From Brevibacillus laterosporus DSM 25 (GTDB lineage Bacteria > Bacillota > Bacilli > Brevibacillales > Brevibacillaceae): a stretch of 64,000 nt of DNA. Positions 1-64,000 of this stretch are shown one piece after another. The stretch is from positions 4,439,501 through 4,503,500 of the forward strand of contig NZ_CP017705.1 of the NCBI RefSeq assembly GCF_002706795.1, written 5' to 3'. The stretch's first letter is position 1; every line of letters starts with the position of its first letter. Under the pieces are notes generated by a model. It made no database searches. It was given only the letters and a program-made list of their open reading frames with translations, and was not told where the DNA came from. Position numbers and translations under genes: made by a program.

Positions 1-1
1 G

Positions 2-3000
2 GATAAAGAGAGGAAGGATGTTCTAGCTTATGTAGATCGTCCACTAATGGAGCTTGGCTTGGATTCAGGTGATTTACTAGAATTAAACGATCAGTTAGGT
101 ACAAGGTTTCAAATCGAACTTAAAACAACGTTCTTTTTTACATACAATACCGCTAGAAAAATTATTTCGTATCTCATAGAGAGCTTGGATGTAGTAGAAC
201 AAGTGTCTGTAGCAGAAGAATCTGTCTCAGAAAATGAAATAGTTGCAAGGACTAATCCTTATGTAGAAAAGGATGACATTGCAATTATCGGTGCTTCCTG
301 TCGTCTTCCAGGAGGGGTGAGCAATCTCGAAGAATTATGGGAATTATTAATTAACAACTGCAATGCTATTAGACCGATGCCTGAACATAGATGGGATTGG
401 CCCGATACAATTCATCCTGATTCAGAACATAAAGGGATAGATCAAGGTGGATTCCTAGATAATATTGCTGAATTTGATCCATTGTTTTTTAGAATTTCCC
501 CTACGGAGGCAGAGATTTTAGACCCTCAGCAACGCTTGCTCATGGAGTTAAGCTGGGAGTGTATAGAAGGAGCTAATTATTCTGCTACCGCCATTTCAGG
601 TAGTAATACAGGTGTATTTATTGGTGCGAGTGGCTCCGATTATAGTAAGCTCTTGGATCGTTACAGTGATGATGTTCAAGCTAAGTATGGAATAGGTACA
701 TCCATGGCGATTCTCCCTAATCGGATCTCATATTTTTATAACCTTCATGGTCCTAGTATTCAAATAGATACGGCTTGCTCAAGTTCTTTGGTTGCCGTTC
801 ATCAAGCTGTAAAATCTCTGCAAGCAGGAGAGTGTGAGCAGGCTTTAGTAGGCGGAGTTCATCTAATGTGTCATCCTGCTAACAGCATTGCTTACTATAA
901 AGCCGGAATGTTATCCAGAGATGGGAAATGTAAAACGTTTGATAAAGATGCCAATGGATATGTTCGTGGAGAAGGTGGAGTTGTATTACTGTTAAAACCT
1001 GTGAAACAGGCAAAGCTCGATGGCGATTCTATCATGGCTGTCATTAAAGGAACAGCTACTAATCATGGAGGGCAGGCAAACGGTTTAACTGTGCCGAATC
1101 CAGCGAAGCAAGCTACTTTAATCAAGGAGGCCTTCCGTTCAGCTGATATTGCACCCGAGTCAGTAGGTTATATGGAAGCCCATGGTACAGGTACTTCATT
1201 AGGTGACCCTATTGAGTTTGCAGCCTTGAAAGATGCGTTTTTAGAGCTTTCACAACAAGATGACAATAAATGGGAATCGTATTGTGGGTTAGGCTCTATT
1301 AAAACAAATATCGGACACTTGGAAGCTGCCGCAGGCTTGGCAGGCTTGGCTAAGGTTTTAGTAAGTTTACGTCATCGTATGATACCAGCATCCTTGCATT
1401 TTCAGGTATTAAACCCGCACATACCTATTGAAAATTCTCCATTTTATATCGTAAACAGTAATCAAGAGTGGATGCCACCTCATAGAGGAGGCTTACGCAG
1501 AGCGGGAGTTAGCAGTTTTGGTTCAGGTGGTTCAAATGCTCATATTGTGATTGAGGAATATCCCTCTACTGATAAGGTAGATACAAAAAGGGACACCAGT
1601 AGTAGCAATCCTGTCATGATCGTGTTGTCGGCAAAGAACGAGGAACGCTTAGAGGAGCATGTGAGGCAATTATTACAAGCAATCAAAAAGCAAAACCTGA
1701 CAGATTTTCATCTGAAAGATATGGCTTATACCCTACATGTAGGTAGAGAGGCGATGGAAGAGAGATTTGCTACCGTCATCAGTCATATTGAAGAATTAGA
1801 AAAATCATTACTCGATTACCTCGATAATAAAGGGACTCTGAAAAACAATTATCAAGGAAATGTGAATAAGAATAACTCGATTTCTAGTTTATCGATTGGA
1901 CATGAAGAAAAGAATGAGATGGTCAATCACTTTATTCATAATAATGATTTGCATCAACTTGCTTATTTATGGGTTTCGGGGCTAGATATCGATTGGCAGG
2001 AGCTGTACAGATCTGAGACAGATAATCGAAGAATTTCACTTCCAACCTACCCGTTTGCAAGAGAACATTATTGGTTATCAGAGATAGAATCCCGCACCCT
2101 CACCAGTAAGCCAAAGAAAATAACTTCAGGTACACAAAATGTGATTCATCCGCTATTACAGCAAAATACATCATATTTATCGACGACTCGATTTAGTTCC
2201 ACTTTTACAGGCAAAGAGTTATTTCTTAGAGATCATGTAGTGAATGGCTGTAAAGTTCTACCAGGTGTTGCCCATCTGGAAATGGCGCGTAAGGCTATGG
2301 AGCAAGTGCTGGAAGATAGGGGGGGTGATCACGGGGGTTTTCAGCTTCATAACGTAATTTGGAAGAAGCCCATCCTCCTAGAGGAGCAATCAAAACAAGT
2401 GCATGTACGAGTTTTTTCAGGAAATCATGATGAGATCAACTATGAGATTTACAGTGAGGAAATTCCAGGAAGCGACAACCCTATTGTGTATAGTCAAGGC
2501 GTAGCATTACGTTGGGAAGAAAAGAAAACATTACCCTTGGATGTCCCCACTTTACTATCCGAATGTAATCAACGTGTCCTGACAGGTAGAGAATGTTATC
2601 AAGCTTTTCATAAAGTGGGGATTGCTTATGGGAAAAGTCATCAGGGAATACAAAGTGTGCATGTAGGGAAGGATCAGGTACTGGCAGAGCTAGTCTTACC
2701 TTCTTACTCAGAGGATACTCAAGAACAATATGTCCTACATCCTAGTCTAATGGATGCTGCTTTGCAGGCATCGCTTGTATTTCAGATGCAATTGAATAAT
2801 ACCTTCAATACGTCTGTAAAGCCATCGTTACCTTTTGCTTTGGAGACGATGGAGATTATTCGACCGTATACACCCAAAATGTGGGCTCATGTACGTCATA
2901 GTGAAGATTATATCAGCGGGAATGAGACTCAGAAGTATGATATTGACCTTTGTGACGACAGGGGTACAGTTTGTGTACGAATGTCTGGATTCTCGTCTAG

Positions 3001-3028
3001 GGTATTAGAGGGGGGATATTTCGACTGA
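2..3028 (+). CDS. trans-AT polyketide synthase, ACP (partial)-KS-DH, 5' end outside the window
   Basis: The reading frame is already open at base 2 and runs into the window, so the N-terminus is missing. The first residues carry the carrier-protein motif GLDS, whose serine accepts phosphopantetheine. A ketosynthase follows, with DTACSSSL (Cys codon at 776), EAHGTGT and KTNIGHL, so the Cys-His-His triad is complete. After a linker ending in YPFAREHYW, a dehydratase shows HVVNGCKVLP (His codon at 2234) and a later DAALQ Asp motif. There is no acyltransferase after the KS, which marks a trans-AT system. The frame ends just after the typical post-DH sequence GFSSRVLEG, and the next KR lies one frame away. 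A one-base indel in the G6 run at 3010-3015 would fuse them. Confidence 0.95.
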   Translation, partial: DKERKDVLAYVDRPLMELGLDSGDLLELNDQLGTRFQIELKTTFFFTYNTARKIISYLIESLDVVEQVSVAEESVSENEIVARTNPYVEKDDIAIIGASCRLPGGVSNLEELWELLINNCNAIRPMPEHRWDWPDTIHPDSEHKGIDQGGFLDNIAEFDPLFFRISPTEAEILDPQQRLLMELSWECIEGANYSATAISGSNTGVFIGASGSDYSKLLDRYSDDVQAKYGIGTSMAILPNRISYFYNLHGPSIQIDTACSSSLVAVHQAVKSLQAGECEQALVGGVHLMCHPANSIAYYKAGMLSRDGKCKTFDKDANGYVRGEGGVVLLLKPVKQAKLDGDSIMAVIKGTATNHGGQANGLTVPNPAKQATLIKEAFRSADIAPESVGYMEAHGTGTSLGDPIEFAALKDAFLELSQQDDNKWESYCGLGSIKTNIGHLEAAAGLAGLAKVLVSLRHRMIPASLHFQVLNPHIPIENSPFYIVNSNQEWMPPHRGGLRRAGVSSFGSGGSNAHIVIEEYPSTDKVDTKRDTSSSNPVMIVLSAKNEERLEEHVRQLLQAIKKQNLTDFHLKDMAYTLHVGREAMEERFATVISHIEELEKSLLDYLDNKGTLKNNYQGNVNKNNSISSLSIGHEEKNEMVNHFIHNNDLHQLAYLWVSGLDIDWQELYRSETDNRRISLPTYPFAREHYWLSEIESRTLTSKPKKITSGTQNVIHPLLQQNTSYLSTTRFSSTFTGKELFLRDHVVNGCKVLPGVAHLEMARKAMEQVLEDRGGDHGGFQLHNVIWKKPILLEEQSKQVHVRVFSGNHDEINYEIYSEEIPGSDNPIVYSQGVALRWEEKKTLPLDVPTLLSECNQRVLTGRECYQAFHKVGIAYGKSHQGIQSVHVGKDQVLAELVLPSYSEDTQEQYVLHPSLMDAALQASLVFQMQLNNTFNTSVKPSLPFALETMEIIRPYTPKMWAHVRHSEDYISGNETQKYDIDLCDDRGTVCVRMSGFSSRVLEGGYFD

Positions 3029-3035
3029 TTGCTCT

Positions 3036-4463
3036 ATGGATTCTACGTCGAGAGAAGCTATAATCACACCTCCATTTGAACCCATGCTGGTATCCCCTAT
3101 TTGGGAAGTAATTCCTCATGAAACAGGACAAAGGATTCCTTCAATTGATGACAACCTCGTCATAGTTGGAGGCAATGAAACAAATTGGAGTGATATCCGA
3201 AAACAGTACCCCCATGCTCGTGTGCTACCTATTCATAGTGGGAATACGGTCGAGGAAATCATCCGAGAATTGAGACAGCATGCCCCAATCGACCATATTT
3301 TATGGATCGCACCAGAGGAGCACAATTCATCGATAACAGACGATGCCATTATCGAGGGGCAAGAAGCAGGTGTGATCTATTTATTTAAAATCATCAAAAG
3401 TCTGCTTGCTCTTGGATACGATAGCAGACCAATAGGCTGGACTGTCATTACCATACAAGCTCAGCCGATTCATAAATACGATGAAGTAAATCCGACCCAT
3501 GCCAGTATTCATGGATTAATGGGGACGTTGGCAAAGGAATATAGTCATTGGAAAATCCGAGTCATTGATCTGGAGTCAGCAGCTACCTGGCCCATGCCGG
3601 AGCTATTCACCCTACCAAGTCATGAAGAAGGAAACGCTTACGTCTATCGAGAACAGCAATGGCATCATCAAGAGCTGGTTCCTGTACGTTATAACAAGCA
3701 GGATGAGACGCTGTATAAGAACGGTGGCGTGTATGTGGTGATTGGCGGAGCTGGGGGAATTGGCGAAGTATGGAGTGAATATGTGATTCGAATGTACGAA
3801 GCCAAGGTGATTTGGATCGGAAGAAGAGAAAAGGATGCCAATATTCAAGCAAAAATAGATCGACTAGCATCGATAGGCCCCACACCGAGCTATATCGTGG
3901 CAGATGCAACAGATCAAGAAGAGCTGTACCGAGCCTACGAAGAAATCAAACAGCAATATGGTCACATACATGGCATCGTACATTCTGCCATCGTTTTGCT
4001 GGATAAAAGTCTAGCAAATATGGATGAGGAAAGATTCCGGGCGGGACTCCGTGTCAAGGTAGATGTGAGTGTGAATATAGCAGAAGTATTTGAGCAGGAG
4101 CCGCTTGATTTTGTTTTATTTTTCTCCTCGATGAATTCGTTTGTAAAAGCAGCGGGACAAAGCAACTATGTAGCAGGATGTACGTTTAAAGATGCTTTTG
4201 CAAGCCAGCTCGCTCTGGAGTGGCCGTGTGCCGTGAAAGTTATGAACTGGGGGTACTGGGGAACGGTAGGCACAGTGGCATCCGAAGAATATCAAAGACG
4301 GATGCATAATAGAGGAGTTGGTTCGATTGAACCTCCAGAGGCAATGGAAGCATTAGAAGCTCTCTTGATAGGACCGATGAACCAATTAGCGTTTGCAAAA
4401 ATGACTTCATCCTCTGCTTGGGTTAATGTCAATCGAAGAAAATGTATTACCATTTATCAATAA
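3036..4463 (+). CDS. PKS ketoreductase domain protein, probably the out-of-frame continuation of the preceding gene
   Basis: This encodes one ketoreductase: a structural subdomain, then a catalytic Rossmann part with GGAGGIG for NADPH and SSMNSF plus QSNY for the catalytic Ser and Tyr. The residue four after that Tyr is Cys (YVAGC), where canonical PKS KRs have Asn. The start at 3036 has no good ribosome site; the nearest G-rich stretch is about 20 bases upstream, inside the previous gene. The frame is open back to 3009, so the KR probably belongs to the preceding KS-DH protein, split by an indel in the G6 run at 3010-3015. From about base 3152 it is nearly identical in DNA to the KR at 9202-10462. 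The following protein starts with the methyltransferase of the same module. Confidence 0.8.
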   Translation: MDSTSREAIITPPFEPMLVSPIWEVIPHETGQRIPSIDDNLVIVGGNETNWSDIRKQYPHARVLPIHSGNTVEEIIRELRQHAPIDHILWIAPEEHNSSITDDAIIEGQEAGVIYLFKIIKSLLALGYDSRPIGWTVITIQAQPIHKYDEVNPTHASIHGLMGTLAKEYSHWKIRVIDLESAATWPMPELFTLPSHEEGNAYVYREQQWHHQELVPVRYNKQDETLYKNGGVYVVIGGAGGIGEVWSEYVIRMYEAKVIWIGRREKDANIQAKIDRLASIGPTPSYIVADATDQEELYRAYEEIKQQYGHIHGIVHSAIVLLDKSLANMDEERFRAGLRVKVDVSVNIAEVFEQEPLDFVLFFSSMNSFVKAAGQSNYVAGCTFKDAFASQLALEWPCAVKVMNWGYWGTVGTVASEEYQRRMHNRGVGSIEPPEAMEALEALLIGPMNQLAFAKMTSSSAWVNVNRRKCITIYQ

Positions 4464-4507
4464 AAAAATTCGTATTCGTCAGAAATCAATCATTGGAGAG
4501 ATAAAAC

Positions 4508-7500
4508 ATGAGAAATGATGACCAATTCATTTATGTGACTAAGCAATTGGACGATATGGATAAGCTTCTAGTCAAGTTATTGTGGGACCAATGTAGAGGG
4601 ATGGGAATGTTTATATCTAACACCTTCGATCCAGCAACTGTCATAACAAGAATGGGAATCATCGATTTATATGAAAAATGGGTAGATGAGACGATCGCTA
4701 TATTCATAGAGTATGGTTATTTGTCATTTGACAAAGAAATGTGTACGGTCATGAAAAACCCTTCTATTGAATTGACCGACTCGTGGAAAGAGTGGGAACA
4801 GCGAAAGAAGGAATGGCTAGGAGATGCTAACCTAAAATCTCAGGTCGTATTGGTAGAGACGATGCTAGGTGCGCTACCTGAGATACTCACAGGAATACAA
4901 CCTGCCACTGATGTAATGTTTCCCCAGTCATCTATGATTTTAGTGGAAGGGGTATATAAACATAATCTACTTGCAGATCACTTTAATGAAGTACTTTCTG
5001 AAAAAATAGTTGCTTTTATGCAGGAGCGTAGTAATCAAAGCACGATTGCAAGTAAACCAATCCGAATTTTAGAGATTGGAGCAGGTACGGGAGGAACCAG
5101 TGCTAGCGTTCTTCCCAAGATAAAGCCTTATCAGAAGTATATCGAGGAATATTGCTATACGGATCTTTCGTTAGCTTTTCTTAGACATGGAGAGAAGGAA
5201 TATGGACCAGATTATCCATTTTTAACCTATAAGATTTTTAATATTGAACAACCTGTTGCCAATCAGGACATTGAACCGAATAGCTATGATCTGGTCATTG
5301 CGACAAATGTAGTGCATGCTACGAAAAATATACGACATACGCTACGTAATGTGAAAGCTACAATGAAAAATAATGGTTTATTGCTATTAAATGAAATAGC
5401 AGATCGTTCAGTGTTTACACATCTTACCTTTGGTTTTTTACAAGGCTGGTGGATGTATGAAGATACGGCACTACGTATTCCAGGTTGTCCAGGATTATAT
5501 CCAGATAGCTGGAAAAAGGTATTAAAAACGGAAGGGTTCCATTCTATTTCCTTCCCAGTAAATGAAAAAAACGACTATAAGCAACAGATTATCTGTGCAA
5601 AAAGTGATGGAGTCACCATGCAATTGCAAGACCCTGTTCCTACTGCATCGACACTAGACTATAACAATAGACAAGACGAGAGTGATACACAATTTGCACA
5701 TAAGGAACGTCATCAAAAGTCGTCTTCAATGGAGAATCCTGAGGACAGGATGGAGCACATCAATGTTACAGATCAAATGATCGAGGAACATCTTATACAG
5801 ATAATCAGAGAAAGTATTTGTGAAGAATTGAAGATCAGTGAAGCAATGATTCAAAACGATCGGAGTTTTTCGGAGTATGGTGTAGATTCAATTATCGGTA
5901 TTCAACTCATTCAACTCATTAATAAAAGATGCCATACAAGGCTACAAACGACTGTTGTGTTTGACTACAATAACGTGAATCAATTGGTTCATTACATGAT
6001 TAGGGAATATAGATCGACTATAGTAGCTTTATTGGAAGAAAAAACACCTGTAGAAGTTGCAAGTTCAAAGTGGAGTAAAGTAGAGGCCATGCAAAACGGT
6101 CAACGAAAAGTGAAAGCTTCTAGCGAAAAAAATATCAAAAAAAGCGACTCTTTAAAAGTAGCAGTTGATCAATCAGATGTACATTCACCCATTATAAAGG
6201 AACGATCGATGTTTCATAGAGTACTAATTGAATCCCCAGGGAGTACAGATGATATTCAGATAGTAGAGTCCGACATTCTCGAATTAAAAGCAGATGAAGT
6301 GAGAATTTCAGTTCGTGCTTTTTCCTTAAATTTTGGAGATTTATTATGTTTGCAAGGCTTATATCCGACTATGCCCCCATACCCATTTACTCCTGGATTT
6401 GAGTCTAGTGGTGTAGTAGTAGAAGTGGGGAATGCAGTAAGCTCAATCCGTCCTGGAGATGAGGTTGTTTATTGCGGGGGAGAACATTTGGCAGGGCAGG
6501 CCAGCTTACTTACCTGTAAGGCAGCCGATGTTTTTCCTAAGCCTTCTTCGTTGTCCTTTGAAGAAGCTTGCTCTTTACCCATTGTATCGATGACGGTTAT
6601 AGCTGCTTTTCGGAAAGCACAAGTAAAGAAGGGCGAAAAAATCCTTATTCAAACAGCAACCGGCGGAGTTGGACTTATTGCTGTCCAGCTAGCCAAGTAT
6701 TATGGAGCTGAAATTTATGCTACTGCAGGTTCTGAGCACAAGCTAGAGTATGTAAGACAAATTGGCGTGTCACATGCTATCAATTACATTGATTCTGATT
6801 TTGAGCAAGAAATCTATCGACTGACGGATGGTAAAGGCGTTGATGTCGTCATCAATACGTTAGCAGGAGATGCCATTCAAAAAGGGTTTGGATGTCTAGC
6901 AAGAGGTGGTAGATACATTGAAATTGCGATGACAGCACTTAAAAGCGCCAGGACAATTGATTTATCCATTTTAAACAACAACCAGTCTTTTTATAGCATT
7001 GATCTGAGAAAATTGGGTTTGGAACAACCTAATGTACTACGAGGTTATCGAAAAGAGATGCTTCGATTAATAAAGGAAAATGTGATTCAGCCGACTATCT
7101 ATAAAGTATTTTTATTTGATGACATTAAAGAAGCGTATCAATGCATGGAAAATCGAGAAAATATCGGAAAAATAGTCGTACAGATCCCAGAACGATATCA
7201 ATATAAAGTAGCCCCAGCTATCCAAAAAGAACCTATTGCGATCATTGGGATGAGCGGAAGATTTGCGAAGTCAAGAACAGTCCATGAGTTATGGGAGCAT
7301 CTATCAAAGGGCAATGACCTAGTGGAAGAAGTATCGCGTTGGGATCTGTCACAGTATTACAAAGAAGGCACATCTTATTGTAATCAGGGCAGTTTTGTTG
7401 AGCACATCGATCAATTTGATCCGCTTTTCTTTAATATTTCAGGTGCTGAGGCGATTTATATGGATCCGCAGCAACGAATCTTTTTAGAGGAATCCTGGAA

Positions 7501-10500
7501 GGCATTAGAGGACGCTGGATATGCGGGAGCGGGAGTTGAGGGCAAGAAGTGTGGAGTTTATGTAGGCTGTAGCGGCAAAGACTATCAAAATTTATTCGAT
7601 ACAGAGCCCCCTGCGACTTCGTTTTGGGGAAATGCCGCCTCCATCATTGCTGCACGTATTGCTTACTATTTAGATTTGCAGGGACCGGCCATAGCTGTAG
7701 ATACCGCGTGCTCAAGTTCTTTAGTAGCGATACATCTTGCTTGTCAAAGTCTTTGGACGAAAGAAACAGAGATGGCATTGGCAGGCGGTGTATTCCTGCA
7801 ATCTACTCCTGCTTTTTATCTGGAATCGAATCGAGCTGGGATGTTATCTCCTACTGGTCGGTGTCATACCTTTGACGAACGTGCGGATGGTTTTGTTCCT
7901 GGTGAAGGAGCTGGGGCAATCATACTTAAACGTTTGTCTGATGCAATCGCGGACAGGGATCATATTTATGGCGTGATTCGTGGCTCAGGAGTTAATCAGG
8001 ATGGCAGTACAAATGGTATTACAGCACCTAGCGCCAAATCGCAAGAACGACTGGAACAAGAGGTCTATGATACTTTTCACATTCAGCCTCGAAACATTCA
8101 AATGATCGAAGCGCATGGAACCGGTACGAAGCTTGGGGATCCGATCGAATTTCAGGCTTTGACGCGAGCATTTACCAAATATACAGATGAGAAACATTAT
8201 TGTGCAATCGGGTCAATAAAAAGTAATCTTGGGCATCTAGCCTTTGCGGCTGGAGTCACAGGAATCATTAAAATTTTATTGTCTTTACAGCATAAACAAA
8301 TGCCGCCAACCCTACATTTCCAGAAGGGTAATTCAAATATCGAATTTGAAGACAGTCCTTTTTATGTGAATACTTCGCTTACAGAGTGGACGGTTGAACC
8401 AGATAAGAAACGCTGTGCTGCGATTAGCTCGTTTGGCTTTAGTGGAACGAATGCACATATGGTTATTGAAGAAGCTCCGAGAAGACAGATAACATCTACA
8501 CTAAAATCAGGCTATTTACTTACATTATCTGCTCGTACCCAAGACCAGTTAAAACAACAAGTAGAGCATATCATTCAGTATTGTGAAAAAGCAGATCAGG
8601 TTCACTATGGGGACATGAGTTATACCTTACTGATGGGAAGAAAACACTTTAATCACCGGTTAGCCTTTGTGGTTCACGAACGGAATGAACTCGTACCTGT
8701 CTTGAAAAGGTGGCTAGAAAGTGGAAAAGCACCAGAAGTATATACGTCTATCGTAAATAAAAATGAGCAACGCGAGCAAATGGAATTAAAGCGCTACGGT
8801 AATGAATGTATACGAAATATAAATGCGGTTATGACTGCCAATGTTTATATTGAACAGCTGTCTATGCTGGCATTCTTGTATACCCAAGGGTATGAATTAG
8901 ATTTTGAGCACCTATTTGAAGATGATCACTATGCTAAAATCCCTCTTCCTACTTATCCGTTTGCAAAAGAGTTTTACTGGGTGCCTGAAAGTGATAAGAA
9001 TTCCAATAGAAATGATAATAATGAAGGGCAAGGAGTATTAAATGAAATGCATCCCGTGTCGCTACAACATACTTCTGATGTACAAGGAGAATTAAACCAG
9101 TGTGATAGGTTACCAGCAATTGATGAAGAACCAATTATGATAGCGCCGGTTTGGGAACCTCTACGCTATGAGAAACAACAAATTACTCCTTCGTTAAATG
9201 AAAACCTCGTCATTATTGGAGGCAATGAAACAAATTGGAGTGAAATCCGAAAACAGTACCCTCATGCTCGTGTGCTACCTATTCATAGTGGGAATACGAT
9301 AGAGGAAATCATCCGAGAATTGAGACAGCATGCCCCAATCGACCATATTTTCTGGATGGCACCAGAGGAGCACAATTCATCGATAACAGACGATGCCAAT
9401 ATCGAGGGGCAAGAAGCAGGTGTGATCTATCTATTTAAAATCATCAAAAGTCTGCTCGCTCTTGGATACGATAGCAGACCAATAGGCTGGACTGTCATTA
9501 CCATACAAGCTCAGCCCATTCATAAATACGATGAAGTAAATCCGACCCATGCCAGTATTCATGGATTAATGGGGACGTTGGCAAAGGAATATAGTCATTG
9601 GAAAATCCGAGTCATCGATCTGGAGTCAGCAGCTACCTGGCCCATGCCGGAGCTATTCACCCTACCAAGTCATGAGGAAGGGAACGCTTACGTCTATCGA
9701 GAACAGCAATGGCATCATCAAGAGCTGGTTCCTGTACGTTATAACAGGCAGGATGAGACGCTGTATAAGAACGGTGGCGTGTATGTGGTGATTGGCGGAG
9801 CTGGGGGAATTGGCGAAGTATGGAGTGAATATGTGATTCGAATGTACGAAGCCAAGGTGATTTGGATCGGAAGAAGAGAAAAAGATGCCAATATTCAAGC
9901 AAAAATAGATCGACTAGCATCGATAGGCCCCACACCGAGCTATATCGTGGCAGATGCAACAGATCAAGAAGAGCTGTACCGAGCCTACGAAGAAATCAAA
10001 CAGCAATATGGTCACATACATGGCATCGTACATTCTGCCATCGTTCTGCTGGATAAAAGTCTAGCTAATATGGATGAGGAAAGATTCCGGGCGGGACTCC
10101 GTGTCAAGGTAGATGTGAGTGTGAATATAGCAGAAGTATTTGAGCAGGAGCCGCTTGATTTTGTTTTATTTTTCTCCTCGATGAATTCGTTTGTAAAAGC
10201 AGCGGGACAAAGCAACTATGTAGCAGGATGTACGTTTAAAGATGCTTTTGCAAGCCAGCTCGCTCTGGAGTGGCCGTGTGCCGTGAAAGTTATGAACTGG
10301 GGGTACTGGGGAACGGTAGGTACAGTGGCATCCGAAGAATATCAAAGACGGATGCATAATAGAGGAGTTGGTTCGATTGAACCTCCAGAGGCAATGGAAG
10401 CATTAGAAGCTCTCTTGATCGGACCGATGAACCAATTAGCGTTCGCAAAAATGACTACATCTTCTACGTGGATACATGTAAACAGGGCACATTCTTTCGT

Positions 10501-10510
10501 CATGATGTAA
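4508..10510 (+). CDS. trans-AT polyketide synthase, cMT-ACP-ER-KS-KR
   Basis: The start follows GGAGAG at seven bases. Domains in order are: a C-methyltransferase with SAM motif LEIGAGTGGTSA (about residue 187), an ACP with YGVDSI (about 457), a medium-chain-reductase enoyl reductase with FTPGFESSG (626) and TGGVGLIAVQLAK (715), a ketosynthase starting near 907 with DTACSSSL (1064), EAHGTGT and KSNLGHL, and a C-terminal ketoreductase with GGAGGIG near 1759. No AT domain is present. The cMT-ACP-ER completes the KS-DH-KR module encoded upstream, predicting an alpha-methylated, fully reduced unit. The KS-KR begins the next module, whose cMT-ACP lies on the next protein. The KR is an almost exact copy of the KR at 3152-4412 and shares its YVAGC variant. 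Confidence 0.95.
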   Translation: MRNDDQFIYVTKQLDDMDKLLVKLLWDQCRGMGMFISNTFDPATVITRMGIIDLYEKWVDETIAIFIEYGYLSFDKEMCTVMKNPSIELTDSWKEWEQRKKEWLGDANLKSQVVLVETMLGALPEILTGIQPATDVMFPQSSMILVEGVYKHNLLADHFNEVLSEKIVAFMQERSNQSTIASKPIRILEIGAGTGGTSASVLPKIKPYQKYIEEYCYTDLSLAFLRHGEKEYGPDYPFLTYKIFNIEQPVANQDIEPNSYDLVIATNVVHATKNIRHTLRNVKATMKNNGLLLLNEIADRSVFTHLTFGFLQGWWMYEDTALRIPGCPGLYPDSWKKVLKTEGFHSISFPVNEKNDYKQQIICAKSDGVTMQLQDPVPTASTLDYNNRQDESDTQFAHKERHQKSSSMENPEDRMEHINVTDQMIEEHLIQIIRESICEELKISEAMIQNDRSFSEYGVDSIIGIQLIQLINKRCHTRLQTTVVFDYNNVNQLVHYMIREYRSTIVALLEEKTPVEVASSKWSKVEAMQNGQRKVKASSEKNIKKSDSLKVAVDQSDVHSPIIKERSMFHRVLIESPGSTDDIQIVESDILELKADEVRISVRAFSLNFGDLLCLQGLYPTMPPYPFTPGFESSGVVVEVGNAVSSIRPGDEVVYCGGEHLAGQASLLTCKAADVFPKPSSLSFEEACSLPIVSMTVIAAFRKAQVKKGEKILIQTATGGVGLIAVQLAKYYGAEIYATAGSEHKLEYVRQIGVSHAINYIDSDFEQEIYRLTDGKGVDVVINTLAGDAIQKGFGCLARGGRYIEIAMTALKSARTIDLSILNNNQSFYSIDLRKLGLEQPNVLRGYRKEMLRLIKENVIQPTIYKVFLFDDIKEAYQCMENRENIGKIVVQIPERYQYKVAPAIQKEPIAIIGMSGRFAKSRTVHELWEHLSKGNDLVEEVSRWDLSQYYKEGTSYCNQGSFVEHIDQFDPLFFNISGAEAIYMDPQQRIFLEESWKALEDAGYAGAGVEGKKCGVYVGCSGKDYQNLFDTEPPATSFWGNAASIIAARIAYYLDLQGPAIAVDTACSSSLVAIHLACQSLWTKETEMALAGGVFLQSTPAFYLESNRAGMLSPTGRCHTFDERADGFVPGEGAGAIILKRLSDAIADRDHIYGVIRGSGVNQDGSTNGITAPSAKSQERLEQEVYDTFHIQPRNIQMIEAHGTGTKLGDPIEFQALTRAFTKYTDEKHYCAIGSIKSNLGHLAFAAGVTGIIKILLSLQHKQMPPTLHFQKGNSNIEFEDSPFYVNTSLTEWTVEPDKKRCAAISSFGFSGTNAHMVIEEAPRRQITSTLKSGYLLTLSARTQDQLKQQVEHIIQYCEKADQVHYGDMSYTLLMGRKHFNHRLAFVVHERNELVPVLKRWLESGKAPEVYTSIVNKNEQREQMELKRYGNECIRNINAVMTANVYIEQLSMLAFLYTQGYELDFEHLFEDDHYAKIPLPTYPFAKEFYWVPESDKNSNRNDNNEGQGVLNEMHPVSLQHTSDVQGELNQCDRLPAIDEEPIMIAPVWEPLRYEKQQITPSLNENLVIIGGNETNWSEIRKQYPHARVLPIHSGNTIEEIIRELRQHAPIDHIFWMAPEEHNSSITDDANIEGQEAGVIYLFKIIKSLLALGYDSRPIGWTVITIQAQPIHKYDEVNPTHASIHGLMGTLAKEYSHWKIRVIDLESAATWPMPELFTLPSHEEGNAYVYREQQWHHQELVPVRYNRQDETLYKNGGVYVVIGGAGGIGEVWSEYVIRMYEAKVIWIGRREKDANIQAKIDRLASIGPTPSYIVADATDQEELYRAYEEIKQQYGHIHGIVHSAIVLLDKSLANMDEERFRAGLRVKVDVSVNIAEVFEQEPLDFVLFFSSMNSFVKAAGQSNYVAGCTFKDAFASQLALEWPCAVKVMNWGYWGTVGTVASEEYQRRMHNRGVGSIEPPEAMEALEALLIGPMNQLAFAKMTTSSTWIHVNRAHSFVMM

Positions 10511-10577
10511 TAAAATTACTCTAATGTAAAACGAAGGGTTTCTTACTTATAGAATCTAGATGTGTGGAGAGATGAAC

Positions 10578-13500
10578 ATGCAAGCGTATAAGCGTAATGA
10601 GATATATGAAGAAAAGAAACAAATGGAAATAATGAATGAATTATTGATGAAGCTATTGTTGGCTCAATTATCATCTATGGGATTGATATCAAGTAACTCT
10701 CTCTCCCGTTTTCAAGCGCAAACCAAATTACCGGATTTTTATAATAAATGGTTAGAGGTAAGCTTAGATTTTTTGGAACAGGAACACTATATCAAACAAG
10801 TTGGAGAAACATTTCACCTATGTGATCAAACTCTAATAGCTCAAGAATTACTATGGGAAGAGTGGGATAGTAAGAAGCATGAATGGCTTGAGGATAGTAA
10901 TACGAAGGCTAAAGTAATGTTAGTTGAAACAATGCTACGTGCATTGCCAGATATTTTGAATGGAACAAGCAAAGCTACCGAAATTATGTTTCCTCATTCT
11001 TCTATGCAATTGGTTGAGGGAATTTACAAACATAATAAGATTGCAGATTATTTTAATAATGTGCTAGCTCAGACAGTAATTTCCTATGTACAGGAGCAGA
11101 TAGATCGTAATTCGAATGCGAAAATCAGGATACTGGAGATCGGAGCGGGAACAGGAGGTACAAGTGCTACAGTATTGCAAAAATTGACGCCCTATCACGA
11201 CCATATTCAAGAATACTGCTATACGGATATTTCTAAAGCATTTCTTATGCATGGAGCCCGGGAATATGGTCCTAGCAATCCTTTTTTAACCTATAAGATG
11301 TTAAATATCAATGAATCGATCATGAAGCAAAATATAGATATAGGTACTTATGATGTGGTCATTGCAGCAAATGTTCTACATGCAACTCCTAACATTCATC
11401 AGACAATAAGGCATGCTAAAGCCCTGTTAAAGAGAAACGGAATCATTGTCATAAATGAAATCACGGAGAAGACATTGTTTAATCATCTTACATTTGGGCT
11501 ACTAGAGGGGTGGTGGCTGTATGAAGATACGGCACTTCGCATCCCAGGCTGCCCAGGATTATGCGCAAAAGGATGGAAGAAAGTATTAACAGTAGAAGGC
11601 TTTACATCCGTCTTATTTCCAGCAATAGATGCCGAGGAGTTAGGTCAGCAAATCTTTGTTGCCAAAAGTGACGGACTTATACGTCACAAACAAGACATTC
11701 AAAAACAACCAAGCAATGATCAGAAAAGAGACGAGAGGAAGCATGTAACATCAAATCAACAGATTTTGGCTTCTACAGATCAACAGGGCATTGAACCAAA
11801 AATGCTTGATTATGTTATGAACATGATCATTCAAAAGATTTCAGAATCGTTACTGGTCGATATTCAAATGATCAATTATCATGAATCGTTTTCTGATTAC
11901 GGAGTAGATTCCATTACAGGAGTAAAGCTCGTCCAAGTTATTAATCAAGCGATGAATATTACATTAGACACGACTACTTTATTTGATTATAGTTCCGTCA
12001 ATTTATTAGCATCGCATATTATATCTGAGTATAGAAAGACCATTATGCAACAGTTATTTCAAAATGTAGAACAGAATGTACCGCCAATCATGACGCTGAC
12101 GAAAGAATCAAAAAATCAAGAGGGCATAACTTCTCAGCCTACTTTGCTTGACAGGATTGAATCTACTATCGGTGTTGAAAAGAATAAAACAGACATAGCT
12201 ATCATTGGAATGAGTGGACGTTTCGCAAAATCAGAAACAGTCTATGAATTATGGGAGCATCTTGCTGGTGGTAACGATTTAGTTGGGGAAGTGTCTCGCT
12301 GGGATTTATCTAGGTATGACAAGCAGGGTATGAGCTTCCCACAGCAAGGTAGCTTTGTAGATGATATCGATCGGTTTGACCCACTCTTTTTCAATATTTC
12401 GGGCTCTGAGGCTGAATATATGGACCCACAGCAACGAATCTTTTTAGAAGAAACGTGGAAGGCCTTAGAGGATGCGGGATATGCTGGCGCGGGTGTTCAG
12501 GGGAAAAAATGCGGTATTTACGTAGGGTGTGGTGCGAACGATTACCAACAGTTACTTGGACATAATCCACCACCGCAGGCTTTCTGGGGTACTGCAAATT
12601 CAATCATTCCTGCACGCATTGCCTATTATTTGAATTTACAAGGTCCGGCCATTGCTGTAGATACAGCATGCTCAAGCTCCCTTGTAGCCATTCATCTAGC
12701 ATGTCAAGGCTTATGGACGAAAGAAACAGAGATGGCCCTAGCTGGTGGTGTATTCATTCAATCAACTCCGGGAATCTATCAATTTACAAATCGTGCAGGA
12801 ATGTTATCTCCTACAGGTCGCTGCTATACATTTGACGAGCGTGCGGATGGCTTTGTACTTGGTGAAGGAGCAGGGGTGGTTGTACTTAAGCGACTTTCAG
12901 ATGCAATAGCAGATGGAGATCATATTTATGGTGTTATTCGCGGCTCAGCTATTAATCAGGATGGGACTACCAATGGAATTACAGCACCGAGCGCGAAATC
13001 GCAAGAACGATTAGAGCGAGAAGTGTATGATACGTTTCACATTGATCCACAGCACATTCAAATGGTTGAAGCTCATGGAACAGGAACCAAGCTTGGTGAC
13101 CCAATTGAGTATAAGGCTTTAACGCGAGCTTTCAGTAATTATACGAACGAGAAAAATTATTGTGCAATCGGATCGATAAAAAGTAATATCGGACATTTGA
13201 CATTTGCCGCAGGGGTGGCAGGGCTTATTAAAATTCTATTGTCCTTACAGCAAAAACAAATTCCACCAACCCTGCATTATGAGAAGGGTAATACGAATAT
13301 TAATTTTGAAGATAGTCCTTTTTATGTAAATACTAAACTTACGGAATGGTCTGTGGAACCAAACATGAAGCGTTGCGCGGCCATTAGCTCCTTTGGATTT
13401 AGCGGTACGAATGCACATATGGTTATTGAAGAAGCCCCCTATGTGGAGAAGGCTTCTGAACCCAAACCAGGCTATTTAATCACGTTATCTGCTCGTACAC

Positions 13501-16500
13501 AAGATCAACTACATCAGCAAGTAAAACGATTAATCCAGTATTGTGAACATAAGGATAAGATTGATTATGGCAATATGAGTTATACATTACTAATGGGAAG
13601 AAAACACTGTAATCATCGATTAGCTTGTGTCGTTCATGAGCAAAATGAGCTTGTGGACGCTCTGAAAAAGTGGATAGAAAAAGGGGAAGCGTCTGAGGTA
13701 TATGCTTCTGTTTTAGATAAAAAAGAGCAACAAGAACAAATAGCAATGAAGCAATATGGGAATGAGTATATTCGAAAACTAACTATTGAAACAGATGGTA
13801 GCGCATATATAGGTCATTTGTCTACCTTAGCGGCTTTATATACACAAGGCTATGAACTGGAATTTGACCAAATGTTTTTACAAAATCATTATTCGAGAAT
13901 ATCTCTTCCAACCTATCCATTCGCAAAGGAACGATATTGGATACCAGAAGAAGACGATCAGTCTGATAATCGTAAGCATATAGGCAAGATAACCCTTGAG
14001 CCGGTCTGGAAGGAACAAGAAATCACTCAGAGAGAGCGCGTGCCAAATTACCATCAACACATTGTCATGCTATGCGAACCGTTTGTACATGTACGGGATC
14101 AATTGGTAGCACAAACAAATGGAATAACCTTTATTTCTCTACACTCAGAAAATACTAGGCTTGAACAAAGATTCGAAAGCTATGCAGTGCAAGCTTTTGA
14201 AACCGTACAACAGATTGTTCAATCTAAACCAGAAGGAAATGTTTTGATTCAAATAGTTGGTTCTTATCAAGGAGAACAGCAAGTTTTTTCAGGACTGGTA
14301 GGATTATTACAAACAGCAAGACTGGAAAATCCAAAAATCATTGGGCAAATGATTGAGGTAGAGCAAGGAATCAAACAAACCGAGCTGATTGAAAAAATTA
14401 GAAACAACAAGCAATGTCCTGAGGATAGACATATTCGATATGAACAAGAAAGTCGTTGGGTAGCTTGTTGGAATGAAAGAGAAGGCGTAGCGGAAGCTGA
14501 TAAAATTCCTTGGAAAGATCATGGCGTTTATCTAATTACAGGCGGAGCTGGCGGATTAGGGCGTATTTTTGCGAAAGAAATTGTGCAGAAAAGCAAAAAT
14601 GTAACCGTAATTCTCACGGGAAGATCTGAACTGAGGGAAGAGAAGACAGCAAGGTTACGAGAACTGCAATCAGTAGGTGCTAGAGTCATCTATAGACAGA
14701 TTGATATTACGAAGAAAGATGAAGTGGAGCAAGTAGTTAAACAAATTCAAGAAGAGTTTGGAAGTCTAAATGGGATCATTCATAGTGCAGGAATCATTCA
14801 AGATAATTATATCCTGAAGAAAAATACTGCCGAGGTAATTAATGTCCTCTCTCCTAAAGTTGCAGGGACCATTTACTTAGATGAAGCTACCAAAGACATA
14901 CCATTGGATTTCTTCCTTTTATTTTCATCTATGTCAGGAGCCATAGGCAATCCTGGGCAAGCAGATTATGCGATGGGTAATGCATTTATTGACTACTATG
15001 CTGAGTATCGGAATCAGTTAGCTGATGCGAATGAACGTAAAGGTCTAACATTCTCTATTAACTGGCCGCTTTGGAAAGAAGGCGGTATGCACGTTCCCTT
15101 AGAAACGGAAAAAATGTTACTGAAAAATACCGGTATGATCGGAATTGACACTAAAACAGGCATTGAAAATATATATCAAATGTTTACAGCCAGAAAGAAT
15201 AGATTGGTGCTTATGGAGGGAGACTTGCCGAAGCTCAGAGCTTATTTCCTAACGAAGCAAGTAAAAAAAATGGAGCCTTCCATTGAACAATCTGTTCTCC
15301 AGATCGACAAGGCTATTGTAGAAGAAAGAACCCAGACTAAATTGAAAACTCTACTGGGGGAGCAATTAAAGATAAGCGTTGATCAAATTGATGCTTCGGA
15401 GACTTTAGATCAATATGGAATTGATTCACTGGTCATCATCGAGCTGAATCAAAAGCTTGAAGGGATTTTTGGGGAATGTTCTAAAACCATTTTTTATGAA
15501 TATCAAACAGTGGAGGAAGTAACCAAATATTTTACTCTCCATCATCTAGAACAGTGTATGGAATGGACAGGGCTAGCTCAGGAAATGAGCGTAGATGCAA
15601 AGATATCAGTTTTAAATCATAGTGTGGAAAAAGAATTACCCAGTCAGATATCTAGCAAAGGAACAAAACGATCCCCTAGCCATGTCGATGTACCAATGGA
15701 GCAGAAGCCAGAGCCACAGACACAGACACTGCTTGAACCCATTGCGATTATTGGAATGAGCGGTCATTATCCACAAGCAAACACCCTGCAACAATATTGG
15801 AATAATCTTGCACAAGGAAAGGATTGTATTGTAGAAATCCCGGAGGAACGCTGGTCAACGGAAAATTTCTATGATGCGAATCGAAAAAACGCTTTTGCTA
15901 AAGGGAAAAGTTATAGCAAATGGGGTGGGTTTCTCCAAGATTTTGCAAGCTTTGATCCTCTGTTCTTTTCGATCTCACCTCGTGAAGCGATAAATATGGA
16001 CCCACAGGAACGTTTATTCATTCAGACTTGTTGGGAAGTCCTAGAGGATGCAGGGTACACTAGGGAGCAACTCGCAATGCGACATAAGGGACGAGTCGGT
16101 GTTTTTGCTGGCATTACAAAAACTGGGTTTCAGTTATACGGTCCACAGCTATGGGAAGAGGGGGAGGAGTTATTCCCATATACCTCATTTAGTTCGATTG
16201 CGAATCGAGTATCGTATTTACTTAACCTAAAAGGTCCAAGTATGCCAATCGATACGATGTGTTCGTCTTCTCTAACAGCTATACATGAAGCATGTGAACA
16301 TATCCGCCATGGAGCATGTGAAATGGCTATAGTTGGCGGAGTTAACTTATATGTACATCCGTCAAATTATATTCAATTATGTGGACAACAAATGCTTTCT
16401 GCTGAAGGAAAATGCAAAAGCTTTGGACAAGCTGCTGATGGGTTTGTTCCTGGCGAGGGTGTAGGGGCGTTCTTATTAAAACCTCTTTCAAAAGCCCTTG

Positions 16501-19500
16501 AAGATGGTGATCAGGTTCATGCATTAATCCGTGCAACGAGTATTAATCATGGAGGGAAAACTAATGGGTACACAGTTCCAAATCCAGTAGCACAAGGCGA
16601 ACTTGTCCGAGAAGCAATGGAGAAAGCAGGAATAAATGCTCGAACCATCAGTTATATTGAGGCGCATGGAACAGGGACGGAGTTAGGTGATCCGATTGAA
16701 ATCACAGGTCTTCATCAGGCCTTTAGTAAAGATACTCAAGATACCAATTTTTGTGCGATTGGCTCTGTGAAGAGTAATATTGGCCATTTAGAGGCGGCAG
16801 CAGGTATAGCAGGATTAACGAAAATTATTCTTCAAATGAAGAACCAAAAGCTTGTTCCAAGTTTACACGCTAAGGAATTAAATCCGAATATCAATTTTGC
16901 CAAAACTCCCTTTACCGTACAGCAGGAGCTCAGTGAATGGTTGAGACCTGTAATAGAAATAAATGGAGTAACAACAGAATGCCCAAGAATTGCAGGAATC
17001 TCATCCTTCGGTGCAGGAGGAGCAAATGCACATGTAATCGTAGAAGAATTTATTCCAAGCAAAGTAGCCCAATCTACTAGTCCACACCAAAACAACCCTG
17101 TCATCCTTGTTCTCTCTGCCAAAAATGAGGATTGTTTACAGGAGCAAGTAAATCAGCTGTTAGTTGCACTCCAGGAGAAGAGCTATACAGATCGCGATTT
17201 GCAAAAAATGGCATATACCTTACAAGTAGGAAGAGAGGCAATGGAAGAACGCCTTGGAATGATTGTCGAATCTATAGATGACCTTGAAGAAAAGCTTAAA
17301 GGCTATCGTAATAAGCAAGCAAATCTGGAAAATGTGTACCAAGGGAAAGTAAAACAAAATAAAGAGACAGTATCTATCTTCCTTCAGGATGAAGAACTAC
17401 AAGAGGCTATTCAAAAATGGATCAAGCGTAAAAAATATGCAAAATTACTGCGTTTATGGGTCAAGGGATTACAAATAGACTGGAACGAATTATATGGGGA
17501 AAACAAGCCTCAGAAAATGAGTTTGCCTACCTATCCCTTCACCAAAGAACAGTATTGGATTTCTCCATCTCGGAATAGCTCAACTTCCACCTTTGTTAAC
17601 GCATTAAACGAGTCAAGTCATCACAGCAAATTAAAATCACGCACGGATTGCATTGTCAAAAAATATTGGAAGTTAGCAAATGTAAATAAAGCCAAGGAAT
17701 TACATGGGACCATTGCGATTTTGACAACGAATGAAACAGAGCCGTTAGCGAAGCGAATTTCCGAACGTATGCGAAATACTAAAATTATGAAAATGTACGA
17801 AATACCAGCACAGCTAAGCCATTCACAAGAGGAGTGGAAAAAGTATGCGGGTATTATTGATCTAGCTGGATGTGGTTCTAAAGATCAGACTGATACTAGT
17901 TGGATATTCACTCTTCAAACCCTAATCGGAATAGGAAAAAAAGAAAATGTAATGCTTTTATGTGTCACAAAAGGATTAGAAGCCTTCAAAAATGGCTCGA
18001 TAAATGTAGCAGGAGCCACACGGGTTGGGTTGTACCGTACATTACAAAGTGAATACAGCTATGTTTGTTCAAGACACATGGATGTAGAAAGACATCTTGA
18101 AGATCATGTCCTTGCAGAACAAATCATTGAGGAGTTATTTGCAGAAAGTCAAGATGTCGAAGTTTGTTACCGGGATGGGCAACGATATCGTGCTTATCTT
18201 GATGTAGTGCAGGACGAAATAGATACTATAAGTCAAAAGCAGGTATTTCCTTCATCCCATGTATTATGGATTACAGGAGGAACAAGAGGACTCGGATTAT
18301 TATGTGCGAAACATTTTGTGGAAAATTATGGTGCTAAACGAATTGTTCTAACTGGACGAGAGTCACTGCCTTCACGTGAAGAATGGGATTTATATAAGGA
18401 ACATCATTCATCTACAGCGCAAAAAATCAGAGCTATTGAACAATTGGAAAGTCTTGGTGCCGAAATCCAAGTATTCTCCTTAGCTTTATCAGATGAGGAG
18501 GAAGTACGCAAGTGCGTGGAGCAAGTGAAGCTTTCCATGGGTTCAATTGGTGGAGTCATTCATTGTGCGGGTTCTGTAGATATGGAAAATCCGGCATTTA
18601 TACGGAAATCCTATGAAACAATCAATCAAGTCATGGAACCTAAGATTCAAGGTTTACGCGTACTGTACAGAGTCTTAAAAGAAGAGCCATTACAATTCTT
18701 TGTATTGTTTTCATCCGTTTCTGCGATTGTCCCAAGCTTAGGAGCGGGTCAAAGTGACTATGCGATGGCTAATGCTTATATGGACTATTTTAGTGAGTCA
18801 GTAGCTCATTCTTGCCCAATTGTGAGCATACAATGGCCTAGCTGGAAAGAGACCGGTATGGGAGAAGTGAAAAGCAGCTCCTATGAGCAATCAGGAATGC
18901 TCAGTATGACAAATAAAGAAGGACTCTCGTTTTTAGATCGTATTTTAGCCAAGAAGCTGGGGCCTGTTGTTCTTCCTGCTATTATTCAAGCCCCGATTTG
19001 GAAGCCAGAAATGCTCATGCAATCAAAGAGAAAAGCTGGTGTTGCAGGTGTACAGCATGCTCACATGAGACTAGAAGTCGTCAATCATGGAGAGGTTGTT
19101 CACGATGAGCTTATGGAGAAAACTCAATCATGGTTACTTGCATTATTTTCAAAAGAATTAATGCTAGATTCTTCCCTGGTTGATGCTGACAGCTTATTTC
19201 AAGAATATGGTATGGATTCTATATTATTGGCACAAATTATTACAAAAATGGACCGTGAATTAAAAATTGTAGCATTAGATCCATCTATTTTGTTGGAACA
19301 TCCATCAATAGGGCGTCTAACTACTTATTTGATCGAGACATACCCAGACGTATTAGAATCATTATTTTCTATTGAAGAGAAAAAGACTTCACGGAAAGCA
19401 ATAATTGAAAATGACCATAACACAGTATCTGAAGTACCACATGCTAATAAAGAGCATGAACATCAGCTTAATGGTCAAGATAAAATCGCTGTAATCGGAA

Positions 19501-20930
19501 TAGCTTGTCATTTTCCAGATGCAAGGAATGCACGAGAATATTGGGCAAATCTAAAGATAGGCAAGGACAGTATTCGAGAAATACCAAAATCGCGTTGGGA
19601 TATTGAAAAGCTCTACACTTCAAACGAATACACGGAAGGAAAAAGCATAAGTAAATGGGGGGGCTTCTTAGATTCAATTGAAGATTTTGATCCTGATTAT
19701 TTCCATATACCAGAACCCTTAGCCTACCAAATTGATCCGCTTCAACGACAACTGTTAGAGGTGAGTGCAGAAGCGATCCTTGATGCAGGATATAAGGAAA
19801 AAGACCTGTGGAATAAACAGGTTGGGGTTTTTGTAGGCTCCCGAGCTAGCACTTTTTCGCAAAAGCTAGAACAAAGCACTAAGGATACCATCGTTGGGAC
19901 AGGGCAAAATTTCATTGCAGCGCATTTAGCTCATGTATACAACTTTAAAGGGCCTAACATGGTGATTGATACGGCTTGCTCTAGCTCGCTAACAGCCATT
20001 CATCTAGCTGTTAGAAGCATTCAAAATGGAGAAAGCGAACTTGCTTTAGCAGGGGGAGTAGATATCCTATTAGATGAATCACCGTATGTTGCAATGAGCG
20101 CAGCTAATGTATTATCGCGGGATGGGCGTTGTAAAACCTTTAGCGCTGAAGCTAATGGAATAGGCCTCGGCGAAGGATGTGGAGTCCTTATTTTAAAGCC
20201 TCTACAACAAGCAATTCGGGATCAAAACAAAATTTATGGCGTGATTGAGGGATCATCGATTAATAATGATGGGAACACAATGGGAATTACCACTCCGAAT
20301 CCAGAGGCGCAGAGGGAGTTAATTGAAAAAGCGATTGTAGACGCAAAAATAAACCCAGAAACAATAAGTTATGTGGAAACACACGGAACTGGCACTTTGA
20401 TTGGTGATCCAATTGAATTGAAAGCTTTGACCCAAGTATGTAAGAAACACACCTTACAAAAACAATATTGCGGTGTGGGCAGTGTAAAAAGTAATATCGG
20501 ACATTTGATGAGTGCAGCTGGAGTAGCCAGTTTTATTAAGGTATTGCTATCGCTTGTTCATGAGGAGCTTCCTGCGACATTGCATTGTGAACATCCTAAT
20601 CCGCGTTTTCATTTTGAAGAATCACCATTTTTTATTGTGCAAGAGCCAATGAAATGGGTGAGTAAATATGCTGTTTTACGAGCAGGAATTAGTGCGTTTG
20701 GATTGGGCGGAAACAATGCTCATATTATTGTGAGTAATGAAGGAATCCCTCTAACACATCGAGTACCTCTGGAAAGTATAAATCCAAACATTTCATTCCA
20801 AAGAAAAAGGTACTGGCCAGAAGGAAAGCAAGATTCAACTAAACTACAGAAACGAGAACAAGATAACAGAAGAACCGCAGAAAACCTTGCTTATTATGAG
20901 CCGATTCGAGTTGAGCATAGGGGAGAATAA
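10578..20930 (+). CDS. trans-AT polyketide synthase, cMT-ACP-KS-KR-ACP-KS-KR-ACP-KS
   Basis: Start ATG 10578 lies six bases after GGAGAG; ATGs at 10560 and 10572 are in frame but badly placed. Domains in order are: C-methyltransferase (LEIGAGTGGTSA, about residue 185), ACP (YGVDSI, 440), KS1 (DTACSSSL, 694), KR1 (GGAGGLG, 1316; SSMSG, ADYAMGN), ACP (YGIDSL, 1613), KS2 (DTMCSSSL, 1892), KR2 (GGTRGLG, 2562; SSVSA, SDYAMAN), ACP (YGMDSI, 2877), and KS3 (DTACSSSL, 3131). Every KS has the Cys-His-His set, and KR1 and KR2 keep Ser, Tyr and Asn. There is no AT, DH or ER. The N-terminal cMT-ACP serves the KS-KR of the preceding protein, and the C-terminal KS works with the DH-ACP-ACP-KR-TE of the next. 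The stop is five bases before the next start, so the two are translationally linked. Confidence 0.95.
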   Translation: MQAYKRNEIYEEKKQMEIMNELLMKLLLAQLSSMGLISSNSLSRFQAQTKLPDFYNKWLEVSLDFLEQEHYIKQVGETFHLCDQTLIAQELLWEEWDSKKHEWLEDSNTKAKVMLVETMLRALPDILNGTSKATEIMFPHSSMQLVEGIYKHNKIADYFNNVLAQTVISYVQEQIDRNSNAKIRILEIGAGTGGTSATVLQKLTPYHDHIQEYCYTDISKAFLMHGAREYGPSNPFLTYKMLNINESIMKQNIDIGTYDVVIAANVLHATPNIHQTIRHAKALLKRNGIIVINEITEKTLFNHLTFGLLEGWWLYEDTALRIPGCPGLCAKGWKKVLTVEGFTSVLFPAIDAEELGQQIFVAKSDGLIRHKQDIQKQPSNDQKRDERKHVTSNQQILASTDQQGIEPKMLDYVMNMIIQKISESLLVDIQMINYHESFSDYGVDSITGVKLVQVINQAMNITLDTTTLFDYSSVNLLASHIISEYRKTIMQQLFQNVEQNVPPIMTLTKESKNQEGITSQPTLLDRIESTIGVEKNKTDIAIIGMSGRFAKSETVYELWEHLAGGNDLVGEVSRWDLSRYDKQGMSFPQQGSFVDDIDRFDPLFFNISGSEAEYMDPQQRIFLEETWKALEDAGYAGAGVQGKKCGIYVGCGANDYQQLLGHNPPPQAFWGTANSIIPARIAYYLNLQGPAIAVDTACSSSLVAIHLACQGLWTKETEMALAGGVFIQSTPGIYQFTNRAGMLSPTGRCYTFDERADGFVLGEGAGVVVLKRLSDAIADGDHIYGVIRGSAINQDGTTNGITAPSAKSQERLEREVYDTFHIDPQHIQMVEAHGTGTKLGDPIEYKALTRAFSNYTNEKNYCAIGSIKSNIGHLTFAAGVAGLIKILLSLQQKQIPPTLHYEKGNTNINFEDSPFYVNTKLTEWSVEPNMKRCAAISSFGFSGTNAHMVIEEAPYVEKASEPKPGYLITLSARTQDQLHQQVKRLIQYCEHKDKIDYGNMSYTLLMGRKHCNHRLACVVHEQNELVDALKKWIEKGEASEVYASVLDKKEQQEQIAMKQYGNEYIRKLTIETDGSAYIGHLSTLAALYTQGYELEFDQMFLQNHYSRISLPTYPFAKERYWIPEEDDQSDNRKHIGKITLEPVWKEQEITQRERVPNYHQHIVMLCEPFVHVRDQLVAQTNGITFISLHSENTRLEQRFESYAVQAFETVQQIVQSKPEGNVLIQIVGSYQGEQQVFSGLVGLLQTARLENPKIIGQMIEVEQGIKQTELIEKIRNNKQCPEDRHIRYEQESRWVACWNEREGVAEADKIPWKDHGVYLITGGAGGLGRIFAKEIVQKSKNVTVILTGRSELREEKTARLRELQSVGARVIYRQIDITKKDEVEQVVKQIQEEFGSLNGIIHSAGIIQDNYILKKNTAEVINVLSPKVAGTIYLDEATKDIPLDFFLLFSSMSGAIGNPGQADYAMGNAFIDYYAEYRNQLADANERKGLTFSINWPLWKEGGMHVPLETEKMLLKNTGMIGIDTKTGIENIYQMFTARKNRLVLMEGDLPKLRAYFLTKQVKKMEPSIEQSVLQIDKAIVEERTQTKLKTLLGEQLKISVDQIDASETLDQYGIDSLVIIELNQKLEGIFGECSKTIFYEYQTVEEVTKYFTLHHLEQCMEWTGLAQEMSVDAKISVLNHSVEKELPSQISSKGTKRSPSHVDVPMEQKPEPQTQTLLEPIAIIGMSGHYPQANTLQQYWNNLAQGKDCIVEIPEERWSTENFYDANRKNAFAKGKSYSKWGGFLQDFASFDPLFFSISPREAINMDPQERLFIQTCWEVLEDAGYTREQLAMRHKGRVGVFAGITKTGFQLYGPQLWEEGEELFPYTSFSSIANRVSYLLNLKGPSMPIDTMCSSSLTAIHEACEHIRHGACEMAIVGGVNLYVHPSNYIQLCGQQMLSAEGKCKSFGQAADGFVPGEGVGAFLLKPLSKALEDGDQVHALIRATSINHGGKTNGYTVPNPVAQGELVREAMEKAGINARTISYIEAHGTGTELGDPIEITGLHQAFSKDTQDTNFCAIGSVKSNIGHLEAAAGIAGLTKIILQMKNQKLVPSLHAKELNPNINFAKTPFTVQQELSEWLRPVIEINGVTTECPRIAGISSFGAGGANAHVIVEEFIPSKVAQSTSPHQNNPVILVLSAKNEDCLQEQVNQLLVALQEKSYTDRDLQKMAYTLQVGREAMEERLGMIVESIDDLEEKLKGYRNKQANLENVYQGKVKQNKETVSIFLQDEELQEAIQKWIKRKKYAKLLRLWVKGLQIDWNELYGENKPQKMSLPTYPFTKEQYWISPSRNSSTSTFVNALNESSHHSKLKSRTDCIVKKYWKLANVNKAKELHGTIAILTTNETEPLAKRISERMRNTKIMKMYEIPAQLSHSQEEWKKYAGIIDLAGCGSKDQTDTSWIFTLQTLIGIGKKENVMLLCVTKGLEAFKNGSINVAGATRVGLYRTLQSEYSYVCSRHMDVERHLEDHVLAEQIIEELFAESQDVEVCYRDGQRYRAYLDVVQDEIDTISQKQVFPSSHVLWITGGTRGLGLLCAKHFVENYGAKRIVLTGRESLPSREEWDLYKEHHSSTAQKIRAIEQLESLGAEIQVFSLALSDEEEVRKCVEQVKLSMGSIGGVIHCAGSVDMENPAFIRKSYETINQVMEPKIQGLRVLYRVLKEEPLQFFVLFSSVSAIVPSLGAGQSDYAMANAYMDYFSESVAHSCPIVSIQWPSWKETGMGEVKSSSYEQSGMLSMTNKEGLSFLDRILAKKLGPVVLPAIIQAPIWKPEMLMQSKRKAGVAGVQHAHMRLEVVNHGEVVHDELMEKTQSWLLALFSKELMLDSSLVDADSLFQEYGMDSILLAQIITKMDRELKIVALDPSILLEHPSIGRLTTYLIETYPDVLESLFSIEEKKTSRKAIIENDHNTVSEVPHANKEHEHQLNGQDKIAVIGIACHFPDARNAREYWANLKIGKDSIREIPKSRWDIEKLYTSNEYTEGKSISKWGGFLDSIEDFDPDYFHIPEPLAYQIDPLQRQLLEVSAEAILDAGYKEKDLWNKQVGVFVGSRASTFSQKLEQSTKDTIVGTGQNFIAAHLAHVYNFKGPNMVIDTACSSSLTAIHLAVRSIQNGESELALAGGVDILLDESPYVAMSAANVLSRDGRCKTFSAEANGIGLGEGCGVLILKPLQQAIRDQNKIYGVIEGSSINNDGNTMGITTPNPEAQRELIEKAIVDAKINPETISYVETHGTGTLIGDPIELKALTQVCKKHTLQKQYCGVGSVKSNIGHLMSAAGVASFIKVLLSLVHEELPATLHCEHPNPRFHFEESPFFIVQEPMKWVSKYAVLRAGISAFGLGGNNAHIIVSNEGIPLTHRVPLESINPNISFQRKRYWPEGKQDSTKLQKREQDNRRTAENLAYYEPIRVEHRGE

Positions 20931-20935
20931 ATGAC

Positions 20936-23900
20936 ATGAATCAAACACAAACACAGGAGACTTTTTTACAGCGATTATATCATAGTCACTATTTAGTACA
21001 GGATCACCGTGTTCATGGCGTTTGTGCTGTTCCAGGTTTAGCTCTAATGGATATGATTTATCGTGTAGCTGCTATTTATTTAGATAAACAGCCAATTGAG
21101 TTGAGACAGGTCTTGTTCAAACAGCCCATAGTGACATCTGAACATTTTGATAAAAATATTTATGTTACGTTTTCACCTTTGGATTTTTACTGGAAAGTAA
21201 CGATTACCAGTCAGAAAATAAAAGATGATGTGGTTATTGATCAGCAAATGGAAGTGAATATGGAATGCTTCTTGTATGTCATGACAGATGGAAATAACCC
21301 CCAAACACTTGATGTACAATCCTTTATGAGTCAATCAAACAAGCAGTGGAATATGGATCAAATGTATGATTTAGTGCGAAAAACAAAAATTCACCATGGT
21401 ACATTCATGAAAACGGAAGGTACAGTGTATCAATGGGGGCATAAGGAATTAATGGAGCTTAAGCTCAGTAGCCTAGCAGAATCCTACCTAGATAAATTTT
21501 ATGCCCATGCCGCTTTTTTAGATGGATCATGTTTATCTGGAGCATCTTTTATGGTCACCGGCATGCAATACAATATTTTTCAGGAGAATACGCCTTATAT
21601 TCCATTTATACTTGAACGGTTTTGTATCTATAAGCCTCTTCCCAACAAGGTTTATACGTATACAGAGCAAACCGCAACTCATGGAAAGATATCAACTGCG
21701 CCAGATGTTGTGTCTCGTGATATTACTATTTTTAATGAAGGGGGTGATGTACTTGTCGAATATAATAGATTTACTGTAAAACGAGTTAGGGAACCACATC
21801 TCATAAAAAAATTAATCGAAACGCAACCCATTCATACCGATACAGCTCGTCCAATTGAGCGTTCACACGAGCAGATTGAGGTAATCCAGCAAGAGGAGAT
21901 CATCCACCAAGGAAGAGATAGTCCGCACCTAGCCTCTATTCAAATGTACTTGAAACAAGAAATAGCAAACGTATTGAAAATAAATCCAAATAACGTGCAA
22001 ACGAACACAGGCTTTTATGAGCTGGGACTAGATTCTACACAATTGCTAGCACTTGTAAAGGTCTTGGAGAGCCAAGTAAAGACAGCACTGTATCCAACAC
22101 TGTTATTCGAATACTCGACTGTGGAAAGCTTATCTCAATATTTGCTCGACCATTTTGAACAGGCTTTTGTAACAGAACCTAGTACAAATAAACCTTATCA
22201 ATCACGGGTGGATTTGATTCATTCATACCTACAACAAGAAATTGCCTCTGTATTAAAAACAAATCCTACAGACATCCAGTTGCATACAGGCTTTTATGAA
22301 TTGGGATTAGACTCCACACATTTAATAAGCTTTGTTAAAGTCCTAGAGAAAAAAGTAGATGCACCCCTGTATCCAACACTGTTATTTGAATATTCAACTG
22401 TCGCTAGTCTATCTGAATATTTGCTAGAAAACTGGGGGGCATCTTTTTTAGCTGGCACTGGTATAGATACAGAAGTAACAGCTGTGTCGTCTGTGACGAG
22501 CAAGCTACAAGACAAGCAAGCTACTGTGCTTTATTTTGAACGATTCTGGGAAAAGCTTGGGCTGAAGAAAAATAAACCTGCCGAGATGAGCCGCCAGCAT
22601 ATTGTACTCCTCTTTCATGATCCTATGGACTTACAAGCTGAATTGAAACGGCAATTGTATGTAGAGACAGTGTTGGTTTTGAAATCAGATAAGGTGGAGA
22701 GTGTCGATCAATTTGAAGACAAATGCAAGCAATGTTTAGGACACATTCAAGCACTGTTACAGAGCAAACCTGCAACGGAATTTCTGCTTCAGATTGTAAC
22801 CGGTTCAAGTGAGCAAGATAAATACGCTAATGCTTTAGAAGGAATGCTTAGGACAGCTTACCTAGAGCAACCAAAAATACACAGCCAGATGATACATATT
22901 GAGCATCTGATTGAAACCCCTACACATGAAATCGCTGCCTTGCTTGAAAAAGAGACACGTTGTCATGAGAAAGGGATGGCCAGCATTCAGTATCGAGGTA
23001 AGGACTTCGTTCGGTATGTTCATCAGCTAAAAGAAATGAATACCACAGGTAACCGCCTTCCTCATTCTGTAAAGGAGCATGGTGTATACGTAATTACGGG
23101 CGGTCTAGGTGGCTTAGGATATTTGATTGCAAGTCATCTTGCGAAGCAGGCGAATTGTAAGCTGGCTTTATTAGGACGTTCTAAGCTGGATGAGAAGAAA
23201 CAGCAACAAGTATATCGCTTACTGGAAATGGGAGCGGATGTACGTTATCTGGAGGTTGACTTATGTGAGAGCACAGAAACAGTTCAAGCTTTTCAGTCCA
23301 TTAGAGAAGAGTTAGGACCGATCACAGGTATTTTCCATTGTGCTGGTGTGATTAAAGACCGATTGCTCATTCACAAAACTACCAGTGAATTACAAGCTGT
23401 GCTGTCACCTAAATGGAGAGGGACGTGGAATCTAGATCAGGCCACTCAGGATGATGAACTGGAATTTTTCGTTCTCTTTTCATCCGTTTCAGCCATTATG
23501 GGAAATGTAGGTCAGGCTGATTATGCTTGCGCCAACGCAGCTATGGATTTATTTGCTTTCGAACGGCAAGAACAGGTAAACATCGGCAAGAGATGTGGTC
23601 AAACCGTTACGGTTAACTGGCCACTCTGGGCAGATGGGGGTATGCGGCTCGAAGAAGACTTGTTACAAATGACTACCGCTTCGACAGGGCTGTCTGTATT
23701 GCCAAGTGAAGAAGGATTAGCAGCATTGGATCATTTATTATCACAAAAAAGCACTCAAAGCATCGTGTTATATGGTGAGGAACGTACCATTAGGAACCAG
23801 ATACAAAAGCTGAACGCAGTAAGGAGAGAACAAGAGGATGAAACGGCTAGTACAATAACGAGAATTTGCTTAGATCATTTTACTTTTCCTGAAGATCTGA

Positions 23901-24739
23901 AAACGTATTGGAGCAACATAAAGGCTGGACAACGAATCATTAGACATAAATCGAATGTGGACGAGGTTCGGTCATGGATGGAACAGGGAAACGATATACA
24001 GCATTTACTCATTCGTACCCAAACCTCAAGGCAGATTGAAGTTGTTATCTGTGGAAAAGGCAAAAAAATTGTTCTATTATTCTGCGGTTTCGGTTTAACC
24101 GCCTCCCAATGGTACTACCAAATTAAGGAGTTAAGAGAGGACTATCAATTCATTATTATCCACCCGCCAGGGGTAGGATTAAGTGAAGATAATGGGGATC
24201 TTTCTTTTCAGGGTATTTCCAATACGGTACATGAAGTATTAGATATCCTACAAATCTCTTTACCTCTTTATGTGATAGGAACTTCTTGGGGAGGAATGAT
24301 TGCCCAAACCTTTGTAGCAAATTTCCCAGAAAAGGTTGTTTCCTTAACACTAGTAACAAGTTTCTGTGACATGAACCAATTATGGGATGAACAATCCTTA
24401 AAAGATGCATTCAAACTTGATTATTATGTTAATTATCGACAAGGTGCGTATGAGTTGATTCAAGATAGCGAATTTGTAAATCCTGTTGTCCTACAATATA
24501 ACGATATTGAAAAACAAGGTAAATTGAATACACACGGTATCCTAGAAAATATTTCTGTACCAACATTAATCGTGTCAGCTAAAAAAGACATCATGGGCTT
24601 TTATTATCAAACGAATCAATTAGTAACGAAAATACCACGTGCTACATTAGTCGAGATAAACGGTGGTCATGGATGCAATATCACTCATTATGAGGAGTTT
24701 AATCGCATTTTGCACCATTATTTACAAGAACAAGAATAG
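20936..24739 (+). CDS. terminal trans-AT PKS protein, DH-ACP-ACP-KR-TE
   Basis: The N-terminal dehydratase has HRVHGVCAVP and a LDGSCLSG Asp motif. Two tandem ACPs follow (each with YELGLDST; about nt 21941-22160 and 22210-22430), near-duplicates of each other. Then comes a ketoreductase with GGLGGLG, FSSVSA and ADYACAN, with Ser, Tyr and Asn present. The C-terminus is an alpha/beta-hydrolase thioesterase with GTSWGG (nucleophile Ser about residue 1117), a later Asp in SAKKD and His in GGHGC. It receives the chain from the KS ending the previous protein, reduces and dehydrates it, and releases it. The order with KR after the ACP pair is unusual, although trans-AT systems often rearrange. An ATG at 20931 runs straight into a stop, so ATG 20936 is the start. 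Confidence 0.93.
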   Translation: MNQTQTQETFLQRLYHSHYLVQDHRVHGVCAVPGLALMDMIYRVAAIYLDKQPIELRQVLFKQPIVTSEHFDKNIYVTFSPLDFYWKVTITSQKIKDDVVIDQQMEVNMECFLYVMTDGNNPQTLDVQSFMSQSNKQWNMDQMYDLVRKTKIHHGTFMKTEGTVYQWGHKELMELKLSSLAESYLDKFYAHAAFLDGSCLSGASFMVTGMQYNIFQENTPYIPFILERFCIYKPLPNKVYTYTEQTATHGKISTAPDVVSRDITIFNEGGDVLVEYNRFTVKRVREPHLIKKLIETQPIHTDTARPIERSHEQIEVIQQEEIIHQGRDSPHLASIQMYLKQEIANVLKINPNNVQTNTGFYELGLDSTQLLALVKVLESQVKTALYPTLLFEYSTVESLSQYLLDHFEQAFVTEPSTNKPYQSRVDLIHSYLQQEIASVLKTNPTDIQLHTGFYELGLDSTHLISFVKVLEKKVDAPLYPTLLFEYSTVASLSEYLLENWGASFLAGTGIDTEVTAVSSVTSKLQDKQATVLYFERFWEKLGLKKNKPAEMSRQHIVLLFHDPMDLQAELKRQLYVETVLVLKSDKVESVDQFEDKCKQCLGHIQALLQSKPATEFLLQIVTGSSEQDKYANALEGMLRTAYLEQPKIHSQMIHIEHLIETPTHEIAALLEKETRCHEKGMASIQYRGKDFVRYVHQLKEMNTTGNRLPHSVKEHGVYVITGGLGGLGYLIASHLAKQANCKLALLGRSKLDEKKQQQVYRLLEMGADVRYLEVDLCESTETVQAFQSIREELGPITGIFHCAGVIKDRLLIHKTTSELQAVLSPKWRGTWNLDQATQDDELEFFVLFSSVSAIMGNVGQADYACANAAMDLFAFERQEQVNIGKRCGQTVTVNWPLWADGGMRLEEDLLQMTTASTGLSVLPSEEGLAALDHLLSQKSTQSIVLYGEERTIRNQIQKLNAVRREQEDETASTITRICLDHFTFPEDLKTYWSNIKAGQRIIRHKSNVDEVRSWMEQGNDIQHLLIRTQTSRQIEVVICGKGKKIVLLFCGFGLTASQWYYQIKELREDYQFIIIHPPGVGLSEDNGDLSFQGISNTVHEVLDILQISLPLYVIGTSWGGMIAQTFVANFPEKVVSLTLVTSFCDMNQLWDEQSLKDAFKLDYYVNYRQGAYELIQDSEFVNPVVLQYNDIEKQGKLNTHGILENISVPTLIVSAKKDIMGFYYQTNQLVTKIPRATLVEINGGHGCNITHYEEFNRILHHYLQEQE

Positions 24740-24742
24740 GGG

Positions 24743-26122
24743 ATGGTTACATTGGTGAAAAAAACTGTGGTTAAAACGTATCCTTTATCAAAAGTGCAGA
24801 GTGTTTTTTATCAACATTATGCCTTGCTTCCTGATTCCTATGGAAACAACGAAAAAGTGCTTTATCGTATACATTCTCAGATAAATATAGATGTAATGAG
24901 GGAAGCCTTCTTACAAGTGATCAAGCGACATGAGATGTACCGCACCAATTTTATTATGGAAGATGAGCCGGTACATCAAGTGTACGAAGAAGCGATTTTG
25001 GATTTTGAGGTGGTGGATGCTAGCAACTGGCCGGAAGAGGCAGTAGCACAGTTTTTGAGTGAAGAAACCTATCGTCCCTTTCAGTTAGAAGAAAACCCTC
25101 CCTTTCGAATTAGATTGTTCCGATTTTCAGATGATGATTTTATTTTACTTTTAGTGTGGCATCATGTTGCGGTAGATGGATGGTCGGCTTCTCTTACAAT
25201 CGATGATTTTGGATTATTATACAAGAATTTATTGGAAGAAAATGACTTTGAACTTACTCCGATCAGAAGACAGTTTTCAGACTTTGTGGTAGCGCAAAAC
25301 GAAATGCTAGAAAGTTCAGAAGGACAAAAACAGCGTTTATTTTGGAAAGAAAAGCTATCAGGGGAGCTACCTGTTCTGAAGCTTCCGGCTGATCGAGATT
25401 TTCCTGAGATTCGGACCTATAAAGGAGGAACTGTATCGTTTCGCCTTGAGAAAACATTGAGCGATAACGTTTTTACTTATTGTCAACAAAAAGATACCAC
25501 TCTGGATCGGGTTCTTCTGTCTCTATACTTTGCTTTTTTACATGGTTATTCACAGCAGGAAGAAATCGTAATTGGAACACCTAGATATGGGCGTGCATCG
25601 ACAAGTTATTATAATACGTGTGGAGTTTTTATCAACTTGGTCCCATTGCGAATGAAAATGCCAAAAGATGCAACATATGCTGAGCTGGTACGTTTTGTTG
25701 ATGAACAAATTAATCAGTGTCTTGACTATCAAGATTTTCCTATGACACTTATGATGGAGGATCAGGATATAAAAACCGGTCTAACACCTCTGTTCCAAAC
25801 TTGCTTCTCCATTCAAAAGTGGCCTAGGCAAAACACGACGTTTCATTTTGGGGATTCCACACATGAGATCAACTTACATGGATTACAAATGAATCACTAC
25901 TATACAGAAAAGAAAATTTCCAAATTTGATCTTGCTCTGTATGTGGAGGAAGATCGGAAGAATGGGATTTTACCCATATTTGAATACAATGCCGATATTT
26001 TTGATAAAGAAACGATAGAGAAGGTAAGTCGTATTTTCATGAAATTCATTACGACTGTCATTGATGATGATCAGGTGAAAATTTCCACCTTATGTTCATT
26101 CCTTCAAGCGATTGAGAGATAG
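24743..26122 (+). CDS. free-standing condensation-domain acyltransferase
   Basis: This 459-residue protein is a single NRPS-type condensation domain with an intact HHVAVDG active site (residues about 140-146) and no adenylation, carrier or thioesterase part. Stand-alone C domains of this type can form esters as well as amides. Here, between a PKS terminal protein and an ammonia-lyase, the likely job is moving an aryl-acyl group such as cinnamoyl onto a hydroxyl of the polyketide; that role is inferred from context. The ATG at 24743 directly abuts the AGGGG ribosome site, so the in-frame TTG at 24752 may be the real start. It follows the PKS stop by three bases and is part of the same operon. 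Confidence 0.85.
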   Translation: MVTLVKKTVVKTYPLSKVQSVFYQHYALLPDSYGNNEKVLYRIHSQINIDVMREAFLQVIKRHEMYRTNFIMEDEPVHQVYEEAILDFEVVDASNWPEEAVAQFLSEETYRPFQLEENPPFRIRLFRFSDDDFILLLVWHHVAVDGWSASLTIDDFGLLYKNLLEENDFELTPIRRQFSDFVVAQNEMLESSEGQKQRLFWKEKLSGELPVLKLPADRDFPEIRTYKGGTVSFRLEKTLSDNVFTYCQQKDTTLDRVLLSLYFAFLHGYSQQEEIVIGTPRYGRASTSYYNTCGVFINLVPLRMKMPKDATYAELVRFVDEQINQCLDYQDFPMTLMMEDQDIKTGLTPLFQTCFSIQKWPRQNTTFHFGDSTHEINLHGLQMNHYYTEKKISKFDLALYVEEDRKNGILPIFEYNADIFDKETIEKVSRIFMKFITTVIDDDQVKISTLCSFLQAIER

Positions 26123-26160
26123 ATGAGGAAGCATACGCACATAGAGAGGATAGGTTGAAA

Positions 26161-27819
26161 ATGAGTCAAACAACCCTTTTAGAAATAGATCAAAAACAGC
26201 ATAATCAACAAAAAATTACATTAACAGGTAACGATTTGACCATAGCAGATGTTGCTCATGTAGCAAAAGGTGCCTCTGAATCATCTACTTTCCTCATTTC
26301 AGAAGAAGCCATAAAGCGAATTGAAGAATGCAATGAATTAAAACATGAAATTATTAATAAACAGTATCCCATATATGGTGTTACGACTGGCTTTGGCGAC
26401 AGTGTGCACAGACAAATTTCTGGTGAGAAAACCTGGGATTTACAACGAAATTTAATCAGATTCCTATCGTGCGGAGTTGGTCCAATAGCAGATGAGGTTG
26501 TGGCAAGGGCAACTATGCTCATACGCACGAATTGCTTGGTGAAAGGTAATTCAGCTGTACGGATGGATGTGATTCATCAATTAATAGCCTATATGGAACG
26601 AGGACTTACTCCAATTATTCCTGAGCGTGGCTCAGTTGGAGCGAGTGGTGATTTAGTTCCATTAAGCTATATTGCCTCTATACTAGTTGGAGAAGGAAAA
26701 GTCCTGTATAAAGGGAAGGAGTGCGAGGTAGCGGAAGCACTGGAAGCTGAGGGACTTATGCCTTTAACATTGGAAGCCAAGGAAGGACTTGCTTTAGTAA
26801 ACGGGACCTCTTTTATGTCTGCCTTTGCTTGTTTAGCTTACTCGGATGCAGAAGAAATCGCATTCATAGCCGATATTTGTACGGCTATGGCTTCAGAAGC
26901 ATTGCTAGGGAACCGGGGACATTTTTATTCATTCATTCATGAACAAAAACCGCACCTAGGTCAAATGGCAAGTGCAAAAAATATTTACACCATGCTAGAA
27001 GGCTCTCAATTATCCAAAGAATATTCGCAAATTGTAGGGAATAATGAAAAGTTGGATTCGAAAGCTTATTTGGAATTAACAGAGAGTATCCAAGATCGTT
27101 ATTCAATCCGCTGCGCACCTCATGTTACGGGCGTACTGTATGACACATTAGATTGGGTGAAAAAGTGGCTAGAGGTAGAAATTAATTCAACGAACGATAA
27201 CCCGATCTTTGATGTGAAGACGCGTGAAGTTTACAATGGTGGAAATTTTTATGGCGGTCATGTCGTACAAGCTATGGATTCGTTAAAAGTAGCGGTTGCC
27301 AATATTGCAGATTTGCTAGATCGACAATTGCAACTGGTGGTCGATGAAAAGTTTAATAAGAATTTGACCCCAAATTTAATTCAGCGTTTTAACAGTGATC
27401 ATTATGAATTAGGGTTGCATCATGGATTTAAAGGGATGCAAATTGCAAGTTCTGCCCTAACAGCTGAAGCTTTGAAAATGAGCAATCCAGTCAGTGTGTT
27501 TTCACGTTCTACTGAGGCTCACAATCAAGATAAAGTGAGTATGGGTACAATTTCATCACGTGATGCACGTACAATTGTAGAATTGACTCAACATGTAGCG
27601 GCGATTCATCTCATTGCACTTTGTCAGGCGTTAGATTTACGAGGCACGAAAAAAATGTCACCAAAAACCACAAAGATTTATAACATGATTCGAATGCAGG
27701 TGCCTTTTGTGGAACGTGATAGAGCATTAGATGGAGACATTGAGAAAGTTGTTCAGCTTATCCGCTCTGGAAATCTAAAAAAAGAAATTCAAGATCAAAA
27801 TGTAACCTCACTTGAATAA
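26161..27819 (+). CDS. MIO-type aromatic amino acid ammonia-lyase, probably phenylalanine ammonia-lyase
   Basis: The protein (552 residues) belongs to the histidine/phenylalanine ammonia-lyase family. It has the Ala-Ser-Gly triad that cyclises to the MIO cofactor (GSVGASGDL, about residues 157-165) and the catalytic-Tyr loop YGVTTGFG. The selectivity position reads IRFLSCGVG (Phe-Leu at about 101-102), which is the phenylalanine type; histidine lyases usually have Ser-His and tyrosine lyases His-Leu. The expected reaction is L-Phe to trans-cinnamate plus ammonia. An aminomutase cannot be excluded, since the folds are shared. ATG 26161 is ten bases after AGAGGA; an in-frame TTG at 26155 sits too close. 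It closes the PKS operon, with a terminator about 65 bases downstream, and probably supplies cinnamate to the neighbouring condensation protein. Confidence 0.9.
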   Translation: MSQTTLLEIDQKQHNQQKITLTGNDLTIADVAHVAKGASESSTFLISEEAIKRIEECNELKHEIINKQYPIYGVTTGFGDSVHRQISGEKTWDLQRNLIRFLSCGVGPIADEVVARATMLIRTNCLVKGNSAVRMDVIHQLIAYMERGLTPIIPERGSVGASGDLVPLSYIASILVGEGKVLYKGKECEVAEALEAEGLMPLTLEAKEGLALVNGTSFMSAFACLAYSDAEEIAFIADICTAMASEALLGNRGHFYSFIHEQKPHLGQMASAKNIYTMLEGSQLSKEYSQIVGNNEKLDSKAYLELTESIQDRYSIRCAPHVTGVLYDTLDWVKKWLEVEINSTNDNPIFDVKTREVYNGGNFYGGHVVQAMDSLKVAVANIADLLDRQLQLVVDEKFNKNLTPNLIQRFNSDHYELGLHHGFKGMQIASSALTAEALKMSNPVSVFSRSTEAHNQDKVSMGTISSRDARTIVELTQHVAAIHLIALCQALDLRGTKKMSPKTTKIYNMIRMQVPFVERDRALDGDIEKVVQLIRSGNLKKEIQDQNVTSLE

Positions 27820-27882
27820 AGGTAATGATGGGGTACAGAGAATATTTTTTGAAGCTAGTTATTTTCTTATAAGCGTATTTGT

Positions 27883-27913
27883 AAGACTTCCCAGTAGGTT
27901 TGGGGAGTCTTTT
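27883..27913 (+). terminator. intrinsic terminator ending the PKS operon
   Basis: AAGACTTCCC pairs with GGGGAGTCTT around a short loop and is followed by TTTATTT. It lies about 65 bases after the ammonia-lyase stop. Confidence 0.75.
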
Positions 27914-27927
27914 ATTTACAGCAGGAC

Positions 27928-27957
27928 TTGCAAGGTGAATTGAATTTCTCATATGAT
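27928..27957 (+). promoter_or_regulatory. possible sigma-A promoter for the VOC gene
   Basis: TTGCAA and TATGAT are separated by 18 bases, about 45 bases upstream of the VOC start and just past the PKS terminator. This is a match by eye only. Confidence 0.35.
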
Positions 27958-28003
27958 ACAAGGGCATTATACTTTTTAACAAATAGAAATTAGGTGAATA
28001 TTT

Positions 28004-28369
28004 ATGTTCAGGCATATTTCAACAGTTGGCGTATACGTGGAAGACCAACAAAAAGCATTAGCCTTCTGGACAGAGAAAGTGGGATTTACCGTGTATGCTA
28101 ACTTTCCTATGGGACCTAAAGCGACATGGATGGAAGTAGGACCAGAAAATGCCCAGACACGTCTCGTTCTTTATCCAAAAGCAATGATGAAAAACTGGGC
28201 AGAATTAAAACCCTCCATCGTGTTTGAGTGTGATGATATTTATAAATTGTGTGAAGACCTGCAAGCAAAAGGAGTAGACGTTGACAAACCGAATGAAATG
28301 GAATTTGGTATCTTTGGTTTTTTCAGAGACGAGGATGGCAATCAATTCGGTTTAAAGCAGCCAAAATAA
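28004..28369 (+). CDS. VOC-superfamily (glyoxalase/dioxygenase-like) protein
   Basis: This 121-residue protein has the paired beta-alpha-beta-beta-beta pattern of the vicinal-oxygen-chelate superfamily: HISTVGVYVEDQQKALAFW at the start, and RDEDGNQFGLKQ, typical of the last strands, at the end. Members bind a divalent metal and include glyoxalases, dioxygenases and antibiotic-binding proteins; the substrate here cannot be told. The start ATG follows AGGTGA. It has its own terminator, so it is a single-gene unit between the PKS operon and the sugar operon. Confidence 0.85.
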   Translation: MFRHISTVGVYVEDQQKALAFWTEKVGFTVYANFPMGPKATWMEVGPENAQTRLVLYPKAMMKNWAELKPSIVFECDDIYKLCEDLQAKGVDVDKPNEMEFGIFGFFRDEDGNQFGLKQPK

Positions 28370-28388
28370 GTTTTGCTTGTACCAAAGC

Positions 28389-28420
28389 GAACCCAATGAA
28401 AAAGTGGGTTCTTTTTTTTC
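28389..28420 (+). terminator. intrinsic terminator after the VOC gene
   Basis: GAACCCA pairs with TGGGTTC, followed by a run of eight Ts. Confidence 0.85.
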
Positions 28421-28435
28421 TTTAGCAAAAATCCT

Positions 28436-28464
28436 TTGACAAGTAAACGCTTTCAAATTACAAT
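28436..28464 (+). promoter_or_regulatory. sigma-A promoter of the glucitol-type PTS operon
   Basis: A TTGACA -35 box and a TACAAT -10 box are separated by exactly 17 bases, about 35 bases upstream of the gutM start. The spacer contains a cre site. Confidence 0.8.
28442..28455 (+). promoter_or_regulatory. CcpA catabolite-responsive element (cre)
   Basis: AGTAAACGCTTTCA differs from the degenerate cre consensus TGnnAnCGnTnnCA only at the first base. It fills the spacer of the promoter at 28436-28464, a position where bound CcpA would block RNA polymerase. Glucose repression of the downstream operon is inferred. Confidence 0.7.
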
Positions 28465-28502
28465 TGTAATCAATCAGAACAAATGTAATGAGGTGAGCGA
28501 TG

Positions 28503-28967
28503 ATGAGCTTGTGGGGGGCACTCATACTATTTTTCATTGGAATGTGGCTCTGCCAAATTTACTTAACACTCCGTCAGGTGAAACATTATCGTCAAAGCAT
28601 ACATGAGATGAGACAGCAAAGCACTGGTTTTCTGGGTGTTGGAGTACAGAAAAGCAGATTTTCGATTGGCTCCGTTGTCATACTTACTACGGATCAGAAT
28701 GGAATTATTACTAGATGTAAGAGAATGACGGGAGTAACTGTTTTTGCTACTTTTAAAGAAATACCTGAGCTGATCGGGAAGCAGCTAGAAGATTGCTACC
28801 CTACTACTCCTGTTAAAGCAGAAGAAAAAGCATTAGAAATAGCTATTCAACAGATTGACCTACAACGAAAAAAGCTACAGATACCTCAGACCTCACTCCC
28901 TTCCACGAAAGACATGGAGGGCGACGCTCAGTCAATACCTACATTAGATTACACCTATAACTCATAA
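28503..28967 (+). CDS. gutM: GutM-family glucitol operon activator
   Basis: The 154-residue product resembles GutM/SrlM, the auxiliary activator of glucitol operons. It has an N-terminal hydrophobic segment (about residues 1-20), then GRF-like SRFSIGSVVILTTD and the family-typical RMTGVTVFATFKEIP followed by a GKQLEDCYP segment. ATG 28503 is chosen over ATG 28500 because of its spacing from AGGTGA. It is first in a run of glucitol-PTS genes but separated from them by a strong hairpin terminator, so the PTS genes may depend on read-through or a second promoter. No GutR-like or DeoR-type regulator is visible nearby. Confidence 0.8.
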   Translation: MSLWGALILFFIGMWLCQIYLTLRQVKHYRQSIHEMRQQSTGFLGVGVQKSRFSIGSVVILTTDQNGIITRCKRMTGVTVFATFKEIPELIGKQLEDCYPTTPVKAEEKALEIAIQQIDLQRKKLQIPQTSLPSTKDMEGDAQSIPTLDYTYNS

Positions 28968-29026
28968 ATAGCTTTTACGCAACGGAAAAGTAAAGAAATA
29001 AACTAGAGATCATTACTTGGGTCATG

Positions 29027-29066
29027 GGCCGAGTACATGCAGAAGATGCATGACTCGGCCTTTTTT
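29027..29066 (+). terminator. strong intrinsic terminator or attenuator between gutM and srlA
   Basis: GGCCGAGT pairs with ACTCGGCC, with an inner ATGC/GCAT pairing, followed by six Ts. It lies between the activator gene and the PTS genes. A second small hairpin (CTCGG/CCGAG, about 29092-29106) precedes the srlA ribosome site. Confidence 0.85.
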
Positions 29067-29133
29067 ATTCATCAACAAAGGTAGAAGCTCGGTTATTCCG
29101 AGTAACTAATATAACTTGTTAGGGGGTATGGCT

Positions 29134-29667
29134 ATGGATTTCTTTATCCATCTGGCTGAAGGGTTTATTGGAATGTTTAATGAAGGAGGGAAAACATTTG
29201 TTGGTTTAGTAACAGGTATCATTCCTACGCTAGTTTGCCTGATTACAGCAGTAAATGCATTAATCAAATTTTGCGGTGAGGAACGAATTGCACGCTTTGC
29301 TCAAAAGTGTACAGGCAATATTGTGTTACGGTACACCGTATTTCCCATCATGGCGATGTTCTTTTTAACCAATCCGATGGCGTATACCTTTGGACGGTTC
29401 TTAAAAGAGGAACAAAAACCAGCCTTTTACGATTCCGCCGTCTCGATGTGTCATCCAATCACCGGTATGTTTCCACATGCTAATCCTGCTGAATTATTTG
29501 TTTACATGGGCATTGCTACAGGCATTCAACAGCTAGGCTACACGTTAGGGCCAATCGCAATCCGTTTTTTTATTGTTGGTGCAATCGTTATCCTGATTCG
29601 AGGTGTACTGACAGAGTATATCACTAAGATGATGCTGAAACGAAAAGCTCAACAAGCAGGCGTATAG
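29134..29667 (+). CDS. srlA: PTS glucitol/sorbitol-type transporter subunit IIC (N-terminal part)
   Basis: This 177-residue membrane protein matches SrlA/GutA, which carries the first half of the sugar-translocating unit. Family-like segments are HLAEGFIGMFNEGGKTFVG, NPMAYTFGRFLKEEQKP and CHPITGMFPHANPAELFVYMG. Several hydrophobic spans are visible. ATG 29134, seven bases after AGGGGG, aligns with the known start of the family; in-frame TTG 29116 and ATG 29128 are poorly spaced. It works with SrlE and SrlB to import and phosphorylate a hexitol or related polyol. Confidence 0.92.
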   Translation: MDFFIHLAEGFIGMFNEGGKTFVGLVTGIIPTLVCLITAVNALIKFCGEERIARFAQKCTGNIVLRYTVFPIMAMFFLTNPMAYTFGRFLKEEQKPAFYDSAVSMCHPITGMFPHANPAELFVYMGIATGIQQLGYTLGPIAIRFFIVGAIVILIRGVLTEYITKMMLKRKAQQAGV

Positions 29668-29688
29668 AAGAGGAAAGGGGAAGGGTCA

Positions 29689-30747
29689 ATGAAAAAATAC
29701 CGTGCCGTTCGTATTGTCAAGGGCTCTGGAGGATGGGGAGGTCCACTTACCATTCTACCAACCGATGAAAAGAAATATATCGCTAGTGTAACAGGGGGAG
29801 GAATTCATCCTGTAGCGAACAAGATTGCTCAATTGACTGGTGGTATTGCTGTAGATGCTTTTAACAATAAAGTGGAACCAGATGAAATGGCTTGCGTGGT
29901 CATAGACTGTGGTGGAACGGCTCGTTGTGGTGTATATCCTCGCTTAAACGTAATGACTGTTGACATCACGGCAACCTCTCCATCTGGACCGCTCATTCAA
30001 TTCATTAAAGAAGAGATTTTCGTTTCTGGTGTACGCGAACAGCATATCATGGAAGCCGAAACAGCAACGCATGAAGCTGAAGTGGCTTCAGCAGCAGAGA
30101 TAGGAAATGTAGATACGAATAATACTGAGGCTTTGTTGTCTCAGACAGATAAAAGTGCTAAAGAATTAAAAGATGAAGCCAGAGCAAAAGTAGCCCAAAT
30201 GAAAGCCGGCAAACAACCGAATTTTATTGAAAAAATTGGTCGTGTAATGGGTGGAATCGTTAATGTTTTCTATCAAGCTGGACGCGAAACGATTGAACAG
30301 GTTATCAAAAATATATTACCGTTTATGGCATTTGTGAGTACACTCATCGGCATTATCACCTATTCCGGCATTGGGGATGTAATTGCCAAGTTTGTTTCCC
30401 CGCTTGCTGGAAACCTTGTTGGGCTATTGTTATTGTCGATCATCGCGGCTTTACCATTTTTATCCCCAGTCTTAGGACCAGGTGCAGTGATTGCCCAAGT
30501 GGTTGGGGTTCTCATTGGGGTCGAGATCGGTAGAGGAAATATTCCTCCACAACTTGCTTTGCCAGCGTTATTCGCTATTAATCCTCAAGTAGGGTGTGAT
30601 TTCGTGCCAGTAGGACTTACTTTAGGTGAAGCGGAGCCAGAAACGATCGAGGTTGGGGTGCCAGCCGTCTTAATTTCCCGCTTATTTACGGGTCCACTTG
30701 CTGTTATTATTGCCTATTTATTCAGTTTTGGTCTTTATTCAGAATAA
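29689..30747 (+). CDS. srlE: PTS glucitol/sorbitol-type transporter subunit IIB-IIC
   Basis: The N-terminal IIB domain has the phosphorylatable cysteine in [13 protein letters not shown] (about residues 84-97). The C-terminal membrane domain carries [16 protein letters not shown] and [21 protein letters not shown], typical of SrlE. The protein has 352 residues against roughly 320 in E. coli; the extra length is an Ala/Glu-rich linker at about 120-180. It follows srlA by 21 bases with its own ribosome site. Confidence 0.92.
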
Positions 30748-30807
30748 AAAGACCGATTGTGAACAGATAGAAAACTACACAGATAATGACGTGAAGGGGA
30801 GAAACCA

Positions 30808-31173
30808 ATGACAACATTACTAGAAACGAAAGCTACAAAAATTGGAGAATTGGTTGAAAGCTTTTTAACAGAAAGTACGCTGATTATTTTTAATGACAAT
30901 GTTCCAGACGAATTACATGATATCGCTGTCCTACACACCAAAGCTGAATTGTTTGCACCTGTACAAGTAGGCGATTCGCTGGTTGTTGGAGATAGAAAGT
31001 ATAGGATTACAGCAGTAGGAACAACAGCTAATGAAACGCTACAAAGCATGGGTCACTGCACGATTAAGTTTGATGGAGAGTCAACCCCAGAGTTACCAGG
31101 CACCATTCATGTGGAAGAAAATGAGTTACCGGTTCCTGATATTGATATGGTCATTGCATTTGTACGTTACTAA
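30808..31173 (+). CDS. srlB: PTS glucitol/sorbitol-type subunit IIA
   Basis: This 121-residue cytoplasmic phosphocarrier is of the GutA (IIA-glucitol) type. The segment VLHTKAELFAPVQVGD contains the likely phosphorylated His, and AVGTTANETLQSMGH and LPGTIHVEE are family-typical. It passes phosphate from HPr to the IIB domain of SrlE. The oxidoreductase gene follows after 34 bases. Confidence 0.9.
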   Translation: MTTLLETKATKIGELVESFLTESTLIIFNDNVPDELHDIAVLHTKAELFAPVQVGDSLVVGDRKYRITAVGTTANETLQSMGHCTIKFDGESTPELPGTIHVEENELPVPDIDMVIAFVRY

Positions 31174-31207
31174 AAATCCGTTCCCAAAACCAAGGAGGAG
31201 AAGCAAT

Positions 31208-32497
31208 ATGCTAAACATCAATAGAAAACTAGCACAGTTGGCAAAAGATGGAGGCTCTATCAAGGTAGGTTTGGTTGGAGCAGGGCAGATGGGGCGTGGG
31301 TTGATTTCTCAAATTGAGTCTATGAAGGGTATGCGAGTGGTTGCTACAGCTGATATTGCACCAGAAAACGCAGTGAATGCCTACACAAAGGCAGGAGTGA
31401 AAAGTACCGAGATTTATGAAACGGAAGATAACGACAGAGCAGATCAGGCGATCAGTCAAGGGAGTGTAGTGGTAACGAAGGATGCCTCACTTATTACCAG
31501 TCTTCAGGAAGTAGATGTGGTAGTTGATGCTACAGGTGTTCCTAATATCGGTGCTAAAATTGCATGGGATGGTATTATGAACCGCAAACACGTCGTGATG
31601 TTAAATGCAGAGGCAGACGTGACTGTTGGACCGCTCCTTTCAAAAGTGGCTAGAGCGGCAGGGCTGGTCTACACAGGTACAGCAGGAGACGAGCCTGGAT
31701 GTATTATGGAATTACATGATTTTGCAGATGCATTGGGATTTGAGATTGTTGCGCTAGGAAAAGGAAAAAACAATAAAGTGAACTACTTTGCAAACCCAGA
31801 TACGGCACGTGAAGAAGCATTTCAAAAAGGCTCCAGTCCGAAGATGATTGCTTCTTTCCAGGACGGGACAAAGACGATGGTAGAGATGACATGTGTAGCA
31901 AATGCAACTGGATTTATTCCAGATATCCCAGGCATGCATGGGGTAAAATCAGGTGTGAGAGAGCTACCAGATATCTTCCGCTTACAAGAACATGGAGGAA
32001 TTTTGCATCAACATAAGATTGTCGAGTATGTTGATGGAATCGCTCCAGGTGTGTTTGCCATCATTACCTCTGATAAAGAAGAAGTACACCATGAGATGAA
32101 ATATCTAAAAATGGGTAATGGTCCCCATTATGTATTATATCGCCCGTATCATCTATGTAGTTTAGAAACCCCGCTTTCTGTAGCCAAAGCTTATTTAGAT
32201 CAAGAGCCAACAATTATCCCTTATTATGGTTCCGTAGCTGAAACGGTGGCAGTAGCTAAAAAAGATTTGATGCCTGGTGATGCATTGGATAGTATTGGGG
32301 GATTCACTGCGTTTGGTCGGATCGTAACAACTACAGATAAACAGCGGATGGGTGCATTACCGATCGGCTTAATTGGCCCTCATATCCGTCTTAAAAAAAT
32401 CGTGAAACAAGGCGAATATATTACGTATGACGACGTAGAGTTTATGGAAGAAAACATGATCTTACACCTACGTAACATGATGGACGCACAGATGTAA
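31208..32497 (+). CDS. SAF-domain NAD(P)-dependent oxidoreductase (homoserine-dehydrogenase-like)
   Basis: This 429-residue protein has an N-terminal Rossmann motif VGLVGAGQMGRGL (about residues 20-32), a homoserine-dehydrogenase-like middle (VVDATGVPNIGAKIAWDGI, VVMLNAEADVTVGP) and a C-terminal SAF-type region (LPIGLIGPHIRLKKIVKQGEYI). It ends the PTS operon and takes the place where sorbitol-6-phosphate dehydrogenase (SrlD, a short-chain dehydrogenase) would be expected. It probably oxidises the phosphorylated polyol brought in by the PTS, but the substrate is unknown. ATG 31208 follows AAGGAGGAG; longer in-frame starts would overlap srlB. Confidence 0.85.
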   Translation: MLNINRKLAQLAKDGGSIKVGLVGAGQMGRGLISQIESMKGMRVVATADIAPENAVNAYTKAGVKSTEIYETEDNDRADQAISQGSVVVTKDASLITSLQEVDVVVDATGVPNIGAKIAWDGIMNRKHVVMLNAEADVTVGPLLSKVARAAGLVYTGTAGDEPGCIMELHDFADALGFEIVALGKGKNNKVNYFANPDTAREEAFQKGSSPKMIASFQDGTKTMVEMTCVANATGFIPDIPGMHGVKSGVRELPDIFRLQEHGGILHQHKIVEYVDGIAPGVFAIITSDKEEVHHEMKYLKMGNGPHYVLYRPYHLCSLETPLSVAKAYLDQEPTIIPYYGSVAETVAVAKKDLMPGDALDSIGGFTAFGRIVTTTDKQRMGALPIGLIGPHIRLKKIVKQGEYITYDDVEFMEENMILHLRNMMDAQM

Positions 32498-32512
32498 GGA
32501 GTGCTTATAGAA

Positions 32513-32545
32513 TGCCCGCTGTCAAGTGAGATAGCGGGCATTTTT
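32513..32545 (+). terminator. intrinsic terminator ending the PTS operon
   Basis: TGCCCGCT pairs with AGCGGGCA, followed by TTTTT. Confidence 0.9.
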
Positions 32546-32558
32546 GTATCTAAGAGTA

Positions 32559-33311
32559 TTACACTCTGCCAGTTTTAAGCCATTTAGCCCAATCATCACG
32601 TCCATGCTGGCTAGCTGCTCTGGCTGCACGGTCCCAATCATATGGTACTTCAATATGCTCGACGGACCAGCCTCTTGCTTGATGGGTCAGGATAGCGTAT
32701 TTGGCGTGAGGAGAACATGATTCCATCGCATGTGGGACAGGTGATTCATCGGTATATGCAGGTAACCCTACACTTCCTGGGTTTACGATTAGTTTTCCAC
32801 TTGGTAGCATTACGGTACGTGGAATATGGCTATGACCACATAGGAGGACAGAATAATGAATGGAAGCGAGTGAACTTTCTAATTCTTCAGACGACCTGGT
32901 GCCCACGCTACCGTCTTTTCTTATTTCCTCTACTAAATAGGTCTCATCTGAAAAGGGAGTGCCATGACATAATAAGATGGAATCACGCCAAATATTCGTT
33001 GCAGGAAGACTCTGTAACCAGCTAATTTGCTTAGGAGTGATTTCTTTTAATATAGAAGGTGCATGGGTTGATAACGTATGATCTTCAAGTGATTCCCATA
33101 ATATTCGATCCTGATTTCCAGAAATATGGATCATATCACGATTTTGTAATAAATCGTAGGTACGCTGTGGGTCTAGAGGTCCTAGCAATGTATCACCTAA
33201 ATTAACAATAGCATCTACTTGACGTTGGTCCAAATCAGTCAGAACGGCGTCCAATGCCCATGCATTTCCGTGTATATCTGCTAGGATGGCAAGTTTTGTT
33301 TGTTCTAGCAT
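32559..33311 (-). CDS. calcineurin-like metallophosphoesterase (YfcE/MJ0936-like)
   Basis: The 250-residue product carries the whole metal-binding set: ADIHGN, NLGDTLLGP, SGNQD, LLCHGTP and CGHSH, with NPGSVGLP after it. Such enzymes cleave phosphodiesters or phosphomonoesters at a di-metal site; the natural substrate is unknown. The start codon follows GAGGTGA. It faces the PTS operon and shares the terminator region between them. Confidence 0.9.
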   Translation of the reverse strand: MLEQTKLAILADIHGNAWALDAVLTDLDQRQVDAIVNLGDTLLGPLDPQRTYDLLQNRDMIHISGNQDRILWESLEDHTLSTHAPSILKEITPKQISWLQSLPATNIWRDSILLCHGTPFSDETYLVEEIRKDGSVGTRSSEELESSLASIHYSVLLCGHSHIPRTVMLPSGKLIVNPGSVGLPAYTDESPVPHAMESCSPHAKYAILTHQARGWSVEHIEVPYDWDRAARAASQHGRDDWAKWLKTGRV

Positions 33312-33344
33312 ACAATCACCTCATCCTTTACCATACTGCATAAT

Positions 33345-33376
33345 AAAGCAGACGGCAATAATGCTCCGTCTGCTTT
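33345..33376. terminator. stem-loop between the phosphoesterase and VanZ/RDD genes
   Basis: AAAGCAGACGG pairs with CCGTCTGCTTT. On the minus strand it is followed by TTTATTATG, so it may end the VanZ/RDD transcript. A second hairpin at 33468-33492 (AGCTTGGAG/CTCCAAGCT) lies closer to that gene. Neither has a perfect T run on the minus strand. Confidence 0.5.
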
Positions 33377-33515
33377 CTCCTTTTGTTAACTATTTTTCCA
33401 TTAAAGTGAAGTTGTTTATAAATGCTTTGGGTGGTTCCTCCATCAGTAATTTGATTTCTTTACTCTAGCTTGGAGAATGAAACTCCAAGCTTTTGGATGT
33501 GGGCTAGCTATATTT

Positions 33516-34688
33516 TTAATCCGTTGTTTTGTGTCTTTTTATTTTACGAACTATCCTTGTTTGACTGATTGTTTCATAGTAAAATTGTCGCTTTTTTCGT
33601 AGTATGATCAGCAAGAAATGAAGTACCAACAAGGACTGGTACAAGAAGACCACGCCAAAAGTCATAATGTAGAGTAGTGGATAATAAGATAAGCTAGTTG
33701 GCAATCCATTGAGTATAAAATAGCCCACGGAAGTAATCGCGATGTTCCCGATATACAGGGTAACGTTTCGTTTTGCGATATCTTTTATTGGTAACTTCTC
33801 TCGCGCGGTAGATACAAGACGTAGACGCAATAGCCATAGTCCAATGGTTTGTCCTTTGCATAGATAGGTTATTCCAATAAAGTAAGCGATGAAGCAAGTA
33901 AATGTAATCAATGGATACTGAAATGTCGAATTGCTCCAGTTCGTAGAAGATGTATCCTTTATAAACAAGGCTGTAAACAGTGATGTTAGCTGTTCTACGA
34001 TCAGGGAATCAATCAAAAAGGCAAGCAAACGATGTATGTAGCCAACAGGTTTTTCGTCCAAATTAATCCCTTGATCTAATTGGTCTTTAGGTGGGAACAT
34101 GATTAGTAAGAATGGTGCAAGGAAAAATCCAGTTACGGCACCAGTGGTATTAAGCATCAAATCGTCAATATCAAATAGACGATATGGACAAGTATAAAAG
34201 CCATAGAGGGCAGTTAGCTGCGTTAATTCAAAAAAGAGTGATGTTATAAAGCCTACACCTAATGCAAATTTCCAACCTTTTTTAAAGAAATAACGTACAT
34301 AGACACCTAATGGCAACAATAATAGAAAGTTAAAGGCTGCTTGCAAGAAGGCACGTTCTCGTAAAGCTGACAAATAGGTAGCTGGTTTGGACCATACGAG
34401 GTTGGTTTCCTTGAGAAAGTCTTGTACAAAGGAAAATGGCCGTAAATTGTAATAAACCGTTCCCGGTGATTGAATCGAACAAGTATCGATGATGTTCGGT
34501 AAAGGAAGAATCACCAGAAAATAGGCACATAGTGCATAAAATAAAAAGGATGACAGGAAAATGACGCGATACTTATTGATGTAGCCATAACGTCTATAGC
34601 TAAAGATCATATAAGGAACAGTCAAGATGAAGGCTACAAAGAGAAAAATAAATAATGCAGTTTGAATTGGTACGAGATAGGCTCCCAT
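33516..34688 (-). CDS. VanZ-like and RDD-family membrane protein
   Basis: The protein is about 390 residues and highly hydrophobic. The N-terminal half looks like a VanZ-like domain (LGVYVRYFFKKGW, GFITSLFFELTQL, FDIDDLMLNTTGAVTGFFL). The C-terminal half is RDD-like (GYIHRLLAFLIDSLIVE, then KGQTIGLWLLRLRLV). Such fusions occur in Firmicutes; the function is unknown apart from an envelope location. ATG 34688, seven bases from AGGAG, is chosen; a longer in-frame start at 34742 lacks a ribosome site. Confidence 0.85.
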   Translation of the reverse strand: MGAYLVPIQTALFIFLFVAFILTVPYMIFSYRRYGYINKYRVIFLSSFLFYALCAYFLVILPLPNIIDTCSIQSPGTVYYNLRPFSFVQDFLKETNLVWSKPATYLSALRERAFLQAAFNFLLLLPLGVYVRYFFKKGWKFALGVGFITSLFFELTQLTALYGFYTCPYRLFDIDDLMLNTTGAVTGFFLAPFLLIMFPPKDQLDQGINLDEKPVGYIHRLLAFLIDSLIVEQLTSLFTALFIKDTSSTNWSNSTFQYPLITFTCFIAYFIGITYLCKGQTIGLWLLRLRLVSTAREKLPIKDIAKRNVTLYIGNIAITSVGYFILNGLPTSLSYYPLLYIMTFGVVFLYQSLLVLHFLLIILRKKRQFYYETISQTRIVRKIKRHKTTD

Positions 34689-34868
34689 TTTGACACTCCT
34701 TAGATGATTTGATAGAGGAAGTTTGTAGGTAGGTACTCCCAATTCTCATTTTAACAAAAAAAACAATATTTGAATCGTATACTTTTGCAACTCCAGAGAA
34801 AAAAGTGTTAGTCAGCTTTTGTGTAAGTAATCTTCGGAAATGATATAAAAATAAATAGCTAATTCAAA

Positions 34869-34904
34869 TAAAAAAGCCTTGAAGTCTTGGAGAGATTCAA
34901 GGCT
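34869..34904 (-). terminator. intrinsic terminator of the EamA transporter gene
   Basis: On the minus strand AGCCTTGAA pairs with TTCAAGGCT, followed by TTTTTTATTTG. It lies about 35 bases past the transporter stop. Confidence 0.85.
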
Positions 34905-34939
34905 GGTACATATCGATTGCTCTATCACATATTTCATTT

Positions 34940-35875
34940 TTAGGATTTTGGAATGCTTTGTGTTTGTTGTCTTTTTTGTCCTAAAAAGGAAGTACCAATA
35001 ACACCGGCTACAATCATGACTGCTCCTACATAGTGGTAATACCCAAGCTCCTCGTGTAGAAAAATGACCCCAGCTAGCATAGAGATAAGTGTTGAAAGAT
35101 TGTTAAATACGCTCATCTTGGTAGCTTCGATTTTAGATAGTACGTAATTGGATAAAAAGGCAGTGCCGACAGAAGACAGGATACTGAGATATAGTGTAGC
35201 CAATAAAAACCGCATATCAGCCCAAGGTGTAAAAAAAGCTGAAATTGTGCCATTGCTCAAGTGCTGGGACAGAGAAAGTACGTTAAAACAAACAAAACCC
35301 AATGACATCATGATAAAAGTTAGCTCTAAGGGCCCCAAAATTTTTGTTAAAGAACGTGCTAGTACACTGTATGCCGAAAACGAAAGGCACGATAGCATGA
35401 TTAGCAAGGTTCCCATTCCGGAAAAGTGAACAGAGGAGCTTCCTTTCATTACGAAGATAAAAATGACCCCAGCAACAGATAGAAAAAGGGAAGCTTTTTG
35501 CCAACCGCTAGATCGCTCCTTTAAAAAAAGGGATGCGATCAGTAACGTAAAAATGGGAACAGTTGCTTGGATAATGCCTGCCTCTGAAGAAGAGGTGTAT
35601 TGCAATCCGAATACCTGGAGAACAAAGAAAATCGCTGGATAAAATAAGGCGAGTGGTATTATTCTTTTTAAATCAGTCCATTTGATTCGAACATGTATCC
35701 AGCCGCATATTACTGGAATTAACATAACGACAAATGATATTGTAAAGCGATGAGCAATTACATCTAACGGTGTAGAAATCTGCAAGGCCAATTTTACAAA
35801 AAGAAATGAAAAGCCGATAATGATGCTGTATACGATAGCGGCTATATAGGCGCTGAATACTGACTTGGTTTGCAT
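34940..35875 (-). CDS. EamA/DMT-family transporter
   Basis: The protein is about 311 residues with some ten hydrophobic segments and two repeated EamA halves, e.g. SSSEAGIIQATVPIFTLLIASLFLKERS in the first half and the matching SVFNNLSTLISMLAGVIFLHEE in the second. It is a predicted metabolite exporter of the inner membrane. It is divergent from a MocR-type regulator with an 18-bp palindrome between them, the same layout as B. subtilis ycxC/ycxD and ydfC/ydfD, so the regulator probably controls it. ATG 35875 has the right spacing from GGAG; ATG 35884 is directly against it. Confidence 0.9.
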   Translation of the reverse strand: MQTKSVFSAYIAAIVYSIIIGFSFLFVKLALQISTPLDVIAHRFTISFVVMLIPVICGWIHVRIKWTDLKRIIPLALFYPAIFFVLQVFGLQYTSSSEAGIIQATVPIFTLLIASLFLKERSSGWQKASLFLSVAGVIFIFVMKGSSSVHFSGMGTLLIMLSCLSFSAYSVLARSLTKILGPLELTFIMMSLGFVCFNVLSLSQHLSNGTISAFFTPWADMRFLLATLYLSILSSVGTAFLSNYVLSKIEATKMSVFNNLSTLISMLAGVIFLHEELGYYHYVGAVMIVAGVIGTSFLGQKRQQTQSIPKS

Positions 35876-35958
35876 GACAATCATCTCCTGAAAATAATTC
35901 TCGGCCGATATCTACACTATAGCGAAGGAGAAAAATCGTCACAATGGAAAGAAACCGC

Positions 35959-35976
35959 AACTGTACCGGTACAGTT
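35959..35976. promoter_or_regulatory. 18-bp perfect palindrome, probable MocR operator
   Basis: AACTGTACCGGTACAGTT is a perfect palindrome in the 121-base divergent region between the transporter and MocR genes, about 20 bases before the MocR start. A role as operator is inferred. Confidence 0.65.
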
Positions 35977-35996
35977 TAGTAAGGAAGGTGTCCCTT

Positions 35997-37328
35997 TTGT
36001 GCAAATATATAGAGATTGTAACTGACCTGGAAGAACGTATCCTTGGGGGAGAAATAAAGCCTGGTCAAAGACTACCTTCTATTCGACAGCTGTCAGAGAC
36101 CTATCAATGTAGTAAGAGTACGATTATCCGAGGTTTTGCCGATTTAAAAAGAAGACACCTTATTTATTCCATCCCGCAAAGTGGCTATTATGTGGTTGGA
36201 CGAAAAGATCCCGCTTTAATAGCAGACTCTAAACCATTCGTGGATTTTTCGTCTGCTGCACCTGATCCAAGCGTGTTTCCTTATCTTGATTTTCAGCATT
36301 GTATTAACAAAGCGGTGGATACCTATCAAGACGATCTTTTTAGGTATGGAACGGCACAAGGATTACCCACTTTGTTGCGATTATTGCAAAAGCAACTACA
36401 GTCCTATCAGGTTTTTACAGACGTTCAGCACCTATGTATCACCTCTGGAGTTCAACAAGCGCTTGCCATTTTGGGTCTGATGAGCTTTCCGAATCACAAA
36501 CAAAAAGTATTGGTCGAACAGCCTACATACCATTTGCTGATTCAATTATTAGAATTACATCATATCCCTACGCTCACCATTAAAAGAACTGCGTCAGGTA
36601 TCGATTTTCAAGAACTAGAGAGGCTTTTTCAGCAGGAATCAATCAAGTTTTTCTATACGATGCCACGCTTTCATAACCCATTAGGCACGTCATATTCGCA
36701 GAAGGAGAAAAAGCAAATCGCCTATTTGGCACAAAAGTATGATGTGTATATCATTGAGGACGATTATCTTGCAGATCTCGAACATGACACGAAGGCAGAC
36801 CCGATCCATACTTATGCGCATTCCCATGTTATCTACCTCAAAAGCTATTCTAAAATCTTATTTCCCGGTTTACGAGTGGGCGTAGCGGTTATTCCCGCAC
36901 CGTTGCAGGAGGCCTTTTATGCTTATAAAAAACTAATGGATATTGATAGCTCTATGCTGTCCCAAGCCGCACTAGAAATTTATGTAAAAAGCGGCATGTT
37001 TGATCGACATCGGGAAAAAATTCGTCTGTCCTATACAGGGAAAATGGAGCAAGTAAATAAGGTTTTTCGCAAATGGCAACAACATCAGGGTGTGGTTGAA
37101 GCCCCGCTAAATGGTGGTGTACACACGTATATCAAGACAAGGGCGCGAATGTCAGAAACCAATGTGAAAACGAATCTGCTCAAACGAGGAATTATCATAG
37201 ACACCATGGATCGTTACTATATGAAATTTTCCGAAAAAGAGCTATTATGGCGAATCAACGTTTCTTATGTTGAGGAAACTCGGATAGAGAAGGCGCTAGG
37301 CGAGGTTGCGGAGGTTCTTCAATTATAG
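35997..37328 (+). CDS. MocR-type (GntR/aminotransferase fusion) transcription regulator
   Basis: An N-terminal GntR winged helix (LEERILGGEIKPGQRLPSIRQ, TYQCSKSTIIRGF, QSGYYVVG) is fused to a class-I aminotransferase fold. The PLP region is VIYLKSYSKILFPGLRVG, where the Lys of SYSK is the likely Schiff-base residue. Regulators of this type sense PLP or amino compounds. Length (about 443) is normal. The TTG at 35997 is eight bases from AAGGAAGG and is preferred to GTG 35988, which touches it. The transporter gene diverges from it; hen1 and pnkp follow on the same strand after 29 bases and are probably co-transcribed. Confidence 0.88.
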   Translation: MCKYIEIVTDLEERILGGEIKPGQRLPSIRQLSETYQCSKSTIIRGFADLKRRHLIYSIPQSGYYVVGRKDPALIADSKPFVDFSSAAPDPSVFPYLDFQHCINKAVDTYQDDLFRYGTAQGLPTLLRLLQKQLQSYQVFTDVQHLCITSGVQQALAILGLMSFPNHKQKVLVEQPTYHLLIQLLELHHIPTLTIKRTASGIDFQELERLFQQESIKFFYTMPRFHNPLGTSYSQKEKKQIAYLAQKYDVYIIEDDYLADLEHDTKADPIHTYAHSHVIYLKSYSKILFPGLRVGVAVIPAPLQEAFYAYKKLMDIDSSMLSQAALEIYVKSGMFDRHREKIRLSYTGKMEQVNKVFRKWQQHQGVVEAPLNGGVHTYIKTRARMSETNVKTNLLKRGIIIDTMDRYYMKFSEKELLWRINVSYVEETRIEKALGEVAEVLQL

Positions 37329-37357
37329 AGGTGAAGCTTATGGAAGGAGACTAAGAC

Positions 37358-38632
37358 ATGGCCATTATACAACTTACATCATCTAACCCAGACCTATCCT
37401 TCATTTTAAAAAAGAATCCAGCATCTGGTATGCAGATCAGGAGTATGCGAAAAGGCATAAGCTATGGCTGGTATGCAAGCCCAACCACATATGCAATCTA
37501 TTTTCAGGATGCAGATCACGAGGTATCCTATCGCAAAGCAAAAGAAAACTCGTATGGATATGTAAATGTATCCCGCTACAATAGTCCAGTATTTCCACTC
37601 AATGCAATTAACGAATATTTTGGTACAGTGGTTAAAAATCGTCATGAAAAAGATCGAGAAGGCTATCAACACGAATGCAAGGTTTCGTTGATTTATATCG
37701 ATATGGCACACTATGTATCCTTTTTTGACCAGTATTTTGAAGGGTTCAGCATCGAAATAGAGCCACTTGTTCACAAAAGCTATCAATTGACGATTCGCAC
37801 TTCTTATAGTCTACATGAACTGTTGATGTTTGCTAGCTTATTATTTTTATTTTTAAGCCTATTAAGCGACGAGTATATGGATGTAACAGATAGTATTATC
37901 GTGAAATATATTGATTATATTAATAAACTTGATGCTCCATATTTTATTCGTTATTTATTTGCACGAAATGTAGTAACCGACCGCAAATTGTTTCAAAAAT
38001 ATGGGAAAGAATTAGAGAAATCCAACCGCCATCAATTGAAGCTACAGTATGGTGGAACTGCAATTCAACGTCGAGATGCGATCAAAGGCAAGCTGTCCTT
38101 TACAAGAGCAATTGTTGATATTGGGTCGGGAGAGGGGTTCTATGCCATTCCATTTGCTAAAAAAATTGAGCCACAATTCTACTACGCGATTGATATTTCG
38201 GAGCATGCTTTGTCAATTATAGATAAAAAAGCAGAGCAGGCTGAACTAGCAAATGTGTTAACCTATCCATCTTTAGACACTTTTTTAATGACATATGAAG
38301 ATGAGCCTGTTGATGTCATTTGTACCGAAGTGATTGAACATATGTCAAAAGAAGAAGCAGAGGTTTTCCTCAAGCAGATGCTTACTCAGATTGCGTTTGA
38401 AACCTGCATTATTACCACACCCAATGCTGACTTTAATCAGTTTTATGCCTTGGATAAGTATAGACACGATGATCATAAGTGGGAAATGGGCACAGAGGAG
38501 TTCCAGAGCTTCATTGAACCTTTGTTAGGGGATGAATACATATATCACTTTTTCCAAATAGGTGACTTAGTAGATGGTATCTCTATCACGCAAGGCGTAC
38601 ATATTTTGCGTAAGGGAGAGGAAGGGGCTTGA
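37358..38632 (+). CDS. hen1: bacterial Hen1, 3'-terminal RNA ribose 2'-O-methyltransferase
   Basis: The C-terminal methyltransferase has SAM motif IVDIGSGEGFY (about residue 252) and the Hen1 metal-binding motif EVIEHMSKEEAE (about 323), with a further His in DDHKWEMGTEEF. The N-terminal half is the bacterial Hen1-specific domain. The enzyme adds a 2'-O-methyl group to a broken RNA 3' end so the repaired RNA cannot be cut again at that site. Its stop lies next to the start of pnkp, its usual partner, and the two proteins form the Pnkp/Hen1 RNA-repair complex in other bacteria. The start follows AAGGAG. Confidence 0.93.
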   Translation: MAIIQLTSSNPDLSFILKKNPASGMQIRSMRKGISYGWYASPTTYAIYFQDADHEVSYRKAKENSYGYVNVSRYNSPVFPLNAINEYFGTVVKNRHEKDREGYQHECKVSLIYIDMAHYVSFFDQYFEGFSIEIEPLVHKSYQLTIRTSYSLHELLMFASLLFLFLSLLSDEYMDVTDSIIVKYIDYINKLDAPYFIRYLFARNVVTDRKLFQKYGKELEKSNRHQLKLQYGGTAIQRRDAIKGKLSFTRAIVDIGSGEGFYAIPFAKKIEPQFYYAIDISEHALSIIDKKAEQAELANVLTYPSLDTFLMTYEDEPVDVICTEVIEHMSKEEAEVFLKQMLTQIAFETCIITTPNADFNQFYALDKYRHDDHKWEMGTEEFQSFIEPLLGDEYIYHFFQIGDLVDGISITQGVHILRKGEEGA

Positions 38633-38634
38633 AT

Positions 38635-41280
38635 ATGAACACAGACATGAAGATGAACACTAGCAACAATGCCAACATATGTATGACAACCAAGCTACAC
38701 ACCATCTTTTTGTTGGTAGGTCCTTCTGAATGTGGAAAAACGACGTTTGCGAAACATATTCTAATACCGCAGCTTCAACGCCAGGATGAATCAAAAAATT
38801 ATCGGGCAAATGTCCAGTACATTTCTTCAGACGAAATCCGACAAGAAATTCTTGGGGCACCTTATCATAAATATGATCAAAGAATGCTAGAGAGTAGTAA
38901 ACAAGCTTTTGATGTTTTATTTTCTAAACTACAAGCTGTCACAAGCTTTCCTATTCAAGCGGAATTTGTCATTGTGGACACGATTGGCTTGTCTGAAGAG
39001 TTTCGTGAACAAGTAGCCACGATTGCTCGTGAACAACATTATCAAGTAGAGATTATTTTGTTTGACTATAAAAATGTGCAAGAATATTACAATACAACCG
39101 ATCTCAATAGAAGTGTTATTGCAAATCACGTAAAACGCTTACGTCAAGAAGTATTAGGGTCATTATCCAAATTGAAAGCGAGTGCTATTCACCGTATCCG
39201 AACAAAAGATTTCATTGATCCGAACACAGGAGAAGCAAATCCAAAGTATGTTGTACAGATTGGAAACGATAAAGAATACCTGACCCATCTTTTGCCACAG
39301 GAGTACCGATATCTAGTAGTTGGGGACGTGCATGAGCAGGTTCATGCTTTGAAAGAACTGTTAGCCTCTAATGGTTTTTCTTTAAACGAAAATAAAATTT
39401 TCGCTACGGATAAAACCAGCCATTGGCGCATCGTTCTACTTGGGGACTGGATAGACAAGGGCGGGAACACGCGTGAAATAGTAGAGTTTATTTGGGAAAA
39501 TCGGAACTGGTTTTACCTGGTCAAAGGAAATCATGAAAATTTTGTCTATAAACTATTACGTGGAGATATTAAACAAAAGGAAATTGAGCCTTCTTTACTG
39601 GAAAAATACTTCACTTCGGCTGCTGATTTAAGCGATGATGAGCAGCTATGCTCGATGTTCTTTCAGCTAGTAGAGCAATCAAAGGATTTTTATCGCTTTA
39701 TCGGGTCCAAAAGCGCATCTTATTTCTTGACTCATGCGCCTTGCAAAAACAAATATATTGGCAAACTAGATGCCTATGCGAAAAAACGCCAACGTAATTT
39801 TTATTTAGATCGTGATCGGGATATCGAACAACAGCTTGATTTCCTACAAGCAGAGAGCGCTAGCAACCATCCTTATCATGTATTTGGTCACGTAGCGTCT
39901 CAGAGCTACTACCGTCTGAAAAATAAGATTGGCCTAGATAGTGGTGCAGGTCATGGACACGCTCTAAGCTCCGTTTGGTTGGATCGCAATAGGCCCATAT
40001 TTAAGCAAAGTAAAATGGATGACAGACTACTTCTCAAAGAGGCTTTACCACATCTGTTCCAAGCAAGCCATTCGGACGTACAGCTTGATTCGCTGGAGGA
40101 GTGGGACAAACGCAGAATCGAGTATGTTTTGGAGCATAAAATCAATTATATCTCGGGTACAATGGCACCTGCGGATAAAGACATTCAACAGAATGAATTG
40201 GAATCGTTACAGAAGGGACTTTCGTATTTTCGCAAGCATGGTGTAGAGCAGGTCGTTTTACAGCCTAAATATATGGGGTCACGCTGTAATATTTATTTGC
40301 ATGAGGATATTGAAAAATGCTTTGCTGTGTCTCGAAATGGCTATAAAATTAAGCAGGTTGACATAACGAAAATGTATGAGCAGCTTCATCAAAAATTTTC
40401 TCCTTATATGCTTGATAAACATATCTCAACCATAATCCTAGATGGAGAACTATTGCCGTGGAAAGCGCTTGGTGAAGGGTTAATTGAAAAGGAATATAAG
40501 GTTATTGATACAGCGGTAGGGCTAGAGCTAGATTTCTTACAAGAGAACGGATTTGCAGAAGCTCTAAAAGAATTGATCGATAAGTATGATTCTACTGCAT
40601 TTGAAACAGAGCGCCAGCATTTGAGCAAAAAGGAATTAGCAAAGCTATATGGGGATGCCACATATCAATCTTATAAATGGATTTCTCACGTCAAGGATAC
40701 ACAAATAGCTTTGGAAGAACAGAAAAAAGCTTGGCAAACCTATCATGAGCAGTTGCAGCTGTACGGAGAATCGGGAGAATTAACTTATAAGCCTTTTACG
40801 ATTCTGAAATTGATCTATCAGGATGGTACGGAAGAAATCCCCGCTTGGCCTACTTCCCAGTTATTTGGATTTGTATCTTCTGATGAATATCTATTACTTG
40901 ATTTGACGGAGGATCACTACCTAGAGAAGGCAACAGACTACTTTACGAAGCTTACAACCAAGCAGAGGATGGAGGGTGTTGTGATTAAGCCGGAGAAATT
41001 ACAAGCTGGAATAGCACCGTTTATCAAGGTTCGTAATCCAGATTATCTGACGCTGATTTATGGCTACGATTATCAATTTCCGTATCGTTATCAGAAGCTG
41101 ATTAATCAAAAACAAACACGTAAAAAATTGCAGACATCGATTGCAGAATTTGAACTGGGGCAACAAATGCTACATGTTACTAACGCAGAAATTTCCCCCG
41201 AAAATGAGGCTTACAAGCAAGTGGTAGCTAATTTGCTGTTTGAGGAGAGAAAAGAGAAGGAGCTTGATCCCAGATTGTAA
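38635..41280 (+). CDS. pnkp: polynucleotide kinase-phosphatase-ligase Pnkp (RNA repair)
   Basis: Three modules are visible in this 881-residue protein. The N-terminal kinase has the P-loop GPSECGKT (residues about 29-36). The central metallophosphatase has VVGDVHEQVHAL (about 230), LLGDWIDKGG, KGNHEN and FGHVASQ. The C-terminal nucleotidyltransferase (ligase) has KYMGSR (about 545) and DGELLPW. It heals and seals cleaved RNA, such as tRNA cut by ribotoxins, with Hen1 adding the protective methyl. ATG 38635 has good spacing from AAGGGG; a TTG at 38629 overlaps the hen1 stop. Confidence 0.95.
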   Translation: MNTDMKMNTSNNANICMTTKLHTIFLLVGPSECGKTTFAKHILIPQLQRQDESKNYRANVQYISSDEIRQEILGAPYHKYDQRMLESSKQAFDVLFSKLQAVTSFPIQAEFVIVDTIGLSEEFREQVATIAREQHYQVEIILFDYKNVQEYYNTTDLNRSVIANHVKRLRQEVLGSLSKLKASAIHRIRTKDFIDPNTGEANPKYVVQIGNDKEYLTHLLPQEYRYLVVGDVHEQVHALKELLASNGFSLNENKIFATDKTSHWRIVLLGDWIDKGGNTREIVEFIWENRNWFYLVKGNHENFVYKLLRGDIKQKEIEPSLLEKYFTSAADLSDDEQLCSMFFQLVEQSKDFYRFIGSKSASYFLTHAPCKNKYIGKLDAYAKKRQRNFYLDRDRDIEQQLDFLQAESASNHPYHVFGHVASQSYYRLKNKIGLDSGAGHGHALSSVWLDRNRPIFKQSKMDDRLLLKEALPHLFQASHSDVQLDSLEEWDKRRIEYVLEHKINYISGTMAPADKDIQQNELESLQKGLSYFRKHGVEQVVLQPKYMGSRCNIYLHEDIEKCFAVSRNGYKIKQVDITKMYEQLHQKFSPYMLDKHISTIILDGELLPWKALGEGLIEKEYKVIDTAVGLELDFLQENGFAEALKELIDKYDSTAFETERQHLSKKELAKLYGDATYQSYKWISHVKDTQIALEEQKKAWQTYHEQLQLYGESGELTYKPFTILKLIYQDGTEEIPAWPTSQLFGFVSSDEYLLLDLTEDHYLEKATDYFTKLTTKQRMEGVVIKPEKLQAGIAPFIKVRNPDYLTLIYGYDYQFPYRYQKLINQKQTRKKLQTSIAEFELGQQMLHVTNAEISPENEAYKQVVANLLFEERKEKELDPRL

Positions 41281-41388
41281 TAGTAGGTGAACCTACGAGA
41301 ATGGATAAGTTCACTTACTAATGAGGTTATAAACAATAGGAATTGTTTAGTAAAAGCAGAGAACACCAAAGCTGTAGTCTGAAAAGAG

Positions 41389-41427
41389 GAGACCTTTATC
41401 TATAAGGAGAAAGGTCTCTCTTTTTTT
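41389..41427 (+). terminator. intrinsic terminator after pnkp
   Basis: GAGACCTTT pairs with AAAGGTCTC, followed by TCTTTTTTTA. The convergent acetyltransferase gene ends inside it, so it may serve both directions. Confidence 0.85.
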
Positions 41428-41986
41428 ATCTTTTATTGTCAAACTCGCTTCGCAAAATAGCAAAAATAACAGCGTCAACAAAACAGCCTTTTTCGAAAAA
41501 ATATTCCTTCAGGAAACCTTCTTCTCGGAGCCCCGTTTTGGTTAAAAGTTTTCTTGATCCCTCGTTCTCTGGGTCAATAAAAGCTTCAATTCGATTCAAA
41601 TTCCATTGAGAAAAACCAAAAGCAACAATCGCTTGAATTGCTTCAGACATGATTCCCTGCTGCCAATACTCAGGAGATAGCTCGTATCCAATTTCTGCCT
41701 TTGAATGCTCTTTGTTCACATTATGATATCCGCAGGTTCCAATCACTACATCGTCGGCTTTGTGTGTAATACCCCAACGAATCCCTTGCTTTTCCAAAAA
41801 GCGTTCGTTAAATAAAGAAATGATGTTTTCTGCTTGTTCTAGTTCTGTGAACGTTTCTAAGTCATAATATTTCATTACTTCATCCTTTGAGAAATAATGA
41901 AATATGGCAGGTGCATCAGAGGGTTGCAACTGACGAAGAATAAGTCTCGTTGTTTCAAGTTTCGGAAAGATTTGTACAGTATTCAT
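41426..41986 (-). CDS. GNAT-family acetyltransferase (RimJ/RimL-like)
   Basis: The 186-residue protein begins TTRLILRQLQPSDAPAIF, as RimJ/RimL-type enzymes do, and has an acetyl-CoA-binding region around YWQQGIMSEAIQAIVAFGF and a NEGSRKLLTKTGL helix. The substrate is unknown. ATG 41986 follows GAGGAACAGG. It lies on the opposite strand between pnkp and the RtcB gene. Confidence 0.88.
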   Translation of the reverse strand: MNTVQIFPKLETTRLILRQLQPSDAPAIFHYFSKDEVMKYYDLETFTELEQAENIISLFNERFLEKQGIRWGITHKADDVVIGTCGYHNVNKEHSKAEIGYELSPEYWQQGIMSEAIQAIVAFGFSQWNLNRIEAFIDPENEGSRKLLTKTGLREEGFLKEYFFEKGCFVDAVIFAILRSEFDNKR

Positions 41987-42223
41987 TCTACCTGTTCCTC
42001 TCTTGATCATCGTTTATTCGCTTATCATTACAAATCAACTCATCTAAGTAGCTATTACTATCAGATAGTTGGAACTATTTTAACATAAGAGGAAAAATAT
42101 ACAATCTAATTGGGTGAAAGATGCAAAAATTGAGGAAGATTTGTTACAATCAGGTCATAAGACCACTGGCAAAAGGTGAAATCGAAGGATTTAGAAAATA
42201 ATAAGCAACTAGGAGAGTGAAAT

Positions 42224-43447
42224 ATGTACCAAACCATTCAAAACGTACGTGTCTGGGGAACTCCGCTAGACAATGCTGTCTCGCAAGCTGTAACCTGTGC
42301 CCAGCATGGAAATGTTGTGCAGGTGCTATTGATGGCTGATCATCACAAAGGGTACTCTCAACCGGTTGGGGGAGTTGTCGTCTACGATGGGCAAATCTCT
42401 CCATCTGGAGTAGGTTATGATATAGCATGTGGAAATAAGGCGGTCCGTACTAATTTACTGTATCAGGATATCAAACAAAAAATGCCTGCTATTATGAACA
42501 AAATTGCCAAACGAATCTCCTTTGGAATGGGACGCGTGAATAATGAGAGGGTAGATCATAAGCTATTTGACGATGATAATTGGCACGTGTATAAGCAAAT
42601 TGGCAAAAAAGAATACCAGTCTCTCTATTCATTGGCGCGCAATCAATTAGGGACGGTAGGAAGCGGTAACCATTTTGTGGACATTTTTGTGGAAGAGGCT
42701 ACGGACGCTGTTTGGATTGCAAATCACTTTGGCAGTCGTGGTTTTGGTCATAAGACAGCGAGTGGATTCCTCAATTTGGCTCACGGTCGTGGTTTTTCCG
42801 ATAAGGCACCAGGAGAAAGCATGGATCAAGCTCCGACCTTGCTAGATTTGCATACAGAAATTGGTGATATGTATCTGCGAGCTATGAGCTTAGCCGGTAA
42901 GTATGCTTATGCAGGGCGCGACTATGTGATTGATCAAGTATTAAAAATTTTAGGAGCCTCTAGTACGTTTGAGGTGCACAATCATCATAATTTTGCGTGG
43001 AAGGAAATACATGACGAGAAAGAGTATGTTGTCGTACGTAAAGGGGCAACTCCTTCTGCACCTGGTCAGCTTGGATTTATCGGCGGTAGTATGGGGGATA
43101 TTTCTGTAATTGTTCAAGGAAAGGATTCCCAAGAAAACAAAGATGCTTTTTACAGTACGGTGCATGGAGCAGGTAGAATAATGAGTCGAACAGAAGCGGC
43201 AGGTCGTCTTAATTGGAAAACTCGTAAGCGTAGTGGAGGAAAGATTACTGAAGAGCAAATGCAAAAAGCCGTGCAAGATTTCGGTGTAGAGCTTCGTGGT
43301 GCAGGCCCAGATGAAAGCCCCTTTGTATATAAAAAGCTACAAGATGTCCTGCAAGCTCACACCGACACACTAGATGTTTTACATGTGTTAAAGCCTGTAG
43401 GGGTATGTATGGCAGGCTCAGACGAGTTTGACCCATATAAGGATTAA
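42224..43447 (+). CDS. rtcB: RtcB-family RNA ligase
   Basis: The 407-residue product has the RtcB signatures GVGYDIACGNKAVRTN (metal-binding Asp and Cys), SGNHFVDIF, FEVHNHHNF and HGAGRIMSRTEA (the GMP-accepting His region). RtcB joins 2',3'-cyclic phosphate or 3'-phosphate RNA ends to 5'-OH ends with GTP and Mn2+. It is a second, chemically different RNA-sealing enzyme about 1 kb from hen1-pnkp. The start follows AGGAG. Confidence 0.93.
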   Translation: MYQTIQNVRVWGTPLDNAVSQAVTCAQHGNVVQVLLMADHHKGYSQPVGGVVVYDGQISPSGVGYDIACGNKAVRTNLLYQDIKQKMPAIMNKIAKRISFGMGRVNNERVDHKLFDDDNWHVYKQIGKKEYQSLYSLARNQLGTVGSGNHFVDIFVEEATDAVWIANHFGSRGFGHKTASGFLNLAHGRGFSDKAPGESMDQAPTLLDLHTEIGDMYLRAMSLAGKYAYAGRDYVIDQVLKILGASSTFEVHNHHNFAWKEIHDEKEYVVVRKGATPSAPGQLGFIGGSMGDISVIVQGKDSQENKDAFYSTVHGAGRIMSRTEAAGRLNWKTRKRSGGKITEEQMQKAVQDFGVELRGAGPDESPFVYKKLQDVLQAHTDTLDVLHVLKPVGVCMAGSDEFDPYKD

Positions 43448-43593
43448 CAGGTAAAAGAAAAGACTGATTTTTCTTGTTACACTTTCTTTTCCCAAAGCGT
43501 TTGCTTCTTCTCTCATTTGGATATTTAATAGAGAGGGGAACAGATTTACTTGGTTCCTTGTTTTCCAGTAGCAGGAAATGGGAGGAGATATCT

Positions 43594-44343
43594 ATGAATA
43601 ACATCATTGAAACCATGCTGAACCATCGTTCTATTCGACAGTATGAGGACCGTCCGTTATCAGAAGAACAAATTACTACGATTGTCAAATGTGCACAAGC
43701 GGCCTCAACCTCCAGTTACATACAAGCTTATTCAATCATCGGAATTACAGATAAAGAGACAAAACGTCAGTTGGCTGAGCTATGTGGTAATCAACCGTAT
43801 GTAGAAACCAATGGTCACCTGTTTGTTTTTTGTGCTGATTTACACCGTCATCAAGTGATTGCAGAGATGGAAGGAAAAGAGCTTACTCCAGCCATTGAAA
43901 GCACAGAAAAATTTATGGTAGCAGTGATCGATGCGACACTTGCAGCACAGAATGCGGCCCTTGCAGCAGAATCTATGGGGCTTGGCATTTGCTATATTGG
44001 TGGTTTGCGCAATCAATTGCAGGCTGTCACAGAGCTTTTACACATCCCTACTCACGTCATGCCACTCTTTGCAATGACAGTAGGCTATCCGTTACACGAA
44101 TCGAGTCAGAAGCCACGTTTGCCACTTGCACATGTGTACCATCAGGGGAAATATAATCAGGATGCACACAGCTACCAACAGCAATTGCAGAAGTATAACG
44201 AGACGATCTCTAGCTACTATCAAGAACGTACACAAGGCGAACGCTCAGATACATGGACAGCGCAGATGGCCAATATGCTGTCCAAACCCGCTCGTATGTA
44301 TATGAAGGAATTTGTAGAGAAGCAAGGACTGAACAAAAAGTAG
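43594..44343 (+). CDS. NADPH-dependent nitro/flavin oxidoreductase (NfsA/NfrA family)
   Basis: The 249-residue protein starts MLNHRSIRQYEDRPLSEEQ and contains AAQNAALAAESMGLGICYIGGLRN and FAMTVGYP, the FMN-binding pattern of the NfsA-type nitroreductases. It would reduce flavins, quinones or nitro compounds using NADPH. ATG 43594 is chosen for its GGAGGAG site; the frame is open further upstream without a ribosome site. A quinone-reductase-like gene follows after 58 bases on the same strand. Confidence 0.9.
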   Translation: MNNIIETMLNHRSIRQYEDRPLSEEQITTIVKCAQAASTSSYIQAYSIIGITDKETKRQLAELCGNQPYVETNGHLFVFCADLHRHQVIAEMEGKELTPAIESTEKFMVAVIDATLAAQNAALAAESMGLGICYIGGLRNQLQAVTELLHIPTHVMPLFAMTVGYPLHESSQKPRLPLAHVYHQGKYNQDAHSYQQQLQKYNETISSYYQERTQGERSDTWTAQMANMLSKPARMYMKEFVEKQGLNKK

Positions 44344-44401
44344 GTTGGTATGAAAGCACGTAACTAGGTAAGCATTACTACGGTAATTTGGAGGTAATCT
44401 C

Positions 44402-44932
44402 ATGAAGGTGTTAGTTATCGCTGCTCATCCTACTATCGAGGAGTCAGTTGTTAATCGCGCATGGATAGAGGAAGCAAAGAAACATGTAGCGATTACGGTA
44501 CATGAGCTTTATAAAGAATATCCTGACGAACAAATTCATGTGGAAGCAGAACAAAAATTATGTGAGCAGCACGACCGAATTGTTTTGCAGTTTCCGTTCT
44601 ACTGGTATAGCTCGCCTTCGTTACTTAAAAAGTGGCAAGATGTAGTTCTGACCCATGGATGGGCGTACGGTACAAATGGGAACAAATTACACAATAAAGA
44701 ATTAATCCTTGCGATAACAACAGGAAGTGTGGAGGAAAAATATCGTGCTGGTGGCCTGAATCAGTACTCCATGAGCGAATTATTGAAGCCTTTCCAAGCA
44801 ACAAGTAATTTAATTGGTACGACATTTTTGCCCGCTTATCTTTTCCATGGGGTATATCAAGCGGATGAGCATGCTGTCCAAAAGAGTGCAGAAGAGTATG
44901 TGAAATATATTGTAGCAGAACATCAGGTGTAA
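44402..44932 (+). CDS. flavodoxin-fold NAD(P)H oxidoreductase (KefF/YwrO-like)
   Basis: The 176-residue product has the flavodoxin-like quinone-reductase pattern: VLVIAAHPTIEESVVNRA at the start, then IVLQFPFYWYSSPSLLKKWQDVVL and HGWAYG, and TTGS later. It binds FAD or FMN and reduces quinone-like electrophiles. The gene follows GGAGG and, with the nitroreductase before it, makes a probable two-gene electrophile-detoxification unit closed by a hairpin terminator. Confidence 0.9.
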   Translation: MKVLVIAAHPTIEESVVNRAWIEEAKKHVAITVHELYKEYPDEQIHVEAEQKLCEQHDRIVLQFPFYWYSSPSLLKKWQDVVLTHGWAYGTNGNKLHNKELILAITTGSVEEKYRAGGLNQYSMSELLKPFQATSNLIGTTFLPAYLFHGVYQADEHAVQKSAEEYVKYIVAEHQV

Positions 44933-44940
44933 AGCTTGTG

Positions 44941-44982
44941 AGATCCAAGACGTCCTATATTTAGGTATCTTGGATCTTTTTC
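44941..44982 (+). terminator. intrinsic terminator after the flavodoxin-fold gene
   Basis: AGATCCAAGA pairs with TCTTGGATCT and is followed by TTTTT. Confidence 0.9.
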
Positions 44983-45146
44983 ATGCTTCTTATTTATTTA
45001 TAACGGTATAAAGTAGCTCGAATACGGGAGCAAGCTACTAGCAATCCATTTCTTGTTTTTTTATAATAGTTGGCTCGTTCGTTGAGTAAGTCTTTCCCTT
45101 TTGATACACTATGGAAATAGCCGAATAGGTAGGAAGTGAATGTGAT

Positions 45147-45755
45147 ATGCCGTCTTTTGAGAATGGAAATTATGAAGAAATTAACTATAATCATCTGGAT
45201 TTACGTGAAACAGAAATCCGTAATTCTGTTTTTACCAAATGCTTATTTATTGGTACACAGTTACATGAGGTGATGACTACGGGGTGCCAGTTTATTGACT
45301 GTGATTTTTCTGGTGCCAGCTTTAATGCCTCTATACATGTGCGTTCTGCTTTTACCAATTGCCGTTTCTTTGGGGCAAATTTATTTTCAAGTAGGTTTGA
45401 AGAATGCAAAATGGTAGGTTCTGATTTTGCCAACGTGGTGTGGGATGGTATTACCATTCAAGGTGGCGATTGGTCTTATACAAATCTACGGTATGCGAAT
45501 TGGTCCAAACAAAAGCTGCAAGATATCAAATTAGTAGAGGCAGATTTGGCATTCGCCCGTCTGGAGAAGGCAGACCTAACAAACGCTGATTTATCTTACG
45601 CAAGCTTTGGTAACACTACTTTAAAAGGGGCAGATTTACGTGGGGCCAAGCTGGAAGGAATTGATTGGAAATCGTTTAATGTTCAAGGTGTTCGCCTCGA
45701 TTTTGTACAGGCGGTAGCGTTTACTCGCTCATACGGGGCATGTGTAGAGTGTTGA
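45147..45755 (+). CDS. pentapeptide-repeat protein
   Basis: The 202-residue protein is built of A(D/N)LXX-type pentapeptides through most of its length (CDFSGASFNA, NCRFFGANLFSS, ADLTNADLSYASF, KGADLRGAKLEG). These form a right-handed square beta-helix. Some members mimic DNA and protect gyrase (Qnr, MfpA), but most have no known role, and nothing here proves a Qnr function. It stands alone. Confidence 0.88.
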   Translation: MPSFENGNYEEINYNHLDLRETEIRNSVFTKCLFIGTQLHEVMTTGCQFIDCDFSGASFNASIHVRSAFTNCRFFGANLFSSRFEECKMVGSDFANVVWDGITIQGGDWSYTNLRYANWSKQKLQDIKLVEADLAFARLEKADLTNADLSYASFGNTTLKGADLRGAKLEGIDWKSFNVQGVRLDFVQAVAFTRSYGACVEC

Positions 45756-45875
45756 TTTGCTTACTAAAAAAGGAACAGGCATCTTAAAACGTTGATATAA
45801 CAATGATTTTAGCTATATAACAGTGATTTAGATTTGAGTGTAACAGGTATAGGAATGATGAACATAAAAGGATAA

Positions 45876-45906
45876 AAGACACCGGAATTTAATCTGGTGT
45901 CTTATT
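45876..45906 (+). terminator. probable terminator after the pentapeptide-repeat gene
   Basis: AAGACACC pairs with GGTGTCTT, followed by ATTCT. It lies 120 bases past the stop; the stretch between shows nothing else recognisable. Confidence 0.5.
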
Positions 45907-46046
45907 CTATGGTGCCAGATGCTTTGGGTTGAAATATGGGTTCAAATTTATTAGTAGCTTCTTTATCTGCTGATTGGGGGGCGCATAGAAGTTATTATAG
46001 GAATATGCAAAAGTCACTTAGACCTAGAAAATCAAAATAAAAAAAA

Positions 46047-46245
46047 CTAATCTTTTCGAATTACTAAATAAATTACCAAACCAATGATAGGAAAAGCCAA
46101 TATAGCTATCAATGCAATGAGTGAGAATTCCTTACTATTACCTCTACTTCTTGAATCGCGATAGGCCCAGATACTAAAGAAAATATTTAAGAAAATGGGC
46201 AGTAACGCAAAAAAAACTCTGACCAACTTCGCCCATGTTAATCAA
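46047..46245 (-). pseudogene. small PLDc_N-like membrane protein gene split by a frameshift in an A8/T8 run
   Basis: From TTG 46245, five bases after AGGTGA, the frame encodes MINMGEVGQS and reaches a run of eight Ts (minus strand; 46211-46218). A shift of one base there continues as FFALLPIFLNIFFSIWAYRD and ends FPIIGLVIYLVIRKD at the stop at 46047. The reconstructed protein of about 65 residues has two membrane spans and the FPIIG ending of small phospholipase-D-N-terminal-like membrane proteins. It is either a real indel or a homopolymer sequence error. Confidence 0.5.
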
Positions 46246-46369
46246 GGAAATCACCTGCTTTTTAAGTTTGCGAGACATTTCGATTATATAAAAAAATGGG
46301 TAAATTGTGTAATTACTTCTTTGCTAGGTTAATTTACACAACACACGTTTGTAAGAAAGGGTAAGCACA

Positions 46370-46531
46370 ATGAAACAACATGAAGTCTTATCTGCTTTAG
46401 ACAGGATAAGAGAAATGATGGATGCAGAAATTAAAAAGAATACGGATTGGATATGTAAAGTAGTAGGATGCGGGAAAAAAAGGAGGAAGCCAATGAGTAG
46501 AGAGATTGACGCGAAAGAGAGGAAAAAATGA
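46370..46531 (+). CDS. small charged protein, function unknown
   Basis: An AAAGG ribosome-like site precedes an ATG opening a 53-residue frame starting MKQHEVLSALDRIREMMDAE, with CKVVGCGKKRRK in the middle and a Lys/Arg-rich tail. It is not recognised. Its stop overlaps the terminator of the opposite-strand Cys/Arg/Asp-rich gene. Confidence 0.45.
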   Translation: MKQHEVLSALDRIREMMDAEIKKNTDWICKVVGCGKKRRKPMSREIDAKERKK

Positions 46532-46562
46532 TACCGTCCAAAAGCTAAATTCGGACGGTATC
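46523..46562 (-). terminator. terminator of the Cys/Arg/Asp-rich gene
   Basis: GATACCGTCC pairs with GGACGGTATC; read on the minus strand it is followed by ATTTTTTCC. Confidence 0.85.
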
Positions 46563-46571
46563 GGGTTAATC

Positions 46572-46733
46572 CTAGCAACAACGACGGCGTCTACGGAAGC
46601 AACCGCAATCGCGATCACGATCACGGTCACGGTCACGGTCACGACGGCGTCTACGGAAGCAACCGCAATCGCGATCACGATCACGATCACGATCACGACG
46701 GCGACGACGACAGCGACGACAGCTACAAGACAT
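46572..46733 (-). CDS. Cys/Arg/Asp-rich low-complexity protein, possibly a spore coat component
   Basis: ATG 46733 follows GAGGGGGTGAAGTA and opens a 53-residue protein made of Cys pairs, poly-Arg and alternating Arg-Asp: MSCSCRRC, then two copies of RRRRRDRDRD...CGCF, ending RRRRRCC. The repeat unit is 20 residues and is exact in DNA over 45 bases. A good ribosome site and a tight terminator argue that it is expressed. Low-complexity, Cys-rich small proteins are common in spore coats, but that role is a guess here; metal or polyanion binding is also possible. Confidence 0.6.
   Translation of the reverse strand: MSCSCRRCRRRRRDRDRDRDRDCGCFRRRRRDRDRDRDRDRDCGCFRRRRRCC
46581..46685. repeat. 45-bp perfect direct repeat, period 60 bp
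   Basis: Bases 46581-46625 and 46641-46685 are identical. They form the two repeat units of the Cys/Arg/Asp-rich protein, 20 codons per period; a TCACGG/TCACGA hexamer series lies between and after them. Confidence 0.9.
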
Positions 46734-46804
46734 TACTTCACCCCCTCTTTGTTTCATACTTTATATATAATCGAAAATAGCTGAAAACGATTGGACGAAC
46801 CCTC

Positions 46805-46966
46805 ATGGAAATACGTCTATTTATGCGATTATTGGCTAATCTTACAATTTCCTTTAATCAAGGCCTTATGTTTCATCATGAAGAAATAAACCATTTACCG
46901 ACCGTTGTGGTTTTTCGTGGTTACAACAAAAAGGCGTGGATATTACGTCGTATGTGGTGGGAATAA
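46805..46966 (+). CDS. possible small ORF, function unknown
   Basis: A 53-residue frame starts MEIRLFMRLLANLTISF and ends AWILRRMWWE. There is no clear ribosome site and nothing is recognised. It is listed because it covers most of the otherwise empty 320 bases before the YmaF-like gene. A hairpin (AATGCTTCCG/CGGGAGCATT, about 47001-47025) follows it. Confidence 0.25.
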   Translation: MEIRLFMRLLANLTISFNQGLMFHHEEINHLPTVVVFRGYNKKAWILRRMWWE

Positions 46967-47052
46967 CATGAAAGAAGCCCCCGTTAGGAGGCATCTATAC
47001 AATGCTTCCGTGTGCGGGAGCATTAAAAATCAAACGAGATTTCGTATATCTT

Positions 47053-47427
47053 TTATATGAGGGGTTTTTGAATTAAAGTAGCAAACTCAAATTGATGTAC
47101 ATGCCCATCATCTAAGGTAGTAGACCCTTTAACAAAATGTATATGTTTTCCGTTTCCGACAGGTATAGCAGGACCAGTTACTATACCGACTTCATGATGA
47201 TGATTTAAAAAATCGGTATTTGAAAGTATTGCATGTACGTGGCTGTCACCAAAAGGTATGACTTCGCTAGTTACTCCTGCAAAACGGTGGTTATGTCTAT
47301 CATCACCTTCTTCTGCAAGTTGTGTACTACCTAAGAACTCATGTACATGTGTTTGTACTGTCGTTGTTCTACTTTTCTTTTTTTTCGTACTCTCTGCTTT
47401 TTTGATTTTTCCTTTTCTTTTATCCAC
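47053..47427 (-). CDS. YmaF-family protein with repeated His-x-His motifs
   Basis: The 124-residue product has a Lys-rich head and six evenly spaced histidine motifs (HVHEF, RHNHRF, SHVHAI, NHHHEV, KHIHFV, GHVHQF), the pattern of the YmaF family. The spacing suggests beta-hairpin repeats and possibly metal binding; the function of the family is unknown. The start is GTG 47427, five bases from AGGGA. It stands alone. Confidence 0.75.
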   Translation of the reverse strand: MDKRKGKIKKAESTKKKKSRTTTVQTHVHEFLGSTQLAEEGDDRHNHRFAGVTSEVIPFGDSHVHAILSNTDFLNHHHEVGIVTGPAIPVGNGKHIHFVKGSTTLDDGHVHQFEFATLIQKPLI

Positions 47428-47584
47428 AATTATCCCTGCTTTCTGTCAAGAGATACTGCCATTTTATTAATACAGGCATGGACAAGTGTTAGATACTTGC
47501 CCTATTTTTATCATTCTGGGAACGGATATATGAAAAAAGGCACTACAGAATAAGAGCGATTATAAAAATGATAGACATATAAAC

Positions 47585-47608
47585 AAAAAAGCCCCCTCAT
47601 CAGGGAGC
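47585..47608 (-). terminator. minus-strand terminator-like hairpin
   Basis: On the minus strand GCTCCCT pairs with AGGGGGC over a GATG loop and is followed by TTTTTTG. No minus-strand gene is seen immediately upstream. Confidence 0.45.
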
Positions 47609-47668
47609 CATGGATTTAGTCTCGTCAACTAAAGTATACCATGAGCAGATGGTGAGGGGGAATGATTG

Positions 47669-48058
47669 ATGAACACAATGCACGAGCAACTAGCTATGTT
47701 TCCACCTGTAGATGAGAAAGCAGTTAGAAGAGTTGTTGCTAAAGAGCTAAAAAAATACAAAGCTTTACGGGTTGCTGTACAAAATAAGCAAGAGCAAGCT
47801 GAAAACGGGATTGTGCAACTGTTTCCGCGTCTTAATCCAACCGAGATGGCAAACAACTTGAAGGCACAACAAATAGAACGAGCCTTACAGTATTCGCTAG
47901 ATGAAATAGAACGGAAAATCATTAATGAAAAATACCTCAGTCCAACAAGAGTAAATGATATAAATGTTTACTTAGATTTAGGGCTAACAAAGGATCAATA
48001 CTACATCAAAAAGGGAGAGGCAATCTCTCAAATTGCTACGGCACTCGGTATCATTTGA
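47669..48058 (+). CDS. ArpU-family phage transcriptional regulator
   Basis: The 129-residue product resembles the ArpU/sigma-like late regulators of Firmicute prophages: a charged N-terminus, AEKGIVQLF-like and QIERALQYSLDEIERKIINEKYL in the middle, and the tail DLGLTKDQYYIKKGEAISQIATALGI with helix-turn-helix character. ATG 47669 is about nine bases from GAGGGGG. It is an isolated prophage gene: no capsid, tail or portal gene is near. Family members often have a longer Lys/Pro-rich tail; such a tail (PDKNPTKSRTK) is visible just downstream in another frame, so the C-terminus may be frameshifted. Confidence 0.7.
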   Translation: MNTMHEQLAMFPPVDEKAVRRVVAKELKKYKALRVAVQNKQEQAENGIVQLFPRLNPTEMANNLKAQQIERALQYSLDEIERKIINEKYLSPTRVNDINVYLDLGLTKDQYYIKKGEAISQIATALGII

Positions 48059-48100
48059 GTGCTGTTTTTATTTTCCCGACAAAAACCCGACAAAAAGTAG

Positions 48101-48690
48101 GACAAAAACATGGATAAAAATAGGGATAGAATGCTGGACTTTTTTAAAAGGCGAAATCGGTATATCTTGTATTAAGAACACGAACACGTGTCCTTGGGAG
48201 AAGCGCCTATACCTTATCAACGACGTACTCGAAGGGGGCATTCTGAGTCTGGACGCGCTAGTCTGCGACGGTTGTAGCGGGGAATTAATAGATTTGTTTA
48301 ACCAAAGCGGTTGGACAAGCGTGGCCCCTCTCGGAGTTTGTAGACCGCCCTATATAAATGGGATACACCGGACAGAGGAGTATTTTGCAAGTAAGGCAAA
48401 TGCTACTTGCCCTCTGTCCCGTGACACTCATCACGAATACTCCACTCCTGGTTGTGAGGCAGTAGAATAGAGTCTCGCAGCATACCCCCCTCCTAGGCAA
48501 CCGTGACCGTAGCGGCTAAAAGAGTGGATCACGGCGGAGTCCCCTGCCGAATCAAGTGGGGTACATGCTTAACATCAAACTACTAATAAATGGGTTGCCC
48601 GATAAAACGGATAACCTTTTTATGCTCAGCACACAGGGAGCTTCCTTGGTGAGGTCATGACTAACTCACTCCTTGTATGGTTTTTTGCTA
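48101..48690 (+). other. GC-rich, hairpin-rich segment of unknown nature (possible structured RNA)
   Basis: About 600 bases between the ArpU-like gene and the lysozyme-like gene are richer in G+C than their surroundings and hold several strong hairpins. One is a nested perfect one at 48370-48419 (GGACAGAGG/CCTCTGTCC outside, GCAAGTA/TACTTGC inside), and another is CCGTGA/TCACGG near 48500-48535. A 145-codon frame also crosses the first part (48033-48470), with protein-like text such as DVLEGGILSLDALVCDGCSG, but no start with a ribosome site was found. It could be a structured RNA, a broken gene, or both. Confidence 0.4.
48593..48688 (+). terminator. two successive terminator-like hairpins before the lysozyme-like gene
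   Basis: The first (48593-48623) pairs GGTT..CCG with CGG..AACC and is followed by TTTTTATG. The second (48629-48688) pairs CACACAGGGAG with CTCCTTGTATG, with an inner TGAG/CTCA, then GTTTTTT. They end the GC-rich segment 30 bases before the next start. Confidence 0.6.
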
Positions 48691-48717
48691 CCAAAATATG
48701 ATAAAGGGCGTGAAGTA

Positions 48718-49449
48718 ATGGCAATTCCAAGTTCATTAGTCAGAGACCTTTTGGTACACACTGGTTTTTTTGAAGGACACGATGGCTTTTCTACTGTGAC
48801 TGGTAATTTTGATAGACAAGGATTGTCTTTCGGGATTCTTCAGTTTAACTTTGGCCAAGAAACTCTACAACCTGTCCTAAAAGATTATATTAAATATCAT
48901 GAATCAGAGTTCACATCTATTTTTGGTAAAGAAAAGGCAGCCATACTAAAGAAGGTAGTTTTTGAATATAGAAAAGAAGACCAGGTTAGGTGGGGAACGA
49001 GTATCTCTTTGCGAGGCGGTGGAGTATTACAAGATTGGAAAATTCCTTTTCAGGAAATGGGTAGAAGTAGAAATAACCAAAAGTATCAAGAGGATGCAGG
49101 TATGCAGTATGTTGATCGTGCAGAAGATTATTGCAAAAGGTTCGGTATCGTTACAACTCAAGGTCTAGCTTTTATGTTCGATCATATGGTACAGACCTAC
49201 AGGTTTGTAGATGAGCGATCTATATTCGTTAAAATAAGAGAACTAGAAGACGAATATCGTAAGTCTCATGATCGAGAACGTTTACCAGACCAAGATCGTT
49301 TAAGTGTCATTTTAGACTATATTTCAGAGAGCGCTAATCAAAAATTACGTCGTGGCTTAATTAAAGATGGTTATGGTAATTATCTAGGAAAGGGATATGA
49401 TATTTCCGATTTTGGTTATGGTTCATTGTCCTATTACTCATATTTCTAA
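48718..49449 (+). CDS. lysozyme/chitosanase-fold hydrolase-like protein, phage-type
   Basis: The 243-residue product has near its N-terminus VTGNFDRQGLSFGILQFNFGQETLQPVLKD, a pattern of lysozyme-superfamily glycan hydrolases in which a Glu or Asp and the NFGQGTLQP-like loop line the cleft. There is no signal peptide or membrane segment, as expected for a phage or bacteriocin lytic enzyme, or for an enzyme exported by other means. The C-terminus is Gly/Tyr/Ser-rich (GYGNYLGKGYD...GYGSLSYYSYF). ATG 48718 is chosen after AAGGGCGTG. The assignment rests on one motif only. Confidence 0.5.
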   Translation: MAIPSSLVRDLLVHTGFFEGHDGFSTVTGNFDRQGLSFGILQFNFGQETLQPVLKDYIKYHESEFTSIFGKEKAAILKKVVFEYRKEDQVRWGTSISLRGGGVLQDWKIPFQEMGRSRNNQKYQEDAGMQYVDRAEDYCKRFGIVTTQGLAFMFDHMVQTYRFVDERSIFVKIRELEDEYRKSHDRERLPDQDRLSVILDYISESANQKLRRGLIKDGYGNYLGKGYDISDFGYGSLSYYSYF

Positions 49450-49484
49450 TTAAAAAGAGGGGCCATACATGCCCCTCTAAAATT

Positions 49485-50084
49485 TTATGAGTTTTCACGT
49501 AAGATTTTGTTTAAATCAGGAGTTTGTTGTATCGAGGGGATGGTCTTACGTTTTTTTAGCGTAGAAGTATCTATGAGGTACACAGTATATTCCTGATAGT
49601 CATTTCGGAGATCAGAAATAAAAGATAATGCTAATATCTTTTTATTTGGTGAAAATTTATGTTCTACATAGATTTGAGATTCTGGAATAACAGGGGTTGT
49701 TGTAATTTTTTCGTGTTCTTTTTTTATTAGAACTGCGTTACATAGTTTAGTACCACATTGATATCTGAGGAGTAGGTAGGTTGTATCCTTATCTTCTGAG
49801 AGGATGATTCCACGGGTAGCAAATAGCTCCATTTTTTTAAGGTTATCGTCTTCTAATTCTGAGTATATCCTATTAAATTCTGGTATAGATTTGATTGGTA
49901 TTTTTATGGTCTTTGTTTTGCTGCTGTCGTCCTTAAACGTAATATTATCTAAGTCTTGTATGGATAAATATTCTGGAGGTGCACCTGTTCCAACGGTAGG
50001 TTCTTCTATAGATGGAGAGGCTGCAAAGAATTGAAGAATACCGAAAAGAATAAGCGTAAATAACCCAACTGATCTTACTTCCAT
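49485..50084 (-). CDS. membrane-anchored or secreted protein of unknown function, tandem paralogue 1
   Basis: The 199-residue protein begins MEVRSVGLFTLILFGILQFF, an N-terminal membrane anchor or signal, followed by a conserved block around SPSIEEPTVGTGAPPEYLSIQ and a beta-rich C-terminal part (YVEHKFSPNKKILALSFISD, EYTVYLIDTSTLKKRKTI) that looks like single beta-propeller blades. No family is recognised. It is paralogous to the next gene on the same strand, with the first third nearly identical in DNA. Start ATG 50084 lies downstream of GGAGG. Confidence 0.65.
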   Translation of the reverse strand: MEVRSVGLFTLILFGILQFFAASPSIEEPTVGTGAPPEYLSIQDLDNITFKDDSSKTKTIKIPIKSIPEFNRIYSELEDDNLKKMELFATRGIILSEDKDTTYLLLRYQCGTKLCNAVLIKKEHEKITTTPVIPESQIYVEHKFSPNKKILALSFISDLRNDYQEYTVYLIDTSTLKKRKTIPSIQQTPDLNKILRENS

Positions 50085-50216
50085 ATAGGAATCATCCTCC
50101 ATATATACCAATTTTTATAAGTTTCTGCTCAGGAACTAAATGTAACACTAATCAACAACAGACCTTAAATCTTGATCAAGTAATTGCTGAAATCAATCAA
50201 AAGCCACCAATCCGTA

Positions 50217-50819
50217 TTAGTTTTGTAAAAGCTTACTCATGTCAGGACTTTGTTTTAAGGGAGAGATAGTCTTAGTTTTTTTGAAAGAGGGTAAATCTAT
50301 AATATAGACAGTGTACTCGTAGCTATTGTCCTCAAGAATATCAGAAATAAATAGTAAGCCTAGTGTTTTTTTGTTAGGTGAGAATTGATGTTTTACATAT
50401 ATCTCAGATTCCTTGTGTAGAGGAAGTGTAGTAATTTCATTTTTATTTTTATCTTTTTTGATTAAAAGAGTTTTACAAAGTTTAGTACCACAAGAGTAAT
50501 TTAATAGTAAAAATGCCTGATTACTATCTTCTGACAAAATAACTTCAGAGGTAGCACTTAATTCTAATTTTTTTTGTTCATCATTATCTAGCTCCGAGTA
50601 AATCTTATTAAATTCTGATATAGATTTGATTGGTATTTTTATGGTCTTTGTTTTGTTGTTGTCGTCCTTAAACGTAATATTATCTAAGTCTTGTATGGAT
50701 AAATATTCTGGAGGTGCACCTGTTCCAACGGTAGGTTCTTCTATAGATGGAGAAGCTGTAAAGTAATTAAGAAGACCTAAAAGAATAAGCGAAAATAACC
50801 CAACTGATCTTACTTTCAT
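50217..50819 (-). CDS. membrane-anchored or secreted protein of unknown function, tandem paralogue 2
   Basis: The 200-residue product has the same layout as its neighbour: MKVRSVGLFSLILLGLLNYF anchor, the SPSIEEPTVGTGAPPEYLS block, a conserved Cys pair (SCGTKLCKTLLIKK) and the FSPNKK/VYIIDLPSFKK beta-strand motifs. The ribosome site GGAGGGTGA and the leader are shared with the neighbour. The two divergent C-terminal halves with conserved N-terminal thirds point to duplication followed by diversification, as in secreted interaction factors. Function is unknown. Confidence 0.65.
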   Translation of the reverse strand: MKVRSVGLFSLILLGLLNYFTASPSIEEPTVGTGAPPEYLSIQDLDNITFKDDNNKTKTIKIPIKSISEFNKIYSELDNDEQKKLELSATSEVILSEDSNQAFLLLNYSCGTKLCKTLLIKKDKNKNEITTLPLHKESEIYVKHQFSPNKKTLGLLFISDILEDNSYEYTVYIIDLPSFKKTKTISPLKQSPDMSKLLQN

Positions 50820-50908
50820 CTGTGGTTCACCCTCCATATATACCAATTTTTACAAGTATAACATGATAAAGGGTAAATATCCTTAGGTATGTGAAAAACT
50901 TTGAAGTT

Positions 50909-50942
50909 AAGCTTATTCGTTTTCGGATAGGCTTTTTATCAT
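50909..50942 (+). terminator. terminator-like hairpin in an otherwise empty stretch
   Basis: AAGCTTATTCG pairs with CGGATAGGCTT over TTTT, followed by TTTTATC. The rest of 50820-51198 shows only AT-rich sequence and no gene. Confidence 0.5.
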
Positions 50943-51198
50943 GCAAAAGCCACCTATAAGTAGAGAGACAAATAAATCTTTTGCTATTGACATATGAGCT
51001 AAGGATACTTCATGTCTTTTGGTAAACAAAAGATAAAAAAAATGGATGAAGTACCAATATAAAAAGCTAATATTTTTTTGAAGAGTTCTTATATGGCTAG
51101 AGAATAATATTGTTTGAATCTAATATTATAAAAAAATGGTAACATTATTATAATAATGTTATTATAAAATTGTAATATAATTATAAAAATGGCGGTAT

Positions 51199-52515
51199 AT
51201 GGAAATGAAGAGGATGTTACTATCCGGCATAATCGCTTTATCTACAATTTTTGGATCAGATAATGCATATGCTTCAGAAAAGGTTAGTCATCAAGACTTA
51301 CTAAAAAACATTACTATTGAGCCTCATCAAGATCAAATTATCCTTAAATGGGGAGATATACCCAATACAGCTCAATATAAGGTTTATCAGGGGGACACTG
51401 AGTTATACAGTGGCTTAGAAAACTCCTATACATAATAATTTAAAATCAGGAAAAAGCTATAAGTATAAGTTAGTAGCTCTTGATTCTGACAATTCTGAGA
51501 TTATAAGCACAAAATTAAATACTGAGACTTTGGAATCAGAAATAAAAAGTGCAGGTCTAATTTCGCTATCTGCAAATGAAACGAAATAAATGATACTGTT
51601 GTTTCAACGATTTCTGATGGAAAAAATATAAAATTTGACTGGGATGATAACGGACAGGTAGAGGAGTATCAAATTAAGAAGAACGGAAAAATAATTGATA
51701 CTGTCCAGACAAGTGAATTTAGTGATGAATTGGACGGAGGAGAAGTGAAAGTTATCTATGAGTTTCTTGGTAAAATTCCACTAGATAAAGAAGAAAAGGA
51801 AAAGAGAAAATAGAAAATACATAATCTTTTGAAAAGTGAAGAAGCTAATGATTCCGAAATGGTTTTAAAAGGCGAAGAACTCTTCTATAATTATGTTTCA
51901 ATTATTAAAATTGTAGAGAAAGAAAAAGTATCTCCGTTAGGAATTTCTTCAAATAATGATGTAGATAACAAGAGGGACGTTGAATATTTTGGTGGAGATA
52001 ATAGAGATTTTGCAGTTGCCCATTCTCGCTTTAGAACTCAGATAAATATTGAATCGGATTTTACAGATGAAGATACAACTCTATCCAAAAAAGTGAATAG
52101 CTCAACTTTTTATGACTCTAATAAAAAATTACTTAAAACAAAAAATGCAGGTAGTAATGGAATTAGCTTAGATGAAAGGGTTGTAAATATGGATAATATC
52201 AAATTTGATCTTGAACATTCAGTTGGAATTCCATATTTAGAAGGATCTTTAAAGTTTACTCCGCCAGGAATTGATTACGCTTTTACTGCAAGTCTTTTTA
52301 GAGAAGACGGTGACTATAAAATTAAGGGTTGGCATGATGGGGCACCAAGTCATGAGTTCTACATATCTTTTGATGATGGTCCATACGAAGAATTATTTCA
52401 ACACGCTCTTTATGATTTCTTTTATTTATTCGAACTCACTCCAAAACATTATTTTAATATCTCTAATTTAACTGGAAGACTGGGAGCCCTTAAGCTTCCG
52501 GTTTTTTCACCTTAG
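51199..52515 (+). pseudogene. broken DUF3238-like secreted protein gene
   Basis: A signal-peptide start (MKRMLLSGIIALSTIFGSDNAYA) is followed by a fibronectin-III-like stretch. The frame then shifts at about 51430 (continuing HNNLKSGKSYKYKLVALD) and again at about 51588 (continuing INDTVVSTISDGKNIKFDWD). It meets an in-frame TAG at 51811 and runs on to 52515 with YFGGDNRDF, FNLEH-like FDLEHSVGIPYL, KGWHDGAPSHEFYI and FELTPKHYF, the pattern of DUF3238 proteins. Three separate lesions make this a decayed gene rather than one sequencing error. The longest intact piece is 51829-52515. Confidence 0.7.
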
Positions 52516-52568
52516 TGAAAATAATGTATGTGAACTATAAGTAGGCTAGTAATAAAGGGGGGAAGGCA

Positions 52569-53009
52569 ATGTTACACAGAATCTTTGTTGGGGTCGTTAC
52601 CGCAATACTTTTTTGCTTAGTTCTTGCAGTGTCAGAATATACTCCAATGACAGCACGTCAGCCAAATACTTATTATTTTCCTTTTATAACTCTAATGATA
52701 ATCTATCTAATGTACTCCATCCCGATATTTTTGTTTATTGGAATTCCCTGCACTATCTTAATCGATTTTATTACTAATAGAATGGAAATATCGACTAAAA
52801 ATAAGCTTTATTTTTTAAATTTAGGATTATATTCTTTAGCGGGTATTTCCATAGCTTGGGTTTTCTTCGGATTAACTAAGGGGGATATTCTACAAAAAAT
52901 ATTTAACTATAAAGCTTATATTATATATATAGTTGGATCGCTACTTTTTTATCATATATCTCTTGTCACAATGATTATTTTTAAAAAAATGACTAAGGAC
53001 ACAAACTGA
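52569..53009 (+). CDS. small polytopic membrane protein, function unknown
   Basis: The 146-residue product has four hydrophobic spans (about residues 5-22, 38-62, 80-102 and 116-138) and a Lys-rich end. The start follows AAGGGGGGAAGGC. No family is recognised. It lies just after the broken DUF3238-like gene and could be its former partner, for example an immunity-type membrane protein, but that is only positional. Confidence 0.6.
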   Translation: MLHRIFVGVVTAILFCLVLAVSEYTPMTARQPNTYYFPFITLMIIYLMYSIPIFLFIGIPCTILIDFITNRMEISTKNKLYFLNLGLYSLAGISIAWVFFGLTKGDILQKIFNYKAYIIYIVGSLLFYHISLVTMIIFKKMTKDTN

Positions 53010-53096
53010 AGTTCTAAGTATTAATTAGATCAGCACCTATCAGGGTGCTTATTTCTTTTTCCAAAACAAACTCAATAGGTGGTGGTGATAATGTAA

Positions 53097-53246
53097 ATGG
53101 CTAGAGCAAGAAGTCCAAATAGAGAAAAAGCCGAAACAATGTATCTCGAAAGTGGCGGAAACATGCTTTTGAAAGACATTGCGGAACAACTTGGGGTAAG
53201 TGATTCACAAATACGTAAGTGGAAAAATCAAGACCAATGGGAATAG
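53097..53246 (+). pseudogene. truncated phage terminase small subunit
   Basis: The 49 codons start MARARSPNREKAETMYLESGG and contain DIAEQLGVSDSQIRKWKNQDQW, the N-terminal helix-turn-helix of PBSX-type terminase small subunits, then stop. The following bases in another frame encode NSNVT, which recalls the GNVT segment that normally comes next, so the gene is cut by a frameshift. Full-length members have well over 200 residues. No large terminase subunit follows. Confidence 0.75.
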
Positions 53247-53433
53247 TAACGTTACCGCTATTCTTTTGATCTGTAGATTCGTATACAAAAAACAAGATGA
53301 AATTGAAAAAAGGTTGAGGTTAATAAATAATTTAATTTAACGTTTAAACAAATCAAGCTAAAGAATGATGGGGATTTTTTTGCGGATACCTGTAGAGGAT
53401 GTAGTGAAGATTGATATGTAATTTATAATAAAG

Positions 53434-53471
53434 AAAGTCGTCTCCTTAAATTTAGGAAACGACTTTTTCTT
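53434..53471 (+). terminator. terminator, copy 1 of a repeated element
   Basis: AAGTCGT/ACGACTT with an inner TCCT/AGGA, then TTTTTCTTTT. Nearly the same sequence recurs at 55827-55866 and 56829-56871. Confidence 0.85.
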
Positions 53472-53485
53472 TTGCAAACCAACTT

Positions 53486-53571
53486 CAAGTTACGTAGAAG
53501 ACATAACGGCATCCAAAAAATGTAAGAAGTGACTTTTGGGCTGACACCAAGGTACGTAAAGGACATAACGG
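53486..53571. repeat. pair of 24-bp imperfect direct repeats
   Basis: Bases 53486-53509 and 53548-53571 share the pattern CAAG-TACGTA-A-GACATAACGG and differ at three positions, 62 bases apart start to start. They lie between the terminase stub and the GerC gene. The role is unknown. Confidence 0.6.
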
Positions 53572-53617
53572 GGTGAAACAAAAAGATGTTTCTTACCTAT
53601 GTCAATTAATAGTTAAC

Positions 53618-54730
53618 CTATTTAATTACACCTATATTTTTAATTTCAACTTGTGATTGAAAACGAATGGAGGATTTTGCAAAGATTTCTGGCCAAGGCT
53701 TATTCATCGCCTTCCATTTGTTATAGTGATAAGCTCTGACGTAAAGACCAAGACCAATTGGATCTACTTGATGTCGCTGTAGCTTTTTAATTAGTGCTGC
53801 CATTAGTTTGTTAATTTCATTCTCAATCATTGCTTCAAGCTTCCTTTTATTCCCTTTCTTCTCTAGATTCATCTGGAATGTACGTTCCGTTATATTCCCT
53901 ACTACTTTTATTTCAATATCAAACTGCGGTAACCCATGTTGATAATTTGTAGTTATATTTCGCTTTTGGGGTTTAACTAATATTGAGATGTTTTTTTTGT
54001 TGGGCCCTAACATCTTCACTGGAATAGTAAAAGAATACGATGCTTTTTGGTTGTTTCTTAATAAATCTAACAGCTCTGTTTCTTGTAGGTTGAGGGATGT
54101 ACGATAATATCCTTTATCGTTTAAAAGTGTAATACCTAAAACTCTCAATTCTTCCTTCTCTTTTTTTATTTCTGAGATAAAGGGGGTAATGCCTGGCTCA
54201 ACCATCATGTAGTGGAATTTTCGCAGAGTAACTTTGGATGTAATATGTCGCAATGAAGAAGAATCAATAAGTTTTGATAGATAAATGGAAAGACGTGGCT
54301 TATTCTTTAGCTCAAAATTAACCACTTCACTAACTGGGCCATCAATAGCGATTATTCTTAGGTTTGTTGAATTTTTAGGATCTCGGTATAAAGCATCCAA
54401 ATAGGGAAGTATCTCTTTACGTTGCAACAAACGTTTGCTAATTAAAAGGAGTTGTGTTTTGCCAGTGCGTGTTGACCCAGCAACGACTGAATCCAAATTT
54501 GTATAAGATTGTTCAACAGTAGAAGATTGCACATCATGATGTTCCGTGTTTTTTTTTACCTCTCGACTAAAGATAGGGCTTTTCTCAAATACGACTAGAT
54601 TATTATGCTCATCTAAATCAAGCCCTAATGTAACAATCAAGGTGGCATCTTCTAGTTCAATCCTGTCAGTACAGCCTGTTAAAACAACAATCAACATCCC
54701 CATGAAAAATTTATATATGATTTGTCTCAT
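53618..54730 (-). CDS. Ger(x)C-family spore germination lipoprotein
   Basis: The 370-residue protein has a lipobox VVLTGC (Cys about residue 20), the mature start TDRIELEDATLIVTLGLDLDE typical of GerAC/GerKC, and the family's C-terminal part with ITERTFQMNL and a final LGLYVRAYHYNKWKAMNKPWPEIF. GerC proteins are membrane-anchored parts of germinant receptors. The usual gerA and gerB partners are not beside it, so it is an orphan. It is the only clearly full-length housekeeping-type gene in this decayed stretch. Confidence 0.88.
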   Translation of the reverse strand: MRQIIYKFFMGMLIVVLTGCTDRIELEDATLIVTLGLDLDEHNNLVVFEKSPIFSREVKKNTEHHDVQSSTVEQSYTNLDSVVAGSTRTGKTQLLLISKRLLQRKEILPYLDALYRDPKNSTNLRIIAIDGPVSEVVNFELKNKPRLSIYLSKLIDSSSLRHITSKVTLRKFHYMMVEPGITPFISEIKKEKEELRVLGITLLNDKGYYRTSLNLQETELLDLLRNNQKASYSFTIPVKMLGPNKKNISILVKPQKRNITTNYQHGLPQFDIEIKVVGNITERTFQMNLEKKGNKRKLEAMIENEINKLMAALIKKLQRHQVDPIGLGLYVRAYHYNKWKAMNKPWPEIFAKSSIRFQSQVEIKNIGVIK

Positions 54731-55137
54731 TAAATAGGCTTCCTTCTCTTAAAAAAGTGGTAGAGGATGATATAAAACCCCAGCAATACTGGAAACACAT
54801 AGCTAAGTATTTGCTAATATTTACTATAATTTGCACCTAAATTCTCATTTCTATGCAGGAGGTTGATAAAAGCAGTATGAAGATCATGAGTCTACCTTGT
54901 TAAATAAATAGCATTCTAGATGAGGTGCTATAGTATGGAAACGAAAACAATTAGCTGGTGGAAAGAGACAAAAGAGAGTAGAGGCGTTAGAGAATCCGCC
55001 CGGGGAAAATAAATATGTAATTATTTGAAAAAAGGTATTATTTTGTAAATGTGTACGGTATATTGTTATTAGGACAAGGCTAAGTTTAAGTCTTACACCG
55101 TAGCCATGGGAAATAATAATTGAAAGGATGATTAATA
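54731..55137. other. stretch with no supported gene
   Basis: About 400 bases of AT-rich sequence. A 25-codon frame at 54935-55012 starts METKTISWWKETKESRGV after GAGGTG, but is too short to support as a gene. Confidence 0.5.
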
Positions 55138-55476
55138 GTGGCGGTTATTGATGATGGTAAAGGTAATTTGGGGAACACAAATGCTACTCTAAGAAAGGAA
55201 ATAAAAAATGACATTATAAACCAAATTCAGGATATTAGTGAGGTTAAGAGAACGGATGATAGCATTAAAACATCTCAAAATTTCCATTTAGATTCTAAGT
55301 ATCTTAAGGATGAACATCAATATAAAGTTGAAATTCAGTATAAAAACCCGCAACCAGGCCAAGGAAAAGCTACCGTTTCTTTAGTGCTTGTAAATGAAAA
55401 AGCAACAAGAGTTGAGGATTTAAGGGAAGCATTAGAGTTAAGTTTGAAAGATGGTCATAAATATAAGGTGACTTAA
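55138..55476 (+). CDS. small soluble protein, function unknown
   Basis: A GTG start after AAAGGATG opens 112 residues: MAVIDDGKGNLGNTNATLRKEI, then a charged helical part and a beta-rich YKVEIQYKNPQPGQGKATVSLVLVNEK, ending in a helix. No signal or membrane segment and no recognised family. It stands alone. Confidence 0.5.
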   Translation: MAVIDDGKGNLGNTNATLRKEIKNDIINQIQDISEVKRTDDSIKTSQNFHLDSKYLKDEHQYKVEIQYKNPQPGQGKATVSLVLVNEKATRVEDLREALELSLKDGHKYKVT

Positions 55477-55680
55477 TGTTAAATAATTGGGGTAGTGACA
55501 ATGTTTCCTATCTGTTCTTAAGACGTAATCTCCTATTCCTGTTACGATTAGCTAGGTGTGAGTACAAGGGTATATGGGTATTTGAATAAGAATACTGTTC
55601 ACAAGATAAAATGTGTACAGGGAGTATTTAGAGCCAATGGGAATACACTGTACCATTAAGATTAAGGAGCTGGTGCAGAT

Positions 55681-55815
55681 GTGGATCGCACACCAACGCA
55701 TGGCAGAGCTTTGGAGATTGCAAAACTCAAAAACCTATCTTTAGATGCTAGCTTAACAAATAACACAGAGTGGCAACATGAGCTATGTGCAAAGTTAGAA
55801 AAAATACAGAGCTGA
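55681..55815 (+). CDS. small ORF of unknown function next to a terminator
   Basis: A GTG start 11 bases after AAGGAG gives 44 residues (MDRTPTHGRALEIAKLKNLS...CAKLEKIQS). The stop is about a dozen bases before a copy of the repeated terminator, which supports expression or at least the end of a former gene. Not recognised; it could be the tail of a decayed phage gene. Confidence 0.35.
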   Translation: MDRTPTHGRALEIAKLKNLSLDASLTNNTEWQHELCAKLEKIQS

Positions 55816-55826
55816 TATAAAATGAA

Positions 55827-55866
55827 GAAAATCGTCTCCTAAGAAATGAGGAAACGATTTTTTTTG
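55827..55866 (+). terminator. terminator, copy 2 of a repeated element
   Basis: AAATCGTCTCCT pairs with AGGAAACGATTT, followed by TTTTTT. Confidence 0.85.
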
Positions 55867-55946
55867 AAAACAAACAGGTTAATCAAACTGTATATTATAG
55901 AAGAATTAAAATGATATACACGACATGATACTGCCTCACTGGTAGA

Positions 55947-56081
55947 TCAGGGAGCGCAAATCGTACACTTATCGCTGTTTCGGATAGCTTCAACTTCAAA
56001 AGGGATGCCGTGTCGTCGGAACTTTCTAATCAAACCAGCAGATCGGCAACACGGCACTAGATAATAAAACAATTTTTGCAT
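55947..56081 (-). CDS. possible small Cys-containing ORF
   Basis: ATG 56081 opens 44 residues: MQKLFYYLVPCCRSAGLIRKF...HGIPFEVEAIRNSDKCTICAP. The CC..HGIPFEV arrangement faintly recalls thioredoxin-fold starts, but the protein is too short for one. The ribosome site is weak. Evidence is composition only. Confidence 0.25.
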   Translation of the reverse strand: MQKLFYYLVPCCRSAGLIRKFRRHGIPFEVEAIRNSDKCTICAP

Positions 56082-56141
56082 GATATCACACTCTTTGACG
56101 CCATTGTAGCGCGAGGAGCTGGGACAAAAAGGAGAGTACGG

Positions 56142-56195
56142 TTGAATAAACCTAAGTTATTGGACTTGTTTTGTAAAGGTGGTGGATGTTGGTGA
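56142..56195 (+). pseudogene. N-terminal stub of a DNA methyltransferase
   Basis: A TTG start eight bases after AAGGAG encodes MNKPKLLDLFCKGGGCW and then stops. LDLFCxxGGC is the SAM-binding first motif of phage and restriction-type cytosine DNA methylases. Only this motif survives; the rest is gone, and the next gene starts on the other strand within three bases. Confidence 0.55.
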
Positions 56196-56197
56196 AA

Positions 56198-56404
56198 TTA
56201 ATGTTGATGTGAATGCATCATCCTCCTATGGTGATGCATCATCATTCTATGGTGATGAGCTCTCATGCGATGGAAATGTTCTCTGTGGGCAAACTCGTGA
56301 TGCCTCATTGGGTGATGCCGATGTGCCATACTTAAAGAGCGAAAGTGATCGGCATGCCTTAAATGATGGTGCATTCTCCCCCGATGGTATTCAATAGGAT
56401 CCAT
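56198..56404 (-). CDS. His/Met/Arg-rich small protein, possibly a spore coat or metal-binding protein
   Basis: ATG 56404 lies after GGAAGGGGGATGG and opens 68 residues: MDPIEYHRGRMHHHLRHADHF, then many His-His and Met-His groups (HRHHPMRHHEF, RAHHHRMMMHHHRRMMHSHQH). About a third of residues are His. The excellent ribosome site argues for a real gene. Such composition is seen in some spore-coat and metal-storage proteins; the role is not shown. Confidence 0.55.
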   Translation of the reverse strand: MDPIEYHRGRMHHHLRHADHFRSLSMAHRHHPMRHHEFAHREHFHRMRAHHHRMMMHHHRRMMHSHQH

Positions 56405-56569
56405 AAATCCATCCCCCTTCCTAACCATGATAGTTATGGTATGAGGGCAGCTATAGAATTGATTATCCTGAAAACAAAAATGGGTGAATGTCGGAAACGT
56501 ACATGTGAAAGCATCGCTGTTACAAGCAATAGAACATAACACACAATTTGTAAATGGGGAGGAATTGAG

Positions 56570-56821
56570 ATGTGGAAGTTACGACTTTATGACAGCTAGA
56601 AATTTTGGGCGAATGATTACGAGGGAATGGAACTTCTCAGTGTCGTTGAATCAGAATCTGATTTTGAAAACAACCTTTTGATTGATGGGAAAACCTATAA
56701 AATATGCGCTATCTGTCACGTGAAGGGAAGTTCTCATGCGTTAAAAGTATCGCTAATGGTCTTGTTCGGGGAACGTCTAAAAACACAGGAGAATGGCGCA
56801 CTTCGGAAGGTAGATATATAA
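56570..56821 (+). pseudogene. small gene interrupted by an in-frame amber codon
   Basis: A strong site (GGGGAGGAATTGAG) precedes ATG 56570, which encodes MWKLRLYDS, then TAG at codon 10. The same frame continues KFWANDYEGMELLSVVESES...NGALRKVDI to a stop at 56821, eight bases before a terminator. The reconstructed protein is about 83 residues and is not recognised, though the start resembles small phage proteins. The intact part could restart at ATG 56627, which has only GAGGG nearby. Confidence 0.45.
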
Positions 56822-56828
56822 CTTGATG

Positions 56829-56871
56829 AAGAAATTCGTCTCCTTAAATTTAGGAAACGACTTTTTCTTTT
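56829..56871 (+). terminator. terminator, copy 3 of a repeated element
   Basis: TCGTCTCCTTAAATTTAGGAAACGA hairpin core as in copy 1 (outer bases slightly changed), then TTTTTCTTTT. Confidence 0.8.
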
Positions 56872-56879
56872 TTCAAGGG

Positions 56880-57261
56880 ACGTAAATGAATATAAAAAGG
56901 GGGTTTTTTTGACGAATTGTTAACAAAATAGTCAACAAGCATTACAAATCATCACAATAAATCTAAAAGCAAACTTAAAAACTCAAATTAAATCCCAAAT
57001 AATTACACTATAACAGATAGAAATCAAATCAACTACGCTTCCGTCATACGGGGCAAAAGTTAATTAGGAGTACCGCCACTGTCTTACCCAATCTCAATCC
57101 AGAGTGCAGTAGTGGCTTCCGAAAATTTCAGAAGTGTGACCAAATTTTTATGATCAGTGTTACAATAAGAGAGTAATGACATCATCTATAAAGCAAGGAA
57201 GTCAATCAATGAGTAGTCGTTGCTGACGCATTCCTTAACTAGCAGAAAAGAGGTAGAAGAC
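56880..57261. other. stretch with no supported gene
   Basis: AT-rich sequence between the third terminator copy and the FAH-family gene; no frame with a ribosome site is visible. Confidence 0.5.
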
Positions 57262-57888
57262 ATGGAACAAGTGCAAAACATCTTTTGTGTAGGTCGTAAT
57301 TATCGTTTACATGCGGCAGAACTAGGTAATCAGGTGCCAACATCTCCATTTCTTTTTATGAAACCAACTCATGCTCAGGTGATTGCAGATGGTCAAGATA
57401 TCCAATTGCCAAGTGATCAGGGGGCTATTCACTATGAAGTGGAGCTTGTCGTACATATAAATCAAGCTTATAAAAAGGGAATGAAAGCTGACGAATTAAT
57501 CGATCGCGTTTCACTAGGTATTGATTTTACAATGCGAGATTTACAGGACCAATTGAAAGAAAAAAAGCTTCCTTGGCTATTGGCTAAAGGCTTCCGCAAC
57601 TCAGCTATCCTTACTGCGAGTGAACCAATTAGTAGTATTACCGAGCTAGAAAAGGTTGATTTCGGCCTGTTGATAAATGGCCAGGAAGTGCAACGTGGCA
57701 ATATCACAGATATGATCTTTGACATTCAGGCTCTGGTTGATTTTACAGGGGAGCATTTTGGTCTAGGAAAAGGAGATGTCCTATTCACAGGCACACCGGC
57801 AGGAGTGGGTGCGATTTCCAATGGTGACCACTTGGAGCTGGTTTTTGGGGATAAGGTGTTAGGAAGCTGTGTGATTAAACTTAGTTAA
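57262..57888 (+). CDS. fumarylacetoacetate hydrolase (FAH)-family protein
   Basis: The 208-residue enzyme has FCVGRNYRLHAAELGN at the start, the metal-binding HYEVELVV and DFTMRDLQ, and FTGTPAGVGAISNGD near the end, all FAH-family signatures. Members hydrolyse or decarboxylate acylpyruvates and related beta-diketo acids with a divalent metal; the short single-domain form suggests an acylpyruvase or oxaloacetate-tautomerase type. ATG 57262 is used after AGAGGTAG; upstream in-frame starts lack a site. It is a single gene. Confidence 0.88.
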   Translation: MEQVQNIFCVGRNYRLHAAELGNQVPTSPFLFMKPTHAQVIADGQDIQLPSDQGAIHYEVELVVHINQAYKKGMKADELIDRVSLGIDFTMRDLQDQLKEKKLPWLLAKGFRNSAILTASEPISSITELEKVDFGLLINGQEVQRGNITDMIFDIQALVDFTGEHFGLGKGDVLFTGTPAGVGAISNGDHLELVFGDKVLGSCVIKLS

Positions 57889-58354
57889 TGGATAAGGTAA
57901 GAAGATAATAACGAACCCCGAACAGCATGTAAAAAGATATAGACATTTGCTTTGTGTAGTCAGCTGTGTATCTTTTAAATAAAAATCCTTTATAGCAAAT
58001 GATGAGATCCCGTTCACTTTTTAATCGTGCAACGGGATTTTTTGTGGAGAGAATGGGTAAAGAAGTAGGGAAGTATTCTACCATAATGGATTACCAAATC
58101 AACATTTGTAACAATATACGTAACAGGTGACACGAGCAGATTTACGAAGTCGATTAGAAGAAGAAAAATTACTGGATCAGGTCATGATTCCCGAGGATGA
58201 GGAGTGGATTGAGTTGTGGAAGTAGAAAAATGTAAATTTTGTTAAAAACGTTTAGATAGACCGTTATGTAGCAATTAAATAACATTTTTTAGTAGTTACA
58301 TCCTTGTATTTTAAAAAAAATATAAGTTTATATAAAAATTTTTTTATAAACTGT
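57889..58354. other. long intergenic stretch before the flagellin promoter
   Basis: No full gene is seen. A 32-codon frame at 58127-58225 (GTG; MTRADLRSRLEEEKLLDQVM...EDEEWIELWK) looks protein-like but has no ribosome site and may be the end of a lost gene. Confidence 0.4.
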
Positions 58355-58381
58355 TAAAAACTTTATTACTAATTCCGATAG
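58355..58381 (+). promoter_or_regulatory. sigma-D promoter of flagellin gene 1
   Basis: TAAA, 15 bases, then TCCGATAG, close to the sigma-D (FliA) consensus TAAA-N15-GCCGATAT. The leader would be about 250 bases long. Confidence 0.8.
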
Positions 58382-58640
58382 TAATAATAGTTAAGTAAAT
58401 TTTGAACTACAATAAACTTAGCTGGCTACAAAAAAGAGCTAAAAGAACGAAACTTTTTCCAGTAATAACATTCTATCTTGAAGAAGTAAGTATGGGGAAG
58501 AAGTGCACTAGAAGATGAAAGCCTTTTCAAATGCTTAATTCTCTGAACAATGTGCTACTTCGAGAAGAGTGATTATTATATATTAACCTGAGCAGAGGAT
58601 GGCTAAAAACAAAAAAACCAAAACATGGAGGTAAAGAATC

Positions 58641-59798
58641 ATGAGAATCAATCACAACGTATCAGCACTAAACACACACCGTCAACTAGGTGTAAACACT
58701 GGCGCATCTGGTAAGAACTTGGAGAAATTGTCTTCTGGTCTTCGCATCAACCGTGCAGGTGATGACGCAGCTGGTCTAGCAATCTCTGAAAAAATGCGTG
58801 GACAAATCCGCGGTTTGGAAATGGCTACTAAAAATGCACAAGATGGTATCTCTTTGATCCAAACAGCTGAAGGTGCATTAACTGAAACACACAGCATTCT
58901 ACAACGTATGCGTGAACTAGCCGTTCAAGCATCTTCTGACACAAACGAAGGTGTTGACCGTCAAAAGCTACAAGCAGAGGTTGATGAACTGTCGAAAGAA
59001 ATCAAACGTATTTCTACAGATACAGAATTCAACAACCAAAAAGTATTGGATGGATCTTTTGATGATAAAACGTTCCATATCGGTGCTAACCAAGGACAAA
59101 ACATTAAACTAAGTATTAACGACATGAGTAACAAAGAACTTGGTGTAAGCGGTCTTAAAAATGATACAACACATGCTGATCTTGGTGTTACCGTTACTAA
59201 CCGAGATGGTGAATCAGACATTGTAATTGAAGTTCAAGCTGACGCAGGTGTTGATATCAACGAAACTACTGCTTCTATTGATAAAGATGGAAAAGTTATA
59301 TTAACTTTAGCACAAAAAGATGATGGTACAGTTACAGCTACGAAAGCAGATGTACTAGAAGCTTTAAAGAAAGCTGGATTAGAAGTTAAAGATGACGGTA
59401 CAGCAGCTGGTACAATTCCAGCAGCTACTCTTGGAAAAACCTATACATCAACAAAAGCAGATCCAACTAACCCAGCTCAAATTGATGATACAACTGGTGT
59501 TAACATCTCCACTCAAAAAGCAGCAGACAAAGCAATCACAACAATCAACAACGCTCTTAACAAAGTATCCGAAGAGCGCTCTAAACTAGGTGCAAACCAA
59601 AACCGTCTAGAGCACACCATCAACAACTTGGGAGCAACTGCAGAGAACTTGACAGCAGCAGAATCCCGTATCCGCGACGTTGATATGGCGAAAGAAATGA
59701 TGGACTTCACGAAGAACAACATCTTGACTCAAGCAGCACAAGCAATGCTTGCACAAGCTAACCAACAACCTCAAGGCGTACTTCAATTACTTCGTTAA
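58641..59798 (+). CDS. hag: flagellin 1
   Basis: The 385-residue flagellin has the conserved D0/D1 N-terminus ([17 protein letters not shown]...[20 protein letters not shown]) and C-terminus ([54 protein letters not shown]), which polymerise into the filament core. A Thr/Lys/Asp-rich central region (about residues 190-295) would face outward. It is paralogous to the next gene. A sigma-D promoter lies about 260 bases upstream and a terminator follows. The ribosome site ACATGGAGGT also has the GGA core of a CsrA site. Confidence 0.97.
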
Positions 59799-59815
59799 TT
59801 AACGATAATAACTCA

Positions 59816-59855
59816 AAGAAAAGACCTGGCTCATCAGCTAGGTCTTTTCTTTTTA
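59816..59855 (+). terminator. terminator after flagellin 1
   Basis: AGACCTGGCT pairs with AGCTAGGTCT, then TTTCTTTTT. Confidence 0.9.
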
Positions 59856-60048
59856 TAAAAAATTTGTAGCTTTAAAATAGATAAATGTATAAGAAATATT
59901 AATTTACAAGCAAGGATATTCTGTACAAGATTTTTTAAGTCTCAGAATGATTCCCGAGGTTTCATAATAAAGCTTACATTTACTTCCTACCAAATAAATA
60001 TCTACAATCGACTGTACATAAAGTTTTAAAAAACTTTTTTATAAACTG

Positions 60049-60075
60049 TAAACTTTTATACGGAGTTTCCGATAA
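60049..60075 (+). promoter_or_regulatory. sigma-D promoter of flagellin gene 2
   Basis: TAAA, 15 bases, then TCCGATAA, as at flagellin 1. Confidence 0.8.
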
Positions 60076-60152
60076 TAATAGTAGCCACCTAAACCACGGA
60101 TGCTAATGGTAGAGTTACTACTAGCAACATTTGGGTTGACTGACGAAGTTGC

Positions 60153-60240
60153 CATTTTGAAACAACATTATTTCAAAATGAAGCAACACAACATAATCTT
60201 GAACAAATGGATGGTTCAAGAAGTAAAAAAACACGGAGGT
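60153..60240 (+). promoter_or_regulatory. flagellin 2 leader hairpins with CsrA-like sites
   Basis: A perfect hairpin CATTTTGAAA/TTTCAAAATG (60153-60180) is followed by another, CTTGAAC/GTTCAAG (60198-60220), whose loop AAATGGATG carries the GGA core. A second GGA sits in the ribosome site ACACGGAGGT. In B. subtilis CsrA represses hag through two such sites; the same control is inferred here. Confidence 0.55.
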
Positions 60241-60247
60241 AAGAATC

Positions 60248-61408
60248 ATGAGAATCAATCACAACGTATCAGCATTAAACACACACCGTCAACTAGGTGT
60301 AAACACTGGCGCATCTGGTAAAAACCTGGAGAAATTATCTTCTGGTCTTCGCATCAACCGTGCAGGTGATGACGCAGCTGGTCTAGCAATCTCCGAAAAA
60401 ATGCGTGGACAAATCCGCGGTCTAGAAATGGCTTCTAAAAATGCTCAAGATGGTATTTCTTTGATCCAAACAGCTGAGGGTGCATTGACTGAAACACACA
60501 GCATTCTACAACGTATGCGTGAACTAGCAGTTCAAGCTTCTTCTGACACTAATGAAGGCGTTGACCGTCAAAAGCTACAAGCAGAGGTTGATGAGTTGTC
60601 CAAAGAAATCAAACGTATTTCTACAGACACAGAGTTCAACAACCAAAAAGTATTGGATGGTTCTTTCGAAGACAAAACATTCCATATCGGTGCTAACCAA
60701 GGACAAAGCATCAAATTGAGCATCAACGACATGAGCAACTCAGAGCTTGGTGTGAACGGACTAAAAAATGAAACAACGCAAGCTGTACTTGGTGTTAAGG
60801 TTACGAATCGTGATGGTGAAACAGACATTGTCATTGATGTTACTGCTAAAGCAGCGGTTGCGGTTACTGAAACTACTGCATCCGTTGATAAAGATGGAAC
60901 AGTCAAATTAACTTTAGCACAGGATGCTGCAGGTGCAGTTACAGCTACAAAGGCAGATGTATTAGAAGCGTTAAAGAAAACTGGATTAGAAGTTACGGAT
61001 GACGCTACTGCTGGTACTGCTATCGTTGCAGCCGCTGCTTTTGGACAATCGTATACATCAGCAAAAGCAGATGCAACGAACCCAGCTCAGGTTGATGACA
61101 CAAAAGGTGTTAACATCTCCACCCAAAAAGCAGCAGACAAAGCGATCACAACCATCAACAACGCTCTTAACAAAGTATCTGAAGAGCGCTCTAAACTAGG
61201 TGCAAACCAAAACCGTCTAGAGCACACAATCAACAACTTGGGAGCAACTGCAGAGAACCTAACAGCTGCAGAATCCCGTATCCGTGACGTTGATATGGCG
61301 AAAGAAATGATGGACTTCACTAAAAACAACATTCTTACTCAAGCAGCTCAAGCAATGCTTGCACAAGCTAACCAACAACCTCAAGGCGTACTTCAATTAC
61401 TTCGTTAA
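60248..61408 (+). CDS. flagellin 2
   Basis: The 386-residue product is nearly identical to flagellin 1 over the first 175 or so and last 110 residues and differs in the surface region between ([34 protein letters not shown]). It has its own sigma-D promoter and terminator, so the two are separate transcripts. The pair came from a tandem duplication, with the conserved ends probably kept alike by selection or gene conversion. Both may be built into one filament or used at different times. Confidence 0.96.
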
Positions 61409-61431
61409 TTGATCGTCTATATAGACAAAAG

Positions 61432-61460
61432 AGACTTGGCCTCGCGCCAGGTCTTTTTTT
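61432..61460 (+). terminator. terminator after flagellin 2
   Basis: AGACTTGGC pairs with GCCAGGTCT, then TTTTTTC. Confidence 0.9.
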
Positions 61461-61603
61461 CTTTATAAGACCAGAGTCCTCCATTGAGTTATCATCAAAC
61501 TTTCATTGAAAGTGGAATGACCAATATCTTACAATTGAGAAGGAAGTGTAATTTTACATCATCCAAAAAGATACAGATTTCTCTTGTAAGAAGGGGGCAC
61601 ATT

Positions 61604-62369
61604 ATGAAAGCAATAAATGTATTTGTAGTATTCTTTGCCGTCTCACTAGTAGTAATAGGCTGTAGTACACCCAAACAAGCAGGCAAGGAAGCTACCATCC
61701 CAGTTACAGAAGTTGAAAAAGGAAAAAACACGACGGAAGGGATGAAGCCAGAAAAAGAAAGCGCAAGCAAAATAAAAAATGAGAAGACGCTTGCTTCAGA
61801 GACAACAAGAGAATCAACCACAGATGAATCTCCAGAAAATACTACAGAAAAAACTTCGGATAAAATCCACAGATAAGCTCACACAACCTCTCGATCCGAA
61901 AAAACACAAGCTACTCCTCGCTATAAAAGAACAGGCTGAGAAAGGTAAACTGAAAGGTATTACGACTTCATTAGGCACCGCTTACAAAGAGATAGAGAAA
62001 ACCTACGGAAAGCCTAAAAGCATTTCAAATGATGAATGCTGGACGTATAGTTATGATCATCCCAAGACCACAGCCGATTTCTATTATGACCATGATTCTT
62101 GCGGAGAAGAATTAAATCAGGTCAAGCCAACTACCAAATTGAACCGAATAACTGTCGAACCAGCCTATTACGATGTCAAGCTTACAGAAAATGATATTAG
62201 AAAAGGCTTAGGCGAACCAACTAATGCTTATGATAATGAAGCCTATGGCGGTTATGATATGTATTATAATGTAGGAAAATATCAAATTTTCATAAAGATA
62301 GACAATAATTCTCCAGATCGAAGCGTAAGTACTATTTCGGTTAGAACCCCCCTTGATTTTGATAAGTAA
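61604..62369 (+). pseudogene. DUF4309-like lipoprotein gene split by one base
   Basis: ATG 61604 after AGAAGGGGG gives MKAINVFVVFFAVSLVVIGC, a lipoprotein signal with Cys about residue 20, then a long Lys/Glu/Thr linker ending ...TSDKIHR and a stop at 61876. Skipping one A in the AAAA at 61863-61866 joins it to STDKLTQPLDPKKHKLLLAIKEQAEKGKLKG, which runs to 62369 and has DUF4309/YjgB-like features (GTAYKEIEKTYGKP, LTENDIRKGLGEPT, YNVGKYQIFIKI). The joined protein would have about 255 residues. The split is a real indel or a sequence error. Confidence 0.7.
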
Positions 62370-62384
62370 AAAATTAGGAATAAA

Positions 62385-62421
62385 AGCCGGGTGTGTAGGA
62401 AAACAGCCCGGCTACTTTTTT
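62385..62421 (+). terminator. terminator after the lipoprotein gene
   Basis: AGCCGGG pairs with CCCGGCT, then ACTTTTTT. Confidence 0.88.
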
Positions 62422-62649
62422 GAAATTATGTAAACTTTTTGGAGGGAATACCCTGATACTTCAAGGAAAAATCTTTCTGTGGTAGTGAATAAAAATTGGT
62501 AATTCCACTAGATCACTCATATGAATACGCCATTGTCACATTTTCCCCCCATTTAAGATCCCTAATATGTCTACATCAAAAAATACAATTCCTCTTTATA
62601 TTACATAATAAGGAAAAGTTAAAGACTTTGTTTTATTAATGTCCATACC

Positions 62650-62815
62650 TTTTTTATGGGCAGATGCCGATCTCTTTTCTATCTGCCCCTACCAGATCAT
62701 TTTTTGATGGGCCAAAAATCTGTGGATAACCTACCCATAAAAATTTTATTAGTCTTTTTTAATGAGTTGGATGATGCCCATAGGAATTTAATGGGCTACC
62801 CATAAAATTTTGTTT
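62650..62815. repeat. ATGGG/CCCAT repeat cluster with a perfect DnaA box
   Basis: TGTGGATAA (62721-62729) is the exact complement of the DnaA box TTATCCACA. Around it are six ATGGG or CCCAT motifs (near 62656, 62707, 62734, 62777, 62791 and 62800), four next to AT-rich runs such as TTTTATGGG or CCCATAAAA. A hairpin GGGCAGAT/ATCTGCCC (62658-62697) is also present. Lying just downstream of a gene with a DnaA-N-like domain, this could be a binding cluster or an origin-like relic. Confidence 0.5.
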
Positions 62816-62846
62816 GTTGAAAAAAACAAAAGTATCAGGAGAATCA

Positions 62847-63848
62847 TTACTCATTTTCATCTATACATGCCACAAAAGTTATTTTTTCAAAGAAATGGGA
62901 CGCGTTGTGGAGAGCCTCCATAATTAATTCCCGATAACGACTGGATAACCAATCTCGATGAAAAGTGTTCTTGGCGTAGATGATCAGCTCCTCTTCTCTT
63001 GTGATACAGAATGTGTCGGCATACCAGGTTTTAAAGGAGTTAATAGTTAGCCGTTGCTGGATATAAGTCAGGACGCTAATCCATAGTTTTTTATCTGCTA
63101 TACTCCTTTGATCCATAATAGTTGTAATCTTCTTTTTAGCATACAAGATACGTTCAGCAGGTGAGAGGTTAATGGGGAGCCTACCAAGCTTGCCTTTTTC
63201 ACGTAATTTCTCGAAATCATTTGTGTAATCATAACTTTCAGCAAGCTCAATATGAGTAACCTCCATGATTTGTTCAATGTATTGATCGTGCATGGTTTGA
63301 AAGGGCTTGGGTAAGTTTTCAACTAACTCTCTACTTAGAATGGGAATTGTACGTCTTACTTTATAGATAATTCCACAATCATTATTATTTTCCTCAGGAT
63401 TTTGTAACCAAAATCTAAATATAAAGCCGTGTTGTTCAAGAATGTCCATATATTTATTTAATGTCGTGGTTGTAATCTGCATTTTTAAGGCGATGGTAGG
63501 TAAATCAGGAAAGCAGAAATCCTTGTCTCCATAGCAATATCTTGTAAGATGAATATAAAGAGAAGTAGCTGTTGCTCCCATCACAGCACCCCAGAAGTCC
63601 AAAAAATAATTACTAATCGTAGTAAATCCTTTGTTATCAATTGGTAGATTTACCCCTAGTTTTTCCAGACGAAGAGACTGAAAATCTTGATAGGTGTAAT
63701 AGACCCGTTGTAAAACTTCTTGATCATACGTCTGCTCAACAGGCTTTCCTTTGACCATTCTTATCCGTGAGACAGGTTTTTTAATTCCGGTTTTTTCAAT
63801 TCGATAATATGTTAATTGTTTCAGACTTAGATGTTTCTTTTTTTTCAT
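62847..63848 (-). CDS. winged-helix and DnaA-N-like domain protein (replication-initiator-like)
   Basis: The 333-residue protein has a winged-helix part in the middle (DFCFPDLPTIALKMQITTTTLNKYMDILEQHGFIFRF, about residues 108-145), as in DnaD-like and plasmid initiators. Its C-terminus resembles domain I of DnaA (LWISVLTYIQQRLTINSFKTWYADTF, then NTFHRDWLSSRYRELIMEAL, about 258-325). DnaA domain I binds helicase and other partners. It may be a chromosomal regulator or the initiator of an integrated element. ATG 63848 follows AGAGGA. A perfect DnaA box lies about 120 bases downstream of its stop. Confidence 0.65.
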   Translation of the reverse strand: MKKKKHLSLKQLTYYRIEKTGIKKPVSRIRMVKGKPVEQTYDQEVLQRVYYTYQDFQSLRLEKLGVNLPIDNKGFTTISNYFLDFWGAVMGATATSLYIHLTRYCYGDKDFCFPDLPTIALKMQITTTTLNKYMDILEQHGFIFRFWLQNPEENNNDCGIIYKVRRTIPILSRELVENLPKPFQTMHDQYIEQIMEVTHIELAESYDYTNDFEKLREKGKLGRLPINLSPAERILYAKKKITTIMDQRSIADKKLWISVLTYIQQRLTINSFKTWYADTFCITREEELIIYAKNTFHRDWLSSRYRELIMEALHNASHFFEKITFVACIDENE

Positions 63849-63963
63849 AGAATGAATCCTCTCTATAGAAAAGAAGTAGCAGTCATATTGAATAGACGAT
63901 GACTGAGTTTGTGTTTCATTGAATAAATTTACTTGCTAATGAAATCTTTTATATAAAGAATTC

Positions 63964-63991
63964 CCCTCTCTTTTAATTTGGAAAGAGAGGG
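63964..63991. terminator. stem-loop at the window edge
   Basis: CCCTCTCTTT pairs with AAAGAGAGGG, followed by TTTAG on the plus strand. Which gene it serves is outside the window. Confidence 0.5.
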
Positions 63992-64000
63992 TTTAGTATT

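Follow-up and report, generated by a model that had tools for sequence, protein, structure and literature searches.

The window analyzed here is a stretch of 64,000 nucleotides from the genome of Brevibacillus laterosporus DSM 25; positions are those of the window unless stated otherwise, and all features given lie on the plus strand. Base 1 of the window falls within a polyketide synthase gene, PKS1, which belongs to a set of 11 ORFs that occupies genome positions 4430125 to 4467319 and whose first base is thus located approximately 9.4 kb upstream of the window. All 11 ORFs are on the plus strand and are separated by gaps of 3 to 72 bp, in agreement with the tight single-strand arrangement described in the original prediction. 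The region 5' of the window encodes an AMP ligase, a carrier protein, an Asn-synthetase-type amidotransferase, a protein with fused AT-AT domains and a PfaD-type ER, and a loading region.

The 3' part of PKS1 (1–3028; gene start at genome position 4437237) contains KS1 (272–1402) and DH1 (approximately 2147–3010), as indicated by Pfam matches for KS and PS-DH and by KS and DH motifs. The upstream part of the gene matched the Pfam models AprA_N, WH_AprA, Methyltransf_36, and PP-binding, and corresponds to a loading region composed of an AprA-like MT2, a GNAT position, and an ACP. No Pfam GNAT match at E 0.001 was present between the AprA-like MT2 region and the ACP, and the GNAT was placed by position only. 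On the basis of Pfam and motifs, PKS2 (4508–10510) encodes MT-ACP-ER, which completes module 1, and KS2-KR2 of module 2, and PKS3 (10560–20930) encodes the MT-ACP end of module 2, KS3-KR3-ACP, KS4-KR4-ACP, and KS5. PKS4 (20936–24739; Pfam, motifs, and sequence) encodes DH5-ACP-ACP-KR5 of module 5 and ends in an alpha/beta-hydrolase (thioesterase, TE) in which GTSWG is followed further on by a His. The organization proposed for the last two modules, KS-KR-ACP and KS followed by DH-ACP-ACP-KR, was therefore confirmed, with the addition of this C-terminal TE, which the prediction had left unmentioned. Five ketosynthases are present in the window (one in PKS1, one in PKS2, and three in PKS3), each of which retains the Cys, the His of HGTGT, and the His of the third motif. 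No AT domain was detected in PKS1 to PKS4 with Pfam, as had been claimed for the five KS domains, and the cluster encodes a separate AT protein, an arrangement characteristic of a trans-AT system. Among the five elongation modules, MT domains are present only in modules 1 and 2, with none detected by Pfam in module 3 (KS3-KR3-ACP); two chain methyls are therefore predicted.

The KR of module 1 (Pfam KR) is encoded by a separate ORF at 3036–4463. In two congeners, this region and PKS1 form a single ORF of 2239 amino acids. Relative to these congeners, the DSM 25 sequence contains one extra base at a run of G residues (3010–3015), and the resulting frame change accounts for the separate ORF. This change near 3010, if real, could disable module 1 in DSM 25. 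Given that the KR is out of frame with PKS1 here, in contrast to the two congeners, the cluster might yield a different or shortened product or might be silent. We consider such an outcome unlikely, however, since the remaining motifs inspected were intact and the open KR ORF shares 84.6–85.5% identity with the KR of the congeners. Sequencing errors also commonly take the form of an added base in a run of G residues.

A free-standing condensation (C) protein (24743–26122; Pfam Condensation, E = 8e-93) contains HHVAVDG, an instance of the HHxxxDG motif, at residue 140, as predicted, and is 88–90% identical in both congeners that carry the cluster. The relatives found for this protein were ordinary NRPS C domains, with PDB matches being mostly labeled as NRPS proteins, so that ester formation is not readable from the sequence; the six NCBIfam models listed for it all scored below their cut-offs. 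For the ligase, the best 25 of 105 NCBIfam models were likewise all under their cut-offs. Tyr206 of the ligase aligned with an Asp of the LgrA A domain in both alignments. In amino acid–specific A domains, this Asp binds the amino group of the substrate, and its replacement by Tyr makes an amino acid an unlikely substrate of the ligase. The ligase, C protein, and lyase were found at high identity in the same three of five genomes of the genus, DSM 25 included.

The MIO lyase (26155–27819; PF00221, E = 3e-168) contains Ala-Ser-Gly (ASG) at residue 163, and its selectivity loop carries F103-L104, so that both the MIO motif and the Phe-Leu pair of a phenylalanine ammonia-lyase (PAL) are present, as had been noticed. 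The only other PF00221 match in the genome carries Ser-His, like HAL. All eight NCBIfam models listed for the lyase scored below their cut-offs: the best, BagA/FevW, gave 743 bits (cut-off of 1000 bits), and phe_am_lyase gave 399.5 bits (cut-off of 519.15). Whereas BagA and FevW are tyrosine ammonia-lyases, the DSM 25 lyase has the Phe-type pair. Assignment as a PAL is based on the Phe-Leu and MIO motifs together with the activity found for a B. laterosporus PAL, BlPAL, in a published assay. According to the available text of the 2017 report (PMC5651878), BlPAL acts on Phe without TAL or HAL activity, is putatively linked to the cinnamate of basiliskamide, and shares with the DSM 25 lyase the Phe-Leu motif, the similarity to BagA, and a polyketide gene context; given these shared traits and the common organism group, the two enzymes are assumed to be orthologs.

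On the basis of these domains and motifs, the module order fits a C12 chain with two methyls, two oxygens, and a diene, and it is highly likely, as judged from sequence, that the 11 ORFs constitute a basiliskamide-type trans-AT PKS cluster. The substrates, the order of the steps, the ester-forming step, and the product would then be as follows. The GNAT-type region would load acetate as the starter, and five elongations, for which the single AT-AT-PfaD protein would supply AT and perhaps also ER activity, would give the C12 chain. Module 1 (KS-DH-KR-MT-ACP-ER) is predicted to give the 10-methyl group and a reduced C11, module 2 (KS-KR-MT-ACP) the 9-oxygen and 8-methyl, and module 3 (KS-KR-ACP) the 7-oxygen. 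Modules 4 and 5 (KS-KR-ACP and KS-DH-ACP-ACP-KR) would generate the 2,4-diene, with one DH probably serving both, and the Asn-synthetase protein would form the primary amide. Cinnamate produced by the PAL would be charged by the stand-alone ligase onto the stand-alone carrier protein, from which the free C protein may transfer it to the hydroxyl at C9 or C7. Acetyl plus five elongations amounts to 12 carbons, and addition of cinnamoyl (9) gives 21, matching the basiliskamide skeleton of 21 carbons with an ester at C9 (A) or C7 (B) that is described in the available text of PMC5100339. The predicted cinnamoyl-ester polyketide is thus supported by module count, methylation, diene logic, the amidotransferase, the ligase/carrier pair, the C protein, and the Phe-type lyase.

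Should the AprA-like MT of the loading region be active, the starter would be modified. PAL-derived cinnamoyl starters occur in other pathways, and cinnamate might by analogy serve as the PKS starter here, leaving a product that lacks an aryl ester. This role appears extremely improbable and was set aside, given that a loading region composed of AprA-like MT, GNAT position, and ACP is directly fused to KS1 and that the ligase and its carrier are each encoded as a separate protein. The C protein might instead catalyze chain release rather than cinnamoyl transfer; the accessible portion of PMC8739492 states that basiliskamide includes a condensation domain serving in product release. We regard this assignment as quite unlikely, since PKS4 terminates in its own TE, the C protein is free-standing and located 32 bp ahead of the lyase, and a stand-alone ligase and carrier require a partner acyltransferase. 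Free-standing condensation enzymes that form esters, such as SgcC5, do exist. The candidate cinnamoyl-ester synthase resembles enzymes of this type in being a stand-alone C protein with HHxxxDG accompanied by a ligase and carrier in the cluster.

The MIO enzyme might also be an aminomutase, with beta-phenylalanine then being attached. The top PDB sequence matches are labeled tyrosine aminomutase, with AdmH, an aminomutase, close behind, and the NCBIfam models for Tyr (408 bits) and D-beta-Phe (403 bits) aminomutases scored slightly above phe_am_lyase. The best NCBIfam model is nevertheless that of a lyase, BagA/FevW, and the cluster ligase does not have the amino-binding Asp. The B. laterosporus enzyme was also published as a PAL, in a report whose available text does not include an aminomutase test (PMC5651878). 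Conversion to beta-phenylalanine is therefore very improbable, and a PAL that supplies cinnamate is the preferred reading.

In 2014, a basiliskamide cluster (cluster 12) that includes A and C genes was put forward for the producer B. laterosporus PE36 (PMC3940840). Like the DSM 25 cluster, it is described as containing a trans-AT PKS with fused tandem AT and KS-KR-ACP-KS-DH-ACP-KR, genes for A and C, and an amide-forming gene, together with GNAT loading, which in DSM 25 is assigned by position; this likeness derives from the published description, with sequence comparison having been made with the two congener genomes. As described, the PE36 cluster has most of the parts found in DSM 25. The PE36 text differs, however, in giving an aminotransferase as the amide-forming gene, which in DSM 25 encodes an Asn-synthetase-type amidotransferase, and in not naming an ammonia-lyase ("ammonia" gave no matches); in DSM 25, a PfaD-type ER is in addition present on the AT protein. 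To name basiliskamides and YM-47522 together, as the prediction did, is loose, given that one review, which spells the compound YM-45722, describes it as having one methylene more. Literature searches joining trans-AT, phenylalanine ammonia-lyase, and Brevibacillus, or phenylalanine ammonia-lyase, condensation domain, cinnamoyl, and polyketide, yielded no reports. Both the basiliskamide cluster and the link between PAL and cinnamate are already in print, so that the central idea was supported but already known. The present analysis adds the likely cinnamate ligase/carrier pair, the single additional base by which the first PKS gene is split relative to two congeners, and concerted evolution of KR blocks. 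Also part of the fuller gene assignment are the Asn-synthetase amidotransferase and a candidate ester synthase in the form of the free C protein, which would bear on the co-occurrence of isomers A (C9) and B (C7).

The KR blocks of module 1 (3120–4432) and module 2 (9172–10482) were compared by DNA identity, a block tree, and the AU test. The two copies showed 97.0% DNA identity over 1313 positions, and the blocks were 98.1% identical to each other within DSM 25 but 84% identical to the copies of the congeners. The tree and AU test covered 1260 columns from three genomes (DSM 25 and congeners G029 and G030). In the block-only tree, KR1 and KR2 paired by genome in all three, with 196 columns grouping by genome and none by module. 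An initial FastTree of the full KR alignment with flanks paired the DSM 25 copies but placed KR2 of G029 and G030 together, a partly module-wise pattern that we ascribe to the flanks. Identity falls sharply at both edges of the block, the adjacent KS and MT regions are not homogenized, and control KS2 and KS3 did not group by genome. The KR paralogs thus group by genome rather than by position, and it is very likely, from these alignments, that they have become near-identical by repeated gene conversion occurring separately in three species-level lineages. KR matches numbered 20 in DSM 25 and 14 in G029, of which 16 and 9, respectively, were compared; the 4 and 5 omitted matches lay in 1555-aa frames (two) or in frames of 247 to 259 aa (seven). 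Among the KRs compared, KR1-KR2 was the only pair whose blastn alignment extended over 60% of the query. The available text of PMC4256081 describes paralogous PKS domains of one cluster that resemble one another more than their positional counterparts in sister clusters; the domains concerned there are KS, AT, A, and C, whereas here they are KR, with "KR domain" and "ketoreductase" giving no matches in that text, which also states that the trans-AT pederin and psymberin clusters show no concerted evolution. In its accessible part, PMC7930024 presents trans-AT PKSs as innovating mainly through swaps of module blocks. If correct, our reading would represent a natural and probably continuing exchange of KR between two modules with different jobs. 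The KR blocks weigh more than the cluster assignment for evolution and engineering, in that they would mark natural edges for KR exchange in a trans-AT assembly line.

Among seven loci with a relative of the lyase, one, in B. laterosporus MSSRFCCT15, has PKS3, PKS4, and the C protein adjoining; two exact test stretches identified this genome as congener G030 (locus L008). At the other six, in Longirhabdus and actinobacterial records, the lyase is 56–70% identical, and tblastn (1e-8) detected no relatives of PKS3, PKS4, or the C protein in the available DNA, with short flanks at L010 and L011. Weak tblastn matches were obtained for the ligase at two of the six (L010 and L012) and for PKS2 at L012. 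Nine neighboring ORFs from five of these loci (none from L014) were searched with Pfam; three gave no match, and the others included an amidase, an AraC regulator, an AMP ligase, a thiolase, an HpaB-type hydroxylase, and an anthranilate-synthase-like protein.

The polyketide synthase (PKS) genes belong to a cluster of 11 ORFs on a single strand, at positions 4430125–4467319 of the 5.40-Mb genome, a single contig in which the window occupies 4439501–4503500. The cluster opens with an AMP-binding ligase (genome 4430125–4431600), which is followed by a stand-alone carrier protein, an Asn-synthetase-type amidotransferase, an AT-AT-PfaD protein, PKS1, a KR ORF, PKS2, PKS3, PKS4, a free-standing condensation (C) protein, and an MIO lyase, with 3–72 bp between adjacent ORFs. 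The gene block of the original prediction is real, but it covers only the right three quarters of this cluster, the start of which lies before the window. To the left of the ligase are an ORF with a weak C5-epim_C match and a tyrosyl-tRNA synthetase gene, and to the right of the lyase are a glyoxalase-like ORF and then sorbitol PTS genes. All 11 proteins are conserved, at 78–92% identity and in unchanged order, in both congeners that carry the cluster (G029 and G030, the latter being B. laterosporus MSSRFCCT15).

The loading region of PKS1 comprises three AprA-like domains (N-terminal, winged-helix, and MT2), a stretch at the GNAT position for which a Pfam search gave no match, and an ACP; KS1-DH follows. 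The subsequent ORFs encode KR; MT-ACP-ER-KS2-KR2; MT-ACP-KS3-KR3-ACP-KS4-KR4-ACP-KS5; and DH-ACP-ACP-KR5-TE. Each of the five KS domains retains its Cys, its HGTGT His, and the His of the third motif (the Cys motif of KS4 being DTMCSS), and all five therefore seem able to elongate. Both DH domains contain HxxxGxxxxP, and the TE motif is GTSWG. Acetate and five C2 units would yield a C12 chain; an acetate starter would require the AprA-like methyltransferase in the loading region to have no activity or to act in another way. Among the elongation modules, only modules 1 and 2 contain a methyltransferase, and methyl groups are therefore predicted at C10 and C8; KR2 and KR3 would provide oxygen at C9 and C7, respectively. 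Modules 4 and 5 together possess two KRs and one DH, a content compatible with the originally supposed 2,4-diene if the lone DH acts for both. The AT protein (genome 4433865–4437197, before the window) consists of two AT domains fused to a PfaD-family enoylreductase-like domain, and PKS2 also has a cis ER.

By this module logic, 12 chain carbons and 9 cinnamate carbons sum to 21, and the predicted formula with two methyls is, by arithmetic, C23H31NO4, the formula of basiliskamide A. A 21-membered carbon skeleton has been described for basiliskamides A and B, the sole difference being the ester position, C9 in the former and C7 in the latter (PMC5100339). The related YM-47522 (printed as YM-45722) has one methylene more according to a review (PMC10669366).

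A single ORF of 2239 aa covers PKS1 and KR in each of the two congeners. The G run at 3010–3015 of the window contains one base more than that of either congener, in which the run is also interrupted by A, and as a result of this extra base the PKS1 frame stops at 3028; the KR ORF of the window begins with ATG at 3036. Either a genuine mutation or a homopolymer error could account for the extra base, as the assembly by itself is compatible with both.

Self-comparison of the cluster in the genome of the window (G000) revealed that the KR regions of module 1 (window 3120–4432) and module 2 (window 9172–10482) are 97.0% identical over 1313 positions; the corresponding values were 95.1% over 1364 for G029 and 98.9% over 1304 for G030. 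The KR tree and tests were based on a gap-free block of 1260 columns containing both copies from the three genomes. Within this block, the two copies of a genome were 98.1% (G000), 97.3% (G029), and 99.6% (G030) identical, and same-module copies were 84.05–84.44% identical between G000 and the other two genomes and 93.2–93.3% between G029 and G030. At 196 block columns the copies agree inside each genome and the genomes differ, and module-wise grouping is seen at none. In the tree, each of the three inner branches either pairs copies or separates them according to genome (support of 100/99–100), and constraining the tree to group copies by module lowered the log-likelihood by 608 and was rejected by the AU test. 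The p values of the two tests, 2.6e-62 and 7.1e-7, concern the same split from either side, with the gap between them reflecting resampling, and are taken as descriptive because the split was picked after inspection of the data. When the alignment is extended, module-wise grouping appears at 44 columns, none of which lies inside the block, and in the end windows the identity between the copies of a genome drops to 28–62%. As controls, KS2 and KS3 were 75.8% identical within the window and 87.8–88.7% identical to their counterparts, and the module-1 and module-2 MTs were 68.9% identical to each other over 264 bases within the window and 82.6–89.9% identical to counterparts.

Judged from these alignments, the module-1 and module-2 KR blocks are under concerted evolution, being almost identical within each of the three genomes and less so between them, a pattern that gene conversion following an old duplication would explain. 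Separate duplications in each lineage would have to share identical edges and are a less simple account. Misassembly as the source of the identity is unlikely in G000 and G029, which are assembled in one and three contigs, respectively; G030, with about 80 contigs, is weaker evidence in this respect. Concerted evolution has been reported in several PKS and NRPS families, with none in the trans-AT pederin and psymberin systems, in the accessible text of PMC4256081, a term search of which gave no match for KR domains. A contrast has been drawn between trans-AT PKSs and their cis-AT counterparts, which undergo duplication and gene conversion (PMC7930024). Judged by titles, none of the literature found on PKS ketoreductase gene conversion or trans-AT concerted evolution addresses the present KR case.

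The domains and genes noted in the original prediction were confirmed. The ligase contains the core AMP-ligase motifs, and its Tyr206 aligned, with both LgrA domains, with the Asp of amino-acid A domains that binds the substrate amino group. The motif of the C protein is HHVAVDG, and the selectivity pair of the lyase is F103-L104; the one other PF00221 match in the genome has Ser-His, like HAL. The ligase (E up to 1e-100) was found in three of five genomes of the genus, the lyase (E up to 1e-150) in three of 39 genomes in the order search, all of the genus, and the C protein (88% or more) in three of 39 genomes in the family search. Each count includes the genome of the window, and the three proteins co-occur at high identity in the same genomes. 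At E up to 0.001, weaker matches to C domains were present in 27 of the 39 genomes of the family search, NRPSs being common.

A 2014 study isolated basiliskamides from B. laterosporus PE36 and hypothesized that they are made by a trans-AT cluster, which has most of the parts of the present one (PMC3940840). In 2017, a B. laterosporus PAL was cloned and assayed; its activity on Tyr and on His was not significant, and the authors connected it putatively with the cinnamate moiety of basiliskamides, a connection that earlier hypotheses had lacked (PMC5651878). Given these two reports, the predicted cinnamoyl-ester polyketide is supported and sound, with its main claim already known and its main lines in print. 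In a genome survey, all B. laterosporus strains covered except DSM25 were said to carry a cluster with high similarity to the basiliskamide one (PMC6978878), and a clade of producers includes named strains of B. laterosporus and B. halotolerans (PMC10753013). As far as the available passages go, cinnamate installation has been ascribed to an A domain in PE36 (PMC3940840) and the C domain of the basiliskamide cluster to product release (PMC8739492). The grouping of ligase, carrier, C protein, and PAL as a single cinnamoylation unit was not found in the passages of main text covered, and we do not claim that it is unpublished. The KR blocks, together with a more precise and testable assignment of the ester step, are where the additional interest of the cluster lies.

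Lyases 56–70% identical to that of the cluster occur at Longirhabdus and actinobacterial loci (L009–L014) with neighbors that differ from those in the window, including an AMP ligase and a thiolase in L010 and an HpaB-type hydroxylase in L011. The ORF after the lyase (window 28004–28369) is glyoxalase/bleomycin-resistance-like, and an ORF of equal length, with DNA 89–90% identical, is present there in both congeners. Before the window, an ORF of 2049 aa with collagen triple-helix repeats (scanned as two pieces) lies on the minus strand at genome 4395496–4401645.
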